Positions 1 to 64,000 of a stretch of 64,000 bases of DNA are shown piece after piece (the first letter of the stretch is position 1; each line of letters begins with the position of its first letter). The position numbers and the translations under genes are program-made. This DNA is from Ilex aquifolium (lineage: Eukaryota; Streptophyta; Magnoliopsida; Aquifoliales; Aquifoliaceae): NCBI GenBank assembly GCA_951799425.1, contig OX637409.1, forward strand, positions 12,868,960-12,932,959, given 5' to 3'. The notes under the pieces are model-generated. The model made no database searches and was not told where the DNA came from. It saw only the letters and a program-made list of their open reading frames with translations.

Positions 1-200
1 GAGGATTTGGGTAAAAAGGATTTTGGACACTGCCTTAGTAATTTCACCATAAATTTTTATCCTGATGTCCATTTGATCTGAAATTTTTACATGAGATAAT
101 AGACTTCCAGGTCTACAAAATAGTATTTCACGAAAATTTTCCAAATCAATTTCTAAATAGGCTAAAACTTCACTGTAAGTTTCAGAAAAAATAGGAATTC

Positions 201-371
201 CGTTCGAACGTGAATTGACGTTCGAACGTGAATTGACGTTCGAACGTGAATCGACGTTCGAACGTGAATAAAAGTTCGAACGAAAGTTCGTTCCAGTACT
301 CTTTGTCTGATTGAAAAACAAAAGTACTGGGAGCAAGTGACGTTCGAACGCCAATGACGTTCGAACGTGAT
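201..371 (+). repeat. TTCGAACG palindrome array in U3
   Basis: Copies of CGTTCGAACG recur about every 18 bp (unit close to GTTCGAACGTGAATTGAC), with two further copies near 340-371. The short open frame through it is a by-product of the 18-bp periodicity. The array lies just upstream of the TATA box, in the place where the related E LTR has GTACCGGTAC repeats. Confidence 0.85.
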
Positions 372-420
372 CAATGAAACAGAGTATCAGAATTACGTCG
401 GTTGAGATATTTTCTTCCCC

Positions 421-428
421 TATAAATA
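421..428 (+). promoter_or_regulatory. TATA box of the LTR at the window start
   Basis: TATAAATA lies about 50 bp after the palindrome array and is followed by GCCTCC...TTTAGCCT, a context also found after the TATA box of element A. It is a plausible Pol II core promoter of the LTR. Confidence 0.7.
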
Positions 429-793
429 CATAAGGGCGCCTCCTTTAGCCTCCATACACCATTTACAACCCTAGAAATCCTTGAGAAACAAGAAAGAAAG
501 GGGGAAACACAAGATCAAAGAGGATTTGCACCTTGAAGTGGATCAAAATCTCAAGTTCTTCAAGAACTCTAAGGAAGAAGAAGGTAGGGGTTTTCTTCCA
601 TTCTTGTTCATTGATGCTAGGGTGTTTATATACATATGTTTTGACTCTTAATCATATATATTTGTTATGGAATCCTTGTTTCTTGATGTTTTTGTAAATC
701 TTACCATGTTATGATGGAAGTTATAGCTTGATAGTCATAAAACCTTTGTTCTTGACATCCAAACTCTAATTTTTCAAGAAGTATGGATTTTTC

Positions 794-1101
794 TTCTTGA
801 TATTCATTTGTTCTTGATTTCAAGACTTGATATCCATTTGTTCTTGATTTCAAAACCTTATATTCATTTGTTCTTGATTTCAAGACTTGATATCCATTTG
901 TTCTTGATTTCAAAACCTTATATTCATTTGTTCTTGATTTCAAGACTTGATATCCATTTGTTCTTGATTTCAAAACCTTATATTCATGTGTTCTTGATAT
1001 CAAAACTTGATATTCATTGGTTCTTGATATTCAAACTCGATATTCAATTGTTCTTGATATCAAAACTTGATATTCATTTGTTCTTGATTCAAAAACTCTA
1101 G
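794..1101 (+). repeat. 30-bp tandem repeat array inside the LTR
   Basis: Nine full 30-bp units run in exact register from 811 to 1080, with partial units at each end. Each starts TTCTTGAT, and the first six alternate between two variants, giving a 60-bp higher-order period. Open frames on both strands here follow from the period being divisible by three and are not genes. Confidence 0.9.
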
Positions 1102-2162
1102 TGTTTTGGTTGGAACAATAAAATTATATCTTTTGATGATCTCTTGCTCATTTTTTTCTTGAGATGTTATATTGAGAAATACCCATGGAATTGGGGGTTT
1201 TTGAATTACTTGTGATATGAGAAAATGTTTGGTACTGCATCTCTGTATGGTTTGTTATGATGGACTTGAATTACCTTCGAGAGCTGCCGTAGAGTGTTAG
1301 AGGTTAGTCTATCCCAGTGGGGGTGAGATGGTTTCCTAACACTTGTAGTGAATTGTTGTTTGTGAGAGCAACCACTATTGTTCACGTAAGTTCGAGGATG
1401 AGGGATGGTATACCTTTCCTGGGAAGGATTCATCAATGCCGTGGGAGACGGTATACGCCATTCCTAAAGTGATTTGTGTGGTTATGATGGGTGAACGAGG
1501 TAGAATCGTCGTGTAGATTCATGGGAAGCAACCAACATATATGAGTGATACGACATACATGAGAATATGGGATGATGCTATTAAATGCTTAATTGATTTC
1601 TTCAACTCTTACATGTTTATTCCTTTCATTTACTTATGGCTATTGCGTTAAATTGAGATCGAATAAATTGTCACTGTTTTATTTCAAGTTATATATGATA
1701 TTTTGAAAAGTGAGACCGAACTGTTTTATATGTTTTCCAAACCTTGTTTGAGTTTGGAAGGATGTTGCTACAGAGCTTAGTGCTCACCCCCTACAAACAA
1801 TATTTATTCTCAGATTTCGGTTTAGATGAAGAACTTGGAGTTGATGAGCAGATAGCTTGGGAAGCGCAATTGGATGTAAGCGTGGATCCCGAGGGGAATA
1901 TCTAGAATTGTTATCTTTATGTCATAGACTAGGAGAGGTATTGTAATACAATGGATGAATGTTATTTTGTTTATTCCGCTGCAAGATTAAGTCTGATTTT
2001 GAGATGTAAATGCCATGGTTTGACATATTCTTTTGGATGATCTTATAGATATCATGTATGATGAATGAAATTCTCTTATTCTATGGGTTTTATTAGTTGC
2101 TCTCATGATGTAAATGGTTTTAAATAGTAATGCTGTCCAAGGTGGATTATTGGGGCGTTACA

Positions 2163-3710
2163 TAATTAATGGTTTCTCCTAATTCTTTCACCAAATATTT
2201 GTTGCTTCTTTGCTTTTATTGACCAAATGTGGAACAAGGTATCAAGGGATCAAGAGGGTGACATATAAACAATAGAAAACTATCAAAAAAATTTCCAACA
2301 TATGTACATGTAGAAATAGTATAGAGGTATTATAGATAATATGTTTGTTTTTCTATAAACTTTTTGATAACTTTCACAGAATTTCAAGTCTCCGAGACTG
2401 TAGCCTGGTTGGAGACTAATTTTTAGTCAGACTTAATAGATTAGAATAAAAAATTAAGGCTTGCAATGTGTCTTGAACTCTAGACTACTATATCACTATT
2501 CTTTAAGGTTATATCCATGCATGGTTGTTCTTAAGCTCGGTACCATCTATTTACAAAAGAAGATTTTTCTCATAAATTGAAAACATGTGCAACCGACACT
2601 GTGAATGCAATAAAATCTTGGTCGACATCCAAACCATGCATTTCATTGGATCCATGCTGGTATCATTGTATAAGTGGTTACCAACTTATTGCTTGCTTGA
2701 TAAAATAACTTATCATATTAATAAATACCTATTTCTTTAGGTACTTCTTTATGAAAGTTGCATCAGGTAACAATGGCAGTTTAACAAATGCTTATCGATC
2801 CCTTTAATTTTTTGCAGGGATGGAGTTGCCTATGGTGGTGGGATAACTAATTCATAGGTCATAACAACATGAAATGATAAAATAAGACATGAAATAAAAG
2901 ATAAGACGGGTTTTCAGGTAAATTTGTTTCACTGTTGAGCATTTGGAACATGGTTTATCGTTTTTGCAGCAATTGGTCTGGATTTATGCATTAAGCTGAT
3001 AATTTTAAGTCCATTTTCAATTGAGAGATCAACTCCAAAGATTGATATTAGATGAATAGCCTTCTACTTAGATTTGTTATGTGCAAAGATATGTTTTTAA
3101 CGGTACAATATGTCATAGCACACACCTATGATAATTTTTCACATAAGTTGAATGGTGGATATTGTTGGTTATTTCTTTGTATTTACATCTAAACCTTTTT
3201 GTATACATACAGGATGAACTTACATGGAGATTTTGATTGAAAAATCAGCGACTCTTTGAACACACATTGAGAGAGTGGACAAAGATCTTCCAATTATACT
3301 GATGTTAGATGATATGCGCATGATTGCCAAACATATTCTATAACCTAAAATTAGTCCTTAGATATATGTTGAAACCAAAATTTTAAAGTTTCATAAAATG
3401 ATCGATGGTAACATGATCATAAGTTATGAACTTCATGAATGATGTTTTTTTTAAGGGAACACTTCATTTTTTTTTTTTGCATTCAGTTATAGTGTGAGAC
3501 GTATATACCACTTCCGCAGTCACATACGACTTCCAGAACACAAAAACTGCCATTCTGAGCTCAAGGAAGCACTAACAAATTTTTAATCAACTAAAAGGAA
3601 AATACTTATTTTTTAACTTCAACATCAATAACATGATATATGGAGACACTATTTTTTGAGCAAAAATAGTGAAAGGTTGTAATATACAATACGTCAAATT
3701 CAAAATGGTC
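2163..3710. other. Unassigned sequence, probably the body of a Helitron
   Basis: No coding region is convincing. Two splice-like boundaries flank a 26-bp segment (AG before 2741, GT after 2766), and pyrimidine-rich acceptor-like tracts end at 2817 and 3212. These could be captured exon pieces carried by the Helitron ending at 3740. No 5' TC terminus was identified. Confidence 0.3.
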
Positions 3711-3740
3711 CACGTGCAACGCACATGTGCACCAACTAGT
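3711..3740 (+). mobile_element. Helitron 3' terminus
   Basis: The sequence contains GTGC-AAC-GCAC as a short hairpin 3' part, then a short spacer and the terminal CTAGT, followed by T. Plant Helitrons end in CTRRT preceded by a small GC-rich hairpin and insert between A and T, which fits. No Rep/helicase coding is present, so it would be non-autonomous. Confidence 0.55.
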
Positions 3741-5600
3741 TTGTTATAAATGTCACTATAATGACAACATATAAGAATCATGACATAGAATCATAGTTTA
3801 ACAAGAAGGTATGAATGCACATCAACTAGCCAAATCATGCAAGTAAAATAGTTAAGGGACAAACAAGACATATAACTCAAAGTCAAATATGATTAAAACA
3901 TCATGATTAGGACTAAGAGCATGTCACAAAAAAAAAAATAATTAACTAAACAAACAAAAGTAAATAAACTAGAAAAGTCAACAATAAAAAAAATAAAGAG
4001 TACTTTAGTACATGCCATGAATGAATAAAAGCACTCACATCTTCCATATGACCTAGACTAAAAGTCTCTACAAAACAACAACTCAAATGTCTGTAAGCAC
4101 ATTCCAAAAACCAAATTGGGGTGACTTGAATTCCTTCTTAGAAGTGAAGTAGGTCAAAAGTAGTGATTGGATAGTTTGAGAAATTCAAGCATGTGTTCTC
4201 AATGACTTTCAACTACTGTTTAGCCTTAAAAACACGCATGAGTGTATGTACAACCTATATGCAACTATATACACATGCATTGATGAATTTGGATTGATAT
4301 CTAATACATTTTTCAAATTCCACATTAAATGTTCAATGATCAGAATCATAAACAATACACATGTTCACATTATGATGAAAATTCTAAGGCACATTTAAAG
4401 ATATGAAACTCAATTTCATGCATGTGAGAACAATGTTTCCTCACTTAGTTCAATTTCACTCACATGTGTTAAAATTTTATTCAACTTGGACAAATTCAAG
4501 TGTGACGTGTGTGAAACTAAACTCCAACACAAAAAGGATTTCGCTTAGTTTAAATCATTAAAAAGCTCAAGATGAAATCCTAATGCATTGTCTAAGTGAA
4601 TACATGACCGGTTAGTGAACGTCCTAATATTTTCTCTTTTTGACAACTCCTCCTCTCTTTTATTCCTTTTACTCCATGGCTTCGATTAACACGATTGTGA
4701 ATTTCATATTTTTAATGTATGCTTCTAATTGAGATTAGCACGAGCTCCATAAGCTTTACAAATGAGAAAGTTATAATTAAGTATAAGTACTCCCACAATT
4801 CAAGTGTAATTATTTTTAGTCATTTATTTTTTGCCTCATCTTTTTAGAATTGACCACATTGGACTCTTTTCTCACAATTGGCCTTCGGCATCTTTTAAGG
4901 GATTGGAATCTGACTAACATTTAGCCATGTGTTCACCTATCACCAACACTTAGAGTCCATTAAGATCATTAATACTTCAAGCTAATCAAACTCCTAAGTG
5001 TGAAGGTGGATGACATGCGTGTACTTGGTTTATGAATTTTTCAAAGGCAAACACTATCCAAGCAAGCTAGGGTGAAAGAGACTTAGGCTAATGAATCACG
5101 CGTATAAGATTATGCCACTAAGTTCTCTATCCCCTAATATGAATCAAAGCAATGCACATTTTGACTTTGATTTAAGAATTTAATCATTATAATGCAAACC
5201 AAAGTATGAAGTACCATGATCATGAACAAAGAAAAATAAACAAAAGAAAATCTTTTTGGCCTTTCCTTTTCCAATGTTTTTTTATTTTTTCAAACTAAAC
5301 ATATACATGAAAAAAAAAATATGTATGAAGAAGCATAAAACAATGAAAAAAAATTAAAGCAATTACCATAAATCCTAAAAGTAAATGTCAAAATTGCCAT
5401 CAAATTTTTTTTTGGAATTTTTCTATTTCTTTTATTTTTGGTTTTTTATTTTTCTCTTGTTTTTGTATTTTCATTTTTCTAATGTTTTTTTATTTCATAT
5501 AGAAAAAAAATAACAAATAAAAATAATATGTACAAAGTATGACCCTAGGATGTTCGATGAAATGAATTAAAGATCATCTAGGTTCATACACTCATCTTTC
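3741..5600. other. AT-rich non-coding stretch
   Basis: No supported gene, RNA gene or repeat family. Poly-A and poly-T rich low-complexity runs occur around 3925-3990 and 5265-5530. It may be decayed flank of the copia-type gag remnant to its right, but nothing in it aligns by eye with the other elements here. Confidence 0.5.
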
Positions 5601-6760
5601 CTACTTCTTAGGAGCCATGAACTTGCTAAAAGCACTTGGGGCCTCCAACTTAGTTGAGATGGTGAGTTTCTCAAAATCCTCTCTAGCCACCCATATTTGT
5701 TTTTCATTCCTAAAACTTAGGTTAGGTCGAGGAATGGGTGGAGGACTAACTCTCTTCTCTGCGAATGTGTGTAGATCAATTTTGATCTTGGGGCTAGAAG
5801 GAGCTTTGGACACTATAGCATTTGGTTCATGTGAGGATGATGCATGCATATACTTGGACTCACAAAACCTCTCCAAAAGCTTAGAAAATATTGATATTTG
5901 TTGATTTAAGGCTTTGGTTTGGTTGGCTAGATGCACAAGCTTCTTATTTAAGACATCAATACTTTTCATGCAATGTCCACTAAGATGACCATGTTTTTCA
6001 CAAGTATAGCACAAGTTATGATTGGTTTGGGTTGTATAAATCACATCCTTTTTTGAGTTTCTAACCTTACTATTTTTAGTCTTTTTAGGACTTGTGCTTT
6101 CTCGTGGGGGTGATGAGTTGGTGTTACCCTTCACAAACACGGTCTTGGGAGAAGTGTTGGGGTGTTCATTTGTATAGCCTAGACCATGCTTATCACTAAC
6201 ATTCTTTCCCATTGATAACATCCTATCAAACTTTTCATTGCTTTGGGGAAGTCTTTTTGAGATTTTATTTGATTCATAAAGATATTTAACATGTTTGACA
6301 TATTTTGACTCAAAACTCTTCTTAGACTTACCAAACTCATGACACTCTCTCTCAAGGAAACTCACTCGATCGAGAAGAGATTTTTTCTCTTCCTCTAGCC
6401 CACATATTTGAGCTTTGGACTTAACCAAGTCCACATGAAGTGCTTTTCTATCTTCTTCACTTGAGTTCATTTTTCCCACTCAATGAAAGCACCTTCTCTT
6501 GTTTGAGGAATTGTACATACAATTGGTCATATGCATTTTGAATATCCTCAAAACACTCTTCATCCTCCACACATATGGGGATTTCTTCTTCCAAGTCTTC
6601 TACCATCATGGTAGGGTATGCCTCAACATCACTCGTCAAAGTTTTTCTAAGGGAAGAGGAGAGTGAACCTACAAAGGCTATAAAATTCTCTTCATCATTA
6701 GAATAGGAGTCATCACTTGGATTTGAATCACTTTTACTATCACTCCACGTGGCCTTCTGT
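5601..6760 (-). pseudogene. Ty1/copia (Sirevirus-like) gag remnant
   Basis: The longest open piece (5601-6479, 292 codons) has a coiled-coil-like N-terminal half (about residues 20-90) and one CCHC zinc knuckle, C157-x2-C160-x4-H165-x4-C170, then a second short helical segment. A charged, Asp/Ser-rich upstream piece in another frame (6457-6760) belongs to the same gag, so a frameshift near 6470 breaks it. The architecture (acidic linker, coiled coil, single knuckle) resembles gag of plant copia elements of the Sirevirus type. No protease, integrase or RT follows downstream (below 5600), so it is gag-only or truncated. Family assignment is inferred from domain style. Confidence 0.55.
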
Positions 6761-6989
6761 TGAGCATAGAATTATAAATATTATTATAACTTAACCCATT
6801 CAATTTAGATTTTGCTTGATGATTATTTGCCTCACTTAGACTAAATTTGTGTTTAGTGTTTAAATTATATATTTGGAGACAATTAGGACTATGAAGGGAT
6901 GATTTGGATATAGTCGGGAAAACTTGGAGATGGGTAGAGGGTGATTTAGACGTGTTGGAGATCAATGGTAGCAAAATAGTGGAAAAACA

Positions 6990-7205
6990 CTACTTGTACC
7001 CCGATACAAGTTGTACTGGTTCTTCAGAGGGAAATAGACTTGTACCAGTACAACCTTTGTTGCACCAGTTCATCGTGAGACAGAGAGAACTTCTATCGGT
7101 ACAATCTACATTTACCGGTTCTTCTCCATGCAGAATTCACTTCTATCTGTACAACTCACTTCTATCGGTACAAACTCAAGTAGAGTACACCCTAACCGGT
7201 TCTTT
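6990..7205. repeat. Decayed GTACCGGT-type repeat cluster
   Basis: Scattered variants GTACTGGT, GTACCAGTAC, ATCGGTAC and ACCGGTTC recur every 25-40 bp. Several differ from GTACCGGTAC by one C-to-T or G-to-A step at the central CpG. It resembles the U3 palindrome arrays elsewhere in the window in an older state. No LTR boundaries could be fixed around it. Confidence 0.5.
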
Positions 7206-8244
7206 GCACTCTTTGTACCAATTCTTGGTTGGTCAATGTTTGAAAATAATGTATTTACTTTAGCATGAGACTTACGGCAAATGATGGCTGAAAAAAGAAA
7301 AAAATCTATATACCTTCACACGGGGCTGTCGGGACAACTCTGGAGAAAAAATAGTTCGGTTTGTGAGTTGGGTCTTGACTCTTCAGCTCCTATGCATGGA
7401 TACGCCACCCAAGAAATCTACATCAACATTGCACATGGGTTTTGATGCCTCGAGCTTTACCAACTTCGCACTTTTGGCTATAACTAGATAGTACAGAGGA
7501 TGGATTCGGACACTCATACCCATATTCTCAAACCCATTTCCACTCACTCACTCACTCACTCACTCACATACCCATTTGCATGTACACACATATATAGATA
7601 CAGATTGATACATATATTTGAGAGAGTGAGCAAAATAGAGCATTCATTTCATTTCATTTTTTAGCATTTGTTGGGTTGCCTTAGTTCTTGTATTAAACTT
7701 GTTATTCTCAGTATAGTTAAATCTTCTCAATATCAAAATTTGTTTTCCTTTCTTTTAGATTTATCATGTTTATCATCAACGTTTTAGTTTAATGGGTATT
7801 ATGTTTGGCTAAGTTAGCTTCGACATAATCCAAGGGAGGATTCTCAACCGTGATGAGGTGATATTGATTCTTAAAAAGGTTGTTACTGCTGGGTGTTGTT
7901 TTATTGATCAAAATAATTATTTTTGAACACATGATTAATTTGTAAACATCTGTGATTACTCGTCGATAGATTTTTTTGGCACAGGTAATGCTTGGATTCC
8001 CTGGAATCAACATGATATCCGTTGTTCCATAAATTACTTTATCATCAAGAGCATATATTTTTCAAAATCTAATTTCATTGAAGATTTTATGTCTAAGTAA
8101 ATTTGATTACGAGCTTAGATGAGTATGAAATTTGAGGATTAGCCGATTATTTTTTTTCATTAAAATTTCATTGCAATATTTTATAATCTCAACAACATTC
8201 GAAAATCCAACAATATTCACTTTTGCTGCATAATCACCATTTAA
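7206..8244. other. Unassigned non-coding sequence with a (CACT)n microsatellite
   Basis: A CACT microsatellite occupies about 7541-7567. The remainder is AT-rich with no supported gene. The right part may be eroded LTR of the Athila copy whose primer site is at 8358, but the LTR start cannot be recognised. Confidence 0.4.
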
Positions 8245-8353
8245 ATTTGTCCTTGTTCCATGTGGAGACGACCTCAGAACTTTCGAGTTATTACACGAAA
8301 CACCATTCCTACACTTGGGAAGCACATTGACACACAATAGAAATAGACAAGCA
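8245..8353 (+). repeat. Degenerate 3' end of the Athila-type LTR of element O
   Basis: It contains a GTGGAGACGACCT block comparable with the GAGGAGACGACCT block near the end of the B LTR, and it ends in CA a few bases before a primer-binding site. The rest of the LTR is too decayed to delimit. Confidence 0.45.
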
Positions 8354-8357
8354 TTTT

Positions 8358-8375
8358 TGGCGCCATTGTTGAGGA
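8358..8375 (+). other. Primer-binding site of element O (tRNA-Asp type, decayed)
   Basis: TGGCGCCATTGTTGAGGA resembles TGGCGCCGTTGCCGGGGA, the complement of the 3' end of plant tRNA-Asp used by Athila elements, with four differences. It lies right after the LTR end. Confidence 0.7.
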
Positions 8376-8422
8376 AAAACGGTACGGATTTGAAAGGTGA
8401 TTTGGATCGATGGCAAGTGAGT

Positions 8423-8450
8423 CTTGTGTTTTCATCACAAGCCAAGGTAC
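8423..8450 (+). promoter_or_regulatory. Leader hairpin and splice-donor-like site of element O
   Basis: CTTGTG (8423-8428) pairs with CACAAG (8436-8441), followed at once by CCAAG|GTAC, which resembles a 5' splice site. The equivalent leader of element B has CTCGTG/CACGGG and CCAAG|GTATGT at the same distance from the primer site. Confidence 0.5.
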
Positions 8451-8576
8451 ATTTTTCCTTTGTAAATTATTTTAATAGTAATTTTTTTTTGTAGATTTAT
8501 TGTCTTTGCGTGAGGGCACATGATTACACTAATAGACTCGTTCGGTGTGACCAAAGACTGGACATATTTTTAAACA

Positions 8577-10216
8577 TGGATGAGAAAAATGTGCAAAATG
8601 AAATAAATTTTTGGAATAATCTCCCAATTGTTCCTCCCTTGCGAACGGAGGGAGATTATCTCTAATCAATAAGATCTATCACACCTTTCTGCATTCTTTT
8701 GTTGGTGTAAGCACATGCATTCATTGTAAAGATGGGTATGCTCCAACTTTTGCCCTAATTTAAGGATGTAGACAACGAAAACCCTTAATCTTCACATCAA
8801 GGAGTTTGAGGAAATGGTTGGAACTTTACTCGACCAAAATGTGCGAGTAGAAATTGCTAGAATGATGTTATTTCCAAAGGATAAGGCAAAATCTTGACTT
8901 AATTGTTTCAAACCCTTGATCAATAGGTTCATGGTACGATATACATAAAAAATTTCTCAAGAAAAATTTTCTAGTACATAGAACTACATCTTTGAAGAAA
9001 CAAATTCAAAATTTTTCAGAAAAGGAAAGCGAATAGTTCTGTCATTGCTGGGAAGATTTAAGGACCTGTTAAACTTTGTTCCACATCATGGATTTGAACC
9101 ATGGTAATTGGTTAGTTTCTTAGTTAGTTTCTTCTATGAAGGAATTACACTTGCATACTGCCAGTTCATAGACATGATGTGTAATAGTGAATTTATCAAT
9201 AAAGATCCTGAGGAAGCTTTAGATTATTTGGACAACCTGGCAGAGAATGCCCAATCTTGGGACATTTCTGATCCTACCAAGAGATCAAAGTCATCTATTG
9301 CATCCCAACCCACTGGGGTGGAAAATTTGTATTACGAGACCAAGATGATTTATATTCTAAGATTGTGAAATTATCGCGAAAAGTGGAAAATTTGGAAGTG
9401 TAAAAAGTGAACGAGGTAGCTAGTCTGCCTAAGGTTGAGGAGCCATGTTTTATATGTGATGCACTATGGCATTCTACGATGGAGTGCCTGACTATCCAGG
9501 CTTTCAAAGAAGTTCTTCATGAATAAGCCAATGCCATGAATCAACCAAAGAAATCATTCTCTAACCCATACTCGAATACATATAATCCAGAATAACAAAA
9601 TCATCCTAATCTTAGTTGGAGAAATGATAACATTGTTGCACATTATGCACCTATGCCATATGTTCCTCCTATCCAACAAAACCAAATTTTTTTGGTCAAG
9701 GTTTGTCGACTAGCTCTCATTATCACACCTAAGGACCACAAGGGTTTGTACAAAACCCACTTCATGATGGGTTTTGCTCCCAGGGTCAACCCAATGCATC
9801 ACCATATCAACCACCTCACAAAAAGGAGTTTAGAGGACACTTTACATCAGTTCATACAAAGTCAAACGATAATAAATAACCAAAATGCACAAGCCTTTGG
9901 AGACATTAGAGCTCAGATTACTAAGTTAATTAACTCCTTGGGTGTGCTATAACAAGAGAAAGGTAAATTCTCAGCACAATCCTAGGAGAATCCGAAAGGT
10001 CAACATAGTATTGAGTCTTTTGATACCACTAAAGGTAGTATGGAGTAGCTCAAGTCAAGAATAACTCTTAGAAGCCGAAAAGAGGTTGATAAAATTATTT
10101 TTCCTAAAGTCTCTAAAAACAATTTTTTCCAAGAACCAGAAAGAGAGATTTAGAGAGATTCTAAGGAAGGTGAGAAACTTTAGCAGCCTGATATTGTTGA
10201 TTTGGATAAGAATATG
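8577..10216 (+). pseudogene. Athila-type gag of element O, first part
   Basis: Translated pieces in shifting frames match the Athila gag layout also seen in element C: an EFEEM segment, then LFPKDKAK, then HGFEPWQLVSF, then an INKDPEEALDYLD segment (within the open piece 9108-9368). A CCHC knuckle of pattern C-x2-C-x4-H-x4-C follows near 9440-9485, then an IQSQ...NAQ segment near 9850-9950. Numerous stops and frameshifts make it non-functional. It is cut by element A after 10216 and resumes at 26444. Confidence 0.75.
10212..10216. other. Target site duplication of element A (left)
   Basis: GAATA is repeated directly after the 3' LTR at 26439-26443. A 5-bp duplication is what a gypsy integrase produces, so A's outer borders are secure. 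Confidence 0.95.
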
Positions 10217-10475
10217 TAACACCCCGCATTTTCGTTTATATATGTATATAGATATCTACTAAATAATAGTTGTAAAAATGTTGATATAGTATAACTCGAG
10301 GAAATAATATTTGAAATTTAGTTTTAGTATGTGAAAATATGAAATTTTATGTCCTAGAACTTGTACTAAATAGGTTTGAGGTAGAAATATATGTTGGAGA
10401 GGTTTGGGATGGTTTTGGAAGAGATTGGAATGGATTAGAAATGAAAAATAAAGGAAGTAGGCAAATCTGGGATCA

Positions 10476-10615
10476 ACTACCGGTAGTCAATGGTCCAGTG
10501 TGCCCGAACTACCGGTAGTCAATGGTCCAGTGTGCCCGAGCTACCGGTAGTCAACGGGTAGTCGAGTGCCAATGTACCCGAACTACCGGTAGTCAAAATT
10601 AACTACCGGTAGTCA
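10476..10615 (+). repeat. CTACCGGTAG palindrome array in U3 of element A
   Basis: Five copies of the perfect 10-bp palindrome CTACCGGTAG lie within 140 bp, joined by a TCAATGGTCCAGTG-type linker. The last two copies are spaced differently. The array ends about 50 bp before the TATA box. Confidence 0.9.
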
Positions 10616-10665
10616 CTGTAAAAATCTGAAATTTTAAGTCGCGAACAAGCCGATTTTTCCTCCAC

Positions 10666-10673
10666 TATAAATA
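10666..10673 (+). promoter_or_regulatory. TATA box of element A 5' LTR
   Basis: TATAAATA, followed by CACCTCCTTAGCCT as in the first LTR of the window; repeated at 24757-24764 in the 3' LTR. Confidence 0.75.
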
Positions 10674-12350
10674 CATTTTTGTCACCTCCTTAGCCTTCAT
10701 TACACCACTCCAAACCCTAGAAAACATAAGAGAGGAAGAGAGAAAGAGAGAAACACAAGATCAAGAGAAAACAAGAGATTGAAGGGTTGATTCAAGATCA
10801 AAGCCCTAATTTTTCCAAGAACATTAAGGTAGGGGATTTCTTCCTAATCTCTTACATTGAGGCTAGGATTTATGTATATATATATGTTTTTCACTCTCAT
10901 CCTTATATACATGATAAGAAATACATGATTCTTGTTCCTCTTGAAATAAATGCCATGTTTTGAACATTGTGATGGTTGGGTAACTATTAAATTTCTCTTT
11001 TTCATCTTCAAACCTTGGTTTTAAAGAGAAATGGACTTTTCCCTCTATTTTTCCTTGGTATTGCTTTCAAAACTTTAGTGTTTGATATTGTACACCAAAA
11101 TGTTACTTATGATGATCTCTTGCTCATTTTCTTCCATCATATTATGAAACATTATATTAGAAATTGTGGAATTTGGTAATTCCTTGAAATGTTGATGAAT
11201 TGAGAATATTTTGGTTTCCTCAATTGTATGGTTGTTGTGAGGGACTTGGATTGCCTTCGAGAGATGCCATAGAGTGTTAGAGTTTAGTCTACCCCAGTGG
11301 GGGTGAGATGGTTTCCTAGCACTTGTAGTGGGTTGTCATTTGGTAATGAAACCACTATCGTTCACTGGAGTTCGAACAAGGGATAATATACTTTTCCTGG
11401 GAAGGGACTCGTCATTGCTATTGGGATGGTAGACGCCCTTTCCTAAAATGCTTGTGAATGCGATTGTGATTGGTGGACTAGGTATAATCGTTGGGTAGAT
11501 TCATGAGAAACAATCAACATACATGGTACGGGGATGAACCAATATACATGGGATGATAAGTTGGAACGTCTCGGCCGGTGCATTGGTATGGGACAATGCA
11601 TCGGAAAACGCCCTTCCGAATTGGCCTAACTTTGGACATGGTGTATTGTGGTTCAATTTAATTTATTCTTTTACTTGATTGTTGTTATGGCTTAAACTTA
11701 AGATCTATTTAAAATATCCTGTTTCTCCTTCAAAATGGTATATATGCTATTTGTGAAAATGTGACCAACCGTTTTATATGCTTTTCTACCCCTTGTTTGA
11801 GTTTGGGAAGATTTTGCTACAGAGCTTCGTGTTCATCCCCTACAATTAATATTTTTCAGATTTGGCTTTAGAGGAGGAGCTCGGTATGAATGAGCCGGGC
11901 CTTGGGGAAGCTTCCTTGGAGGGTACCTAGATCCCGAATGGGACATCTAGAGATATAGCTTATTTTGTTCTAGACTAGGAGATTTATTTCTGAACAATGT
12001 AAAGTCTAGATTCTTTTGAAACTCCGCTGCGATATATTCATGTAATTCTTTTGGGGAATGTAATTGCCATATCTGGCCTATTCTTTTGGGATAATGTTAA
12101 GGATAGTATAGATGGTAAATAGAAATTTTATTGTTATTGGATGGTTAAATGGACCCTGTGTGATCAAGTTAATAGAATTGCACAGGTTGTGATTTTTGGG
12201 TGGTGCTTCCTGTACAAAGGAGTCTCTGCCCAAATTTGGTTAAAATTAAGAATGTTTCTTATTTGATGGATATATATTTAGTTGCTCTCATGACATGAAT
12301 GGTTTCATAGTGTAATGCCGTCCAGGGTGTGTTTTGGGGTGTTACAAAGT

Positions 12351-12368
12351 TGGTATCAGAGCCTAGGC
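12351..12368 (+). other. Primer-binding site of element A (initiator tRNA-Met)
   Basis: TGGTATCAGAGCCTAGGC starts four bases after the LTR end. TGGTATCAGAGC is the complement of the 3' end of plant initiator tRNA-Met, used by most plant chromoviruses and copia elements. Confidence 0.95.
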
Positions 12369-12534
12369 TTTAGGTCTTACATGAGAGCTGTAGGTTATGG
12401 ATCACCATTAGAGATATAGGATTAGGGTGAAGGAAATTGTGGTCTAGTTTGATATAAACTTTATGCTTTAGACTAAATCTATACTTAGGATGCCTTGTAC
12501 ATCAATGAAACTGAATTGTGAATTGATGTGCAGG

Positions 12535-13278
12535 ATGGACGGGTTACGAGGGCGAGGACGTGGGCGTGGTCGTGGAGGTCAAGCAAATCCACCACCACCA
12601 CCACCTCCCGATGTCATGCAAGGCATATATCAATGCTTGAGGGAGCTCACCACTCTGGTGCAAAACCAGAATGGAAACAACAACAACCACAACCACAACG
12701 GGGGAGCTCATCTATTAGCCCATGTACCGGGCAATGGGGATGATAACTGGAGGATGGTAACCCTTCGGGAATTTCTGAGGCAACACCCGCCTACTTTCCA
12801 AGGGAGCTCCACTCCTTTGGATGCGGATAAATGGATCCGTCGGGTAAAGAAGATTTGTGACGGCATGGGGGTTGCCGAAGACTTGAGGGTTGGCTTGGCT
12901 ACCTATTTGCTCGAGGGGGAGGCCGACCATTGGTGGGACTCCGTAAAAAGAAGGAGGAACGCCGAGGCACTTACTTGGGAGGAATTCGACCAAGTCTTCC
13001 AAGACAAGTATTTTTCGGAATCAGTTAGGGACCGGATGAAGACAGACTTTCTGGCTCTACGGCAGGGTAGCATGACGGTGGCTGAATACGAGAGGAGGTT
13101 TGACGAGCTATCCCGCTATGCCACCGAGTTCATATCCACTGAGGCCATGAGGGCCAAGCGCTTTGAGCAGGGATTGAGGCCTGCCATCAGGGAGAAGCTT
13201 GTGGCACACAAGATCCGGGAATATGGAGATCTTGTGGATAGGGCAGCACTAGTGAGAGAGACACAGAGGATAATTTGA
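12535..13278 (+). pseudogene. gag: Element A gag (capsid part), cut off by a frameshift
   Basis: The likely start is the ATG at 12535, since element E shows the same start context (CRM followed by Gly and Arg-Gly repeats). An Arg/Gly-rich N-terminus and a polyproline run are followed by the retrotransposon gag domain (PPTFQGSS, then W-rich AEGEADHWWD-like and FDQVFQDKYF-like motifs), which forms the virus-like particle. In E the frame runs on into the zinc knuckle. Here the frame closes with TGA at 13276, so the knuckle and pol lie in another frame. I read this as a damaging indel near 13265, although programmed frameshifting cannot be excluded from one copy. Confidence 0.85.
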
Positions 13279-15450
13279 GGAGACAGAGCTTTACGAGAGG
13301 AGGTCCTATACGGACTGGTGCTAGCAAAAGTGGGGTGCAGAGAGCGGCACCGTACCGTCGTCTTGACCAGGCAGGAGGACAGAGACTCTTGACGGCCCGA
13401 GGGGATGGAGCTACTCAGACTCGTACAGGCACTGACCCACGTCAATGCTTTGCCTGTGGAGGTGTCGGGCACTTCAGACATAACTGTCCATCCTTTCCAC
13501 CACGGACCAATCAAGCGGCAGGACAAGGGCAAGCAACCCAGCCCCCACTACCGAGACAACCTCCACAGAGACCACAGCAGCAGAGACCCATAGGAGCTTT
13601 AGCCCCAGGTGGCGCCACTCAGGGGAGAGTATTTGCTTTGACCCAAGCGGAGGAAGATGCCTCCAATGCCGTTGTGGAAGGTATCGTTCTTCTTTACAAT
13701 TCTTGGGCCCGAATTTTATTTGATCCCGGGGCAACTCATTCTTTTATACGTACTGCGTATGCTACTAATTTGAGATTGGGTTTCGAGAAGCTAGAACATG
13801 CATTGAATGTTGACTTGCCTACGGGAGAACGATTGGATACAACTAGGGTATGTAGAGAATGTGTGCTTCGCATTGGGGAGCAAGAGTTGATTGTAGATTT
13901 GGTTGTGTTAGACATGAAGGGGTATGACGTTATATTTGGGATGAATTTGTTGTCCGTTTTCCGTGCGGTGATGGATTGTTTTCGCAAGCGGATCTCATTC
14001 CAATTACCGGGAGGGGTAGTCTTTACTTTCATGAATGATCGTAATTCTTCCCATCCATTTCCTACTACGGGTAGTAAATTCTTGAAAGCGAAGGTGGGAA
14101 GCCAGTTGAGTTTCTTAGCCAGCTTAATGGGAGATGATCGGGATAAATCCCATGCGGACGTAGTGTTGATAGTATCGGATTTTCCGGATGTCTTCCCTGA
14201 CGAATTACCTGGGTTACCTCCACAAAGGGAGATTGAGTTCAAGATTGATCTCTATCCAGGAACTGAACCCATATCCATTGCCCCTTATCGAATGGCACCT
14301 TTGGAGTTGAAGGAGCTAAGGAAGCAATTGGATCATCTATTGGTCATTGGGTTTATACGTTTGAGCACCTCACCTTGGGGAGCCCCGGTCCTCTTTGTGA
14401 AGAAAACGGACGAGACTCTACGGTTGTGCACGGATTACCGAAGGTTGAATCGGGTTACCGTGAAGAATAAGTATCCGTTGCCAAGAATTGATGACTTATT
14501 TGATCAGTTGAAGAGTTCGAAGTATTACTCCAAGATTGATCTTCGCACAGGGTACCATCAACTGCGGATTAAGGAGGGGGATATTCCTAAGACTGCTTTT
14601 CGTACCCGGTATGGTCATTTCGAGTATACGGTGATGCCGTTCGGATTGACTAATGCCCCCGCAGCCTTCATGGATTTGATGCACAGAGTCTTCCGGCCTT
14701 ACCTCGATCAATTTGTCATTGTGTTTATTGATGACATATTGGTTTACTCACAGACTCAGGAGGAACATGCTCGTCATCTCTCTATTGTGCTACAAACATT
14801 GAGAGAACATAAATTATATGCGAAGATGAGCAAGTGTGAGTTTTGGATGAAGGAAGTGAAGTTCCTTGGCCATGTTGTGTCCGAGAAAGGAGTAGCTGTT
14901 GATCCCGCAAAGATTGAGGCTGTGATGAAATGGGAACCACCGAAGAATGTGACCGAGATACGTAGCTTCTTGGGTTTAGCAGGTTACTATCGGAGGTTCG
15001 TAGAAGGGTTCTCAAAGCTTGCGATGCCGATGACTCGCCTTACAAAGAAGGGAGAAACATTTGTGTGGACTCAAGCGTATGAGCTAGCCTTTCGCACCTT
15101 GAAGGAGAAGTTGACGACGGCTCCTGTCCTCATTATTCCAAGCAGTGGGGAAGGATATGATGTGTACACGGATGCTTCGCTACGAGGCTTGGGATGTGTT
15201 CTAATGCAAGGAGGGAAGGTAGTTGCTTATGGATCGAGGCAACTCAAAACTCACGAACAAAACTATCCCACTCACGACTTGGAGTTAGCCGCTGTGGTTT
15301 TTGCTCTTAAGTTGTGGAGATGTTATTTATACGGGGAGAAATTTCAAGTGTTCTCAGACCATAAAAGCCTCAAATATATCTTCACGCAGAAGGATTTGAA
15401 TCTCCGCCAAAGAAGGTGGATTGAGTATTTAGAAGAATACGAGTTCACGC
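13275..15450 (+). pseudogene. pol: Element A pol, first part: zinc knuckle, protease, RT, RNase H
   Basis: No ATG opens this frame; it is the shifted continuation of gag. In order: CCHC knuckle (C58, C61, H66, C71), aspartic protease with DPGATHSFI (D150; Pro in place of the common Ser/Thr), reverse transcriptase with catalytic D422 and FIDD (D486, D487), and RNase H with YTDAS (D633), E670 and D695. Catalytic residues are present. Element B interrupts the frame right after RNase H, so the last few residues of the open frame are B LTR sequence. The rest of pol resumes at 22610. Confidence 0.93.
15446..15450. other. Target site duplication of element B (left)
   Basis: CACGC recurs at 22605-22609. 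The uninterrupted version of the site is visible in element E near 42546, where the same pol sequence continues without a break. Confidence 0.97.
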
Positions 15451-15910
15451 TGATGAGCACATAATATTGCATATTTGAAGGGCTCATTACATGCATTTTA
15501 ACTCAACTTTTGCATTTAAATACTTAGAGTTAGCCGAAATTATGAATAATGTTGATATTTTGATGTTGCAAGTTTTTATTGCTTAAATCATGTATTTTAG
15601 GACATTGCAACTATGTTGGATGTGTGGTGAAGGCATGGACACAATACATGAAGAATTGGAGGCTTAAAAGTGAAGAAATCAAGAAGGCATTGGTGCTTGG
15701 GAACAAGGGCACCAGCTGCAGCAACAATTGGAAGTACTGCCTCGGAATTCCTCAATTTTGACCATGTTCTACTCAGATTTTGGAAAATTTCAAAACATGA
15801 AAGTTGTAGATATGGGTGTCTTCTGTTTGGTGTCAACATTTCAGCCCAATCCAACGGTTGGATCAAGAGTTATGCCTATTCTACCAAAGGTGGTCCAGTG
15901 TAGAAAAATA

Positions 15911-15985
15911 GTACCGGTACTCGGTACCGGTACCAAATGGTACCGGTACCCAGTACCAAATGGTACCGGTACCCAGTACCGGTAC
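15911..15985 (+). repeat. GTACCGGTAC palindrome array, element B 5' LTR
   Basis: Four ACCGGT cores with GTAC flanks, separated by TCG or CAAATG-type linkers. The 3' LTR copy (21208-21261) lacks one of the 22-bp units. In the solo LTR at 57929 the corresponding place holds CCTACCGGTAGG repeats. Confidence 0.9.
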
Positions 15986-17073
15986 TCCGGACCTTCTGGT
16001 CGCGAAAACAGCCTGTAACTCAACTTTGAGGCTTGGGGGTCCCACCTACACTTCTTCCACGCCTATCCCAACATTTCCTTACACATTTACAGGCCTCCTA
16101 CACTCAAGTGGAAGACTTTAAAGGCTAATGCATTAAAGGAGGAATGGGGGGAAGTGGGCTGCCCAGGCTATGATCTCCTAGCCTGTCAAAGCCATCCATT
16201 CAGCCCTCTCTTGATGGGAGCTCGTTCACACAGCTAGGGGGGAGCCTCTTGGACGTTTTGGCAAGTCTCCACACTGAATATATTCAACATTCAACACACA
16301 ATGTAAAGGGTTGGCTACCTAAGCTTAGTTTTAGTTCCATGTAGAAGATAATGAATAGTGTAATGTAAGTTTATGTTTTTGCATTTTCCTTTCCATTTCA
16401 ATTGTTGTAAGCTTTAAACTTCTTGTAATCTTCATTCCTTGCACTTTAATCTTAGTTGTTTCAAGTTTATTCCAAGTTTACTTGCATGTTTTAGATTTCA
16501 CCGTTGTTATTTAAGTGTTCTTCATTTTCAAGCTTTGAAATGGGTTTTGAATATTTTTTCTTCTTAGTTTAAGTTTTCTTGCATTGAGTTAAGTTTTAAT
16601 CTTCATTTCTTCTACATGTCTATTTACATTATGCTTGTCTTGCATTTTTAATATGAGTAGCTAGGATTTAAGTTGGTTAATCCAAGGGAAAATTCCTCTT
16701 GGGAATACCATTTTCAACTCTTCTTCATTCCTCCCTTTAGAGTCAAATGGTTCGGTTTGACGGGGTTGAGAGTGGATGAGTTGGTGAGCCTTTGATATTC
16801 CGTAGGCCTAGTCACGGTTTATGCTTAGATACTCACCAATCTCGTCCCTAGCTTCCCCCGAATCAATCGTTCATTCATGCTCAATCGGAGGAAGGCTTTG
16901 AGTTGATTTGGTATTCCCATTGGAATGAACCCTTTGGATTAGCCAACACTTGCTTTCTTGCATTTTCATTTTGAACAAAACTCACCAAAACACAAATACA
17001 AGATTTTACACTTTCTTTTCACTTTTGCAAAATCACTTTTACAAAACTCCCTTTCCTTCCCTGAGGAGACGAC

Positions 17074-17091
17074 CTTGGAATATTTTCCAAG
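17074..17091 (+). promoter_or_regulatory. U5 hairpin in the Athila-type LTR
   Basis: CTTGGAA-TATT-TTCCAAG forms a perfect 7-bp stem. The same arms with different loops occur in the other Athila-type LTRs at 27776-27796 (reverse), 57109-57125, 59630-59646 and in the B 3' LTR (22349-22366). It lies about 240 bp before the LTR end. Confidence 0.6.
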
Positions 17092-17330
17092 TAAAACACA
17101 CGACCACAAAAGACTCCTTTCGATTGGGGAGCATTTTTGTGCACACATTCTCCATTTCACATATATTTTGTTCATCCATTTCCCACCATTTGTTCGTTGT
17201 TGCCTAATCTTTTGCATTACCCCGAGGGAGAGTGACACTCCCCCATCCATATAAGCCATATACAATACACACATTGAGGGTGAGGGTGATGTTTAGGGGT
17301 TAGGAAACAACACCGTTTCCATCAATCATT

Positions 17331-17348
17331 TGGCGCCGTTGCCGGGGA
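17331..17348 (+). other. Primer-binding site of element B (tRNA-Asp)
   Basis: TGGCGCCGTTGCCGGGGA is complementary to the 3' end of plant tRNA-Asp(GUC) including CCA, the primer used by Athila elements. It starts two bases after the LTR. Confidence 0.92.
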
Positions 17349-17395
17349 AGGTAAAGCGTTGAGTTCAAAGGGTGATTTTGGGCGGCATGGTAAGT

Positions 17396-17426
17396 CTCGT
17401 GATTTTCATCACGGGCCAAGGTATGT
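17396..17426 (+). promoter_or_regulatory. Leader hairpin and splice-donor-like site of element B
   Basis: CTCGTG (17396-17401) pairs with CACGGG (17410-17415), allowing one G-U pair, and is followed by CCAAG|GTATGT, a strong match to a plant 5' splice site. Element O has the equivalent hairpin and donor. A spliced subgenomic RNA is possible but not shown. Confidence 0.5.
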
Positions 17427-17469
17427 CGTTTCTTTTGTAAATATTTTGTTTTAGTTTGTGTTTTGCATT

Positions 17470-18471
17470 ATGTCTTATACTTATTATGAAAATGTATCAA
17501 ATGCCCCATATTATGAAAAAGTGTGTGAGATTTGTGATGACTATGGGCACATTACTAGTGAGTGCCCAAGAATGGCCTCTTATTTTGAAAACGTATGCAA
17601 GATTTGTGGTGAGTATGGACACATCACTAGTGAGTGCCAAATAAATGCCCCTTATTTTGAATACGTTTGCGAAATTTGTGGTGAGAATGGACACCTCACT
17701 AGTGAATGCCCAATAAATTATCCGGTTCAAGACTTTGCATGCGAAGGTTCAAATTCATTTTTGGCCTCCGAAAATTTTTACCCCAACCATTATGTTACAC
17801 CGAGTTATCCGAGTTATGGTTGGGAGAATGAACCTTACAATTTTTCATCCAATCTCACACCACCAAATGAATTCTCCCACTATCCAACATGTGAGGAACC
17901 AACCATACAAGCATTGGAAAATATTTTTTGCGAGTTTATGCAATGCCAATTGGAATTCAATGCCCGATTAGGCGAGTTTTTGCAAAGCCAAATGGAATTC
18001 AATGCCCAAATAACTCAACAACTTGATACATTGACTAATGCTATAATTGTTATGCATGAAGAACAACACCTTGAGCATAGTCAATATATTGAGAATGATC
18101 CCCCCAATGAAATGCATATTAATGTTGAATCTCCCACCACTCTAGATTGTGAAACATTTAATGAAGTTATTATCTCATATGAGGCTAATGAGCCCAAGGT
18201 CATTTTGCCATCTTTGAGTGGTGTTGAGATTCACATTTCTCAACTTGGGGAGGGCATTGAAATGGAGTCAAGTGTTCTTAATGAGAAATTGTATATTCCA
18301 TTTGTTGCATTGCATAAACTCGCATACATCTTGGTTCGGTTGAGATTTTTGAATTATTATCCCTTGTATGGTTGGATAGATTGGATAGAAAGGGCATTTA
18401 TACAACAAAAAAATTTTAAAATCAAAAAAATCCATGGGCGTAGGGTCATATCCGAATTGAAGCCGGATTGA
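17470..18471 (+). CDS. Element B ORF: gag-like protein with three tandem CCHC zinc knuckles
   Basis: The first ATG is at 17470, giving about 333 residues; the open frame begins slightly earlier without ATG. Three CCHC knuckles (C-x2-C-x4-H-x4-C, each close to CEIC..YGH.TSEC) start at residues 19, 43 and 67. They are encoded by three exact 72-bp repeats (17503-17718), with a trace of a fourth in front. A later segment (LQSQMEFNAQITQQLDTL) matches the coiled IQSQMSFNTQTTQTF segment after the knuckle in element C gag, which has a single CEICAFSGHPAREC knuckle. The ORF therefore looks like the C-terminal gag region of an Athila element with the knuckle amplified. The capsid domain and all of pol are absent. 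A nucleic-acid-binding role, perhaps RNA packaging, is inferred. The last 60 residues are unrecognised. Confidence 0.85.
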   Translation: MSYTYYENVSNAPYYEKVCEICDDYGHITSECPRMASYFENVCKICGEYGHITSECQINAPYFEYVCEICGENGHLTSECPINYPVQDFACEGSNSFLASENFYPNHYVTPSYPSYGWENEPYNFSSNLTPPNEFSHYPTCEEPTIQALENIFCEFMQCQLEFNARLGEFLQSQMEFNAQITQQLDTLTNAIIVMHEEQHLEHSQYIENDPPNEMHINVESPTTLDCETFNEVIISYEANEPKVILPSLSGVEIHISQLGEGIEMESSVLNEKLYIPFVALHKLAYILVRLRFLNYYPLYGWIDWIERAFIQQKNFKIKKIHGRRVISELKPD

Positions 18472-18637
18472 CATGAGCCCTTGTTGTTTTGTTTCCATGT
18501 ACATAGTAGTTATATCTCTTTTATTGTTATATTTTTATTTTTCATGTCATTGTAGTATAATGGTGAGTATCATTGTAGTTTAGATTTTAACATGAAGCAT
18601 GTTTCAACGGGAGTAGTTTGGCAGACAAAGCAGAACA

Positions 18638-18765
18638 GTACCGGTACTAAAAGTCTACTGGAATCGCAGTACCGGTACTCGGTACCGGTACCAAATGGTA
18701 CCGGTACCCAGTACCGGTACTAAAAGTCTACTGGAATCGCAGTACCGGTACTCGGTACCGGTACT
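18638..18765 (+). repeat. GTACCGGTAC array inside element B interior
   Basis: Several GTACCGGTAC palindromes in two near-identical halves separated by a TAAAAGTCTACTGGAATCGC linker. This is the motif of B's own U3 but lies about 160 bp after the ORF stop, outside the LTR. Confidence 0.9.
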
Positions 18766-18848
18766 GTTTGCCTGACAGACCCAATCTCTGCAATGCTGCT
18801 CCACCTGCTTTGAGGGCATCACCAACATTTCTCCCCCATGTTCTAGTC

Positions 18849-18863
18849 TAAGTTGGGGGGTGT
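18849..18863 (+). other. Internal polypurine-tract copy 1 in element B
   Basis: Contains AAGTTGGGGGGTG (18850-18862), identical over 13 bases to the tract that abuts the 3' LTR. No strong hairpin precedes it. A TATATATA/poly-A run follows at about 18900-18933. Confidence 0.6.
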
Positions 18864-18898
18864 AAATGAGCTTTGTGTGTTTCATTTTCTCTTTTATG

Positions 18899-18929
<31 letters not shown>

Positions 18930-18985
18930 AAAGGGGTATCTCATTTCCCATTTTACCTTCATTGTTTTCATTGCATGATTCCTTG

Positions 18986-19022
18986 TGCATTGAGGACAAT
19001 GCATAATTTAAGTTGGGGGGTG
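18986..19022 (+). other. Internal hairpin and polypurine-tract copy 2 in element B
   Basis: TGCATTG-AGGA-CAATGCA is a perfect 7-bp stem with an AGGA loop, followed six bases later by AAGTTGGGGGGTG (19010-19022). The arrangement copies the hairpin-PPT unit at the 3' LTR, and the AGGA loop equals that of the chromovirus hairpins at 24223 and 62944. Confidence 0.65.
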
Positions 19023-20580
19023 AGGTGCACCATTCACATGTTCCACCACTTTGTGTATAGAATAAGTTGGAAATGTGAAAATTTCGAAAACTTTTGGACA
19101 ATTTTTGTGAAAAATAGTCAATATTGAACTATATTCCTTTATCCTAATTGTTATGGGATTTGTGAATTGCTTGATCTTCATTTTGAACTTTGAATACATG
19201 AGCACATTATAGAAGTTTATCCTATGCTTGAGTATCACATATGTGTTTTCTTTCAAACTCAACCATTGTGCACCTTGAATGTGTAATTTGGACAATTTAC
19301 GGATTGAGTTCACATTTGAGTGCTTGACATGAATAGTGGAGATGAGTAAGAACCCATGTGAGCTTTAATGCCAATCCTTGTTTGGAGGGAACCTACATTT
19401 ACTCAAGGAACAATTTTTCAAATTCTAAATTTGTTCAATAATCTCATTATGTTTGTTTTGGTTAGGTGCTTTTGGGTAGTTGATTGACTTTGTCTTGAAA
19501 CGCAAAATGCTCCTCCTATGCTTATCTAGAGATGATCTTAGGCCATCTTTGAAATGCTTTGAGCCTTTGCCTTTTTCTTGTGAAAATATTATCCCTAGTG
19601 CCGTGATTGAGCCTTAATTGAATTCGTTTCTATGCCACACATGTAACCAAGCCAATGAAAATGATAAATATCTACCTTACCTTGGTTGTTCCTAGTGCTA
19701 AGTTGGGTGATGATAAAAGAAAAGGAATGATGGTGTGAAAAATCAAACAAAAGGGATGAAGGATGTTGAAACTCAAAAGAGTTCAATGGAAAAAGAATGA
19801 AAATCCAAGAAAAGGAGAGAAAGGGAGTGAAAAAGGAGAAAAAGAATGAGAAAAAGAAAAGGGAAAAATGTAAAGGAAAAGAAAAAAAAAAAAGAAACAA
19901 AGGGTGTGGTGATAGTGTGAAAATCAAAATCCCATAAAAGGGAAGTGTTTTTCTAAGATTAAGGTCATTCACCCGGAACAACCCTCTTTGTTATCCTATA
20001 TCCTTCGTTTCCCTTACCACAACATCACCCCAAGGCCTCATTACAACCCATTAAAGTCCTAAAAGATCTAGAGAAGCATGGGGGATGCATACTTTTAAAG
20101 AAAAAGAGAAGTTAATTTTACTATCTAATGCCCTAGCATTCCCTTCATGAGATTATGCCAAGGTTGTTTCATTTGTATACATGTGCTTCATTTTTGGATT
20201 ATATGTGAGCATTTTGGTTTGTGAATAAGATTCTATCTCACATATACACATGGAGTGCATGCTAGGATAATCATTGAGTTATTTATTTTTGAGAGAAACC
20301 CTTGGTGAGTTTTTGCATCAAAGCTTAATTTGGATAGCCACGTGAATGTGAACTCCATTGTGTAAATGTTTAAATTACATGTTCATTTCACACACACACG
20401 AGTTTTGAAAGGAAATGTGTATGTGGATACTCTAGAATAGCATTTAAAGCTATAATGTGTTGCATGTGTTTTTAGTTAGGATGTTTTGAACATAGTTTTT
20501 TTATTGAAATCCCATCACTAGTTAAGATAGGGGAATATACTTTAAATATTGGATATTAGCAAGAAGTTTGTAGGTACCTT
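19023..20580 (+). other. Element B 3' untranslated region
   Basis: No supported gene. A purine-rich segment (about 19700-19900) gives long pyrimidine-coded frames on the other strand. The GATTGAGCC...ATCTACCTT stretch around 19605-19682 aligns with the reverse strand of element C around 31550-31640, so this is Athila-type 3' UTR. Confidence 0.6.
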
Positions 20581-20662
20581 CACTGGAAACCTTCACGAGA
20601 CAAAACTCGTCCACTAGGGATCACCTAGGGGTTTAAAGGCTTGTTGCATGTGCTAAATGAAA
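20581..20662 (+). promoter_or_regulatory. Conserved 3' block shared by elements B and C
   Basis: About 70 bp beginning near AACCTTCACGAGACAAAACT and ending TTGCATGTGCTAAA are nearly identical to the reverse strand of 30647-30724 in element C. It contains two possible hairpins, ACGAG/CTCGT and CTAGG/CCTAG. It lies 85-165 bp before the polypurine tract in both elements. A cis-acting RNA role is inferred. Confidence 0.65.
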
Positions 20663-20711
20663 TTGCGGAATTAGTATAGGTTTATTTTTGTTTGCTTGCT
20701 TTTACATTTTG

Positions 20712-20747
20712 TTTGCTAGGGACTAGCAAAGCTTAAGTTGGGGGGTG
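20712..20747 (+). other. Hairpin and polypurine tract of element B
   Basis: TTTGCTAG-GGA-CTAGCAAA (20712-20730) is a perfect 8-bp stem, followed after four bases by AAGTTGGGGGGTG (20735-20747), which abuts the 3' LTR. The tract primes plus-strand DNA synthesis. Element C has TTTACTAG-GGA-CTAGTAAA at the same spacing, a compensatory change. Confidence 0.85.
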
Positions 20748-22604
20748 TGATGAGCACATAATATTGCATATTTGAAGGGCTCATTACATGTATTTTAACT
20801 CAACTTTTGCATTTAAGTACTTAGAGTTAGCCGAAATTATGAATAATGTTGATATTTTGATGTTGCAAGTTTTTATTGCTTAAATCATGTATTTTAGGAC
20901 ATTGCAACTATGTTGGATGTGTGGTGAAGGCATGGACACAATACATGAAGAATTGGAGGCTTAAAAGTGAAGAAATCAAGAAGGCATTGGTGCTTGGGAA
21001 CAAGGGCACCAGCTGCAGCAACAATTGGAAGTACTGCCTCGGAATTGCTCCATTTTGACCATGATCTACTCAGATTTTGGAAAATTTCAAAACATGAAAG
21101 TTGTAGATATGGGTGTCTTCTGTTTGGTGTCAATATTTCAGCCCAATCCAACGGTTGGATCAAGAGTTATGCCGATTCTACCGAAGGTGGTCCAGTGCAG
21201 AAAAACAGTACCGGTACTCGGTACCGGTACCAAATGGTACCGGTACCCAGTACCGGTACTCCGGACCTTCTGGTCGCGAAAACAGCCTGTAACTCAACTT
21301 TGAGGCTTGGGGGTCCCACCTACACTTCTCCCACGCCTATCCCAACATTTCCTTACACATTTACAGGCCTCCTACACTCAAGTGGAAGACTTTAAAGGCT
21401 AATGCATTAAAGGAGGAATGGGGGGAAGTGGGCTGCCCAGGCTATGATCTCCTAGCCTGTCAAAGCCATCCATTCAGCCCTCTCTTGATGGGAGCTCGTT
21501 CACACAGCTAGGGGGGGAGCCTCTTGGACGTTTTGGCAAGTCTCCACACTGAATATATTCAACATTCAACACACAATGTAAAGGGTTGGCTACCTAAGCT
21601 TAGTTTTAGTTCCATGTAGAAGATAATGAATAGTGTAATGTAAGTTTATGTTTTTGCATTTTCCTTTCCATTTCAATTGTTGTAAGCTTTAAACTTCTTG
21701 TAATCTTCATTCCTTGCACTTTAATCTTAGTTGTTTCAAGTTTATTCCAAGTTTACTTGCATGTTTTAGATTTCACCGTTGTTATTTAAGTGTTCTTCAT
21801 TTTCAAGCTTTGAAATGGGTTTTGAATATTTTTTCTTCTTAGTTTAAGTTTTCTTGCATTGAGTTAAGTTTTAATCTTCATTTCTTCTACATGTCTATTT
21901 ACATTATGCTTGTCTTGCATTTTTAATATGAGTAGCTAGGATTTAAGTTGGTTAATCCAAGGGAAAATTCCTCTTGGGAATACCATTTTCAACTCTTCTT
22001 CATTCCTCCCTTTAGAGTCAAATGGTTCGGTTTGACGGGGTTGAGAGTGGATGAGTTGGTGAGCCTTTGATATTCCGTAGGCCTAGTCACGGTTTATGCT
22101 TAGATACTCACCAATCTCGTCCCTAGCTTCCCCCGAATCAATCGTTCATTCATGCTCAATCGGAGGAAGGCTTTGAGTTGATTTGGTATTCCCATTGGAA
22201 TGAACCCTTTGGATTAGCCAACACTTGCTTTCTTGCATTTTCATTTTGAACAAAACTCACCAAAACACAAATACAAGATTTTACACTTTCTTTTCACTTT
22301 TGCAAAATCACTTTTACAAAACTCCCTTTCCTTCCCTGAGGAGACGACCTTGGAATATTTTCCAAGTAAAACACACGACCACAAAAGACTCCTTTCGATT
22401 GGGGAGCATTTTTGTGCACACATTCTCCATTTCACATATATTTTGTTCATCCATTTCCCACCATTTGTTCGTTGTTGCCTAATCTTTTGCATTACCCCGA
22501 GGGAGAGTGACACTCCCCCATCCATATAAGCCATATACAATACACACATTGAGGGTGAGGGTGATGTTTAGGGGTTAGGAAACAACACCGTTTTCCATCA
22601 ATCA
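20748..22604 (+). repeat. 3' LTR of element B
   Basis: Pairs with 15451-17328 and differs by scattered substitutions, a few single-base indels and one missing 22-bp unit in the GTACCGGTAC array (21208-21261). It is followed by the CACGC target duplication. Confidence 0.97.
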
Positions 22605-22609
22605 CACGC

Positions 22610-24219
22610 TCAATTACCATCCGGGGAAAGCCAATGTAGTCGCCGATGCACTTAGCCGAAAGTCTTGGGGTGAACTCAATGTTCTTGCAAGTAAATGGAA
22701 GTTGAGGGATGCCCTTGGAGATTTTGATCTATGGGTTGGAGAAGATGGATCCCGACCATGTTTGTTCAACCTTGTGGCTCAACCTACTCTCCAACGTAGG
22801 GTTGTGGAATTGCAAGGCTTGGATCCTGAATTAACGTCGATGCGAGCTAAATTGGAGAATGGAGAAACTATGGAGGGTTGGTCTTTGAGAAATGGAGAAT
22901 TGAGATATGGGGAGAAGCTATGCGTTCCCGACGATTCGTCTCTAAAGGAGGAGATACTTGGAGAGTGTCATCGCTCTAAGTTTGCTATCCACCCCGGTAG
23001 CACAAAAATGTATAGGGACATGAAGCGCCAATATTGGTGGAAGGGAATGAAGAAGGATGTGGCAAGGTTCATAGCACGATGTGCGGTGTGCCAGCAGGTG
23101 AAGATTGAACATCAAAAGCCAGGAGGATTACTACAGTCTTTGCCTATCCCAGAGTGGAAGTGGGATCACATCACCATGGACTTCGTATCTAGCTTTCCAC
23201 GGACTTCACGAGGGCATAATGCCGTATGGGTCATTGTTGATAGACTCACCAAGTTCGCTCACTTCTTGAGTATGAAGACCACTGACACGTTAGAGACCCT
23301 GAGCAAGCTCTATATTTGCGAGATAGTGAGGTTACACGGCGTTCCGCTCTCGATTGTGTCGGATCGTGACTCTAGGTTTGTGGCGAGATTCTGGCAGAGT
23401 CTACAACAAGCGATGGGGACGGAGTTATACTTCAGTATGGCTTTTCATCCCCAAACGGATGGCCAATCCGAGAGGGTGATACAGATTGTGGAGGATATGT
23501 TACGCGCTTGCACGTTGGACTTCAAGGGGAGTTGGAGCGACCACTTACCGTTGGTGGAGTTTGCTTACAACAACAGCTATGAGGAAAGTATTGGGATGGC
23601 ACCGTATGAAGCATTGTATGGAAGACCATGCCGATCACCGACGTGTTGGTTAGAAGCCGGCGAGAGTAGTTTGTTGGGACCGGACATTGTTCGAGAAACT
23701 ACGGAGAAGATTCAACTCATCCGAGAGAGGCTACGGACGGCGCAAAGTAGACATAAGAGCTATGCGGACCACAGACGAAGACCCTTAGAATTCAAGGTGG
23801 GAGACTACGTATTTCTCAAAGTGTCGCCCAAGAAAGGAGTATTTAGATTCGGCAAGAAGGGAAAGTTAGCGCCAAGATATACCGGGCCATTTGAAGTGAT
23901 CAAAGTTGTGGGCAAAGCGGCGTATCAGTTGCGATTACCAGCTCAGTTGTATGGGGTACATGACGTGTTCCACGTGTCGATGTTGAGAAAGTGTCAATCG
24001 GATGCAACGCCGGTTGTAGACTTGGAAGATATTGAAATTCAAGATGGAGCAACCTATGAAGAACAACCGTTGAAGATTCTCGATGCCAAGGAGAAGGTAC
24101 TCCGTAACAAAGTCATCCGACTAGTGAAGGTTTTGTGGCAACACCATGGAGTGGAGGAAGCTACATGGGAACCGGAGCAAGAAATGCTGGAGAAGTATCC
24201 CTTTTTGTTCACTACTTGA
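22610..24219 (+). pseudogene. pol: Element A pol, second part: integrase and chromodomain
   Basis: Continues the pol frame after element B. Counting from the Met codon near 22702: integrase zinc finger H90, H97, C127, C130; catalytic triad D160 (TMDF), D221 (SDRDSR), E257 (GQSER); a GPF module around 395; and a C-terminal chromodomain at about 452-505 (YEEQPLKIL to VEEATWEPE). The chromodomain places A in the chromoviruses and, with the LTR and primer type, in the Tekay/Del clade. In the family it guides integration to heterochromatin. The stretch itself is open to its TGA at 24217. Confidence 0.93.
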
Positions 24220-24222
24220 GGT

Positions 24223-24260
24223 AAGTTTCGAGGACGAAACTTTCTTTAAGGGGGGTGGAT
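24223..24260 (+). other. Hairpin and polypurine tract of element A
   Basis: AAGTTTCG-AGGA-CGAAACTT (24223-24242) is a perfect 8-bp stem with an AGGA tetraloop, starting four bases after the pol stop codon. TCTTTAAGGGGGGTGGAT follows and abuts the 3' LTR. Element F has the same stem; E has one mismatch in it. Confidence 0.85.
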
Positions 24261-26438
24261 TGTAACACCCCGCATTTTCGTTTATATATGTATATAGATA
24301 TCTACTAAATAATAGTTGTAAAAATGTTGATATAGTATAACTCGAGGAAATAATATTTGAAATTTAGTTTTAGTATGTGAAAATATGAAATTTTATGTCC
24401 TAGAACTTGTACTAAATAGGTTTGAGGTAGAAATATATGTTGGAGAGGTTTGGGATGGTTTTGGAAGAGATTGGAATGGATTAGAAATGAAAAATAAAGG
24501 AAGTAGGCAAATCTGGGATCAACTACCGGTAGTCAATGGTCTAGTGTGCCCGAACTACCGGTAGTCAATGGTCCAGTGTGCCCGAGCTACCGGTAGTAAC
24601 TACCGGTAGTCAATGGTCCAGTGTGCCCGAGCTACCGGTAGTCAACGGGTAGTCGAGTGCCAATGTACCCGAGCTACCGGTAGTCAAAATTAACTACCGG
24701 TAGTCACTGTAAAAATCTGAAATTTTAAGTCGCGAACAAGCCGATTTTTCCTCCACTATAAATACATTTTTGTCACCTCCTTAGCCTTCATTACACCACT
24801 CCAAACCCTAGAAAACATAAGAGAGGAAGAGAGAAAGAGAGAAACACAAGATTAAGAGAAAACAAGAGATTGAAGGGTTGATTCAAGATCAAAACCCTAA
24901 TTTTTCCAAGAACATTAAGGTAGGGGATTTCTTCCTAATCTCTTACATTGAGGCTAGGATTTATGTATATATATATGTTTTTCACTCTCATCCTTATATA
25001 CATGATAAGAAATACATGATTCTTGTTCCTCTTGAAATAAATGCCATGTTTTGAACATTGTGATGCTTGGGTAACTATTAAATTTCTCTTTTTCATCTTC
25101 AAACCTTGGTTTTAAAGAGAAATGGACTTTTCCCTCTATTTTTCCTTGGTATTGCTTTCAAAACTTTAGTGTTTGATATTGTACACCAAAATGTTACTTA
25201 TGATGATCTCTTGCTCATTTTCTTCCATCATATTATGAAACATTATATTAGAAATTGCGGAATTTGGTAATTCCTTGAAATGTTGATGAATTGAGAATAT
25301 TTTGGTTTCCTCAATTGTATGGTTGTTGTGAGGGACTTGGATTGCCTTCGAGAGATGCCGTAGAGTGTTAGAGGTTAGTCTACCCCAGTGGGGGTGAGAT
25401 GGTTTCCTAGCACTTGTAGTGGGTTGTCATTTGGTAATGAAACCACTATCGTTCACTGGAGTTCGAACAAGGGATAGTATACTTTTCCTGGGAAGGGACT
25501 CGTCACTGCCATTGGGATGGTAGACGCCCTTTCCTAAAATGCTTGTGAATGCGATTGTGATTGGTGGACTAGGTATAATCGTTGGGTAGATTCATGAGAA
25601 ACAATCAACATACATGGTACGGGGATGAACCAATATACATGGGATGATGAGTTGGAACGTCTCGGCCGGTGCATTGGTATGGGACAATGCATCGGAAGAC
25701 GCCCTTCCGAATTGGCCTAACTTTGGACACGGTGTATTGTGGTTCAATTTAATTTATTCTTTTACTTGATTGTTGTTATGGCTTAAACTTGAGATCTATT
25801 TAAAATATCCTGTTTCTCCTTCAAAATGGTATATATGCTATTTGTGAAAATGAGACCAACCGTTTTATATGCTTTTCTAAACCTTGTTTGAGTTTGGGAA
25901 GATTTTGCTGCAGAGCTTCGTGCTCATCCCCTACAATTAATATTTTTCAGATTTGGCTTTAGAGGAGGAGCTCGGTATGAATGAGCCGGGCCTTGGGGAA
26001 GCTTCCTTGGAGGGGTACCTAGATCCCGAATGGGACATCTAGAGATATAGCTTATTTTGTTCTAGACTAGGAGATTTATTTCTGAACAATGTAAAGTCTA
26101 GATTCTTTTGAAACTCCGCTGCGATATATTCATGTAATTCTTTTGGGGAATGTAATTGCCATATCTGGCCTATTCTTTTGGGATAATGTTAAGGATAGTA
26201 TAGATGGTAAATATAAATTTTATTGTTATTGGATGGTTAAATGGACCCTGTGTGGTCAAGTTAATAGAATTGCACAGGTTGTGATTTTTGGGTGGAGCTT
26301 CCTGTACAAAGGAGTCTCTGCCCAAATTTGGTTAAAATTAAGAATGTTTCTTATTTGATGGATATATATTTAGTTGCTCTCATGACATGAATGGTTTCAT
26401 AGTGTAATGCCGTCCAGCGTGTGTTTTGGGGTGTTACA
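24261..26438 (+). repeat. 3' LTR of element A
   Basis: Pairs with 10217-12346 and is about 48 bp longer, because the CTACCGGTAG array (24521-24706) has extra copies. TATAAATA is at 24757-24764. The GAATA target duplication follows. Confidence 0.97.
24521..24706 (+). repeat. CTACCGGTAG array, expanded copy in element A 3' LTR
   Basis: Seven CTACCGGTAG copies against five in the 5' LTR. The added piece contains two palindromes set close together and one linker. Confidence 0.88.
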
Positions 26439-26443
26439 GAATA

Positions 26444-27587
26444 AGTGTCCTTTTCTTACACTATATCCACAGAGATTGAGAGTACTTGCTAAACTTATTA
26501 ATAATGCTGAAATTCTTGATGTGTTCAAGCAGGTGAAAATCAACATTCCAAGTTTAGTAGCCATTAGACAGGTGCCAAGTTTTTTAAAGGATTTGTGCAC
26601 TATCAAGAAAAAAATGAATGTATAGAGGAAAACCTTTCTAATTGAGTACTTAAGTTCTATCATGTAGACCCACACTCCACCTAAGTTCAAGGATCCAAGC
26701 TATCCCACCATCTTAATGATTTTAGGGGATTGCCGAGTGGAGCAAGCATTACTAGACTTAAGTGTGAGTGTCAATCTTATACCATTCTCGGTATATCATC
26801 AACTAGAGTTAGGATAGTTAAAGTCGATATCTATTACTCTTCAATTGGTAGATCGTAGTGTGAAGATGCCGAGAGGGATTGTGGAGGACGTGTTGGTCCA
26901 ATTGGATAAATTTTGTTTTCCTGTTGATTTCATTATTCTTCATACTTATCCTATTGCTAACCCTGACACTAAAATTCTAGTTATCTTAGGACATCATTTT
27001 CTTGCAACATCTAATGCTTTTATTAACTACAGGAATGGAGTCATGAAGCTTACATTTGGCAATATGACACTGTAATTAAATGTCTTCAATATTAGCAAAC
27101 AACCAGGTGATGACGGGGAGATATATGAGGTTAATCTGATTGATACCGTCATAGAGCATCACACAAAGCTCTTATATGACAATGATCTTGAGGAAACTGA
27201 TTTAGTTGAGGGGCCTGAGTTGGATGTAGTTTTAGAAGTGGGTAGTTGTTGCCTAAGTTTAAAAAATTACCACCAATCAAGAAGAAAATTCTCCCATCCA
27301 CTATTCATCCACCTACATTGGAATTAAAGCCATTACCATCCACACTCAAATATGTATTTTTGGGTGGTGATTAGACTTTCCCAGTGCTAGTTAGTTCATT
27401 AATGGAACCAAAACAAGAGGAGAAATTATTGAGTGTCTTGAGAGCTCATAAGGGAGCTATTGGCTAGACTATAGCTGACATTAAGGGGACCAACCCCCTT
27501 ATTTGGACATATACCTTGAGGATGATGCCAAGCCATCTCAAGAACCACATCAAAGACTAAATCCAATTATGAAAGATGTGGTTTGCT
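26444..27587 (+). pseudogene. Athila-type gag end and protease of element O, second part
   Basis: Resumes after element A. Pieces match element C: FLKDLCTIKKK, then a LLDLSVSVNLIPFSVY protease-like segment, LVDRSVKMPRGIVEDVLVQ, and the HHFLATSNAFINYRNGVMKL segment (open piece 26845-27075), then linker sequence up to the RT approach region (HQRLNPIMKDVV). Stops and shifts occur throughout. It ends where the reverse LTR X begins, before any RT. Confidence 0.75.
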
Positions 27588-28724
27588 TGATCGCATTTAC
27601 CCTAATCTCCGAACACGAACCCTCGAATGTGTATATGGCTTATGTGAGTAGGTGAGTGTCACTCTCCCTTGGGTTCGATGCTAGAAATAGGGAAAACGTG
27701 TGTGGATGAACAAAAACGTGTGTGTGTGCAAAAGAGCTCCCCAAGCGAAGAGAGACTTTCGAGTGTCGTGTCTTACTTGGAATTGAGTATTCCAAGGTCG
27801 CCTCCTCAGGGAAGGAAGATTGAATTTTGGTGAAGGTGATTTTGTAAAAAATGTAAAGTGTAAAATCTTGAGAGTTTGTGCTTTGGTGAGTGGAGTTTTC
27901 GCTAAAAATGTAATGAAAACAAGGTTGGCTAATCCGAAAGGGTCATTCCAATGAGAATGCCAAATCAACTCAAAACATTCTTCCAATGGTGTCTAGGTGC
28001 TTGACTGATTCGGAGGAAGTGAGAGACTAATGTGGAGGTGTAGGCTCAAGCATACCCCGTGACAAGTCTACGGTGTATCAAGAGCTCACAACCATGTCCG
28101 CACTCAACCTAGTCAAACCAAACACTTTACAGTACGAGAAAGAATGGACAAGAGTCGAGTTCACATACCCAAGAGGAAATTCCCCTTGGATTAGCCAACT
28201 AAAAGTCTAGCTACTCATATTCAAAGCAAGAAAAAACATAAAAGAGAAATACATGGTAATGAAATCAAATATGAACTTTCATTAATGTAAAGAGAAGTTT
28301 AAAGTACAAAAGAAATAGCCTTCATACACAAAATGTAAAGCTTAAAGAGAAAATACCCAAATGTAAAACTTGAAATGCTAGAAGATGTAGTTAAACTTGA
28401 ATACACTTGAATGAAAGAGTTTAAGTAAAAGAGGGAAAGATTACAAGTAGTTTAAAGCTTACAACACTGAAAATGGTAAAGAAATATGATAACCCAGCTT
28501 TCTCTCTCTAACTTCATCTTCTACCTTGAGATTTCTATCTTTAAAACTACTCCTAAACTTAGGTAGCCTCCTTCCTTTTCAAAAGCTTGTGTGAAGCTGA
28601 ATAAATAGTGTAGAGACCTCTGCATTTTTGTCCATAGGGCTCCCATAGCTTGTGTGTGTGGGCCTCCTATCAATGGGGGGTGAGGTGATGCATTGGACAG
28701 GCTAGGACAAGCATAGCCTGCACC
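27588..28724 (-). repeat. LTR fragment X, Athila type, reverse orientation, 5'-truncated
   Basis: The reverse strand ends GGGTAAATGCGATCA and carries, in the same order as the B LTR, the AGTAGCTA...GGTTAATCCAAGG-like block, the CCTGAGGAGGCGACCTTGG block and the AGGGAGAGTGACACTC block. Roughly the first 700 bp of a B-type LTR are missing. The U5 hairpin CTTGGAAT/ATTCCAAG is at 27776-27796. Element C adjoins it on the right. Confidence 0.8.
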
Positions 28725-30187
28725 TGATTCGCACTATTGTGTGATCTGAATTATATTATGCACCCAAGTATAAGTGGTTGAATTGTAGTTTTCTCGGTTT
28801 TAAGTCCAAGTATCGATCCCACAAAGAGTTTGAGTAACTTAGAATTTAAAAGAAAAACAGTAAAGTTGTTTAAAGCATTATAACAATTGATAGCTTGTGG
28901 TGTGAGCTTAGATTGATAACTAGTCTACTTTAAATAAAATGTGTAGGTAAGCTTCTTAACAACAATAATAGAAAAGATACCCTTCAGTTTAGGAATTCCA
29001 TATGCTTTATATTGGTTAAATACTGGAAATGCCACCTTACATCAATTAACTTCCATGTTACTGGCAAGTTAACCGGCAAGTCTGATGTATGTAAACCATC
29101 ACACATCAACTTCTTAGGTTAGCTGGTGGTATCCATGACAATTGATTAATCCAAGCAAACTAGAAGGACAAGCCATTCATGAGGAATACTTGAATTATTC
29201 AATTGATCTTTTGATAGTAAGTGCATATATAGTAAACCATAACACAACAACTTCTTAGGTTAGCTGGTGGTAATAATAAACCATAACTTAGCAACTTCTT
29301 AGGTTAGCTAGTGGTATTAAGTCATAACACATCAACTTCTTAGGTTAGCTGGTTATAGATGTGTCAATTGACTAATTCGAGCAAACCAGAAGGATAAGCC
29401 ATTCATGAGGAATTCTTGAATTACTCAATTGGTCATCTGTGATATATATATACCAATTAAACATCCTCAGCGTTCCGGTGGAGGACAAGCCATACCGGTG
29501 GGAATACCGTAGATATTCGACGGACATTATAGTTATATATAGTAGTTAAACAACCCTAATAACCCAGAAGGACGAGCCATTCATGAGGATCATTTAGGTT
29601 TTGTACCATGCATCAGTAGAACGTCCTCAACGTTCCGGTGGAGGATAAACCATACCTATAGAAACACCGTAGACATTTAACCGGCAGGTTGATGATGCAC
29701 TGATGACATAATTCCAGGCACAACACCGAAATTACGTACATCACTGTATCATGCATGAAGCACATAATACATATATAAATACATATATGAATAAAACATC
29801 AGCCTTTCCATAATCTAACCAATACTTATACATATGTTCACCCTTTATTGAAGGGTATAAGTGACTACTCACGCCTCATTGCTACAGACAAGCAAGGAGT
29901 GCGGACAATTCTCATTACAACCGAAATTAAAATACAAACTCTAAAACTTCTTTCACAAGGAACAACTGAAACACAACCACCTTTATTATTAATTAAAACA
30001 ACAAAGTGGCGGCAGTTCAATTATCCGAATAGAAAGATACAACAGAAATGTAGAAATACAGAGTATCGGATGGAGTGTAGGACAGACCGGCGTTGAATTT
30101 GACTTTCTCTTTTCTCTTTCTTTCTCTCTTGGAGCTCTCCCTTGGCCCTTGGGTGGCCGACCTTGTTCAAATGAAGGAGGGCACCCC

Positions 30188-30195
30188 TATTTATA
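30188..30195 (-). promoter_or_regulatory. TATA box of element C LTR
   Basis: The reverse strand reads CCTATAAATAGGGG, about 50 bp downstream of the TCCGGA palindromes. The right LTR copy (57336-57343) has a solo LTR inserted immediately downstream. Confidence 0.75.
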
Positions 30196-30246
30196 GGAAA
30201 AAGGAAGCATGAGGTGGAGGGATAAAGCCAAACCACCAAGGGTGAC

Positions 30247-30282
30247 TGTCCGGACGCCGCCACCACCATCCGGATGGTGGTG
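30247..30282 (-). repeat. TCCGGA palindromes in U3 of element C
   Basis: 30261-30282 is a perfect 22-bp palindrome centred on TCCGGA with CACCACCA arms, and a second core, TGTCCGGACG, lies beside it. The right LTR copy (57392-57430) keeps both cores, with one mismatch in the long palindrome. Confidence 0.85.
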
Positions 30283-30535
30283 CTTTGCAGTTGATCCATA
30301 TGTCATTTGCTGGAGTTACATGTGTCGTTTTACACTTTGGTCCTTGCTCTTTCAAGCTTCTATACATTGTTCCTTGTATTTTCTGTCTATTCTACATTTA
30401 AACCCTGAAATTTCAAACATAAAACTCATAAAACCCTAGTTTACGCACAAACCCTAATTCATAATTTTTAATTGTTTTATCTTACAAAGTTGATTACTTA
30501 ATCATTTTAATTTACATACTAGCTAGAGTTAATCA

Positions 30536-30572
30536 GACCCCCGCAACTTAAACTTTACTAGTCCCTAGTAAA
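30536..30572 (-). other. Hairpin and polypurine tract of element C
   Basis: On the reverse strand TTTACTAG-GGA-CTAGTAAA (30554-30572) is a perfect 8-bp stem, followed after four bases by AAGTTGCGGGGGTC and then the LTR. The tract has a base change from AAGTTGGGGGGTG. The copy at 57684-57720 has the unmutated tract. Confidence 0.8.
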
Positions 30573-32297
30573 CATAAATTATAAAAGCTATTTCACAAAA
30601 TAAAATATGAACCGAGGTAAAATCATTTTCGTAGATTTTTTCACGATTGCATTTAGCATATGCAACAAGCCGTTTAACCCCTAGGTGATTCCTAGTGGAC
30701 GAGTTTTGTCTCGTGAAGGTTTTCAATGAAGTTGCCTACAAACTTCAGTAGTTAGGAGTTTATAACTCATATTTTTCACAACTAAAATTAAATCAATATT
30801 CCTGTGCATTGTTACAATGCTTCCTTTTTCTGATCACTACAAGAATAACACACGTTAGTTGTAACATTATCTATATATTTTTATAAAAACTTGTGTGTGT
30901 GTACTGATTTCTTTTGTTTCAAAAATCACTCAAGAAATATTACCATCTTTTATGGTAGTCTTGATGTCAATCATTTCCTGAAATACACTCGGCAAAGAAT
31001 ACACTTACGTTATAGTGACTATTCTCTTAATAGTTACACGTGATTTGGAATATTGTTAATAAAGCAAATAATATCACATGTAATATATCTGAAGAACGGG
31101 TATCTGAATAAAATTGAATTTTGACATAATCTCATGACTGAATATGAACACTATATTAGATATATTCTCAACATTCTCCCGTTTATGGATAGATAGGATT
31201 AATACAGATATATAATTTATGGAATCAAAAAGGACTTTATTTGGGTTGTAATGTGGCCGTTGGTTTAGGGTTTAAGAAACGACGTCTATGGGATTCAAAA
31301 GCTACCCTTTCTTTGTATTGTGGCACACCTCTTCTTAGCTTTCTAAGACTTTGCATGTTCATCCTTTCCATTTTTCACTTTCTTGGCTCTTTTCTTTCTG
31401 TTTTTCTCTTTACATTTTTTTTTCCATGGGTTTTTTTTTCCTTTGAATAGCCAATACTTTTTTCTTTTCTTTTCACTGTCTTGTTTTCTTTTCCTTTTGT
31501 TTTTCTGTATCATATTGATTTAAAAGAGGATGTAAGAAAATTAGATAGCAAAAGGTAGGTTTAATTTATTTTCATGTGGCTCGGGTATTTTTCGGGTTTC
31601 GTGAAAAGAATTTATACTCTTTCAGGCTCAATCATGGTTGACTAAGAATATAATTTTGTAAAAGAAATGGTTAAGGCTCAAGTTAATCAAAAATGGCCTA
31701 AGATCATTTTCCAGAAATTATTCATCTATATTAATCCTACATAAAAGAATTTCAAGGATCATGCTAATAATATAATCTAACAAGTGCTAATTAAGACTAA
31801 ATTAATGAGATTATTCAAAGAAAGTTTACCGTAGAATCGAAGATGTTTATTTGAGTAGATGTAGAATATCTCTCCAAGGAAGATTGGCTCAAATTCTTCA
31901 ATTGGTTATACATTTCCACTATATATATAAAGAGTGTAATATTTCACGAGGTTTCTAAAATAAAGAAATCTATTTGTGCTTTATCAAAGTAAGTTTAAAC
32001 GAAAATATTAAGATAATATATAACTAAAATATGAAAATCCCGCGTGATCAGATTAAGACTATTTTCACAAAGCATAGGAATACTAATCTAATTCAACTGT
32101 AAATTATATGAAATAATCTTCCTAACTTAAAAATATAAGTTTCATCATAGCTAAGAAAAAACTTAACATAAACAAGTTCAAAATCAACATAAATTCAAAA
32201 CATAAAGTAATTTAAAGTTCAAGTGCATAGAGTAAAAGTGCACAATGTAAAAGATGAGTGAAAGATAGTAAATTGTTTTGTAGAATCTCCAGTTTGT
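30573..32297 (-). other. Element C 3' untranslated region
   Basis: No supported gene. The block at 30647-30724 is nearly identical to 20581-20662 of element B. The pyrimidine-rich run (31320-31500) corresponds to the purine-rich part of the B 3' UTR. The short forward open frames here are incidental. Confidence 0.6.
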
Positions 32298-33410
32298 TTA
32301 GGAAGTAGAAGGTCCTGCTCCGAAATGATCTCTAAATAACTTCAAAAGCTCAGCTTGATTCTGCTCATATTCATCCATGCGTTTGTTGATCTGAGTAATG
32401 TTGGTCTCCATCCCTAGTAAGATTTTTCTATCAGTTCTGTCATCTACCGGTATGTATGGTTGATCCTCTTGTGGCTGCGGTTGTTCTTGTGGGAAGAATT
32501 CTTCAGGTACTTGGAATGGCTCTTCTTGTTGTGCAGGTGGTGCTTCAGGTTGGTCTTCCGGTTGTCCTCCACGACTCTTTTTCAATGAAGTTTTATCCAA
32601 TGCTCCAAAATGGTCCACTGTCTTCCATATCGGATTAATGATCACACCCTCGTTCCTGCATAGCTGAGAAACTAACATAGCATATGGGAGTGATGGTTTC
32701 TTTCTATCCACAACAAGTATCATTTGGTCCATGATTAAGTTCGGCAGGTCAATTGTGTGTCCCATCCCAAATGCATATAAGAAATAAGCCTGCTCAGTAT
32801 AAATTTGATTCTTTTGGGCTCGGGGTAGCAAATTGTACACTGTTATCAAATTCAGAATGCGGTATTTGTCTGTTAAATCCCCTTGCTTTATATATTTGTT
32901 TGGTCTACCCCAAACAAATTCTAGATTACCTGTCACTTTTCTTCCTATGACATTCAGATCAGGTAGTTCAGTATAAGGATATTGTGGGTTTTCTGGTCTC
33001 TGCATGGGTTGAAAGAAATCGGCTATAGTAGCTGGTGTAATTTGAAAAGCAATACCCCGTACAAACATACGTAATTGTCTTTCCCCAATTATATCAGCAT
33101 TACTATAAAATTCACGAACTAAACAGTCATAGGCAGGAGCAGTCAATCTAACATAATGCAACCATCCTCTTTCAGCAAGAATTTGTCTTATCCCTATATT
33201 CTCAAAATCTTCATAAATAACCGGCCGTTCAGAAATGATAGTTTTGGAGATAAAGTGAGCATCATACCAGGCTTGTTGTTGAAAATTTTCAAACATCACC
33301 TCATTGAAGATAGTTCCTGGATGAGGTTGTTGTGGAGGTGCTTGAGGTGGTGGAGATTGATCCCTTTGTGCTTGGCTTGAAGACCCTCTTGTTCGTCGTC
33401 TTGAATCCAT
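32298..33410 (-). CDS. Element C ORF in the Athila env-like position
   Basis: Intact from ATG at 33410, 370 codons, the only uninterrupted long ORF of element C. A basic, Gln/Pro-rich N-terminus (residues 1-35) is followed by a folded region of about 250 residues (from FQQQAWYDAHF through RGWLHYVRL to LNLITVYNLLPR). A Pro/Gln/Glu-rich linker (about 285-325) and a short helical tail end it. No signal peptide or transmembrane segment is visible, so nothing in it indicates a membrane glycoprotein despite its position between integrase and the 3' LTR. It resembles proteins annotated as plant transposon proteins encoded by Athila-type elements. Function unknown. Expression would need a spliced or separate transcript. 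Confidence 0.75.
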   Translation of the reverse strand: MDSRRRTRGSSSQAQRDQSPPPQAPPQQPHPGTIFNEVMFENFQQQAWYDAHFISKTIISERPVIYEDFENIGIRQILAERGWLHYVRLTAPAYDCLVREFYSNADIIGERQLRMFVRGIAFQITPATIADFFQPMQRPENPQYPYTELPDLNVIGRKVTGNLEFVWGRPNKYIKQGDLTDKYRILNLITVYNLLPRAQKNQIYTEQAYFLYAFGMGHTIDLPNLIMDQMILVVDRKKPSLPYAMLVSQLCRNEGVIINPIWKTVDHFGALDKTSLKKSRGGQPEDQPEAPPAQQEEPFQVPEEFFPQEQPQPQEDQPYIPVDDRTDRKILLGMETNITQINKRMDEYEQNQAELLKLFRDHFGAGPSTS

Positions 33411-34070
33411 ATTTTTCTTGATTTCTCTTCAAATACTCCGTTTCAACTGATTTCAATCGGTAGTTATCTTCAAAATGTGATGGGTAGAAGAATAATCGGA
33501 GCAGATTTGACGAAAAACGGTTGAGTGTAGCATATTTGAGAGCTATTCTTTGGAGAATTTCGGCTGATTTCATATTTGGCTTGCGAGGGAAACTGAACTG
33601 ATCGGTTTTCTACATGGAGAAGATATATATATGGGTACTACCGTCCGGATGCTAGTCCCACCGTCCGGATGGTGCTATCTGACTGGTTTTTGGTTTGCAA
33701 CTGCAGACTGTTTTTCTGCATTTTTCTCTTTTTCTTGTAAATTCCTGCAGTTTACAAAATTAGATACAATTTTATATATTCTACAAAACTTTGCTAACCA
33801 CTCTTTTTCTTTCAAAAGAATTGGTTTTATTATTTTATTATTTGTTATTTATTATTTACTAATTTCCTTACTTATTCTATAGTTATTTACATTTATTTAC
33901 AATATTTCCAAAATTATATATCTTGTTGATCATATTTAGTCAGTATCAGAACTATCTGGATCAATAACAACAGTGATACGGTTAACTTCACTTCTCATGT
34001 ATCTTGTTAACATTGGGGTAGAATAGGATGACGCCTTAGGATAATCCTTACTCTGCTCATACCTAATCCA
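33411..34070 (-). other. Spacer between the two element C ORFs
   Basis: AT-rich with no gene. Two TCCGGAT palindrome cores at 33650-33674 (ACCGTCCGGAT twice) repeat the palindrome of C's own U3, embedded in internal sequence, much as element B carries its U3 palindrome internally. Confidence 0.6.
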
Positions 34071-34340
34071 TCATAAACGATCTGACGCTCGACCTGAAAT
34101 TGGTTCCGCACATTGATTATATTGTCTCAAATGTTCTATACGACCACATCTTACACAACCACCAAGACGATTTGCTCGTCGGTGTTTAGCATATGTACTT
34201 TTTTCACACAGGGGTCTTGCCTGACTTTCAAAGATTTCTAAGTTTCTAACATATCTAGTTTTTTGCATGATCAACACATGTATATCTTTTGGAAAGTGAC
34301 GTAGTAAAATTAAACTTAACCAAAATAATTTTTCGTCCAT
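34071..34340 (-). CDS. Small ORF with a Cys/His cluster between integrase and env-like ORF
   Basis: 89 codons from ATG at 34340, in the element's sense strand. The C-terminal third holds GGCVRCGRIEHLRQYNQC, i.e. C-x2-C-x4-H-x6-C, close to but not a standard knuckle spacing. The middle is basic (KHRRANR). It could be an exon or accessory reading frame of element C. I do not recognise a family, and chance cannot be excluded at this length. Confidence 0.4.
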   Translation of the reverse strand: MDEKLFWLSLILLRHFPKDIHVLIMQKTRYVRNLEIFESQARPLCEKSTYAKHRRANRLGGCVRCGRIEHLRQYNQCAEPISGRASDRL

Positions 34341-34698
34341 TTTTCTAACTTTTAAGAAGAAAGAAAGAAAAAAAAAATTGAAAATGACTCAAAAAATTAT
34401 TGAAAATTGACTCACTATCTGGTTCTTTAACGTCTGCCAGTTACAAAGATGAACATAATTTTTAAATCAAAATTACTATACTAAAAACAAAAAGTAGTTT
34501 CACACCCATACTCCCCCAACTTAAATTAAACCTTATATGTAATGTAAAAACAGTAATAACCTGCATTGATAATAAAAACCAGCAATTTGTTGTCTTTCAG
34601 CAATTAGGATATCTGGCTTTCACTTAGGAGATTTAATCTGTCAAACAAATTACAAGTAATTAGTAATATTACTTATAATCAAACAACAATATATTTTT
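34341..34698 (-). other. Spacer after the integrase of element C
   Basis: AT-rich and non-coding. It contains CCCCCAACTTAAATTA around 34513-34528, i.e. TAATTTAAGTTGGGGG on the sense strand, another polypurine-tract-like sequence. Confidence 0.5.
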
Positions 34699-35630
34699 TT
34701 AGTTCACATAGACTGGATCAAAAAGTTGCACAGAAGTTACATTTTGAGTGAATCCATTATAACAGAGTTTAAGCCTTTGTCCATTTACTTTGAAGATATT
34801 CCCAGTTACTGGATTTTCAATTTCAATTGCCCTATAGTCAAAAACTTGCTTGACTATATAATGTCCTGTCCATCTAGATCTTAATTTTTCAGGGAATAAA
34901 CGAAGTTTTGCATTGTACAACAGAACTTTTGGAGATGGTTCAAAAGATTTTCTCATGATATTTTTATCATGAAAAACTTTTGTTATTGATTTAGCAATCT
35001 TTGCGTTTTCATAAGCTTCGTTTCTTAATTCCTTTAATTCATTAATTTGTAATTTACGTGATATTCCAGCTTTATCCATATCAAAATTCATCATTTTCAT
35101 TGTCCAATATGCTCTATATTCTAATTCTACAGGCAAGTGACATGGTTTACCATAAACTAACCGATAAGGAGACATTCCTAGAATAGTCTTATACGCAGTA
35201 CGGTAAGCCCAAAGTGCATCAGTTAATCTTAAAGACCAATCCTTACGATATGAATTTACTGTTTTTTCTAAAATGTATTTTATCTCCCTATTAGGTAATT
35301 CAGCTTGTCCACTTATCTGAGGATGATACGGAGTGGATATTTTATGAGAAATCAAATATTTTTTTATCAGGTTCTTAAAAACTTTATTACAAAAATTTAA
35401 TCCACCATCACTGATGATTGTTCGAGGAATAAATCTGGATAAAATATTTTCTTTTAAAAACTTGATCATCGTTCTGTGATCATTATTTCTACATGGAATT
35501 GCCTCTACCCATTTAGAAACATAGTCGACTGCAACCAAAATATACAGATATCCAAAGGATGGAGGAAATGGTCCCATAAAATCGATGCCCCAACAATAAA
35601 AAATTTTAATAATTAAAATAGGGTTTAAAG
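34699..35630 (-). pseudogene. pol: Element C integrase, catalytic and C-terminal part
   Basis: Open from 35577 to 34699, and the frame extends upstream to the D insertion (IDFMGPF at its start). Integrase core: first Asp in DFMGPF / [11 protein letters not shown], second Asp in IISDGG, and E in the [13 protein letters not shown] segment, followed by WAYRTAYKT and the [13 protein letters not shown] motif typical of Athila/Tat integrases. No chromodomain follows. The N-terminal zinc-finger part lies beyond solo LTR D at 47367-47606. Confidence 0.88.
35626..35630. other. Target site duplication of solo LTR D
   Basis: TAAAG is repeated at 47362-47366, immediately outside both ends of D. Confidence 0.95.
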
Positions 35631-37506
35631 TGTAACACCCCGCATTTTATTTTATATATGCATATAGATTTATAGTAAATAATTGTTGTAAAAATGGGGA
35701 TATGTGTAGTGATGTGTGTTTGAATTTGGTAGATTGAAAAAGTAGAGATTTAAAATATTAGTGGAAATAATAGTTGAAATTTAGTTTTAATAAGTGAAAA
35801 TATGAAATTTTAGGTCCTATAACTTGTATTAAATAGGTTTGGTGTAAAAATATGTGTTGGAGAGGTTTGAGATGGATTTGGTTGGCTTAGGATGGATTGG
35901 AATTGGAAAAGGGGTGAAACAGTGAACAGTGCACGTGAACAGTGCACTGGCTGCAACTTCAAGCCCAATTTAGACCTTGATGCAGTCAATATATTTCAAA
36001 ACTCAAAACATGAAAGTTGTAGAGATCTTTCTTATCATTCCATATCATCTTGAATCATCTCAATCGGAGCTCGGATGAGAGAGTTATACCCAGATAACGA
36101 AGCGATGTCGAAACAGTCCGGCAGACTACCTTTCACCAATTTGATCATAACTCTTTGTTGGAAAGTCCAAATTGCGCACCGTTATTTTTTTTTGGAACCC
36201 TAACTCGTATATCTTTCCAACCATATAGGTCGCACATACTAGAAATACCTGAGTCAAATCAGTTTATTCTCCAAAGTTGACCAAAATCTGCACTGTGGTG
36301 TTCCTTGGATAGTAATTTTAATGTTTCGAGTGTAAATTTATTTTAGTTTTAAAATAAATCATAAAAATAAATCTTTTTAGGTTAAAATAACATTAAAAAT
36401 GAATCCGGAACGTCGAAAAACCTTAGGGTAGTCATATGAATCAAAATGAAGATATTTATTGGCAAAATTGTAATTTTGGAGAAAAATGAAATTTTTGGGC
36501 CCAATAAACAGTAAAATTCGGGATTTTACTGCCCTTATAACCCCATTATCTTCTCATTTTCTTCATTTCTTCATTCCACTCTCACACCCCAACCCTTAGA
36601 ACCCTAGAGGAAGACTAAGAGAGGAAGAAAAGGGAAGAGGGAGGTCCCTAGAGCTTGGGTTTCACTTTCCATCTTGATTCAAGGTAGGAGTTTTCTTTCA
36701 TTCTTGTTCATTGATGTTAGGGTTAATTTATATGTATGTTTTGACTCTTAATCATATGTATTTGCTATGGGTTCCTTGTTTCCTTAATATTCTTGCAACC
36801 TTTATCATGTTTTGAGTAAAGTATTGGTGGGAGAACTATAAAAACCCTAGTTTTTGAGGAATGGGGATTTCTCTCTCAATATTCACTAAATCTTGGTGTT
36901 GAAAACTCTAGAGCTTTGTGTTGAGTAATATAATGATATTGATAATGATCTCTTGCATGTTTCTCTTTAAATTGCCCTATTTGAAGATATCACTTGTGAG
37001 AATTGAGGATTTTTCTTGGAAATTGCTTGTAAATAGGAGACTTGTGGAATTGTTACATTGAGGCTAGGGTATATATATATGTGTGTGTTTTGGCTATCAA
37101 TGGTATATATATGCTATGGATTCATCATCTCTCAGGCTTTTTGCAAAGATTACATGTTTTGAACAAAGTTAGTGTTTAATACCCATGAAATCTCTTTTCT
37201 AGTTTTAAAACCCTAATTTTTGGAGAGTAATGTATTTCCTTCTTAAATTATTTCTTTATTATGAATTTCGAAACCGTAGTGCTTTGTGTTAGGTAGAAAA
37301 ATGATGTTATTGTGATCTCATGTATTTTTCTTAGTTGGTTGTGGAATTGTTACATGTTATATTTTGGGGATTTTAGATAGATGCTTGTAAATTGAGATAA
37401 ATATTGGAATTGTATGCTTGGTTGGGTTGTTTGTGATGCACATGAGTGAGAGGTTCCATGTAAGGATGCTCACCCCTTCTCAAGAGGTTCCCGGTAAGGA
37501 TGCTTG

Positions 37507-37511
37507 AGAAA
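37507..37511. other. Target site duplication of element E
   Basis: AGAAA is repeated at 46449-46453. Confidence 0.95.
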
Positions 37512-39446
37512 TGTAACACCCCGCATTTTCTTTTATAAGATGTATATAGATATATAGTAAATAATTATTGTAAGAAATGTGGATATGTGTACTGGTGTAA
37601 GAATGAACTATGTAGATTGTAATAGTAGGAGAAATGCTAGAGATGCATATTGATTGGGAAGTTTGAGTTTCAAAGACGTCTAAACTTGGAAAGGGTGATT
37701 AGATGAATTTCTAAATATTTTTAGGTCAAAATAAGGTTTCCATTGAATCTGGAAGGTCGAACAACCTTGGGAGAGGTAATATGGGGTGTATTGGAAGTTA
37801 GGAAATATTCCGGAGTGAAAACACACTTAGAGAGAATTTGGGTAAAAAGGAGTTGGGACACCTTCTAGTATTTTGGTCATAAATTTTTATTCTTATGTCC
37901 AATTGATCTGAAATTTGGACAGTAGGTAGTAGACATCTAGGGCTACAAAAGTGTATCTCATGAAAATTTTCCAATTCGACCTCTAAATGGGTCAAAACTG
38001 CCCTGGAAGTCGAGGTAGCCGAAGTGTACCGGTACACAGTACCGGTACCATACCGTACCGGTACCGCGTACTGGTACGACTACTCCAGTAGCTTAACCTT
38101 ACCGGTACCGCGTACCGGTACCATATCGTACCGGTACCGCGTACCGGTACGATTTATCTGACGCCCGCCGAACAGTAAAAATCGGGATTTTGGTGTTTTA
38201 AAACACCCCTTTTAGCCTCATTTGCCCCATTCTTCATTCCCACTCTCACACTAAACACTTTAGAACCCTAGGAGAGAAAGAAAGGAAGAGAGAAACTCAA
38301 GATCAAAAGGGGAAAAACACAAGGTTAAAGGGTGATTGAAGGATCAAACCCTAGAGTTTTCAAGAACATCAAGTAGGGGTTTTCTTCCATTCTTGTTCAT
38401 TGATGTTAGGGTTATTATATATATATATGTTTTGACTCCTAATCATATGTATTTGCTATGGTTCATTGTTTCTTGGCTCTCTTGCAATTGTTAACATGTT
38501 TTACACAAAATTAGGGTAGTATATCCATGAAATCCCTCTTTTGTGTGAAAAACCCTAGTTTTCAAGAGTGATGAGTTTTCCTTTTGAACTATTCCTTTAT
38601 TCTTGATTTCAAAATCATTGTGTTTTGTGTTGAGTAATAAAACGATATTGTTGTGATCTCTTGCATTTTTCTTGGTTGGTTATTGAAAATGTCACATGCT
38701 TAATTTGAGAATTTTTGAGATATGATTGTAAAATGAGAAATTGTGGATTTTGTAATTCTTTGGAATTGTTGGGAATTGAGAATATTTTGGTTTCCTCATT
38801 GGTATGGTTGTTGTGATGGACTTGGATTGCCTTCGAGAGATGCCGTAGAGTGTTAGAGGTTAGTCTATCCCAGTGGGGGGTGAGATGGTTTACCGTAACC
38901 TTTCATTTGATTATTGTTACTGCTTAAACTTGAGATCTATATTGAAATGTCCCGTTTTCTTTCAAAATTGATATATGCTATTTACTAAATGATACCGACC
39001 GATTTTTATCTGTTTCTAAACTTTGTTCGGGTTTGGAAGAATTTTTCTACAGAGCTTCGTGCTCACCACCTACAGTTGAACATTGTTCAGATTTCATGCC
39101 AGAGGATGAGCTCGGTGCGAACGAGCTGGGCCATGGAGAGGCTTCTCTAGAGGGATACTTGGATCCCGAGTGGGACATTTAGAGATGTCGTCTACTTTTG
39201 TTCTAGACTGGAAAATTCTTTTGAAACACAGTGTAGTCTAGATTTCTTTTGTTTATTCCGCTGTGCTACTTTAAATAAATTTTTGAAATGTAAATGCCAT
39301 TGTTGGGCTTATTCTTTTGGGATGATATTGTAAATTCTATGGATGATGAATGGAAAAATTTGCTTATCGATGGATCATCTTAGTGCTCTCATGATGTAAA
39401 TGTTTTAGAATGTAATGCCGTCCAGGGTGTGTTTTGGGGTGTTACA
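37512..39446 (+). repeat. 5' LTR of element E (with internal deletion)
   Basis: TGTAACACCCC to GGGGTGTTACA. The GTACCGGTAC array at 38025-38151 is longer than in the 3' LTR. The deletion joins GGGTGAGATGGTTT directly to ACCGTAACC, with TTT microhomology at the break. Confidence 0.95.
38025..38151 (+). repeat. GTACCGGTAC array in element E 5' LTR
   Basis: Six or more GTACCGGTAC copies, several fused through CGCG (GGTACCGCGTACCGG). The 3' LTR array (44713-44810) has fewer units. One copy has decayed to GTACTGGTAC. Confidence 0.9.
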
Positions 39447-39450
39447 AAGT

Positions 39451-39468
39451 TGGTATCAGAGCCTAGGC
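39451..39468 (+). other. Primer-binding site of element E (initiator tRNA-Met)
   Basis: TGGTATCAGAGCCTAGGC, identical to the primer site of A and at the same distance from the LTR. Confidence 0.95.
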
Positions 39469-39646
39469 TTTAGGTCTTACATGGGAGCTGTAGGTTATGG
39501 ATTACCACTAGAGAGGTAGGGTTAGGGTGAAGGAAATTGTTAAGTTAAATTTTGTATATGCCTTGTGCTTAAATCAAGACATCCTACATATCACTTTAAT
39601 CATATCTTGCACATCAAGGAAACTTAGTTGTGAATTGATGTGCAGG

Positions 39647-42600
39647 ATGAGCGGCGAACAAGGACGAGGACGCGGACGTGGCCGTGGCCGTGGACGTGGA
39701 CGTCAAGCAAATCCACCACCACCACCACCTCCGGATGCCATGCAAGGCATTTACCAATGCTTGAGGGAGCTCACCACTTTGGTACAAAGCCAAAATGGGA
39801 ACAACCATAATGGTGGGGCTCATCCACTAGCCCAAGTACCGGGCAACGGAGAGGAGAATAGGAGAATGGTAGTTCTCCGAGAGTTTCTGAGGCAACACCC
39901 GCCTACTTTCCAAGGGAGCTCTAACCCTTTGGATGCGGATAGATGGATCCGCCGAGTGAAGAAGATTTGTGACGGCATGGGAGTTGCCGAGGACTTGCGG
40001 GTGGGCTTAGCTATCTACCTGTTCGAGGGGGAGGCCGACCATTGGTGGGAATCCGTAAAGAGAAGGCGGAACACCGATGCACTCATTTGGGAGGAGTTTG
40101 ACCAAATCTTCCAAGACAAGTACTTCCCCGAATCAGTCAGAGATAGAATGAAGGCCGATTTTCTTGCTCTACGACAGAGCAGCATGACGGTGGCCGAGTA
40201 TGAGAGGAGGTTTGATGAGCTATCCCGTTACGCTACGGAGTTTATATCTACTGAGGCCGACAGGGCCAAATGATTTGAGCAGGGCTTGAGGCCGACTATC
40301 AGGGAGAAGTTGGTGGCTCTCAAGATCAGGGAGTATGGGGATCTGGTTGATAGAGCCGCACTTGTGGAGAGAGACATGGAGGATACTCAGCGGCGACAGA
40401 GCCTTATGAGGGGAGGTCCGATCAGGACGGGTGCTAGCGGCAGTGGAGCACAGAGGCCGACACCGTACCATCGCCCAGACCAGGCAGGGGGACATAGACC
40501 GCAGGTAGCTCGAGGAGCAGGAGGTGTACCGGGGAGGACAGCCACAGACCCCCGTCACTGCTTTGCATGTGGAGAGGTTGGGCACTACAAAAGTCAATGC
40601 CCATCGTTTCCGCCAAGGACCAATCAAGCAACCAGACAATTACCCACAAACAAGCCACCTCTACAAAGGCCAACACAGCAGAGACCGTTACAAGCTCAAG
40701 CCCCCGGCGGCGCAAATCAAGGAAGGGTTTTTGCTTTGACCCAAACGGAGGAAGATGCCTCCAAGGCAGTAGTTGAAGGTATTGTTCTTCTCTACAATTC
40801 TTGGGCCCGAATTCTATTTGATCCCGGTGCGACCCATTCTTTTATACGTACTGCGTATGCTACTAATTTGGGATTGGGTTTCGAGAAGTTAGAACATGCA
40901 TTGAATGTTGACTTGCCTACGGGAGAACGATTGGATACAACTAGGGTATGTAGAGAATGTGTGCTTCGCATTGGGGAGCAAGAGTTGATTGTAGATTTGG
41001 TTGTGTTAGACATGAAGGGGTATGACGTTATATTTGGGATGAATTTGTTGTCCGCTTTCCGTGCGGTGATGGATTGTTTTCGCAAGCGGATCTCATTCCA
41101 ATTACCGGGAGGGGTAGTCTTTATTTTCATGAACGATCGTAATTCTTCCCATCCATTTCCTACTACGGGTAGTAAATTCTTGAAAGCGAAGGCGGGGAAC
41201 CAGTTGAGTTTCTTAGCCAGCTTAATGGGAGATGATCGGGATAAATCCCATGCGGACGTAGTGTTGATAGTATCGGATTTTCCGGATGTCTTCCCTGACG
41301 AATTACCTGGGTTACCTCCACAAAGGGAAATTGAGTTCAAGATTGATCTCTATCCAGGAACTGAACCTATATCCATTGCCCCTTATCGAATGGCACCTTT
41401 GGAGTTGAAGGAGCTAAGGAAGCAATTGGATCATCTATTGGCCATTGGGTTTATACGTTTGAGCACCTCACCTTGGGGAGCCCCAGTCCTCTTTGTGAAG
41501 AAGACAGATGAGACACTACGGTTGTGCACGGATTACAGAAGGTTGAATCGGGTTACCGTGAAGAATAAATATCCTTTGCCCCGAATTGACGATTTATTTG
41601 ATCAGTTGAGGGGTTCGAGGTACTACTCCAAGATCGATCTTCGCACAGGGTACCATCAACTGCGGATTAAGGAGGGGGATATTCCTAAGACTGCTTTTCG
41701 TACCCGGTATGGTCATTTCGAGTATACGGTGATGCCGTTCGGCTTGACTAATGCCCCCGCAGCCTTCATGGATTTGATGCACAGAGTCTTCCGGCCTTAC
41801 CTCGATCAATTTGTCATTGTGTTTATTGATGACATATTGATTTACTCACAGACTCAGGAGGAACATGCTCGTCATCTCTCTATTGTGCTACAAACATTGA
41901 GAGAACATAAGTTATATGCGAAGATGAGCAAGTGTGAGTTTTGGATGAAGGAAGTGAAGTTCCTTGGCCATGTTGTATCCGAGAAAGGAGTAGCTGTTGA
42001 TCCCGCAAAGATTGAGGCTGTGATGAAATGGGAACCACCGAAGAATGTGACCGAGATACGTAGCTTCTTGGGTTTAGCAGGTTACAATCGGAGGTTCGTA
42101 GAAGGTTTCTCAAAGCTTGCGATGCCGATGACTCGCCTTACAAAGAAGGGAGAAAAATTTGTGTGGACTCAAGCGTGTGAGCTAGCCTTTCGCACCTTGA
42201 AGGAGAAGTTGACGACGGCTCCTGTCCTCATTATTCCGATTAGTGGGGAGGGATATGATGTGTACACAGATGCTTCGCTACGAGGCTTGGGATGTGTTCT
42301 AATGCAAGGAGGGAAGGTAGTTGATTATGGATCGAGGCAACTCAAAACTCACGAACAGAACTATCCCACTCACGACTTGGAGTTAGCTGCTGTGGTTTTT
42401 GCTCTTAAGTTGTGGAGATGTTATTTATACGGGGAGAAATTTCAAGTGTTCTCAGACCATAAAAGCCTCAAATATATCTTCACGCAGAAGGATTTGAATC
42501 TCCGCCAAAGAAGGTGGATTGAGTATTTAGAAGATTACGAGTTCACGCTCAATTACCATCCGGGGAAAGCCAATGTAGTCGCCGATGCACTTAGCCGAAA

Positions 42601-44158
42601 GTCTTGGGGTGAACTCAATGTTCTTGCAAGTAAATGGAAGTTGAAGGATGCCCTTGGAGATTTTGATCTATGGGTTGGAGAAGATGGATCCCGACCATGT
42701 TTGTTCAACCTTGTGGCTCAACCTACTCTCCAACGTAGGGTTGTGGAATTGCAATGCGTGGATCCTGAATTAGCGTCGATGCGAGCTAGATTGGAAAATG
42801 GAGAAATTATGGAGGGTTGGTCTTTAAGAAACGAAGAATTAAGATATGGGGAGAAATTATGTGTTCCCGACGATTCGTCCCTAAAGGAGGAAATACTTGG
42901 AGAGTGTCATCGCTCCAAGTTTGCTATCCACCCAAGTAGCACAAAAATGTATAGAGACATGAAGCGCCAATATTGGTGGAAGGGAATAAAGAAGGATGTG
43001 GCAAGGTTCATAGCAAGATGTGAAGTGTGCCAACAGGTGAAGATCGAACATCAAAAGCCAGGAGGATTACTACAGTCTTTGCCTATCCCAGAGTGGAAGT
43101 GGGATCACATCACCATGGACTTCGTATCTGGCTTTCCACGGACTTCACGAGGGCATAATGTCGTATGGGTCATTGTTGATAGACTCACCAAGTCCGCTCA
43201 CTTCTTGGGTATGAAGACCACCGACACGTTAGAGACCCTGAGCAACCTCTATATTCGCGAGATAGTGAGATTGCATGGGGTCCCGCTATCCATTGTGTCG
43301 GATCGTGATTCTCGTTTCGTAGCGCAATTTTGGCAAAGTCTTCAAAGAGCTATGGGGACTGAGTTGCACTTCAGCACCGCCTTTCATCCCTAAACGGATG
43401 GCCAATCCGAGAGGGTGATACAGATTGTGGAGGATATGTTACACGCTTGCACGTTGGACTTCAAAGGGAGTTGGAGCGACCACCTACCGTTGGTGGAGTT
43501 TGCTTACAACAACAGCTATCAGGAAAGTATTGGGATGGCACCGTATGAAGCATTGTATGGAAGACCATGACGATCACCGACGTGTTGGTTAGAAGCCGGC
43601 GAGAGTAGTTTGTTGGGACCGGACATTGTTCGAGAAACTACGGAGAAGATTCAACTCATTCGAGAGAGGCTACGGACGGCGCAAAGTAGACAGAAGAGCT
43701 ATGCGGACCACAGACGAAGACCCTTAGAATTCAAGGTGGGAGACTACGTATTTCTCAAAGTGTCGCCCAAGAAAGGAGTATTTAGATTCGGCAAGAAGGG
43801 AAAGTTAGCGCCAAGATATACCGGGCCATTTGAAGTGATCAAAGTTGTGGGCAAATCGGCGTATCAGTTGCGATTACCAGCTCAGTTGTATGGGGTACAT
43901 GACGTATTCCACGTGTCGATGTTGAGAAAGTGTCAATCGGATGCAACGCCGGTTGTAGACTTGGAAGATATTGAAATTCAAGATGGAGCAACCTATGAAG
44001 AACAACCGTTGAAGATTCTCGATGCCAAGGAGAAGGTGCTCCGTAACAAAGTCATCCGACTAGTGAAGGTTTTGTGGCAACACCATGGAGTGGAGGAAGC
44101 TACATGGGAACCGGAGCAAGAAATGAGGGAGAAATATCCATAGTTGTTCGCTACTTGA
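39647..44158 (+). pseudogene. gag-pol: Element E gag-pol, one frame with four nonsense codons
   Basis: From ATG 39647 one frame runs to the TGA at 44156, broken only by stops at 40271 (TGA), 43391 (TAA), 43568 (TGA) and 44141 (TAG). No frameshift is seen. Domains: Arg/Gly-rich start, gag capsid, CCHC knuckle ([14 protein letters not shown]), protease DPGAT, RT with FIDD, RNase H with YTDAS, integrase HHCC and DDE residues, and a chromodomain near the end. It shows that in this lineage gag and pol share one frame, so the break in A is secondary. Comparison with A suggests CAA to TAA at 43391 and TGC to TGA at 43568. Confidence 0.93.
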
Positions 44159-44161
44159 GGT

Positions 44162-44199
44162 AACTTTCGAGGACGAAACTTTCTTTAAGGGGGGTGGAT
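44162..44199 (+). other. Hairpin (one mismatch) and polypurine tract of element E
   Basis: AACTTTCG-AGGA-CGAAACTT keeps the AGGA loop and most of the stem, but has C where A and F have G, giving one mismatch. TCTTTAAGGGGGGTGGAT then leads into the 3' LTR. Confidence 0.8.
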
Positions 44200-46448
44200 T
44201 GTAACACCCCGCATTTTCTTTTATAAGATGTATATAGATATATAGTAAATAATTATTGTAAGAAATGTGGATATGTGTACTGGTGTAAGAATGAACTATG
44301 TAGATTGTAATAGTAGGAGAAATGCTAGAGATGCATATTGATTGGGAAGTTTGAGTTTCAAAGACGTCTAAACTTGGAAAGGGTGATTAGATGAATTTCT
44401 AAATATTTTTAGGTCAAAATAAGGTTTCCATTGAATCCGGAAGATCGAACAACCTTGGGAGAGGTAATATGGGGTGTATTGGAAGCTATGAAATATTCCG
44501 GAGTGAAAACACACTTAGAGAGAATTTGGGTAAAAAGGAGTTGGGACACCTTCTAGTATTTTGGTCATAAATTTTTATTCTTATGTCCAATTGATCTGAA
44601 ATTTGGACAGTAGGTAGTAGAAATCTAGGGCTACAAAAGTGTATTTCATGAAAATTTTCCAATTCGACCTCTAAATGGGTCAAAACTGCCCTGGAAGTCG
44701 AGGTAGCCGAAGTGTACCGGTACACAGTACCGGTACCATACCGTACCGGTACCGCGTACCGGTACGACTACTCCAGTAGCTTAACCGTACCGGTACCGCG
44801 TACCGGTACGATTTATCTGACGCCCGCCGAACAGTAAAAATCGGGATTTTGGTGTTTTAAAACACCCCTTTTAGCCTCATTTGCCCCATTCTTCATTCCC
44901 ACTCTCACACTAAACACTTTAGAACCCTAGGAGAGAAAGAAAGGAAGAGAGAAACTCAAGATCAAAAGGGGAAAAACACAAGGTTAAAGGGTTATTGAAG
45001 GATCAAACCCTAGAGTTTTCAAGAACATCAAGTAGGGGTTTTCTTCCATTCTTGTTCATTGATGTTAGGGTTATTATATATATATGTTTTGACTCCTAAT
45101 CATATGTATTTGCTATGGTTCATTGTTTCTTGGCTCTCTTGCAATTGTTAACATGTTTTACACAAAATTAGGGTAGTATATCCATGAAATCCCTCTTTTG
45201 TGTGAAAAACCCTAGTTTTCAAGAGTGATGGGTTTTCCTTTTGAACTATTCCTTTATTCTTGATTTTAAAAGCATTGTGTTTTGTGTTGAGTAATAAAAC
45301 GATATTGTTGTGATCTCTTGCATTTTTCTTGGTTGGTTATTGAAAATGTCACATGCTTAATTTGGGAATTTTTGAGATATGATTGTAAAATGAGAAATTG
45401 TGGATTTTGTAATTCTTTGGAATTGTTGGGAATTGAGAATATTTTGGTTTCCTCATTGGTATGGTTGTTGTGATGGACTTGGATTGCCTTCGAGAGATGC
45501 CGTAGAGTGTTAGAGGTTAGTCTATCCCAGTGGGGGGTGAGATGGTTTCCTAACACTTGTAGTGGGTTGTCATTTGGTAATGCGACCACTATCGTTCACT
45601 GGAGTTCGAACAAGGGATGGTATACTTTTCCTGGGAAGGGACTCGTCACTGCCATTGGGATGGTAGACGCCCTTTCCTAAAGTGTTTGTGAATGTGATTG
45701 TGATTGGTGGGCTAGGTATAATCGTTGGGTAGATACATGAGAAGCAATCAACATACATGGTACGGGGATGAACCAATATAAAAGGGATGATGGGTTGGAC
45801 CGCCTTGGCCGGTGTATTGGTATGGGACAATGCACCGGAAGGCGCCCTTCCTAAATGGCTAAAAGTGGTAAATGGTATATTGTTATGAAATTTACCGTAA
45901 CCTTTCATTTGATTATTGTTACTGCTTAAACTTGAGATCTATATTGAAATGTCCCGTTTTCTTTCAAAATTGATATATGCTATTTACTAAATGATACCGA
46001 CTGATTTTTATCTGTTTCTAAACCTTGTTCGGGTTTGGAAGAATTTTTCTACAGAGCTTCGTGCTCACCCCCTACAGTTGAACATTTTTCAGATTTCGTG
46101 CCAGAGGATGAGCTCGGTGCGAACGAGCTGGGCCATGGAGAGGCTTCTCTAGAGGGATACTTGGATCCCGAGTGGGACATTTAGAGATGTCGTCTACTTT
46201 TGTTCTAGACTAGAAAATTCTTTTGAAACACAGTGTAGTCTAGATTTCTTTTGTTTATTCCGCTGTGCTACTTTAAATAAATTTTTGAAATGTAAATGCC
46301 ATTGTTGGGCTTATTCTTTTGGGATGATATTGTAAATTCTATGGATGATGAATGGAAAAATTTGCTTATCGATGGATCATCTTAGTGCTCTCATGATGTA
46401 AATGTTTTAGAATGTAATGCCGTCCAGGGTGTGTTTTGGGGTGTTACA
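44200..46448 (+). repeat. 3' LTR of element E
   Basis: 2249 bp, complete, paired with 37512-39446 and followed by AGAAA. It holds the full R/U5 region that the 5' copy has lost, including CCTTCGAGAGATGCCGTAGA around 45487 and the TTCGTGCTCACC block around 46058. Confidence 0.95.
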
Positions 46449-47366
46449 AGAAATAAGTCCGTTATAGTGAGAGGTTCCTTGTAAGAATGCTCACCCCCTT
46501 CCCAAGAGGTTCCCGGTAAGGATGTTTGGGAAACAATGTAGTGATTGGTGAGAGGTTCCATGTAAGGATGCTCATCCATTCTCAAGAGGTTCCCGGTAAG
46601 GATGCTTGAGAATCAAAGGTGACCTAAAAGGGGGTGGAGGTTACCACAAAGTATGCCACCTACCAAAAGAATTGTTGGGAATTGTTTATGGCCATTAATG
46701 ATTATTAATTGTATGTGATGTTCGTTTATTCATTTAAGTAATGTTTTTTAAATAAACTTGAGATCCTTTTTTTAATGTCACCGCTTTATTTAAATTATGT
46801 ATCTATGTTATGTTAAAAATGAGACCGACCGTTTTAAATGATTTTCTAAACCTTGTATGGGTTTGGGAGAATTTTTCTACAGAACTTCGTGCTCACCCCC
46901 TACCGCTAACATTTTTCAGATTACCCGCTTGAGGAGGACGTAAGGGTCGAGGAGCCCGCTACTTGGGAGACTCCACTTGACGGGGGTGTGGATCCCGATG
47001 TGGACGCATAGAGCGACCTGCTTTCCTTTTGTACTAGACTAGGAACATTGTGTAGTCTAGCTTCTTTTGTTTATTCCGCTGCGCTACTTTAATTAATTTT
47101 TTTGAGATGTAATAGGAATGACTTGGGCTTATTATTTTGGATAATGTTGTAAATATTTTATGGATAAATGGACCCGGTGTGGTCAATGTAGTATAATTGT
47201 ACATGTTGTGTTTTGGGTAGAGCTCCCCGAACAAAGGAGACTCTGCCCGAATTTCGTTAAATTAAGGACCCCCGGTTATTTATGGATTTTTATTAGTTGC
47301 TCTCATGGTATAAATGGTTTTAGAATGTAATGCCATCCAGGGTGGTATTTGGGGCGTTACATAAAG

Positions 47367-47606
47367 GCATCATATTTCTTTTTGAAATATTCCCCATTCT
47401 TTGACATCTGTCACAATTTAAACAAAAGATATGAACATCTTTAAAAAGAGTTGGCCAATAAAATCCATACTGCAAAATTTTAGCAGCGGTTTTCTTTGAA
47501 GCAAAATGGCCTCACAAGCTTCAGAGTGACAAAACTGAATTACCTGACTAATTTCATGATTAGGTACACAACGTCTTATTATTTGATCTTTACAGTATTT
47601 AAACAA
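47367..47606 (-). pseudogene. pol: Element C integrase N-terminal zinc-binding part
   Basis: Reading leftward: [10 protein letters not shown], then VIQFCHSEACE, then, in shifted frames, ILQYGFYWPTLFKD- and CDRCQ-like pieces, the usual HHCC layout of Athila integrase. At least one frameshift separates it from the RNase H frame (near 47600) and another lies near 47515. It is cut off at 47367 by D and continues at 35625. Confidence 0.75.
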
Positions 47607-48919
47607 ATAAGGATCTTCCCAGGAAAAATACGTACCTCAAATAGGAACTTGTTTTTATCAGTCCAGGTATAATTAGAAGGAATAGTACCAGTAGCTAAAT
47701 AATTAGCTATATCTGCATACCATGGTACTTCGGTTATTACTAAAAGTTGTTCATCTGGAAAGGTTTCTCTAATCGGAATTGGTTCTTCTTTTATATTGTA
47801 ATTTAATCTTGACAAGTGATCTGCTACCACATTTTCAACTCCTTTCTTATCTTTAATTATAAGATCAAATTCTTGAAGTAACAAAATCCAACGCAGGAGA
47901 CGTGGCTTCGCATCTTTCTTAGTAAGTAAGTATTTTAAAGCTGCATGATCTATAAATACAACAATTGACGATCCAACTAGATATGATCGAAATTTATCTA
48001 ATGCGAACACGACAGCAAGTAATTCTTTTTCTGTGGTTGAATAGTTCATTTGTGCATCATTTAGAGTTTTGCTTGCATAGTAAATAACATATGGTTTTTT
48101 TATCTTTCTTTGACCTAATACAACTCCTACTGCATAATCACTTGCATCACACATTATTTCAAAAGGTAAAGACCAGTAAGGAGGTTGCATGATAGGTGCA
48201 GAAACAAGCATGTTTTTTAATTTATCAAATGCTAATTGACATGCATCATTCCATTCAAATATTATATCCTGACATAAAAGATTACAGATTGGTTTAGATA
48301 TTGAACTAAAGTTTTTAATGAATCTTCTATAAAATCCAGCGTGACCTAAAAAAGATCGAACATCTTTTACAGTTTTCGGTGAAGGAAGATTAGCTATTAA
48401 GTCAATTTTGAATTTATCAACTTCAATTCCTCTTTTAGAGACTGTGTGACCTAAAACAATACCTTGTGTAACCATAAAATGACATTTTTCCCAATTCAAA
48501 ACAAGGTTTGTTTCTTCACATCGAATAAGTACTCTTTCAAAATTTTCTAAACATAAGTGAAATGAATCACCATATACTGAAAAATCGTCCATAAAAACTT
48601 CTAGATATCCTTCCACCATATCACTGAATATACTTAACATACAATGCTGAAAAGTAGATGGAGTATTACATAATCCAAAAGGCATTCTTTTATAAGCAAA
48701 AGTTCCAAACGAACATGTAAATGTAGTTTTTTCTTGATCATTTATTGCAATTTCAATCTGATTATAACCAGAATATCCATCTAGAAAACAATAATATGCA
48801 TGACCAGCTATTCTTTCAAGTACTTGATCTAGGAATGGTAACGGAAAGTGATCCTTTCTGGTGAGGGAATTTAGTTTTTGATAGTCAATACATACATGCC
48901 AACCTGTGACTGTATGCAT
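47579..48919 (-). pseudogene. pol: Element C reverse transcriptase and RNase H
   Basis: 446 open codons. RT palm motifs: [20 protein letters not shown] (first catalytic Asp at 47), [15 protein letters not shown], and the active site VFMDD with D111-D112; then the [13 protein letters not shown] and [12 protein letters not shown] segments. RNase [26 protein letters not shown] and IDHAAL, with the acidic residues in place. The N-terminal RT piece lies in another frame just upstream (48930 on), so the ATG at 48919 is not the natural start. The sequence type is Athila/Tat rather than chromovirus. Confidence 0.92.
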
Positions 48920-48929
48920 TGAGACTAAT

Positions 48930-49967
48930 TCATTTTCTTGATTTTTTATTACAGTAACACCAAATTTTTTTTGAAACTACTTGTGTAGGACTAACCCATT
49001 TACTATCAGATATAGGATAAATAATATTAGCATCTAATAGTTTAAGTACTTCAGCACGAACTACTTCTTTTAAGTGTGGATTCAATCTTCTTTGCATTTG
49101 ATGAGATGGTTTAGCATCTTCTTCTAAATAGTTACAATGAGTACATAGAAGTGGACTTATAGCTTTTATATCTGCTATAGTCCATCCAATAACACTTTGA
49201 TGATTTTTCAATACTTTTGTTAATTCCTTTTCCGGAATTTCAGATAATTTTGATGATATTATTATTGGATGTATTCCATTTTCTCCTAAAAAAACATATT
49301 TTAAATTGGTTGGAAGAGGTTTTAATTCTGGCTTAAAAACCTTGACATTAGATTCTGCATTCTTCGGTAACAATTTTTCACATTGTAGATTCTTTGCAGA
49401 TATATTTTTAGATTCAGCATCAGATATAGATTTCAATGCAAATAACTCTTTTTTCAGAAAGTTCTTTTCAAAAAAACTTTGAGTTAATGTTTCCACACAA
49501 TTTACTTCATATATCTCTTCCTCTTCTCTAGGTTTTTTTGCACTGTTAAAAATATTTAATTCCAAAGTCATATTTCCCAATGAAAGTTTCATGACTCCAT
49601 TCCTACAATTAATTAATGCATTTGATGTAGCTAGGAATGGTCGACCTAAAATTAGAGGTATGGATGCACATGCATGACAAATTGGTTCTGTGTCTATAAC
49701 GATAAAATCTCCTGGAAAATAGAATTGATCGACTTGGACAATAACATCTTCCACAATTCCTTGTGGAATTTTTATTGAACGGTCTGCTAGTTGTAGTGTA
49801 ATACTAGAAGGTTTTAGCTCACTTAATCCTAATTGTGTATATACTGAATATGACATTAGATTACAACTGGATCCAAGATCTAGCAGAGTTTGTTCAATTC
49901 AAAAATTTTCAATGAGGCATGAGACTGTAGGACTACCTGGATCTTTGTACTTAAGAAGTGTGTCATG
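48930..49967 (-). pseudogene. pol: Element C protease and linker to RT
   Basis: From about 49967 leftward: a TLLDLGSSCNLMSYSVY protease-like segment (DLG in place of DSG/DTG), the LADRSIKIPQGIVEDVIVQ segment, LGRPFLATSNALIN, then a long Lys/Glu-rich linker and the approach to RT (RRLNPHLKEVVRAEVLKLL, ending WVSPTQVV). A stop near 49900 lies before the protease motif and a frameshift near 48960 cuts the RT start. The order matches Athila gag-pol. Confidence 0.82.
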
Positions 49968-51809
49968 CTATATTATAGTATTAACTTGTTCAATTAAAAA
50001 TGCTTTCTTTGGTACATTTGTTCTTCTTTTTATTGTGCAAAGATCTTTTAAAAATTTAGCATAAACTGGAACTCTTTTTATTGCATCCAACAAAGGAATA
50101 TTAATCTTTACCTGTTTAAATAATTCGAGAATATCAGATTGATCTTTTTCGGATGAAAGTTTCTTGACCCTTTGAGGAAAAGGTAAAGGAATAGGAAATT
50201 TAGGATCTTTTTCACTTTGTACTTCTGATTGCTTTTTGACTAAATGTTCAATTTCAAGTGGTTCATTTACAGGAATTGACTTACATATTTTCTTTGGAAT
50301 CTTGGGTTTAATAGTTTTATCAATTACCTTACCACTTCTTAGTGTTGTAATTGCTTGTACTTGACTTGGCGAGGCTTCAGATGACACATAATTAGCTTGA
50401 CTCTGACTTTGTGGAGGTTTAGGTTGAGATGGAAACTTTCCTTTTTCTGACGTACTTAAAGATTGGGTCAAGTTAGCTAGATGACTCTTAATTTCTTCAA
50501 TACTCTGAGAAGTTTGAGCTTTAAAATCATTAAAAGTTTGAGTTGTTTGAGTATTAAAACTCATTTGACTTTGAATAAATTGATTCATAGTAGCGTCCAG
50601 AGTTCTTCTCTGAGGAGGTTGATATGGTTGATATTGTTGTTGATTTTGTAGCTGTGGTAGACCTTGTGTTTGATTTGTAGGTTGTGTATTTCTCCAACTA
50701 AAATTTGGATGATTTCTCCATCCTGGATTATAAGTTTCAGAATATGGATTTGAATATGGTTTAGTATAAGTTGGAACAACATTAGATTGTTCAATTAAGA
50801 CTTCTTTAAAGGCAGGTATAGTTGGACATTCCCTAGCAGGATGTCCTGAAAACGCACAAATTTCACAAAAGTGATCAGTAGAAGAAACAACAACTACTTG
50901 CTTAATTTTTTTCATTTCCAAAGCTTCTAATTTTCGAGATAAATTAGCCATTTTAGCTCTTAAATCATCATCTTCTTTTAATACATATTTTCCTCTTTCA
51001 AATGTAGATGACTTATTTTCCACAGTATTTGAAGAAGTCGAGTCCCACATCTGAGAACTCTCTGAAATAGTATCAAAAAATTGAAATGCTTCTTCAGGGT
51101 TTTTATTCATAAATTCTCCTTAAGCCATCATTTCAACAAATTGTCGCATTGCAGAAGGAAGAGCATCATAGAAAAATCCGACTAACGTCCAGTTTTCAAA
51201 GGCATGATGTGGACAAGCTTGGAGAAGATCCTTAAATCTTTCCCAACATTGATAAAAAGTTTCTTTTTCTTTTACAGCAAAATTCATTATTTGTCGTCTT
51301 AATGCATTAGTACGATGCAGAGGAAAAAACTTTTTAAAAAACTCAGTTTGTAAAACTTGCCAACTTGTGATAGAATTTGCTCTTAAAGAGTTAAGCCATA
51401 GTTTAGCTTTATCTTTCAACGAGAAAGGAAAAAGTTTTAATCTGACCATTTCAGAATTATCTTGCAAAGTTCCACAGACATCTTCAAATTCTTTCATATG
51501 AACATAGGGATTTTCAGTTTCTAAACCATGGAACTGTGGTAGTAACTGTATTGTTCATGGTTTAATATTAATATTTGGAACGTCTGTTGGAAAAGCAAAA
51601 CATGACGGGACATTTGTTCTTGTAGGATGGAAATATTCTTTTAACGGTCGAACATTTTGAACTACTTCTTGTTCTCTAGCTTCTTCCTCCCTAGGTACGT
51701 TGTGCGCCATACTTAAGTCAAATGATTCTTGTGTAGATGTAGATGAAGAAGATGAGGAAGATGAGGGAGATGACTGATTTACGGAACCTACTGATGAATG
51801 AACAGACAT
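49968..51809 (-). pseudogene. gag: Element C gag
   Basis: From ATG 51809: a Ser-rich N-terminus, then capsid-type motifs after an in-frame TGA near 51554 (LPQFHGLETENPYVHMKEFE, KLFPFSLKDKAKLWLNSL, FFKKFFPLHRT, FYDALPSAMRQF). A second in-frame stop, TAA at about 51120, precedes MNKNPEEAFQFFD. Then come one CCHC knuckle (CEICAFSGHPAREC), a Gln/Pro-rich stretch and the IQSQMSFNTQTTQTF coiled segment. Apart from the two stops the frame is well kept. This is the best local reference for the gag remnants in O and G and for the ORF of B. Confidence 0.88.
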
Positions 51810-51924
51810 AGACTATTAAAAACAAACAAACAAACTATAAACATACAATACAGATAAACAAATATATATAAATTTATATTTTAAATTTTTTATTATATAT
51901 TTTTTTTCTTTAAATTATCATAAC

Positions 51925-51942
51925 TCCCCGTCAATGGTGCCA
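51925..51942 (-). other. Primer-binding site of element C (tRNA-Asp type)
   Basis: The reverse strand reads TGGCACCATTGACGGGGA, three differences from the tRNA-Asp complement found in B. It lies six bases inside the right LTR. Confidence 0.75.
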
Positions 51943-52616
51943 AAAACTTGATTCGTACTATTTTATGATCTGAACTATATTATACACCCAAGTATAAGTG
52001 GTCGAATTATAGTTTTCTCGGTTTTAAGTCCAAGTATCGATCACACGAAGAGTTTCAGTAACTTAGAATTTAAAAGAAAAACAGTAAAATTGTTTAAAAC
52101 ATTATTATAGTTGATAGCATGTGATGTGAGCTTAGATTGATAACTAGTCTACTTTAAATAAAATGCGTAGGTAAGCTTCTTAACGACAATAATAGAAAAG
52201 GTACCCTTCAGTTTAGGGATTCCATATGCTTTATATTGGTTAAATACTGGAAATGCCACCTTACATCAATTAACTTCCATGTTACTGGCAAGTTAACCGG
52301 TAAGTCTGATGTATGTAAACCATCACACAACAACTTCTTAGGTTAGCTGGTGGTATCCATGACAATTGATTAATCCAAGCAAACCAGAATGACAAGCCAT
52401 TCATGAGGAATACTTGAATTATTCAATTGATCTTTTGATAGTAAGTGTGTATATAGTAAACCATAATACATTAACTTCTTAGGTTAGCTGGTGGTAATAA
52501 TAAATCATAACTCAACAACTTCTTAGGTTAGCTGGTGGTATTAAGTCATAACACAACAACTTTTTAGGTTAGCTGGTTATAGATGTGTCAATTTACTAAT
52601 TCAAGCAAACCAGAAG

Positions 52617-54868
52617 TGTGACGCCCCAAAATCCGGGGGTCCGTTGATTACCCATCAACCCGCGGAATACTCATGGATACCGAGTAGCTCGATATCACAC
52701 CGTCATGCCCCATTTACCGGGGTCCTTAATTTTAACAAAATTTGGGCAGAGTCTCCTTTGTATGGGGAGCTCTACCCAAAACACAACCTGTGAAGTATAC
52801 ATTAACATGACCCATCCGAGGCCCAATATAACACAATGACCACACATGGTCTATTTATAAGTAAAATTTGACCGCACCGGGTCCATTTATCAATACTTAT
52901 ATCAAAACATGCAAGGTTAGTTTAACAATAGTCCATATAAGTTCTATTACATTTATTCATGAAAACTTTACAAGTCAAAACCATGTTAATCAAAAGGTTT
53001 ACAAAATCATGCACTAAGACCACAGGTCGGCCTCCTTCACCCTTGATGCTCTACATGGGAGCCATCCGCCGGTGCAAACCCCACACCTGAAATTGTTTCC
53101 CGTATAGGGTGAGCCTCGCTTAGTAGAAAATTCCCTACAGAGGCTACTCCCCACCTAGATGCACATGGAATGCTTATATGCAATACTCAATTATCCACAA
53201 CAATTCTAATCATGTTTATGCAACTCAGATATGGAATTTCTTATGACATGTCATGCAACGAGGTGAGACTCATTCATGCACTCAATCCGAGCCCTTCCTG
53301 GCTCCCCAACACACGCAAGTGCCAATGTGTGAATCCGTCATTTATGTTACACATCAATGACATTTTACAAAACTAGGGTCTTTCTTGGGGTGGGCATTCA
53401 TGGACTTACACCAACGGCACCCAACCGACACAGAATTTCAGGACTTCAACCCACGGTTCCGCGTATACCGACACACTTTATGGCCTTTTACACAACGGAG
53501 TGCGAATCCTATCAACGAGTCTTTCACCCGAGGGATATTCTAGCCCTTCTTGCTAACCCCGACCTAATTTATCTCTCATGCAATTATGCGACTCAGCGGG
53601 ATCTTCGATCCCTTCCTTCCGAGTCCCTTGTCAAATACCAAGAGTGGCATTTGATTAACCATGCACACACACACACACACACTCACACCCATGACTTACA
53701 CCCATGAATGTGATGTCATGAACATGCCCAATACGCAATTGATGCCATATGAGCAATACAAACCATATATCATCATATTCTATGAAACTTTATATCACAT
53801 GCATATAAATTTCATAATTCATCATGCTCAACATATCAACAACATATTCAAACATGTTATTCCAATGGCATCAAACAACCATTTAAATCAAGCAAGACAT
53901 TTTATCAAACACCTTCAAGGCACAACTTATAATCACATAGCATGCCTCAAATTTCCCTAAGTTACAAGAACAATCACATGTAACTTCAATATATCGAAAT
54001 CGAGCTAGAAGCTAGCCTAAGCCATTTCTATGCTCACTCTTCCACTTCCACAACCATAGACATATGTATAGATCATATATATATGCATACATAACCCAAG
54101 CATTTCCTAGAAGCATTCTAGACTAGGAATCAACCCAAGTAGGATACCCTTACCTTTTGAAGCGTGAGATGAAGACTAGAGCTTCAAAGCTTCAAGAACA
54201 CCTCAAGAACACCAACAAAAATCCCAAAATCCTTGATTTCTCCAAAGACTCCACTTGAATCTTCGGTGAAATCCCTCGTTCTTGGTACGTACGCATAGCC
54301 CTCGTCGAGGAGATGAACTTTGCCTCTTGGATCGACGGATTTCGACCGACGGAACTCCTGGAATCGGAGCGGGAAGGTTGAATAAATTTTTTTTTCTTTC
54401 TCTTTGGTCTTGGCCAGCTGCTTGCAGCTAAGGGGAGATATTTTTTTTGTCCAAAAAGCTGATTTAAGAGGATATTTATAGGCAAAAATGTGCGGTTCAC
54501 ATTGCATCGCATATTCTCGACTTCCGGGTCCGTTTTTCGTCCCGAAACGATTCATTATACATCGGACTAAGTTCAAATTAATTTTATTTGAACTTTAACT
54601 TAATTTTAAGGAAATTTTATAAAATCCATTATTGGGGACCTTTAAAATGTCATTCGCCACGCAGTCGCCTCGAACGACGTGCAAAAATCTGACTATCTCG
54701 GAATTCGACGAAATTTGATAGGGTGACTAGATTCCGCGATACGAATCCAACGGCGAATTCCGTTTCCTCATCCGAGGTCTAGAGTATGAGTATTTCAAAT
54801 AAGCATTAGGATGGCAAATGACCATTTTGCCCTTATTTACAAAAATTCAAATTTACCCGGGTTTCACA
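52617..54868 (-). repeat. Solo LTR, Tekay-like, in the R/U5 region of element C 5' LTR
   Basis: The reverse strand starts TGTGAAACCCGGG and ends TTTTGGGGCGTCACA; AGAAG flanks it on both sides (52612-52616 and 54869-54873). A TATAAATA on the reverse strand at about 54474 would be its promoter. A CA microsatellite lies near 53664-53682. The open frames at 53357-53960 and 54184-54576 show no protein features. I see no strong palindrome array in this LTR. Confidence 0.9.
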
Positions 54869-55674
54869 AGAAGGACAAGCCATTCATGAGGAATTCTTGA
54901 ATTACTCAATTGGTCATCTGTGATATATATATACCAATTAAACATCCTCAGCGTTCCGGTGGAGGACAAGCCATACCGGTGGGAACACTGTAGATATTTG
55001 ACGAGCATTATAGTGTTATATAGTAATTAAACAACCCTAATAACCCAGAATGACGAGCCATTCATGAGGATCATTTAAGTTTTGTACCATGCATCAGTAG
55101 AATGTCCTCAACGTTCGGGTGGAGGATAAACTATACCGATAGGAACACCGTAGACATTTAACCGGCAGGTTGATGATGCACTGATGACATAATTCCAAGC
55201 ACAACACCTAAATTACGTACATCACTATATCATGCATGAAGTACATAATATATATATAAATAAATATTTGAATAAAACATCAGCATTTCCATAATCTAAC
55301 CAATACTTATACATATGTTCACCCTTTATTGAAGGGTATAAGTGACTACTCACGCCCCATTGCTACAGATAAACAAGGAGTGTGGGCAGTTTTCATTACA
55401 ACTGAAATTAAAATACAAACTCTAAAACTTCTTTCACAAGGAACAACTGAAACACAACCACCTTTATTATTAATTAAAACAACAAAGTGGCGGCAGTTCA
55501 ATTATCTGAATAGAAAGATACAACATAAATGTAGAAATACAGAGTATCGGATGGAGTGTAGGACAGACCGGCTTTGAATTTGACTTTCTCTTTTCTCTTT
55601 TTCTTTCTCTCTTTCTTTCTCTCCCTTGGCTATTGGGTGGCCGGCCTTGTTCAAATGAAGGAGGGCACCCCTAT

Positions 55675-57333
55675 TGATTAGCACAATATATTGTATGATT
55701 CACATGTGCAAATCAATGTTAATTGAATGGTTTTTATAATTAAAAGATGGAGTTTTACTTCATAATTTCTCAATTTAGCATTTGATGATTGCAGGGTAAA
55801 AGTGCGCAACATAACCATCTTGAGGCTTCTCAAATACATCAAGATGAATAAGGGTGAAGGAAAACCAAAGGCAAGCTCAACAGGGGAGGACAGGAAGAAA
55901 TTCAGGAAAATAAGGCTAGCGTACCGGTACGCTGACCCTACTGGAGTGAATCATACCGGTACGCATACCGGTACGCTGACCCTACTGGAGTGCTTCGTAC
56001 CGGTACGCCCGAAGGAATTTTGCCCAAATTCTGCGAACTTGTCTCAGCCGATTTTTGTGGACCCCACCATGTCTTCTCCCACCTGCCTCCTGCAAGCCCA
56101 GAACACTATTCATTGTGTTCACACCTCTTTTAGACTATTGATTGCAGAAGAGCATTAATGAGAGGAGTGAGAAGTTGAGCTGCTGGGTCTTGAGGAGTGC
56201 CCTGCCATGCCCTGTCCAAGCCATCACCTGCAACCTTTTGACACTTCTCCAGGCTACTCCATGTCTCCTGCACGTTTTGGGTTGGAAAATGATCTCCATT
56301 ATAGGCTGGAGAGGAGGGCATTATGGATAATTTTTTAGAGAGAGTTTTTAGAGAGTGAAGCTCTGGGCGAGGAAGACAATGAATAGTAGATTCTAGAGAG
56401 AGAAAGTTGTGATTTTTGCATTTCTTTTGCTGCATTGTCTTGTAATCAATGGTAGGAACCTTTATATCTTGAATGAATGCCATTAATGTCATTTTCCCTT
56501 ATGTCATTGCTAGTTTAATGCTCCCATTTAAGTTCTACCATTAATGCTTCAAAAGTTATTCATGTTCATAGCTATAAAATAGATTTTCATGCCATTCACT
56601 TCTAGTCTATGATTTCTTGTGCTTAGGTACTTCAAAACTCCATATCCTTACAATGCATTATCTTTACATTGTCATTTCTAGTTGTAGTATGAGTAGCTAA
56701 ACACTTGTTGTTGGCAAGACCAAGGGAATCCCCATTTGGGTATACCATTTCAACTCTTTCTACACCCTCCCTTTAGAGTCCCATGGTTCGGTTTGACCGG
56801 ATTGAAGGTGGATGAATTGGTGAATCTTTGATAATCCGTAGGCCTAGTCACGGTTTATGCTTAGGCATTCACCAACATCATCCTCGGCTTTCCGTGAATC
56901 AACCGTTCATTCTTGCTCAATCGGAGGAGTGATTTGAGTTGAGATTGTATACCCATTGGAGGGACCTCTTGAAATTGCCAACACTTGTTTTCTCATTCTA
57001 ATTTCACCAAAACACACTTCACCAAACAATTTCCAACAACAAGAATTTTACATTTTCTTTTCCCAAATCACTTTCAAATTGGTTTACTTCCTTCCCCGTG
57101 GAAACGACCTTGGAATACCACCAAGTAAAAGACGACCCACGAAAGTCTCCTTGCGATTGGGGAGCATTTTTGTGCATTCAACTATCACATTCCCACTGAC
57201 TTATATCCTTCCCTATTGCCCTTTCTTTTCACACTATCCCAAAGGGGGAGAAATCCTTCCTTCCGCTCATACATTGCATCATTTGAGGGATAGCATTTTA
57301 GGGGTTAGGAAAGACATAGTTTCCAAACAATCA
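55675..57333 (+). repeat. Solo LTR H, Athila type, in the core promoter of element C 5' LTR
   Basis: Starts TGATTAGCACAATATATTG and ends CCAAACAATCA, with CCTAT duplicated (55670-55674 and 57334-57338). It shares with B the GGTTCGGTTTGACCGG block and the U5 hairpin (CTTGG/CCAAG, 57109-57125). It contains CGTACCGGTACG repeats at 55920-56007 separated by a CTGACCCTACTGGAGTG linker. Confidence 0.93.
55920..56007 (+). repeat. GTACCGGTACG array in solo LTR H
   Basis: Four ACCGGT cores in CGTACCGGTACG or CATACCGGTACG context. The CCCTACTGGAGTG linker appears twice. Confidence 0.88.
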
Positions 57334-57683
57334 CCTATTTATAGGAATAAGGAAGCATGAGGTGGAAGGATAAAGCCAAACCGCCAAGGGTGACCGTCCG
57401 GACGCCACCACCACCGTCCGGATGGTGGTGCTTTGCAGTTGATCCATGTGTCGTTTGCTGGAGCTTACATGTGTCGTTTTACACTTTGGTCGTTGCTCTT
57501 TCAAGCTTCTATACATTGTTCCTTGTATTTTCTGTCAATTCCGCATTTAAACCCTAAAATTTCAAACATAAAACTCATAAAACCCTAGTTTACGCACAAA
57601 CCCTAATTCATAATTTTAATTGTTTTATCTTACAAAGTTGATTACTTAATCATTTTAATTTACATACTAGTTAGAGTTAATCA

Positions 57684-57769
57684 GCACCCCCCAACTTAAA
57701 CTTTACTAGTCCCTAGTAAACATAAATTATAAAAGCTATTTCATAAAATAAAATATGAACCGAGGTAAA
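57684..57769 (-). other. Second copy of the element C polypurine-tract region, outside its 5' LTR
   Basis: 86 bp nearly identical to 30536-30621: hairpin (57702-57720), AAGTTGGGGGGTGC on the reverse strand abutting the LTR, and the GAACCGAGGTAAAATC tail. This belongs inside an element, upstream of a 3' LTR, yet it lies outside C's 5' LTR. It suggests that the right LTR was also the 3' LTR of a second copy now lost. The homology stops at 57769, where element G begins. Confidence 0.75.
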
Positions 57770-57928
57770 ATCATGGGCCGAGGTACGTTGTTCCTTGTAT
57801 ATACTTTTGTTTACTTGTCTTTTCATTCATAGATATTTTTTTGTATGTGGGGACGGGATGACCAAAATAGATTGGTTAGACGACCCTTAGGGCCCAACAT
57901 GAATATTGACCAAGAACCACCCGATGAT
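57770..57928 (+). pseudogene. Athila-type leader and gag start of element G, first part
   Basis: Starts with ATGGGCCGAGGTACG, matching the leader splice-donor region of B (CGGGCCAAGGTATG). A short gag N-terminus follows (MWGRDDQNRLVRRP, then MNIDQEPPDD) up to the solo LTR at 57929. Upstream leader, primer site and LTR are missing. Confidence 0.6.
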
Positions 57929-59944
57929 TGATGAGCGCATAATATTGCATATTTAACGGCCTCATTACATGCATTTTAACTTAGCTTCGCATTTAAGTAC
58001 ATATAGTTAGCCGAATTTATGAATAATGTTGAATTTTTGATGTTGCAGGTAATTATAGCATAAATCATGTATTTTGTAACCTTGCAACTAAGTGTGGTGG
58101 AGTGGTGAAGAGATGGACACATTACATGAGGATTTGGAGGCTTAAAAGTGAAATAAATCAAGGAGGTATCGATGTTTGGTAACATAGGCACCAGCACCCG
58201 CACCATTTGGTAGCAGTACCTCGGTTTTCCTCATTTTTAACCATGATATAATTAGAATTTGAACAAGTTCAAAACATGAAAGCTGTAGACCTGGATGTCC
58301 TATACATTGTATCAAAATTTCAGCTCAATCGGATGGTTGCATCAAAAGTTATGATAATTCTACAAAAACTGGTCCTGGAGCTAGCATCCCATTTTCGACC
58401 TACCGGTAGAAGGAACAAAAACCTATCGGTAGGTTTTTCCTACTGGACAAAAACCTACCGGAAACCTACCAAAAACCTACCGGTAGGTTTGTGCTACTGG
58501 TGTCCAACCTACCGGTAGGTTTCCCGCGACCTACCGGTAGGTTTTGCCCAGAATGCTTGAACGTCATCAACTCATGCTCCACTTGCTTGGGGGTCCCTCC
58601 ATTGATTCTCCCACTTGTCCCCTGACATCCATTACACATATACATGCCTCCTACACCCTAGTTGGATACTTTGGAGGCAATGACATTAATGAGGATGGGA
58701 GAGAAGGGGGCAGCCATGATGGGTGCAGTCTAAGCTCTTCCTAGCCTGTCCAATGCATCAAATCAATTCCCATTGATGGGGGGTCTTCTCTCACAGGCTA
58801 AGGGAGCCTCATGGACGAAAATGCATCACTCTACTCACCATATATTCAGCATTCACAAACTTTGAAAGGGGTGGCTACCTAAGCTTAGAAAGTCCAAGGA
58901 AGAAGATGATGAATAGTAGATAGAAAGCTTATGTTTTTGCATTTTCTTCCATCATTTTACTTGTAATTTATTGTAAGACTCTTGTAATCTTCATTTAATG
59001 TCTTTAATGTCATTTACTTCAAGTACATTTCAAGTTTAATGCTACATTTTAGATTTCACCATTGTTGCTTCCAAGTTTTCTTCATTTCTTGCTTTAAAAT
59101 GGGTATTGAATATTTTTTCTTCATAGCTTAAGATTTCTTGCTTTAAGTTAAGTTCAATGTTTCCTTTCTTCATTATGCCCCTTTACATTACCTCATTGTC
59201 TTTCCTTCAAGTATGAGTAGCTAGATTTTAAGTTGGTTAATCCAAGGGAGAACTCCTCTTGGGTGTGCCACTTCAACTCATTTTCATTCCTCCTCTCAGA
59301 GTACGATGGTTCGGTTTGACTGGGTTGAGAGTGGATGCGGTTGTGAGTCTTTGATATCCCGTAGGCCTGGTCATGGGTTATGCTTGGATCCTCACCTCCA
59401 TTTCACCCCTAGCTTCCCACGAATCAATCGTTCATCTAAGCTCTATTCGAGGAAGGCTTCGAGTTGATTTGGGATTCCCATTGGAGTGAATCCTTCGGAT
59501 TAGCCAACACTTGTTTTCTTGCATTTTCATTAAGAACAAAACTCACCAAAACCAACTACAAGATTTTACACTTTTTATTTTTACAAAATCACCTTCACAC
59601 AATTCCCTTCCTTCCCTGAGGAGACGACATTGGAATACTTTTCCAAGTAAAACACGACAAGCAAAAGACTCCTTGCGCTTGGGGAGCACTTTTGTCCATT
59701 TCGCACATTCCATTTCATACATTTCATTCCATCCACCATTCCGTTGCCCCTATTTCCCACATCATTCCGAGGGAGAGTGACACTCCCCTACACACTATAA
59801 ATCATATACACATTTGAGGGTGATGTGCCCTTTCTTTTGACATCATCCCAAGGGAGAGTGACACTCCCCTTCATACACACATCATACATACACATGGAGG
59901 GATGATATTAAGAGGTTAGGAACAACAAGGTTTTTGTCTAAGCA
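57929..59944 (+). repeat. Solo LTR, Athila type, inside element G gag
   Basis: Starts TGATGAGCGCATAATATTGC and ends TCTAAGCA, with ATGAT duplicated at 57924-57928 and 59945-59949. Removing it restores a continuous gag reading. It is related to the B LTR over most of its length, including the U5 hairpin (59630-59646), but carries CCTACCGGTAGG repeats (58398-58543) where B has GTACCGGTAC. Confidence 0.93.
58398..58543 (+). repeat. CCTACCGGTAGG palindrome array
   Basis: About five perfect or near-perfect copies of ACCTACCGGTAGGT, with AAAACC/GGTTTT extensions in some. One copy has decayed to CCTATCGGTAGG. The flanking GTTATG..ATTCTAC..GGTCC sequence is shared with the B LTR. Confidence 0.9.
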
Positions 59945-59949
59945 ATGAT

Positions 59950-61095
59950 GTCGGTGACAACTTTGAGGATGTTGGTGCTAATGTCCCAAGGGGAGCTGGA
60001 GTGCAAGACCCTAGAATTTCAAACCCTAGAATGCATTTTCCTCCTAGGAATAAAGGAAACAATATCCCAATTGATTCTCCGGCGAGGTCAATGCAGGATT
60101 ATCTCCAACAGACTCGTAGCACCACTCCCTCTTGCATACTTCTCCCGGTCCAAGCTCATGCCTTCCTAGTCAAGCTGGGAATGTTACAAGTACTTCTTCA
60201 ATTCCACGGAATTGAAAGAGAATATCCTTATTTACACATTAAGGAATTTGAGGAAATAGTTGCAACCTTCCTCACTAATCATGGCACGGAAGACATAGCC
60301 AGTATGAAATTGTTCCCCTTTTCCCTAAAAGATAAGGCAAAAATATGGTTGAATTCCTTGAAGTTCCGATCAATAACCTCTTAGACACAAATGCTTTCTG
60401 AGTTTTTAAACAAATTTTTCCCAGTGCCTAAAACCACCGCTCTTAAAAAGTAAATTCAAAACTTTTCGGAAAAGCCCATTAAACAATTTTATCAATGTTA
60501 GGATCGCTACAAGGAATTGCTATAATCCATTCCACAACATGGCTTTGAACCATGCCAACTGGTGAGTTTCTTTTATGAAAGGATTACACCGAGCCATTGA
60601 CAGTTCATAGACATGATGTGCAATGGGGAGTTTTTAAACAAAGATCCTGACGACCGAGGTCTTCTCCGGGTAGTAATCAACGAAGTGGGGGAGGGATGTA
60701 TGATTTAAGGGACCTGGAGGACTTGCTTTCCAAAATCACCAAATTGTGTCAAAAATTGGAAAGTCTAGAGGTCAATAGGAGACATGAAATGTCTAACATT
60801 TCCAAGACCGAGGAGGGTTACTCAATTTGTGAGAGTGTAGAACATTCCATATCGGGGTGCCCTAACATTCTGGCACTTAAGGAAGTCTACCATGAGCAAG
60901 TCAATGCCTTCAATCAAGGTAGGCAATCATTCTCCTCGCACTCTAACACTTACAATCTGGGTTGGAGTAATCACCCGAACTTTAGTTGGAAGAATGAGAA
61001 TCCCACTCCTCAAGGGTCTAGTTCGTATTCACCCCCATGCCCCCTAAGCAAAATCAATTCTATGGCCAAGGTCAATCGTCTAGCTCTCCATACCC
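59950..61095 (+). pseudogene. Athila-type gag of element G, second part
   Basis: Open piece 60001-60384 has the Athila capsid motifs in order (LLQFHGIEREYPYLHIKEFE, MKLFPFSLKDKAKIWLNSLK). Later pieces carry HGFEPCQLVSFFYE, FLNKDPD, a knuckle that has lost its first Cys (SICESVEHSISGC) and NLGWSNHPNFSWKNE. Stops and shifts are frequent after 60384. Cut off by element F at 61096. Confidence 0.78.
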
Positions 61096-62925
61096 TGTAA
61101 CGCCCCAAAATCCCCCTTGGACGGCATCACTATCTAAAACCATGCACATCATGAGAGCAACTAATAAAATTCATAAACAGAGAAACTTTCATTTATCATC
61201 CATAATATCTACAACGTCAGGTAAAAGAATAAGCCAAACCATGACCATTACATTCAAAAGAATATGCCATTCATAGCAATTACACCCAAAAATCAACTAT
61301 TATCTTGCAGCGGAATAACAAAGACATTAGACTTCACAGTTTCTCAAAAAGAACTTCCTAGTCTAGGACATAAGAGAATATAGCTCTAAACGTCCACCTC
61401 TGGATTCACGTTCCCATCTATGGGAGCTTCCTAATGTACCGGCTCATCCACTCCAAGCTCCTCTTCTAGGCCATAATCTGAAAAGATGTTGTTTGTAGGC
61501 GGGGTGAGTACTCAGCTCTGTAGGAAAATCCTCCCAAACTCGAACAAGGTTTAGAAAACATATAAAACAAGTTGGTCTCATTTCACAATTATCATACATA
61601 ACTTTTAAAAGAAAACAATGATAGTTTATCCGATCTCAAGTTTAAGTAATATCAATGAAGTAAATGAAGAAGTAAAACCAATTTCCAAAACGAACAATTC
61701 CAACAAATCACTATAAATCATAGCCAACCATTGACATCATAAACCATAGCCAACCATTGGCACAATAAACCATAGCTCCCAATGTATTTCAAACCACAAC
61801 TTGTATCTCAGGTATGATATATGATATCGCAAGAATAAACACATCGAGAATATCCTGGCCCACACACACACACCCAATCCTCTCAAGGATATAAAACTTT
61901 AGGAAGGGCGTATACCAACACATTGACAGTGACGAATCCAACCCAGGAGTAGTATACTAACCCTAATCATCGGTACCCGTGAGCGAATAGTGGTTTGGTC
62001 CTCACAAGGCACCAACCCCACTACGAGTGGTAGGAAAAATTCAAACCCGCACGGAGTAAGAAATGGATCTACCCACTCTACGATACCCGGTCAACGGCCA
62101 CCCATGGTCATCCGAACATCCACAAGAGATACAATACCCAACCAATTTCATCAAGTCACAAACAAATCCAAAAATCCCCAAATTTCATATGGAGTATTAC
62201 CATAGAACCATTTAAGAAAATATACAAGAGATCATCCACAATACCATTTTGTTATTCAATACAAAGTACTAAAGTTTTAAAAACAAGGACAAAGGAAGAA
62301 TCAAGAGAAAAATCTATTTCTCTTGAAAACTAGGGTTTTTAGTCAAGAAAAGAGATTTAATAGCTATTCCACCATGGCATTGTCCAAAACATGGTAATAT
62401 TTACAAGAATATCAAGAATCAAGGATTTCATAGCATACATATAGGATTTAGAGTCAAAAGAATACATATATATAAGCCCTAGCCTCAATGTAAGAGAATA
62501 GGAAGAAACCCCTATCTTAAATCAAGAGTTCCAAGCAAAACCCAAGCTCTAGAGACTTCCTTCCTCCCTTTTCTTTTTCCTTTTATCTTCCCCTAGGTTT
62601 CTAAGAGGTTTGGGGTGAGAGTGGAGTGAAAGAATAGAAGAAAATAGGGTGAAAAGGTGTTTTAAACTCAGCCCAATCCCGAATTTTACTGTTTTAAAAT
62701 TTTTGATTTTTACCGACAGTACCGGTACGCTGTACCGATATGGTTTGCTCTCGGGACATTGGGGCACTGGTACGCTGTACCGGTACGGTTTGTCCGGATT
62801 TACCTTTTTCACCTGTTTTTCATTTCCAATCCATTCCAAACCCTTCCAAAATCAACCCATTATACAATATATATTTGTATATCAAACATAGTTGATACAA
62901 GTTCTATTACATGTGGGGGTTTACA
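61096..62925 (-). repeat. 3' LTR of element F
   Basis: On the reverse strand it starts TGTAAACCCCCACATG (an altered start; A and E have TGTAACACCCC) and ends TTTTGGGGCGTTACA. GTACCGGTAC-type palindromes lie at 62718-62787. The CTACAGAGCTGAGTACTCACC block near 61500-61530 corresponds to the CAGAGCTTCGTGCTCACC block of A, D and E. A short CA run lies near 61860. Confidence 0.9.
62718..62787 (-). repeat. GTACCGGTAC motifs in U3 of element F
   Basis: Two intact GTACCGGTAC palindromes and two decayed ones (GTACCGATAT, CTGGTACG), joined by a GCTGTACCG-type linker. Confidence 0.8.
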
Positions 62926-62963
62926 ATCCACCCCCCTTGAAGAAAGTTTCGTCCTCGAAACTT
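62926..62963 (-). other. Hairpin and polypurine tract of element F
   Basis: The reverse strand has AAGTTTCG-AGGA-CGAAACTT (62944-62963), identical to element A, then TCTTCAAGGGGGGTGGAT and the LTR. Confidence 0.82.
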
Positions 62964-62966
62964 ACC

Positions 62967-64000
62967 TCAGGTAGCGAACAAATGAGGGTACTTCTCTCGC
63001 ATCTCCAGCTCCGGTTCCCAAGTAGCTTCCTCCACCCCATGATGTTGCCACAAGACTTTCACCAGTTGGATGACTTTATTGCGAAGCACCTTCTCCTTGG
63101 TATCAAGAATCTTCACCGGTTGTTCTTCATATGTTGCTCCATCTTGAACTTCAATATCCTCTAAATCCACGACATGCGTTGTATCCGATTGACACTTTCT
63201 CAACATTGAAACATGGAACACGTCGTGTACGCCTGACAACTGAGCTGGTAACCGAAGTTGATACGCCACTTTGCCCATTGCTTTGATCACCTCAAATGGT
63301 CCGATGTACCTTGGAGCTAATTTCCCTTTCTTGCCAAATCTAAACACCCCCTTTTTGGGTGACACCTTGAGGAACACATAGTCCCCCTCTTGGAATTCCA
63401 AGGGTCTTCTTCTTCTATCCGCATAGCTTTTCTGTCTAATTTGAGCCGTGCATAGTCTTTCCCCGGATGAGTTGAATTTTCTCCGTAGTCTCCCGTACAA
63501 CCTCTGGCCCAAACAAACTACTTTCTCCAGCTTCCAACCAACAAGTCGGGGACCTACATGGTCTTCCATAAAATGCCTCATAAGGAGCCATTCCAATACT
63601 TGCCTGATAGTTGTTGTTATATGCGAACTCCATTAGCGGTAAATGATCACTCCAACTTCCCTTGAAGTCCAACATACAAGCTCGTAGCATGTCTTCCAAA
63701 ATTTGTATCACCCTCTTGGATTGGCCATCCGTTTGGGGATGAAAGGCGGTGCTAAAGTGTAACTCTGTCCCCATAGCTCGTTGTAGACTTTGCCAAAATT
63801 GCGCCATAAAATGAGAATCACGATCCGACACAATAGAGAGTGGAACTTCATGCAATCTAACAATCTCGCAAATATAAAGCTTGCTCAAGGTCTCTAAAGT
63901 GTTAGTGGTCTTCATACTCAAGAAATGAGCGGACTTGGTGAGTCTATCTACAATGACCCATATGGTATTATGCCCGCGTGAAGTTCGTGGAAAGCCAGAC
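62967..64000 (-). pseudogene. pol: Element F pol: integrase core to chromodomain, broken
   Basis: Reading leftward from the window end: integrase catalytic core with SDRDSH (second Asp) and GQSKRV, where A and E have GQSERV, so the catalytic Glu is Lys (GAG to AAG). Then come WCLEAGES-type and EKIQLIR segments; a +1 frameshift near 63460 moves the frame. The remaining piece carries the GPFEVIK module and the chromodomain (YEEQPVKIL to VEEATWEPE) to the stop at 62967. Both defects disable integrase. Confidence 0.9.

Follow-up and report, generated by a model that had tools for sequence, protein, structure and literature searches.

Palindrome arrays in the U3 of two gypsy-type LTR retrotransposon groups of Ilex aquifolium are candidate cis-regulatory modules

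The closest known counterparts of the palindrome arrays described here are the RM boxes of Sireviruses and the CpG islands of Del LTRs. Sirevirus RM boxes are family-specific CpG palindromic motifs that are repeated chiefly within the LTR's upper half, upstream of the TATA box, and in some elements also occur internally; at least eight occur per element (3′ LTR plus linker), a CGG-CCG signature is common to 12 of the 13 listed boxes, and comparison with other copia elements led to their being called Sirevirus-specific (Bousios et al. 2010, PMC2829016). In plant Del (Tekay) LTRs, CpG islands have been described at the 5′ end, with eudicot Del elements lacking the island (Cruz et al. 2014, PMC4029996). 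The window analysed here is a 64,000-nucleotide stretch of the I. aquifolium genome, whose LTR families we designate by letters. Like RM boxes, its arrays consist of a palindromic motif, generally one type per family, but they reside in Ty3/gypsy elements of two groups rather than in Ty1/copia, their core is CCGG (with overlapping half-sites TACCG and CGGTA) or TCGA instead of CGG...CCG, and intact copies number 2–7 per LTR (3′ LTR plus internal region: 7 in A, 6 in C, 4 + 7 in B) as against at least eight per Sirevirus element. The distance to the TATA box, short in Sireviruses, is about 50 bp in W, A and G (and in C and F with TTTAAAA) and about 290 bp in B, S57 and S55. Judging by LTR size and a chromodomain-type integrase end, Del LTRs and the Tekay-like elements in the window apparently belong to the same lineage; the CpG stretch here is made of palindromes, whereas the word “palindromic” is absent from the Del paper (PMC4029996). 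By a cpgplot-like test, only the CpG stretches of both C LTRs, the B 5′ LTR and S55 exceeded 200 bp.

Two further systems are more distant. VANDAL elements are DNA transposons, and the BII boxes of Tnt1 are tandem and not palindromic. Tnt1 is a copia element for which binding has been reported, whereas the arrays here are in gypsy elements; according to PMC3316501, BII boxes recur in U3 and reportedly bind factors induced in defence. The VANC target arrays (PMC5735166) resemble ours in being short tandem motifs that diverge between relatives, and the stem “palindrom” is absent from that paper. VANDAL encodes its own VANC binding protein; here, no such domain was recognised in the 15 open reading frames (ORFs) scanned out of 18.

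A preliminary description of the window had reported a CpG-centred palindrome cluster in the U3 of each LTR family, and its coordinates and letters proved correct on recheck to within a few bp. It had omitted the 3′ LTR partner arrays, an internal array in B, the H array, a second TCCGGA cluster and the solo LTR K. In the window, 39 CpG-centred palindromes of at least 12 bp were found against 2.03 expected, with a maximum of 7 in 200 dinucleotide-preserving shuffles; 38 of them were inside arrays and one outside. These arrays occupy the U3 in eight LTR families (W, A, B, C, F, S55, S57 and G). When palindromes of at least 8 bp were compared with shuffled U3s, as the preliminary description had proposed, 11 of 14 U3s (11 families, 500 shuffles each, U3 ends set by us) showed an excess that at most 6 of 500 shuffles reached, and the U3s of D, K and H showed no enrichment. 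The octamer TACCGGTA occurred 52 times in the window, 51 times within clusters, and was common to six families, so the idea that each family carries its own palindrome was overstated.

On the forward strand, the W array (201–368, CGTTCGAACG) sits in the U3 of an LTR truncated by the window start and holds seven GTTCGAAC palindromes, mostly spaced at 18 bp. Element A carries five CTACCGGTAG in its 5′ LTR (10476–10613, ACTACCGGTAGT; spacings 32, 32, 42 and 20) and seven in its 3′ LTR (24522–24704). Element B carries five GTACCGGTAC in the 5′ LTR (15910–15986), four in the 3′ LTR (21207–21260) and seven in an internal array (18637–18764) that lies between the CCHC ORF and the 3′ LTR and has a block in common with the LTR array. 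The C arrays comprise seven intact TACCGGTA plus one TACTGGTA in the 5′ LTR (38024–38151) and six GTACCGGTAC in the 3′ LTR (44712–44810), while the solo LTR S55 has four TACCGGTA (55918–56007) and the S57 LTR has four intact CTACCGGTAG with degenerate copies (58400–58542, CCTACCGGTAGG). On the reverse strand, the F LTR holds two intact GTACCGGTAC plus degenerate copies (62719–62786), and G holds a TCCGGA cluster of GTCCGGAC and CACCACCATCCGGATGGTGGTG in its 3′ LTR (30248–30282) with a counterpart in the 5′ LTR (57395–57422). An LTR-like forward-strand stretch, H (6991–7201, ends set by eye), has eight sites at one or two changes from TACCGGTA and none intact, and is probably a ninth, decayed array family. 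At a forward-strand site homologous to that of the A array, D (35922–35950) has two GTGAACAGTGCAC units (CAGTGCACTG); it had been described as free of CpG, which is correct for palindromes of at least 8 bp and incorrect for a 6-bp CACGTG noted by eye at the unit junction. The solo chromovirus-type LTR K (52617–54868, reverse strand) is a counter-example, in that no palindrome array was found in its U3, which has a TATA box.

Pfam matches placed gag, protease, RT, RNase H and integrase in gypsy order in A and C, with Tf2/chromo-type ends in A, C and F, the chromo match lying below the Pfam cut-off in F and C. Tekay/Del elements have long LTRs (about 2 kb in many eudicot groups) and an initiator-Met-type primer site. 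Both features recur here: LTRs measured 2.13–2.18 kb in A, 2.25 kb in the C 3′ LTR and in K, and 1.83 kb in F, and the primer site TTGGTATCAGAGC, which we take to be of the initiator-Met tRNA type, adjoins the 5′ LTR of A and C, the two elements tested. A, C, F and the LTRs W, D and K are apparently Tekay/Del-like chromoviruses. A TGGCGCC-type primer site was matched with 0 mismatches in B, 3 in G and 4 in H, and we assume that B, S57, S55, G and H are Athila-like. No coding part of their own was found for S57, S55, H, W and D. Of the 18 stop-to-stop ORFs with a length of 150 aa or more, 15 were compared with Pfam, which recognised no DNA-binding domain besides gag-pol parts and gag-type CCHC knuckles; one ORF matched PF20167, whose entry names a putative plant transposon protein and gives no function.

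The six families bearing TACCGGTA span these two unrelated lineages, and among the window families no cross-lineage pair of left flanks scored above the cut-off. The C and B arrays align at 54 of 69 positions, and spacings of 13, 16, 20–23, 31–32 and 42–45 each recur in at least two of A, B, C and S57. The pentamer ACTGG/CCAGT was found 25 times in 1,770 bp of array stretches, compared with 1.9 at the window rate; this excess comes partly from junctions of adjacent palindromes and decayed sites, and by-eye counting gave 14 YACTGGA, 6 ACTGGT and 5 TACTGGG. With 14 of 25 sites reading YACTGGA, we did not adopt the view that this motif is merely a decayed palindrome, although decay may account for it; in the B LTR it stands directly before the array and not between palindromes. 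Cross-lineage right-flank scores were set aside by eye, those of A–G (23/27) and C–G (27/30) as GA-rich low-complexity sequence and that of A–S55 (11/11) as too short. Within families, symmetry at ±6 relative to independence was clear in B (0.71 versus 0.39), weak in A (0.50 versus 0.35), hardly above expectation in C (0.33 versus 0.28) and not above it in S57 (0.82 versus 0.82). Literature matching CCGGTAC or TACCGGTA contained no LTR arrays by title among the matches listed. None of 42 viral-contig loci from pattern scans (24 + 18) matched window pol, capsid or B-ORF pieces at E 1e-3, one locus (L018) matching window DNA through its own TACCGGTA array, and searching viral and prokaryote contigs with the integrase end brought up no relative. 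Among named records, protein searches gave plant hits such as Tanacetum, Macadamia, Ulmus, Vitis and Cornus.

We then sampled the best-matching copies of six families in the same 800 Mb genome, using the flank alone for W, B, C and S57 and a query that included the array for A. Among these best matches, GTTCGAAC was present in 30/30 W copies (the window's own copy counted), TACCGGTA was kept in 30/30 B copies (two being the window's own), a TACCGGTA array occurred in 15/15 C copies, at least one intact TACCGGTA in 19/20 S57 copies, an array of type CTACCGGTAG in 28/28 A copies and CAGTGCACTG in 9/10 D copies. Nearly all sampled copies keep the array. The main type was GTACCGGTAC in 29/30 B and 15/15 C copies and CTACCGGTAG in 17/20 S57 copies; each family had one main type, with exceptions in S57, where one copy carried another type and six an additional TTCCGGAA.

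The suggestion that related LTRs exchange palindromes at the same site was supported: several family pairs in the window have homologous U3 flanks and different palindromes, as does one copy (L150) within a family. Renewal through array turnover is directly visible, in that both LTRs of a single element differed within the array by 45, 23 or 29 gap columns and only 1–2 point changes, and A copies varied in cluster length from 144 to 175 bp despite flank identities of 94–100%. In the S57 copies L132 (AT) and L142 (TA), the centre had changed and symmetry was kept, although the TA centre of L142 could alternatively reflect deamination on both strands.

Persistence of CpG in these arrays had been taken as a sign of selection or active renewal, and this argument proved weaker than first put. 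G is an old element, its two LTRs matching at 94–95% in three pieces, and retains 4/4 TCCGGA sites, and CpG decay was rarer at palindromic than at other sites in W (7/141 versus 75/512) and B (0/57 versus 44/582). Against this, A showed the opposite trend (9/135 versus 9/247), H lacks an intact octamer, the more diverged S57 family contained 16 CpG-decayed versus 43 intact octamers, and much of the CpG retention is explained by the young age of elements A, B and C (LTR K2P 0.0065–0.0114).

The arrays had also been said to end tens of bases before a TATA box in several families. This was so in W, A and G, where TATAAATA follows at 52–53 bp, and, with a TTTAAAA box, in C (46 bp) and F (53 bp, with another at 21). 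It was not so in B, S57 and S55, where the nearest scanned TATA-like word is 292–298 bp downstream, nor in H (376) and D (398).

Taking these results together, we consider it probable (about 0.6) that the arrays are cis-regulatory U3 enhancer modules which serve the LTR promoter and are recognised by a dimeric factor of the host; among the proposed roles, sites for such a factor fit best. Repeated dyad-symmetric sites upstream of the transcription start, mostly TACCGGTA with family-specific arms, would recruit a dimeric DNA-binding protein of the host, or a small set of related proteins, which would switch the element on, several sites at preferred spacings providing strength. Tandem duplication and deletion would turn the array over, and we infer that recombination at the array site may replace whole arrays or arm types between subfamilies. 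After insertion, the sites would decay by C-to-T like other methylated CpGs, being maintained in copies that still transpose. Consistent with this reading are the enrichment over shuffles, the fixed U3 place between homologous flanks, the near-universal keeping in sampled copies, the octamer in both lineages, the recurring spacings, the ACTGG excess, the core-promoter distance of about 50 bp in five families, and the Sirevirus boxes of like build, also upstream of TATA (PMC2829016). The distance of about 290 bp in B, S57 and S55 argues against it, as does the frequent preservation of symmetry in spite of variable arms, which is not what a fixed half-site would lead one to expect, although within families this symmetry is clear only in B. 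Also against it, the array-free U3 of K and the short non-CpG array of D show that LTRs of this kind can do without such an array.

Alternatively, U3 transcripts might fold into hairpins that are diced to small RNAs, the palindromes serving as silencing targets or decoys and new types escaping existing small RNAs. Hairpin RNA from the arrays is physically plausible, as eight TACCGGTA or TTCGAA array stretches are predicted to fold better than dinucleotide shuffles (z −4.2 to −10.6; for W, only the part at 198–347) while eight flanking stretches are unexceptional (z −1.6 to +0.5), and maize Sirevirus small RNAs concentrate on palindrome clusters according to PMC10760457 and PMC5311732. However, since any two palindrome copies can pair, such folding follows from the array and is not independent evidence, the G cluster folds without distinction (z −0.75), and a hairpin brings no obvious gain to the element, so that this account, which we consider unlikely, explains change better than upkeep.

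We regard as quite unlikely a neutral origin, in which palindromes arise by chance and set off slippage at a site prone to recombination, their symmetry being perfected by quasi-palindrome correction in reverse transcription or repair. Array length does differ between the two LTRs of one element and between near-identical copies, and L132 and L142 are symmetric despite their changed centres, but neutral growth leaves unexplained the sharing of TACCGGTA by unrelated lineages, the fixed position and the presence of at least one intact site in nearly every sampled copy. It is very unlikely that the arrays are bound by a methylation-removing protein, either domesticated or encoded by the element itself, in the way that VANC acts for VANDAL. 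The matching array in the B internal region agrees with this, as does the description of VANC targets, in PMC5735166 and PMC10398659, as short motifs in non-coding tandem arrays that differ between related elements. The 15 ORFs scanned offer no recognised candidate protein, although the one matching PF20167 could conceivably encode it, and palindromic CpGs still decay (7/141 in W).

A bolder form of the enhancer reading, which we consider a long shot, is that unrelated lineages converged on or exchanged a common code of TACCGGTA dyads at fixed spacings, with YACTGGA between the dyads or next to them. Its reader would be a dimeric host factor to which CpG methylation is no obstacle or even an advantage, and TACTGGA would permanently imitate the methylated half-site. 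If true, the promoter could work from inside silenced chromatin. With these arrays, LTR promoters of the palindrome-array kind, described before in Sireviruses, are also seen in two gypsy lineages of a single genome. Because both lineages carry one and the same octamer, the idea of a common reader can be tested. The replacement of palindrome types at a fixed site is a natural experiment on promoter change under silencing.

The window holds many LTR retrotransposons, nested in one another, and two groups of LTRs were described. Matches to the retrotransposon proteins are found in flowering plants. Group 1, which we call Tekay/Del-like, has LTRs of about 1.8-2.25 kb that start with TGTAACACCCCGCA (variants in F and K) and end in GGGGYGTYACA; it comprises the LTR at the window start (W), A (10215-26438), C (37512-46448), D (from 35631) and, on the minus strand, the F LTR (62925-61096) and K (54868-52617). 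The primer site TTGGTATCAGAGC was present in A and C, which also retain parts of gag, protease, RT, RNase H and integrase, and a weak chromodomain match was found in C and F. Group 2, which we take to be Athila-like, has LTRs starting with TGAT and a TGGCGCC-type primer site; it includes B (15451-22604), which carries a CCHC ORF and lies nested within A, S57 (from 57929), S55 (55675-57333) and minus-strand G (about 28722-57690), which appears to be one old element broken up by several later insertions and whose two LTRs show a 94-95% match to each other over three pieces. H (about 6817-8350, ends set by eye) was placed in this group tentatively; none of six other LTRs aligned with it significantly. 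That A, B, C, S55 and K are insertions is supported by 5-bp repeats at their flanks, judged by eye.

Other repeats were also seen in these elements. About ten copies of a 30-bp tandem repeat lie downstream of the promoter in the W LTR (736-1155), and about three 72-bp tandem units (17499-17745) lie in that part of the B ORF which matches CCHC zinc knuckles. B has three polypurine-tract-like copies (AAGTTGGGGGGTG) at 18850-18869, 19010-19029 and 20735-20754, the last at the 3′ LTR; multiple tracts of this kind are also a feature of Sireviruses. Near LTR 3′ ends, a stretch of about 86 bp (12164-12250, 47191-47272 and 52725-52810) matches at 83-89% in otherwise diverged LTRs.

Palindrome clusters (arrays) in the U3 regions lay where the preliminary description had placed them. 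CpG-centred palindromes of at least 12 bp numbered 39 in the window versus 2.03 expected (maximum 7 in 200 shuffles), with a single one outside the clusters. Shuffles gave 2.8 expected GC-centred palindromes versus 1 observed and 7.0 TA-centred versus 7, while AT-centred palindromes somewhat exceeded chance too (17 versus 8.2, shuffle maximum 16). The proposed enrichment over shuffled U3s was borne out in 11 of 14 U3s, the observed count being reached by at most 6 of 500 shuffles, and the U3s of D, K and H were not enriched (500 shuffles each). CpG density within the LTR, taken over 100 bp, peaked at a stretch overlapping the array in eight cases (W, A, C, F, B, S57, S55, H), and in G the peak did not overlap it; by a cpgplot-like 200-bp criterion, only both LTRs of C, the 5′ LTR of B and S55 qualified among 12 LTRs.

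The preliminary description had also assigned a separate palindrome to each family, an overstatement in view of the octamer TACCGGTA, common to A, B, C, F, S55 and S57, with 51 of its 52 occurrences in the window inside clusters. Symmetry extended beyond this core: among 34 unique array 18-mers, positions were complementary at ±5 in 31 (G-C 21, C-G 10), at ±6 in 22 and at ±7 in 11, and six ACCGGT sites outside the array stretches were complementary at ±5 in two and at ±6 in two. The palindromes of W and G are GTTCGAAC and TCCGGA; the control for W is less clean because the next position was also complementary at 5/7 outside TTCGAA sites, three of which read GTTCGAAC and share a homologous position in the LTRs of A and C. 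H has no intact TACCGGTA and eight sites at one or two changes from it (mean 1.07, maximum 8 in 1,000 plain shuffles); their 12 changes comprised 3 of CpG type, 3 of CHG type and 6 transversions, and 36/223 changes in background near-matches were CpG or CHG. Pairs of TACCGGTA were also seen in 42 IMG/VR viral-contig stretches, for which no relation to the window's elements was found.

Flank homology, accepted where a pair exceeded z 4 relative to plain shuffles, placed the arrays at corresponding positions within each group. Left flanks were homologous in W-C (143/180), A-F (93/122), A-D (128/149), F-D (75/103) and B-S57 (134/176), and right flanks in W-A (86/111), C-F (101/130), A-C (53/71) and B-S57 (81/108), with weaker right-flank pairs in W-C (37/52), A-F (18/20) and S57-S55 (28/38). 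The left flank of W is thus nearer C and its right flank nearer A, making W a mosaic with a third palindrome between. No left-flank pair across the two groups passed the cut-off. Arrays themselves passed across groups (C-B 54/69, C-S55 66/91, F-B 52/76, F-S55 44/61, A-S57 32/43), scores that owe something to the shared palindromes. Three cross-group right-flank pairs were set aside by eye, A-G (23/27) and C-G (27/30) as GA-rich low-complexity sequence and A-S55 (11/11) as too short.

Across the 800-Mb genome, each query returned 2,135-3,261 candidates, and from the best 40 we took 30 W, 30 B, 20 S57, 15 C and 10 D copies using the left flank alone, as well as 28 A copies with a query that contained the array and was hence biased towards array-bearing copies. 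These best matches are skewed to young copies, include the window's own (A 1, W 1, B 2), and hold some pairs a few kilobases apart that may be both LTRs of one element. Among them, CTACCGGTAG occurred in 28/28 A copies, GTTCGAAC in 30/30 W copies, GTACCGGTAC in 29/30 and TACCGGTA in 30/30 B copies, GTACCGGTAC in 15/15 C copies, CTACCGGTAG in 17/20 and TACCGGTA in 19/20 S57 copies, and CAGTGCACTG in 9/10 D copies, and the clusters were therefore not confined to one or two copies per family. No 8-bp CpG palindrome was found in the ten D-copy stretches, and no sampled A, W, B or C copy held another family's type (five types counted). One S57-flank copy (L150) carried GTACCGGTAC in place of CTACCGGTAG, and 6/20 S57 copies had an additional TTCCGGAA. 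In two others the palindrome centre had changed with symmetry kept, to AT in L132 (CCTACATGTAGG) and to TA in L142 (CTACTAGTAG).

LTR pairs of A, B and C differed by K2P distances of 0.0114, 0.0065 and 0.0095, corresponding to 0.44, 0.25 and 0.37 million years at the grass-derived rate of 1.3e-8. Point differences inside versus outside the arrays were 2/151 versus 22/1981 in A, 1/63 versus 11/1794 in B and 1/107 versus 17/1798 in C, and gap columns 45 versus 1, 23 versus 7 and 29 versus 347, the last mostly a single deletion of about 340 bp. Counting listed one-step forms only, intact, CpG-decayed, CHG-decayed and other octamers numbered 138:8:5:5 in A, 79:0:1:0 in B, 65:5:1:2 in C and 43:16:4:8 in S57; W had 130 intact, 9 CpG and 8 other transitions. 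At columns with CG in at least half of the copies (only 2-5 palindrome columns per family), decayed CpGs in palindromes versus elsewhere were 7/141 versus 75/512 in W (p 0.0014), 0/57 versus 44/582 in B (p 0.025), 9/135 versus 9/247 in A (p 0.21, opposite direction) and 16/333 versus 128/1341 pooled (p 0.004), p values that are too small because copies share ancestry. G, judged older from its LTR match, retained 4/4 TCCGGA sites. CpG persistence had been proposed to imply selection or renewal; we read it as reflecting mostly the youth of the elements, along with rapid array turnover and perhaps some mild additional upkeep of palindromic CpGs.

Palindrome centres within 50 bp of each other, over entire fetched stretches with decayed forms counted, were spaced at 13 (A 13, B 36, C 27, S57 4), 16 (B 10, C 15), 20-23 (A 28, B 1, S57 14), 31-32 (A 42, B 2, C 11, S57 17) and 42-45 (A 39, C 1, S57 3), with a few at 12, 26, 29 and 46; counts within a family reflect descent, and the point, from an informal comparison, is that the spacings recur between families. 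Once the palindrome cores were masked, the array stretches of A, B (LTR and internal), C, S55, S57 and W together held 14 copies of ACTGGA or its complement, and the rest of the window held 12. Among the best-matching genome copies, YACTGGA was present in A 28/28, W 23/30, B 26/30, S57 15/20, C 9/15 and D 0/10, and in B it stands directly ahead of the array. It is possible that array RNA forms hairpins that act in silencing, since eight arrays folded strongly relative to shuffles (z -4.2 to -10.6; G -0.75; controls K -2.1, D -2.1 and eight flanks -1.6 to +0.5), but such folding follows from the array itself.

According to Bousios et al. 2010 (PMC2829016), Sirevirus LTRs bear palindromic RM boxes upstream of TATA, with further copies inside the element, and the half-sites CGGTA and CGGAC found here also appear among the boxes tabulated there for Sireviruses (Inga; Usier, HOPIE and OPIE-2, among others), an overlap that may be chance given two free positions. 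Cruz et al. 2014 (PMC4029996) reported that Del LTRs of grasses have CpG islands, which are plastic, and that those of the eudicot group in their study have none. Among the matches listed in the open-licence literature, none was seen to describe such palindrome arrays for LTRs of the Tekay or Athila type. The best-supported reading of the holly arrays, to which we give a probability of roughly 60%, is that they would serve as enhancer-type elements for a predicted dimeric host factor.
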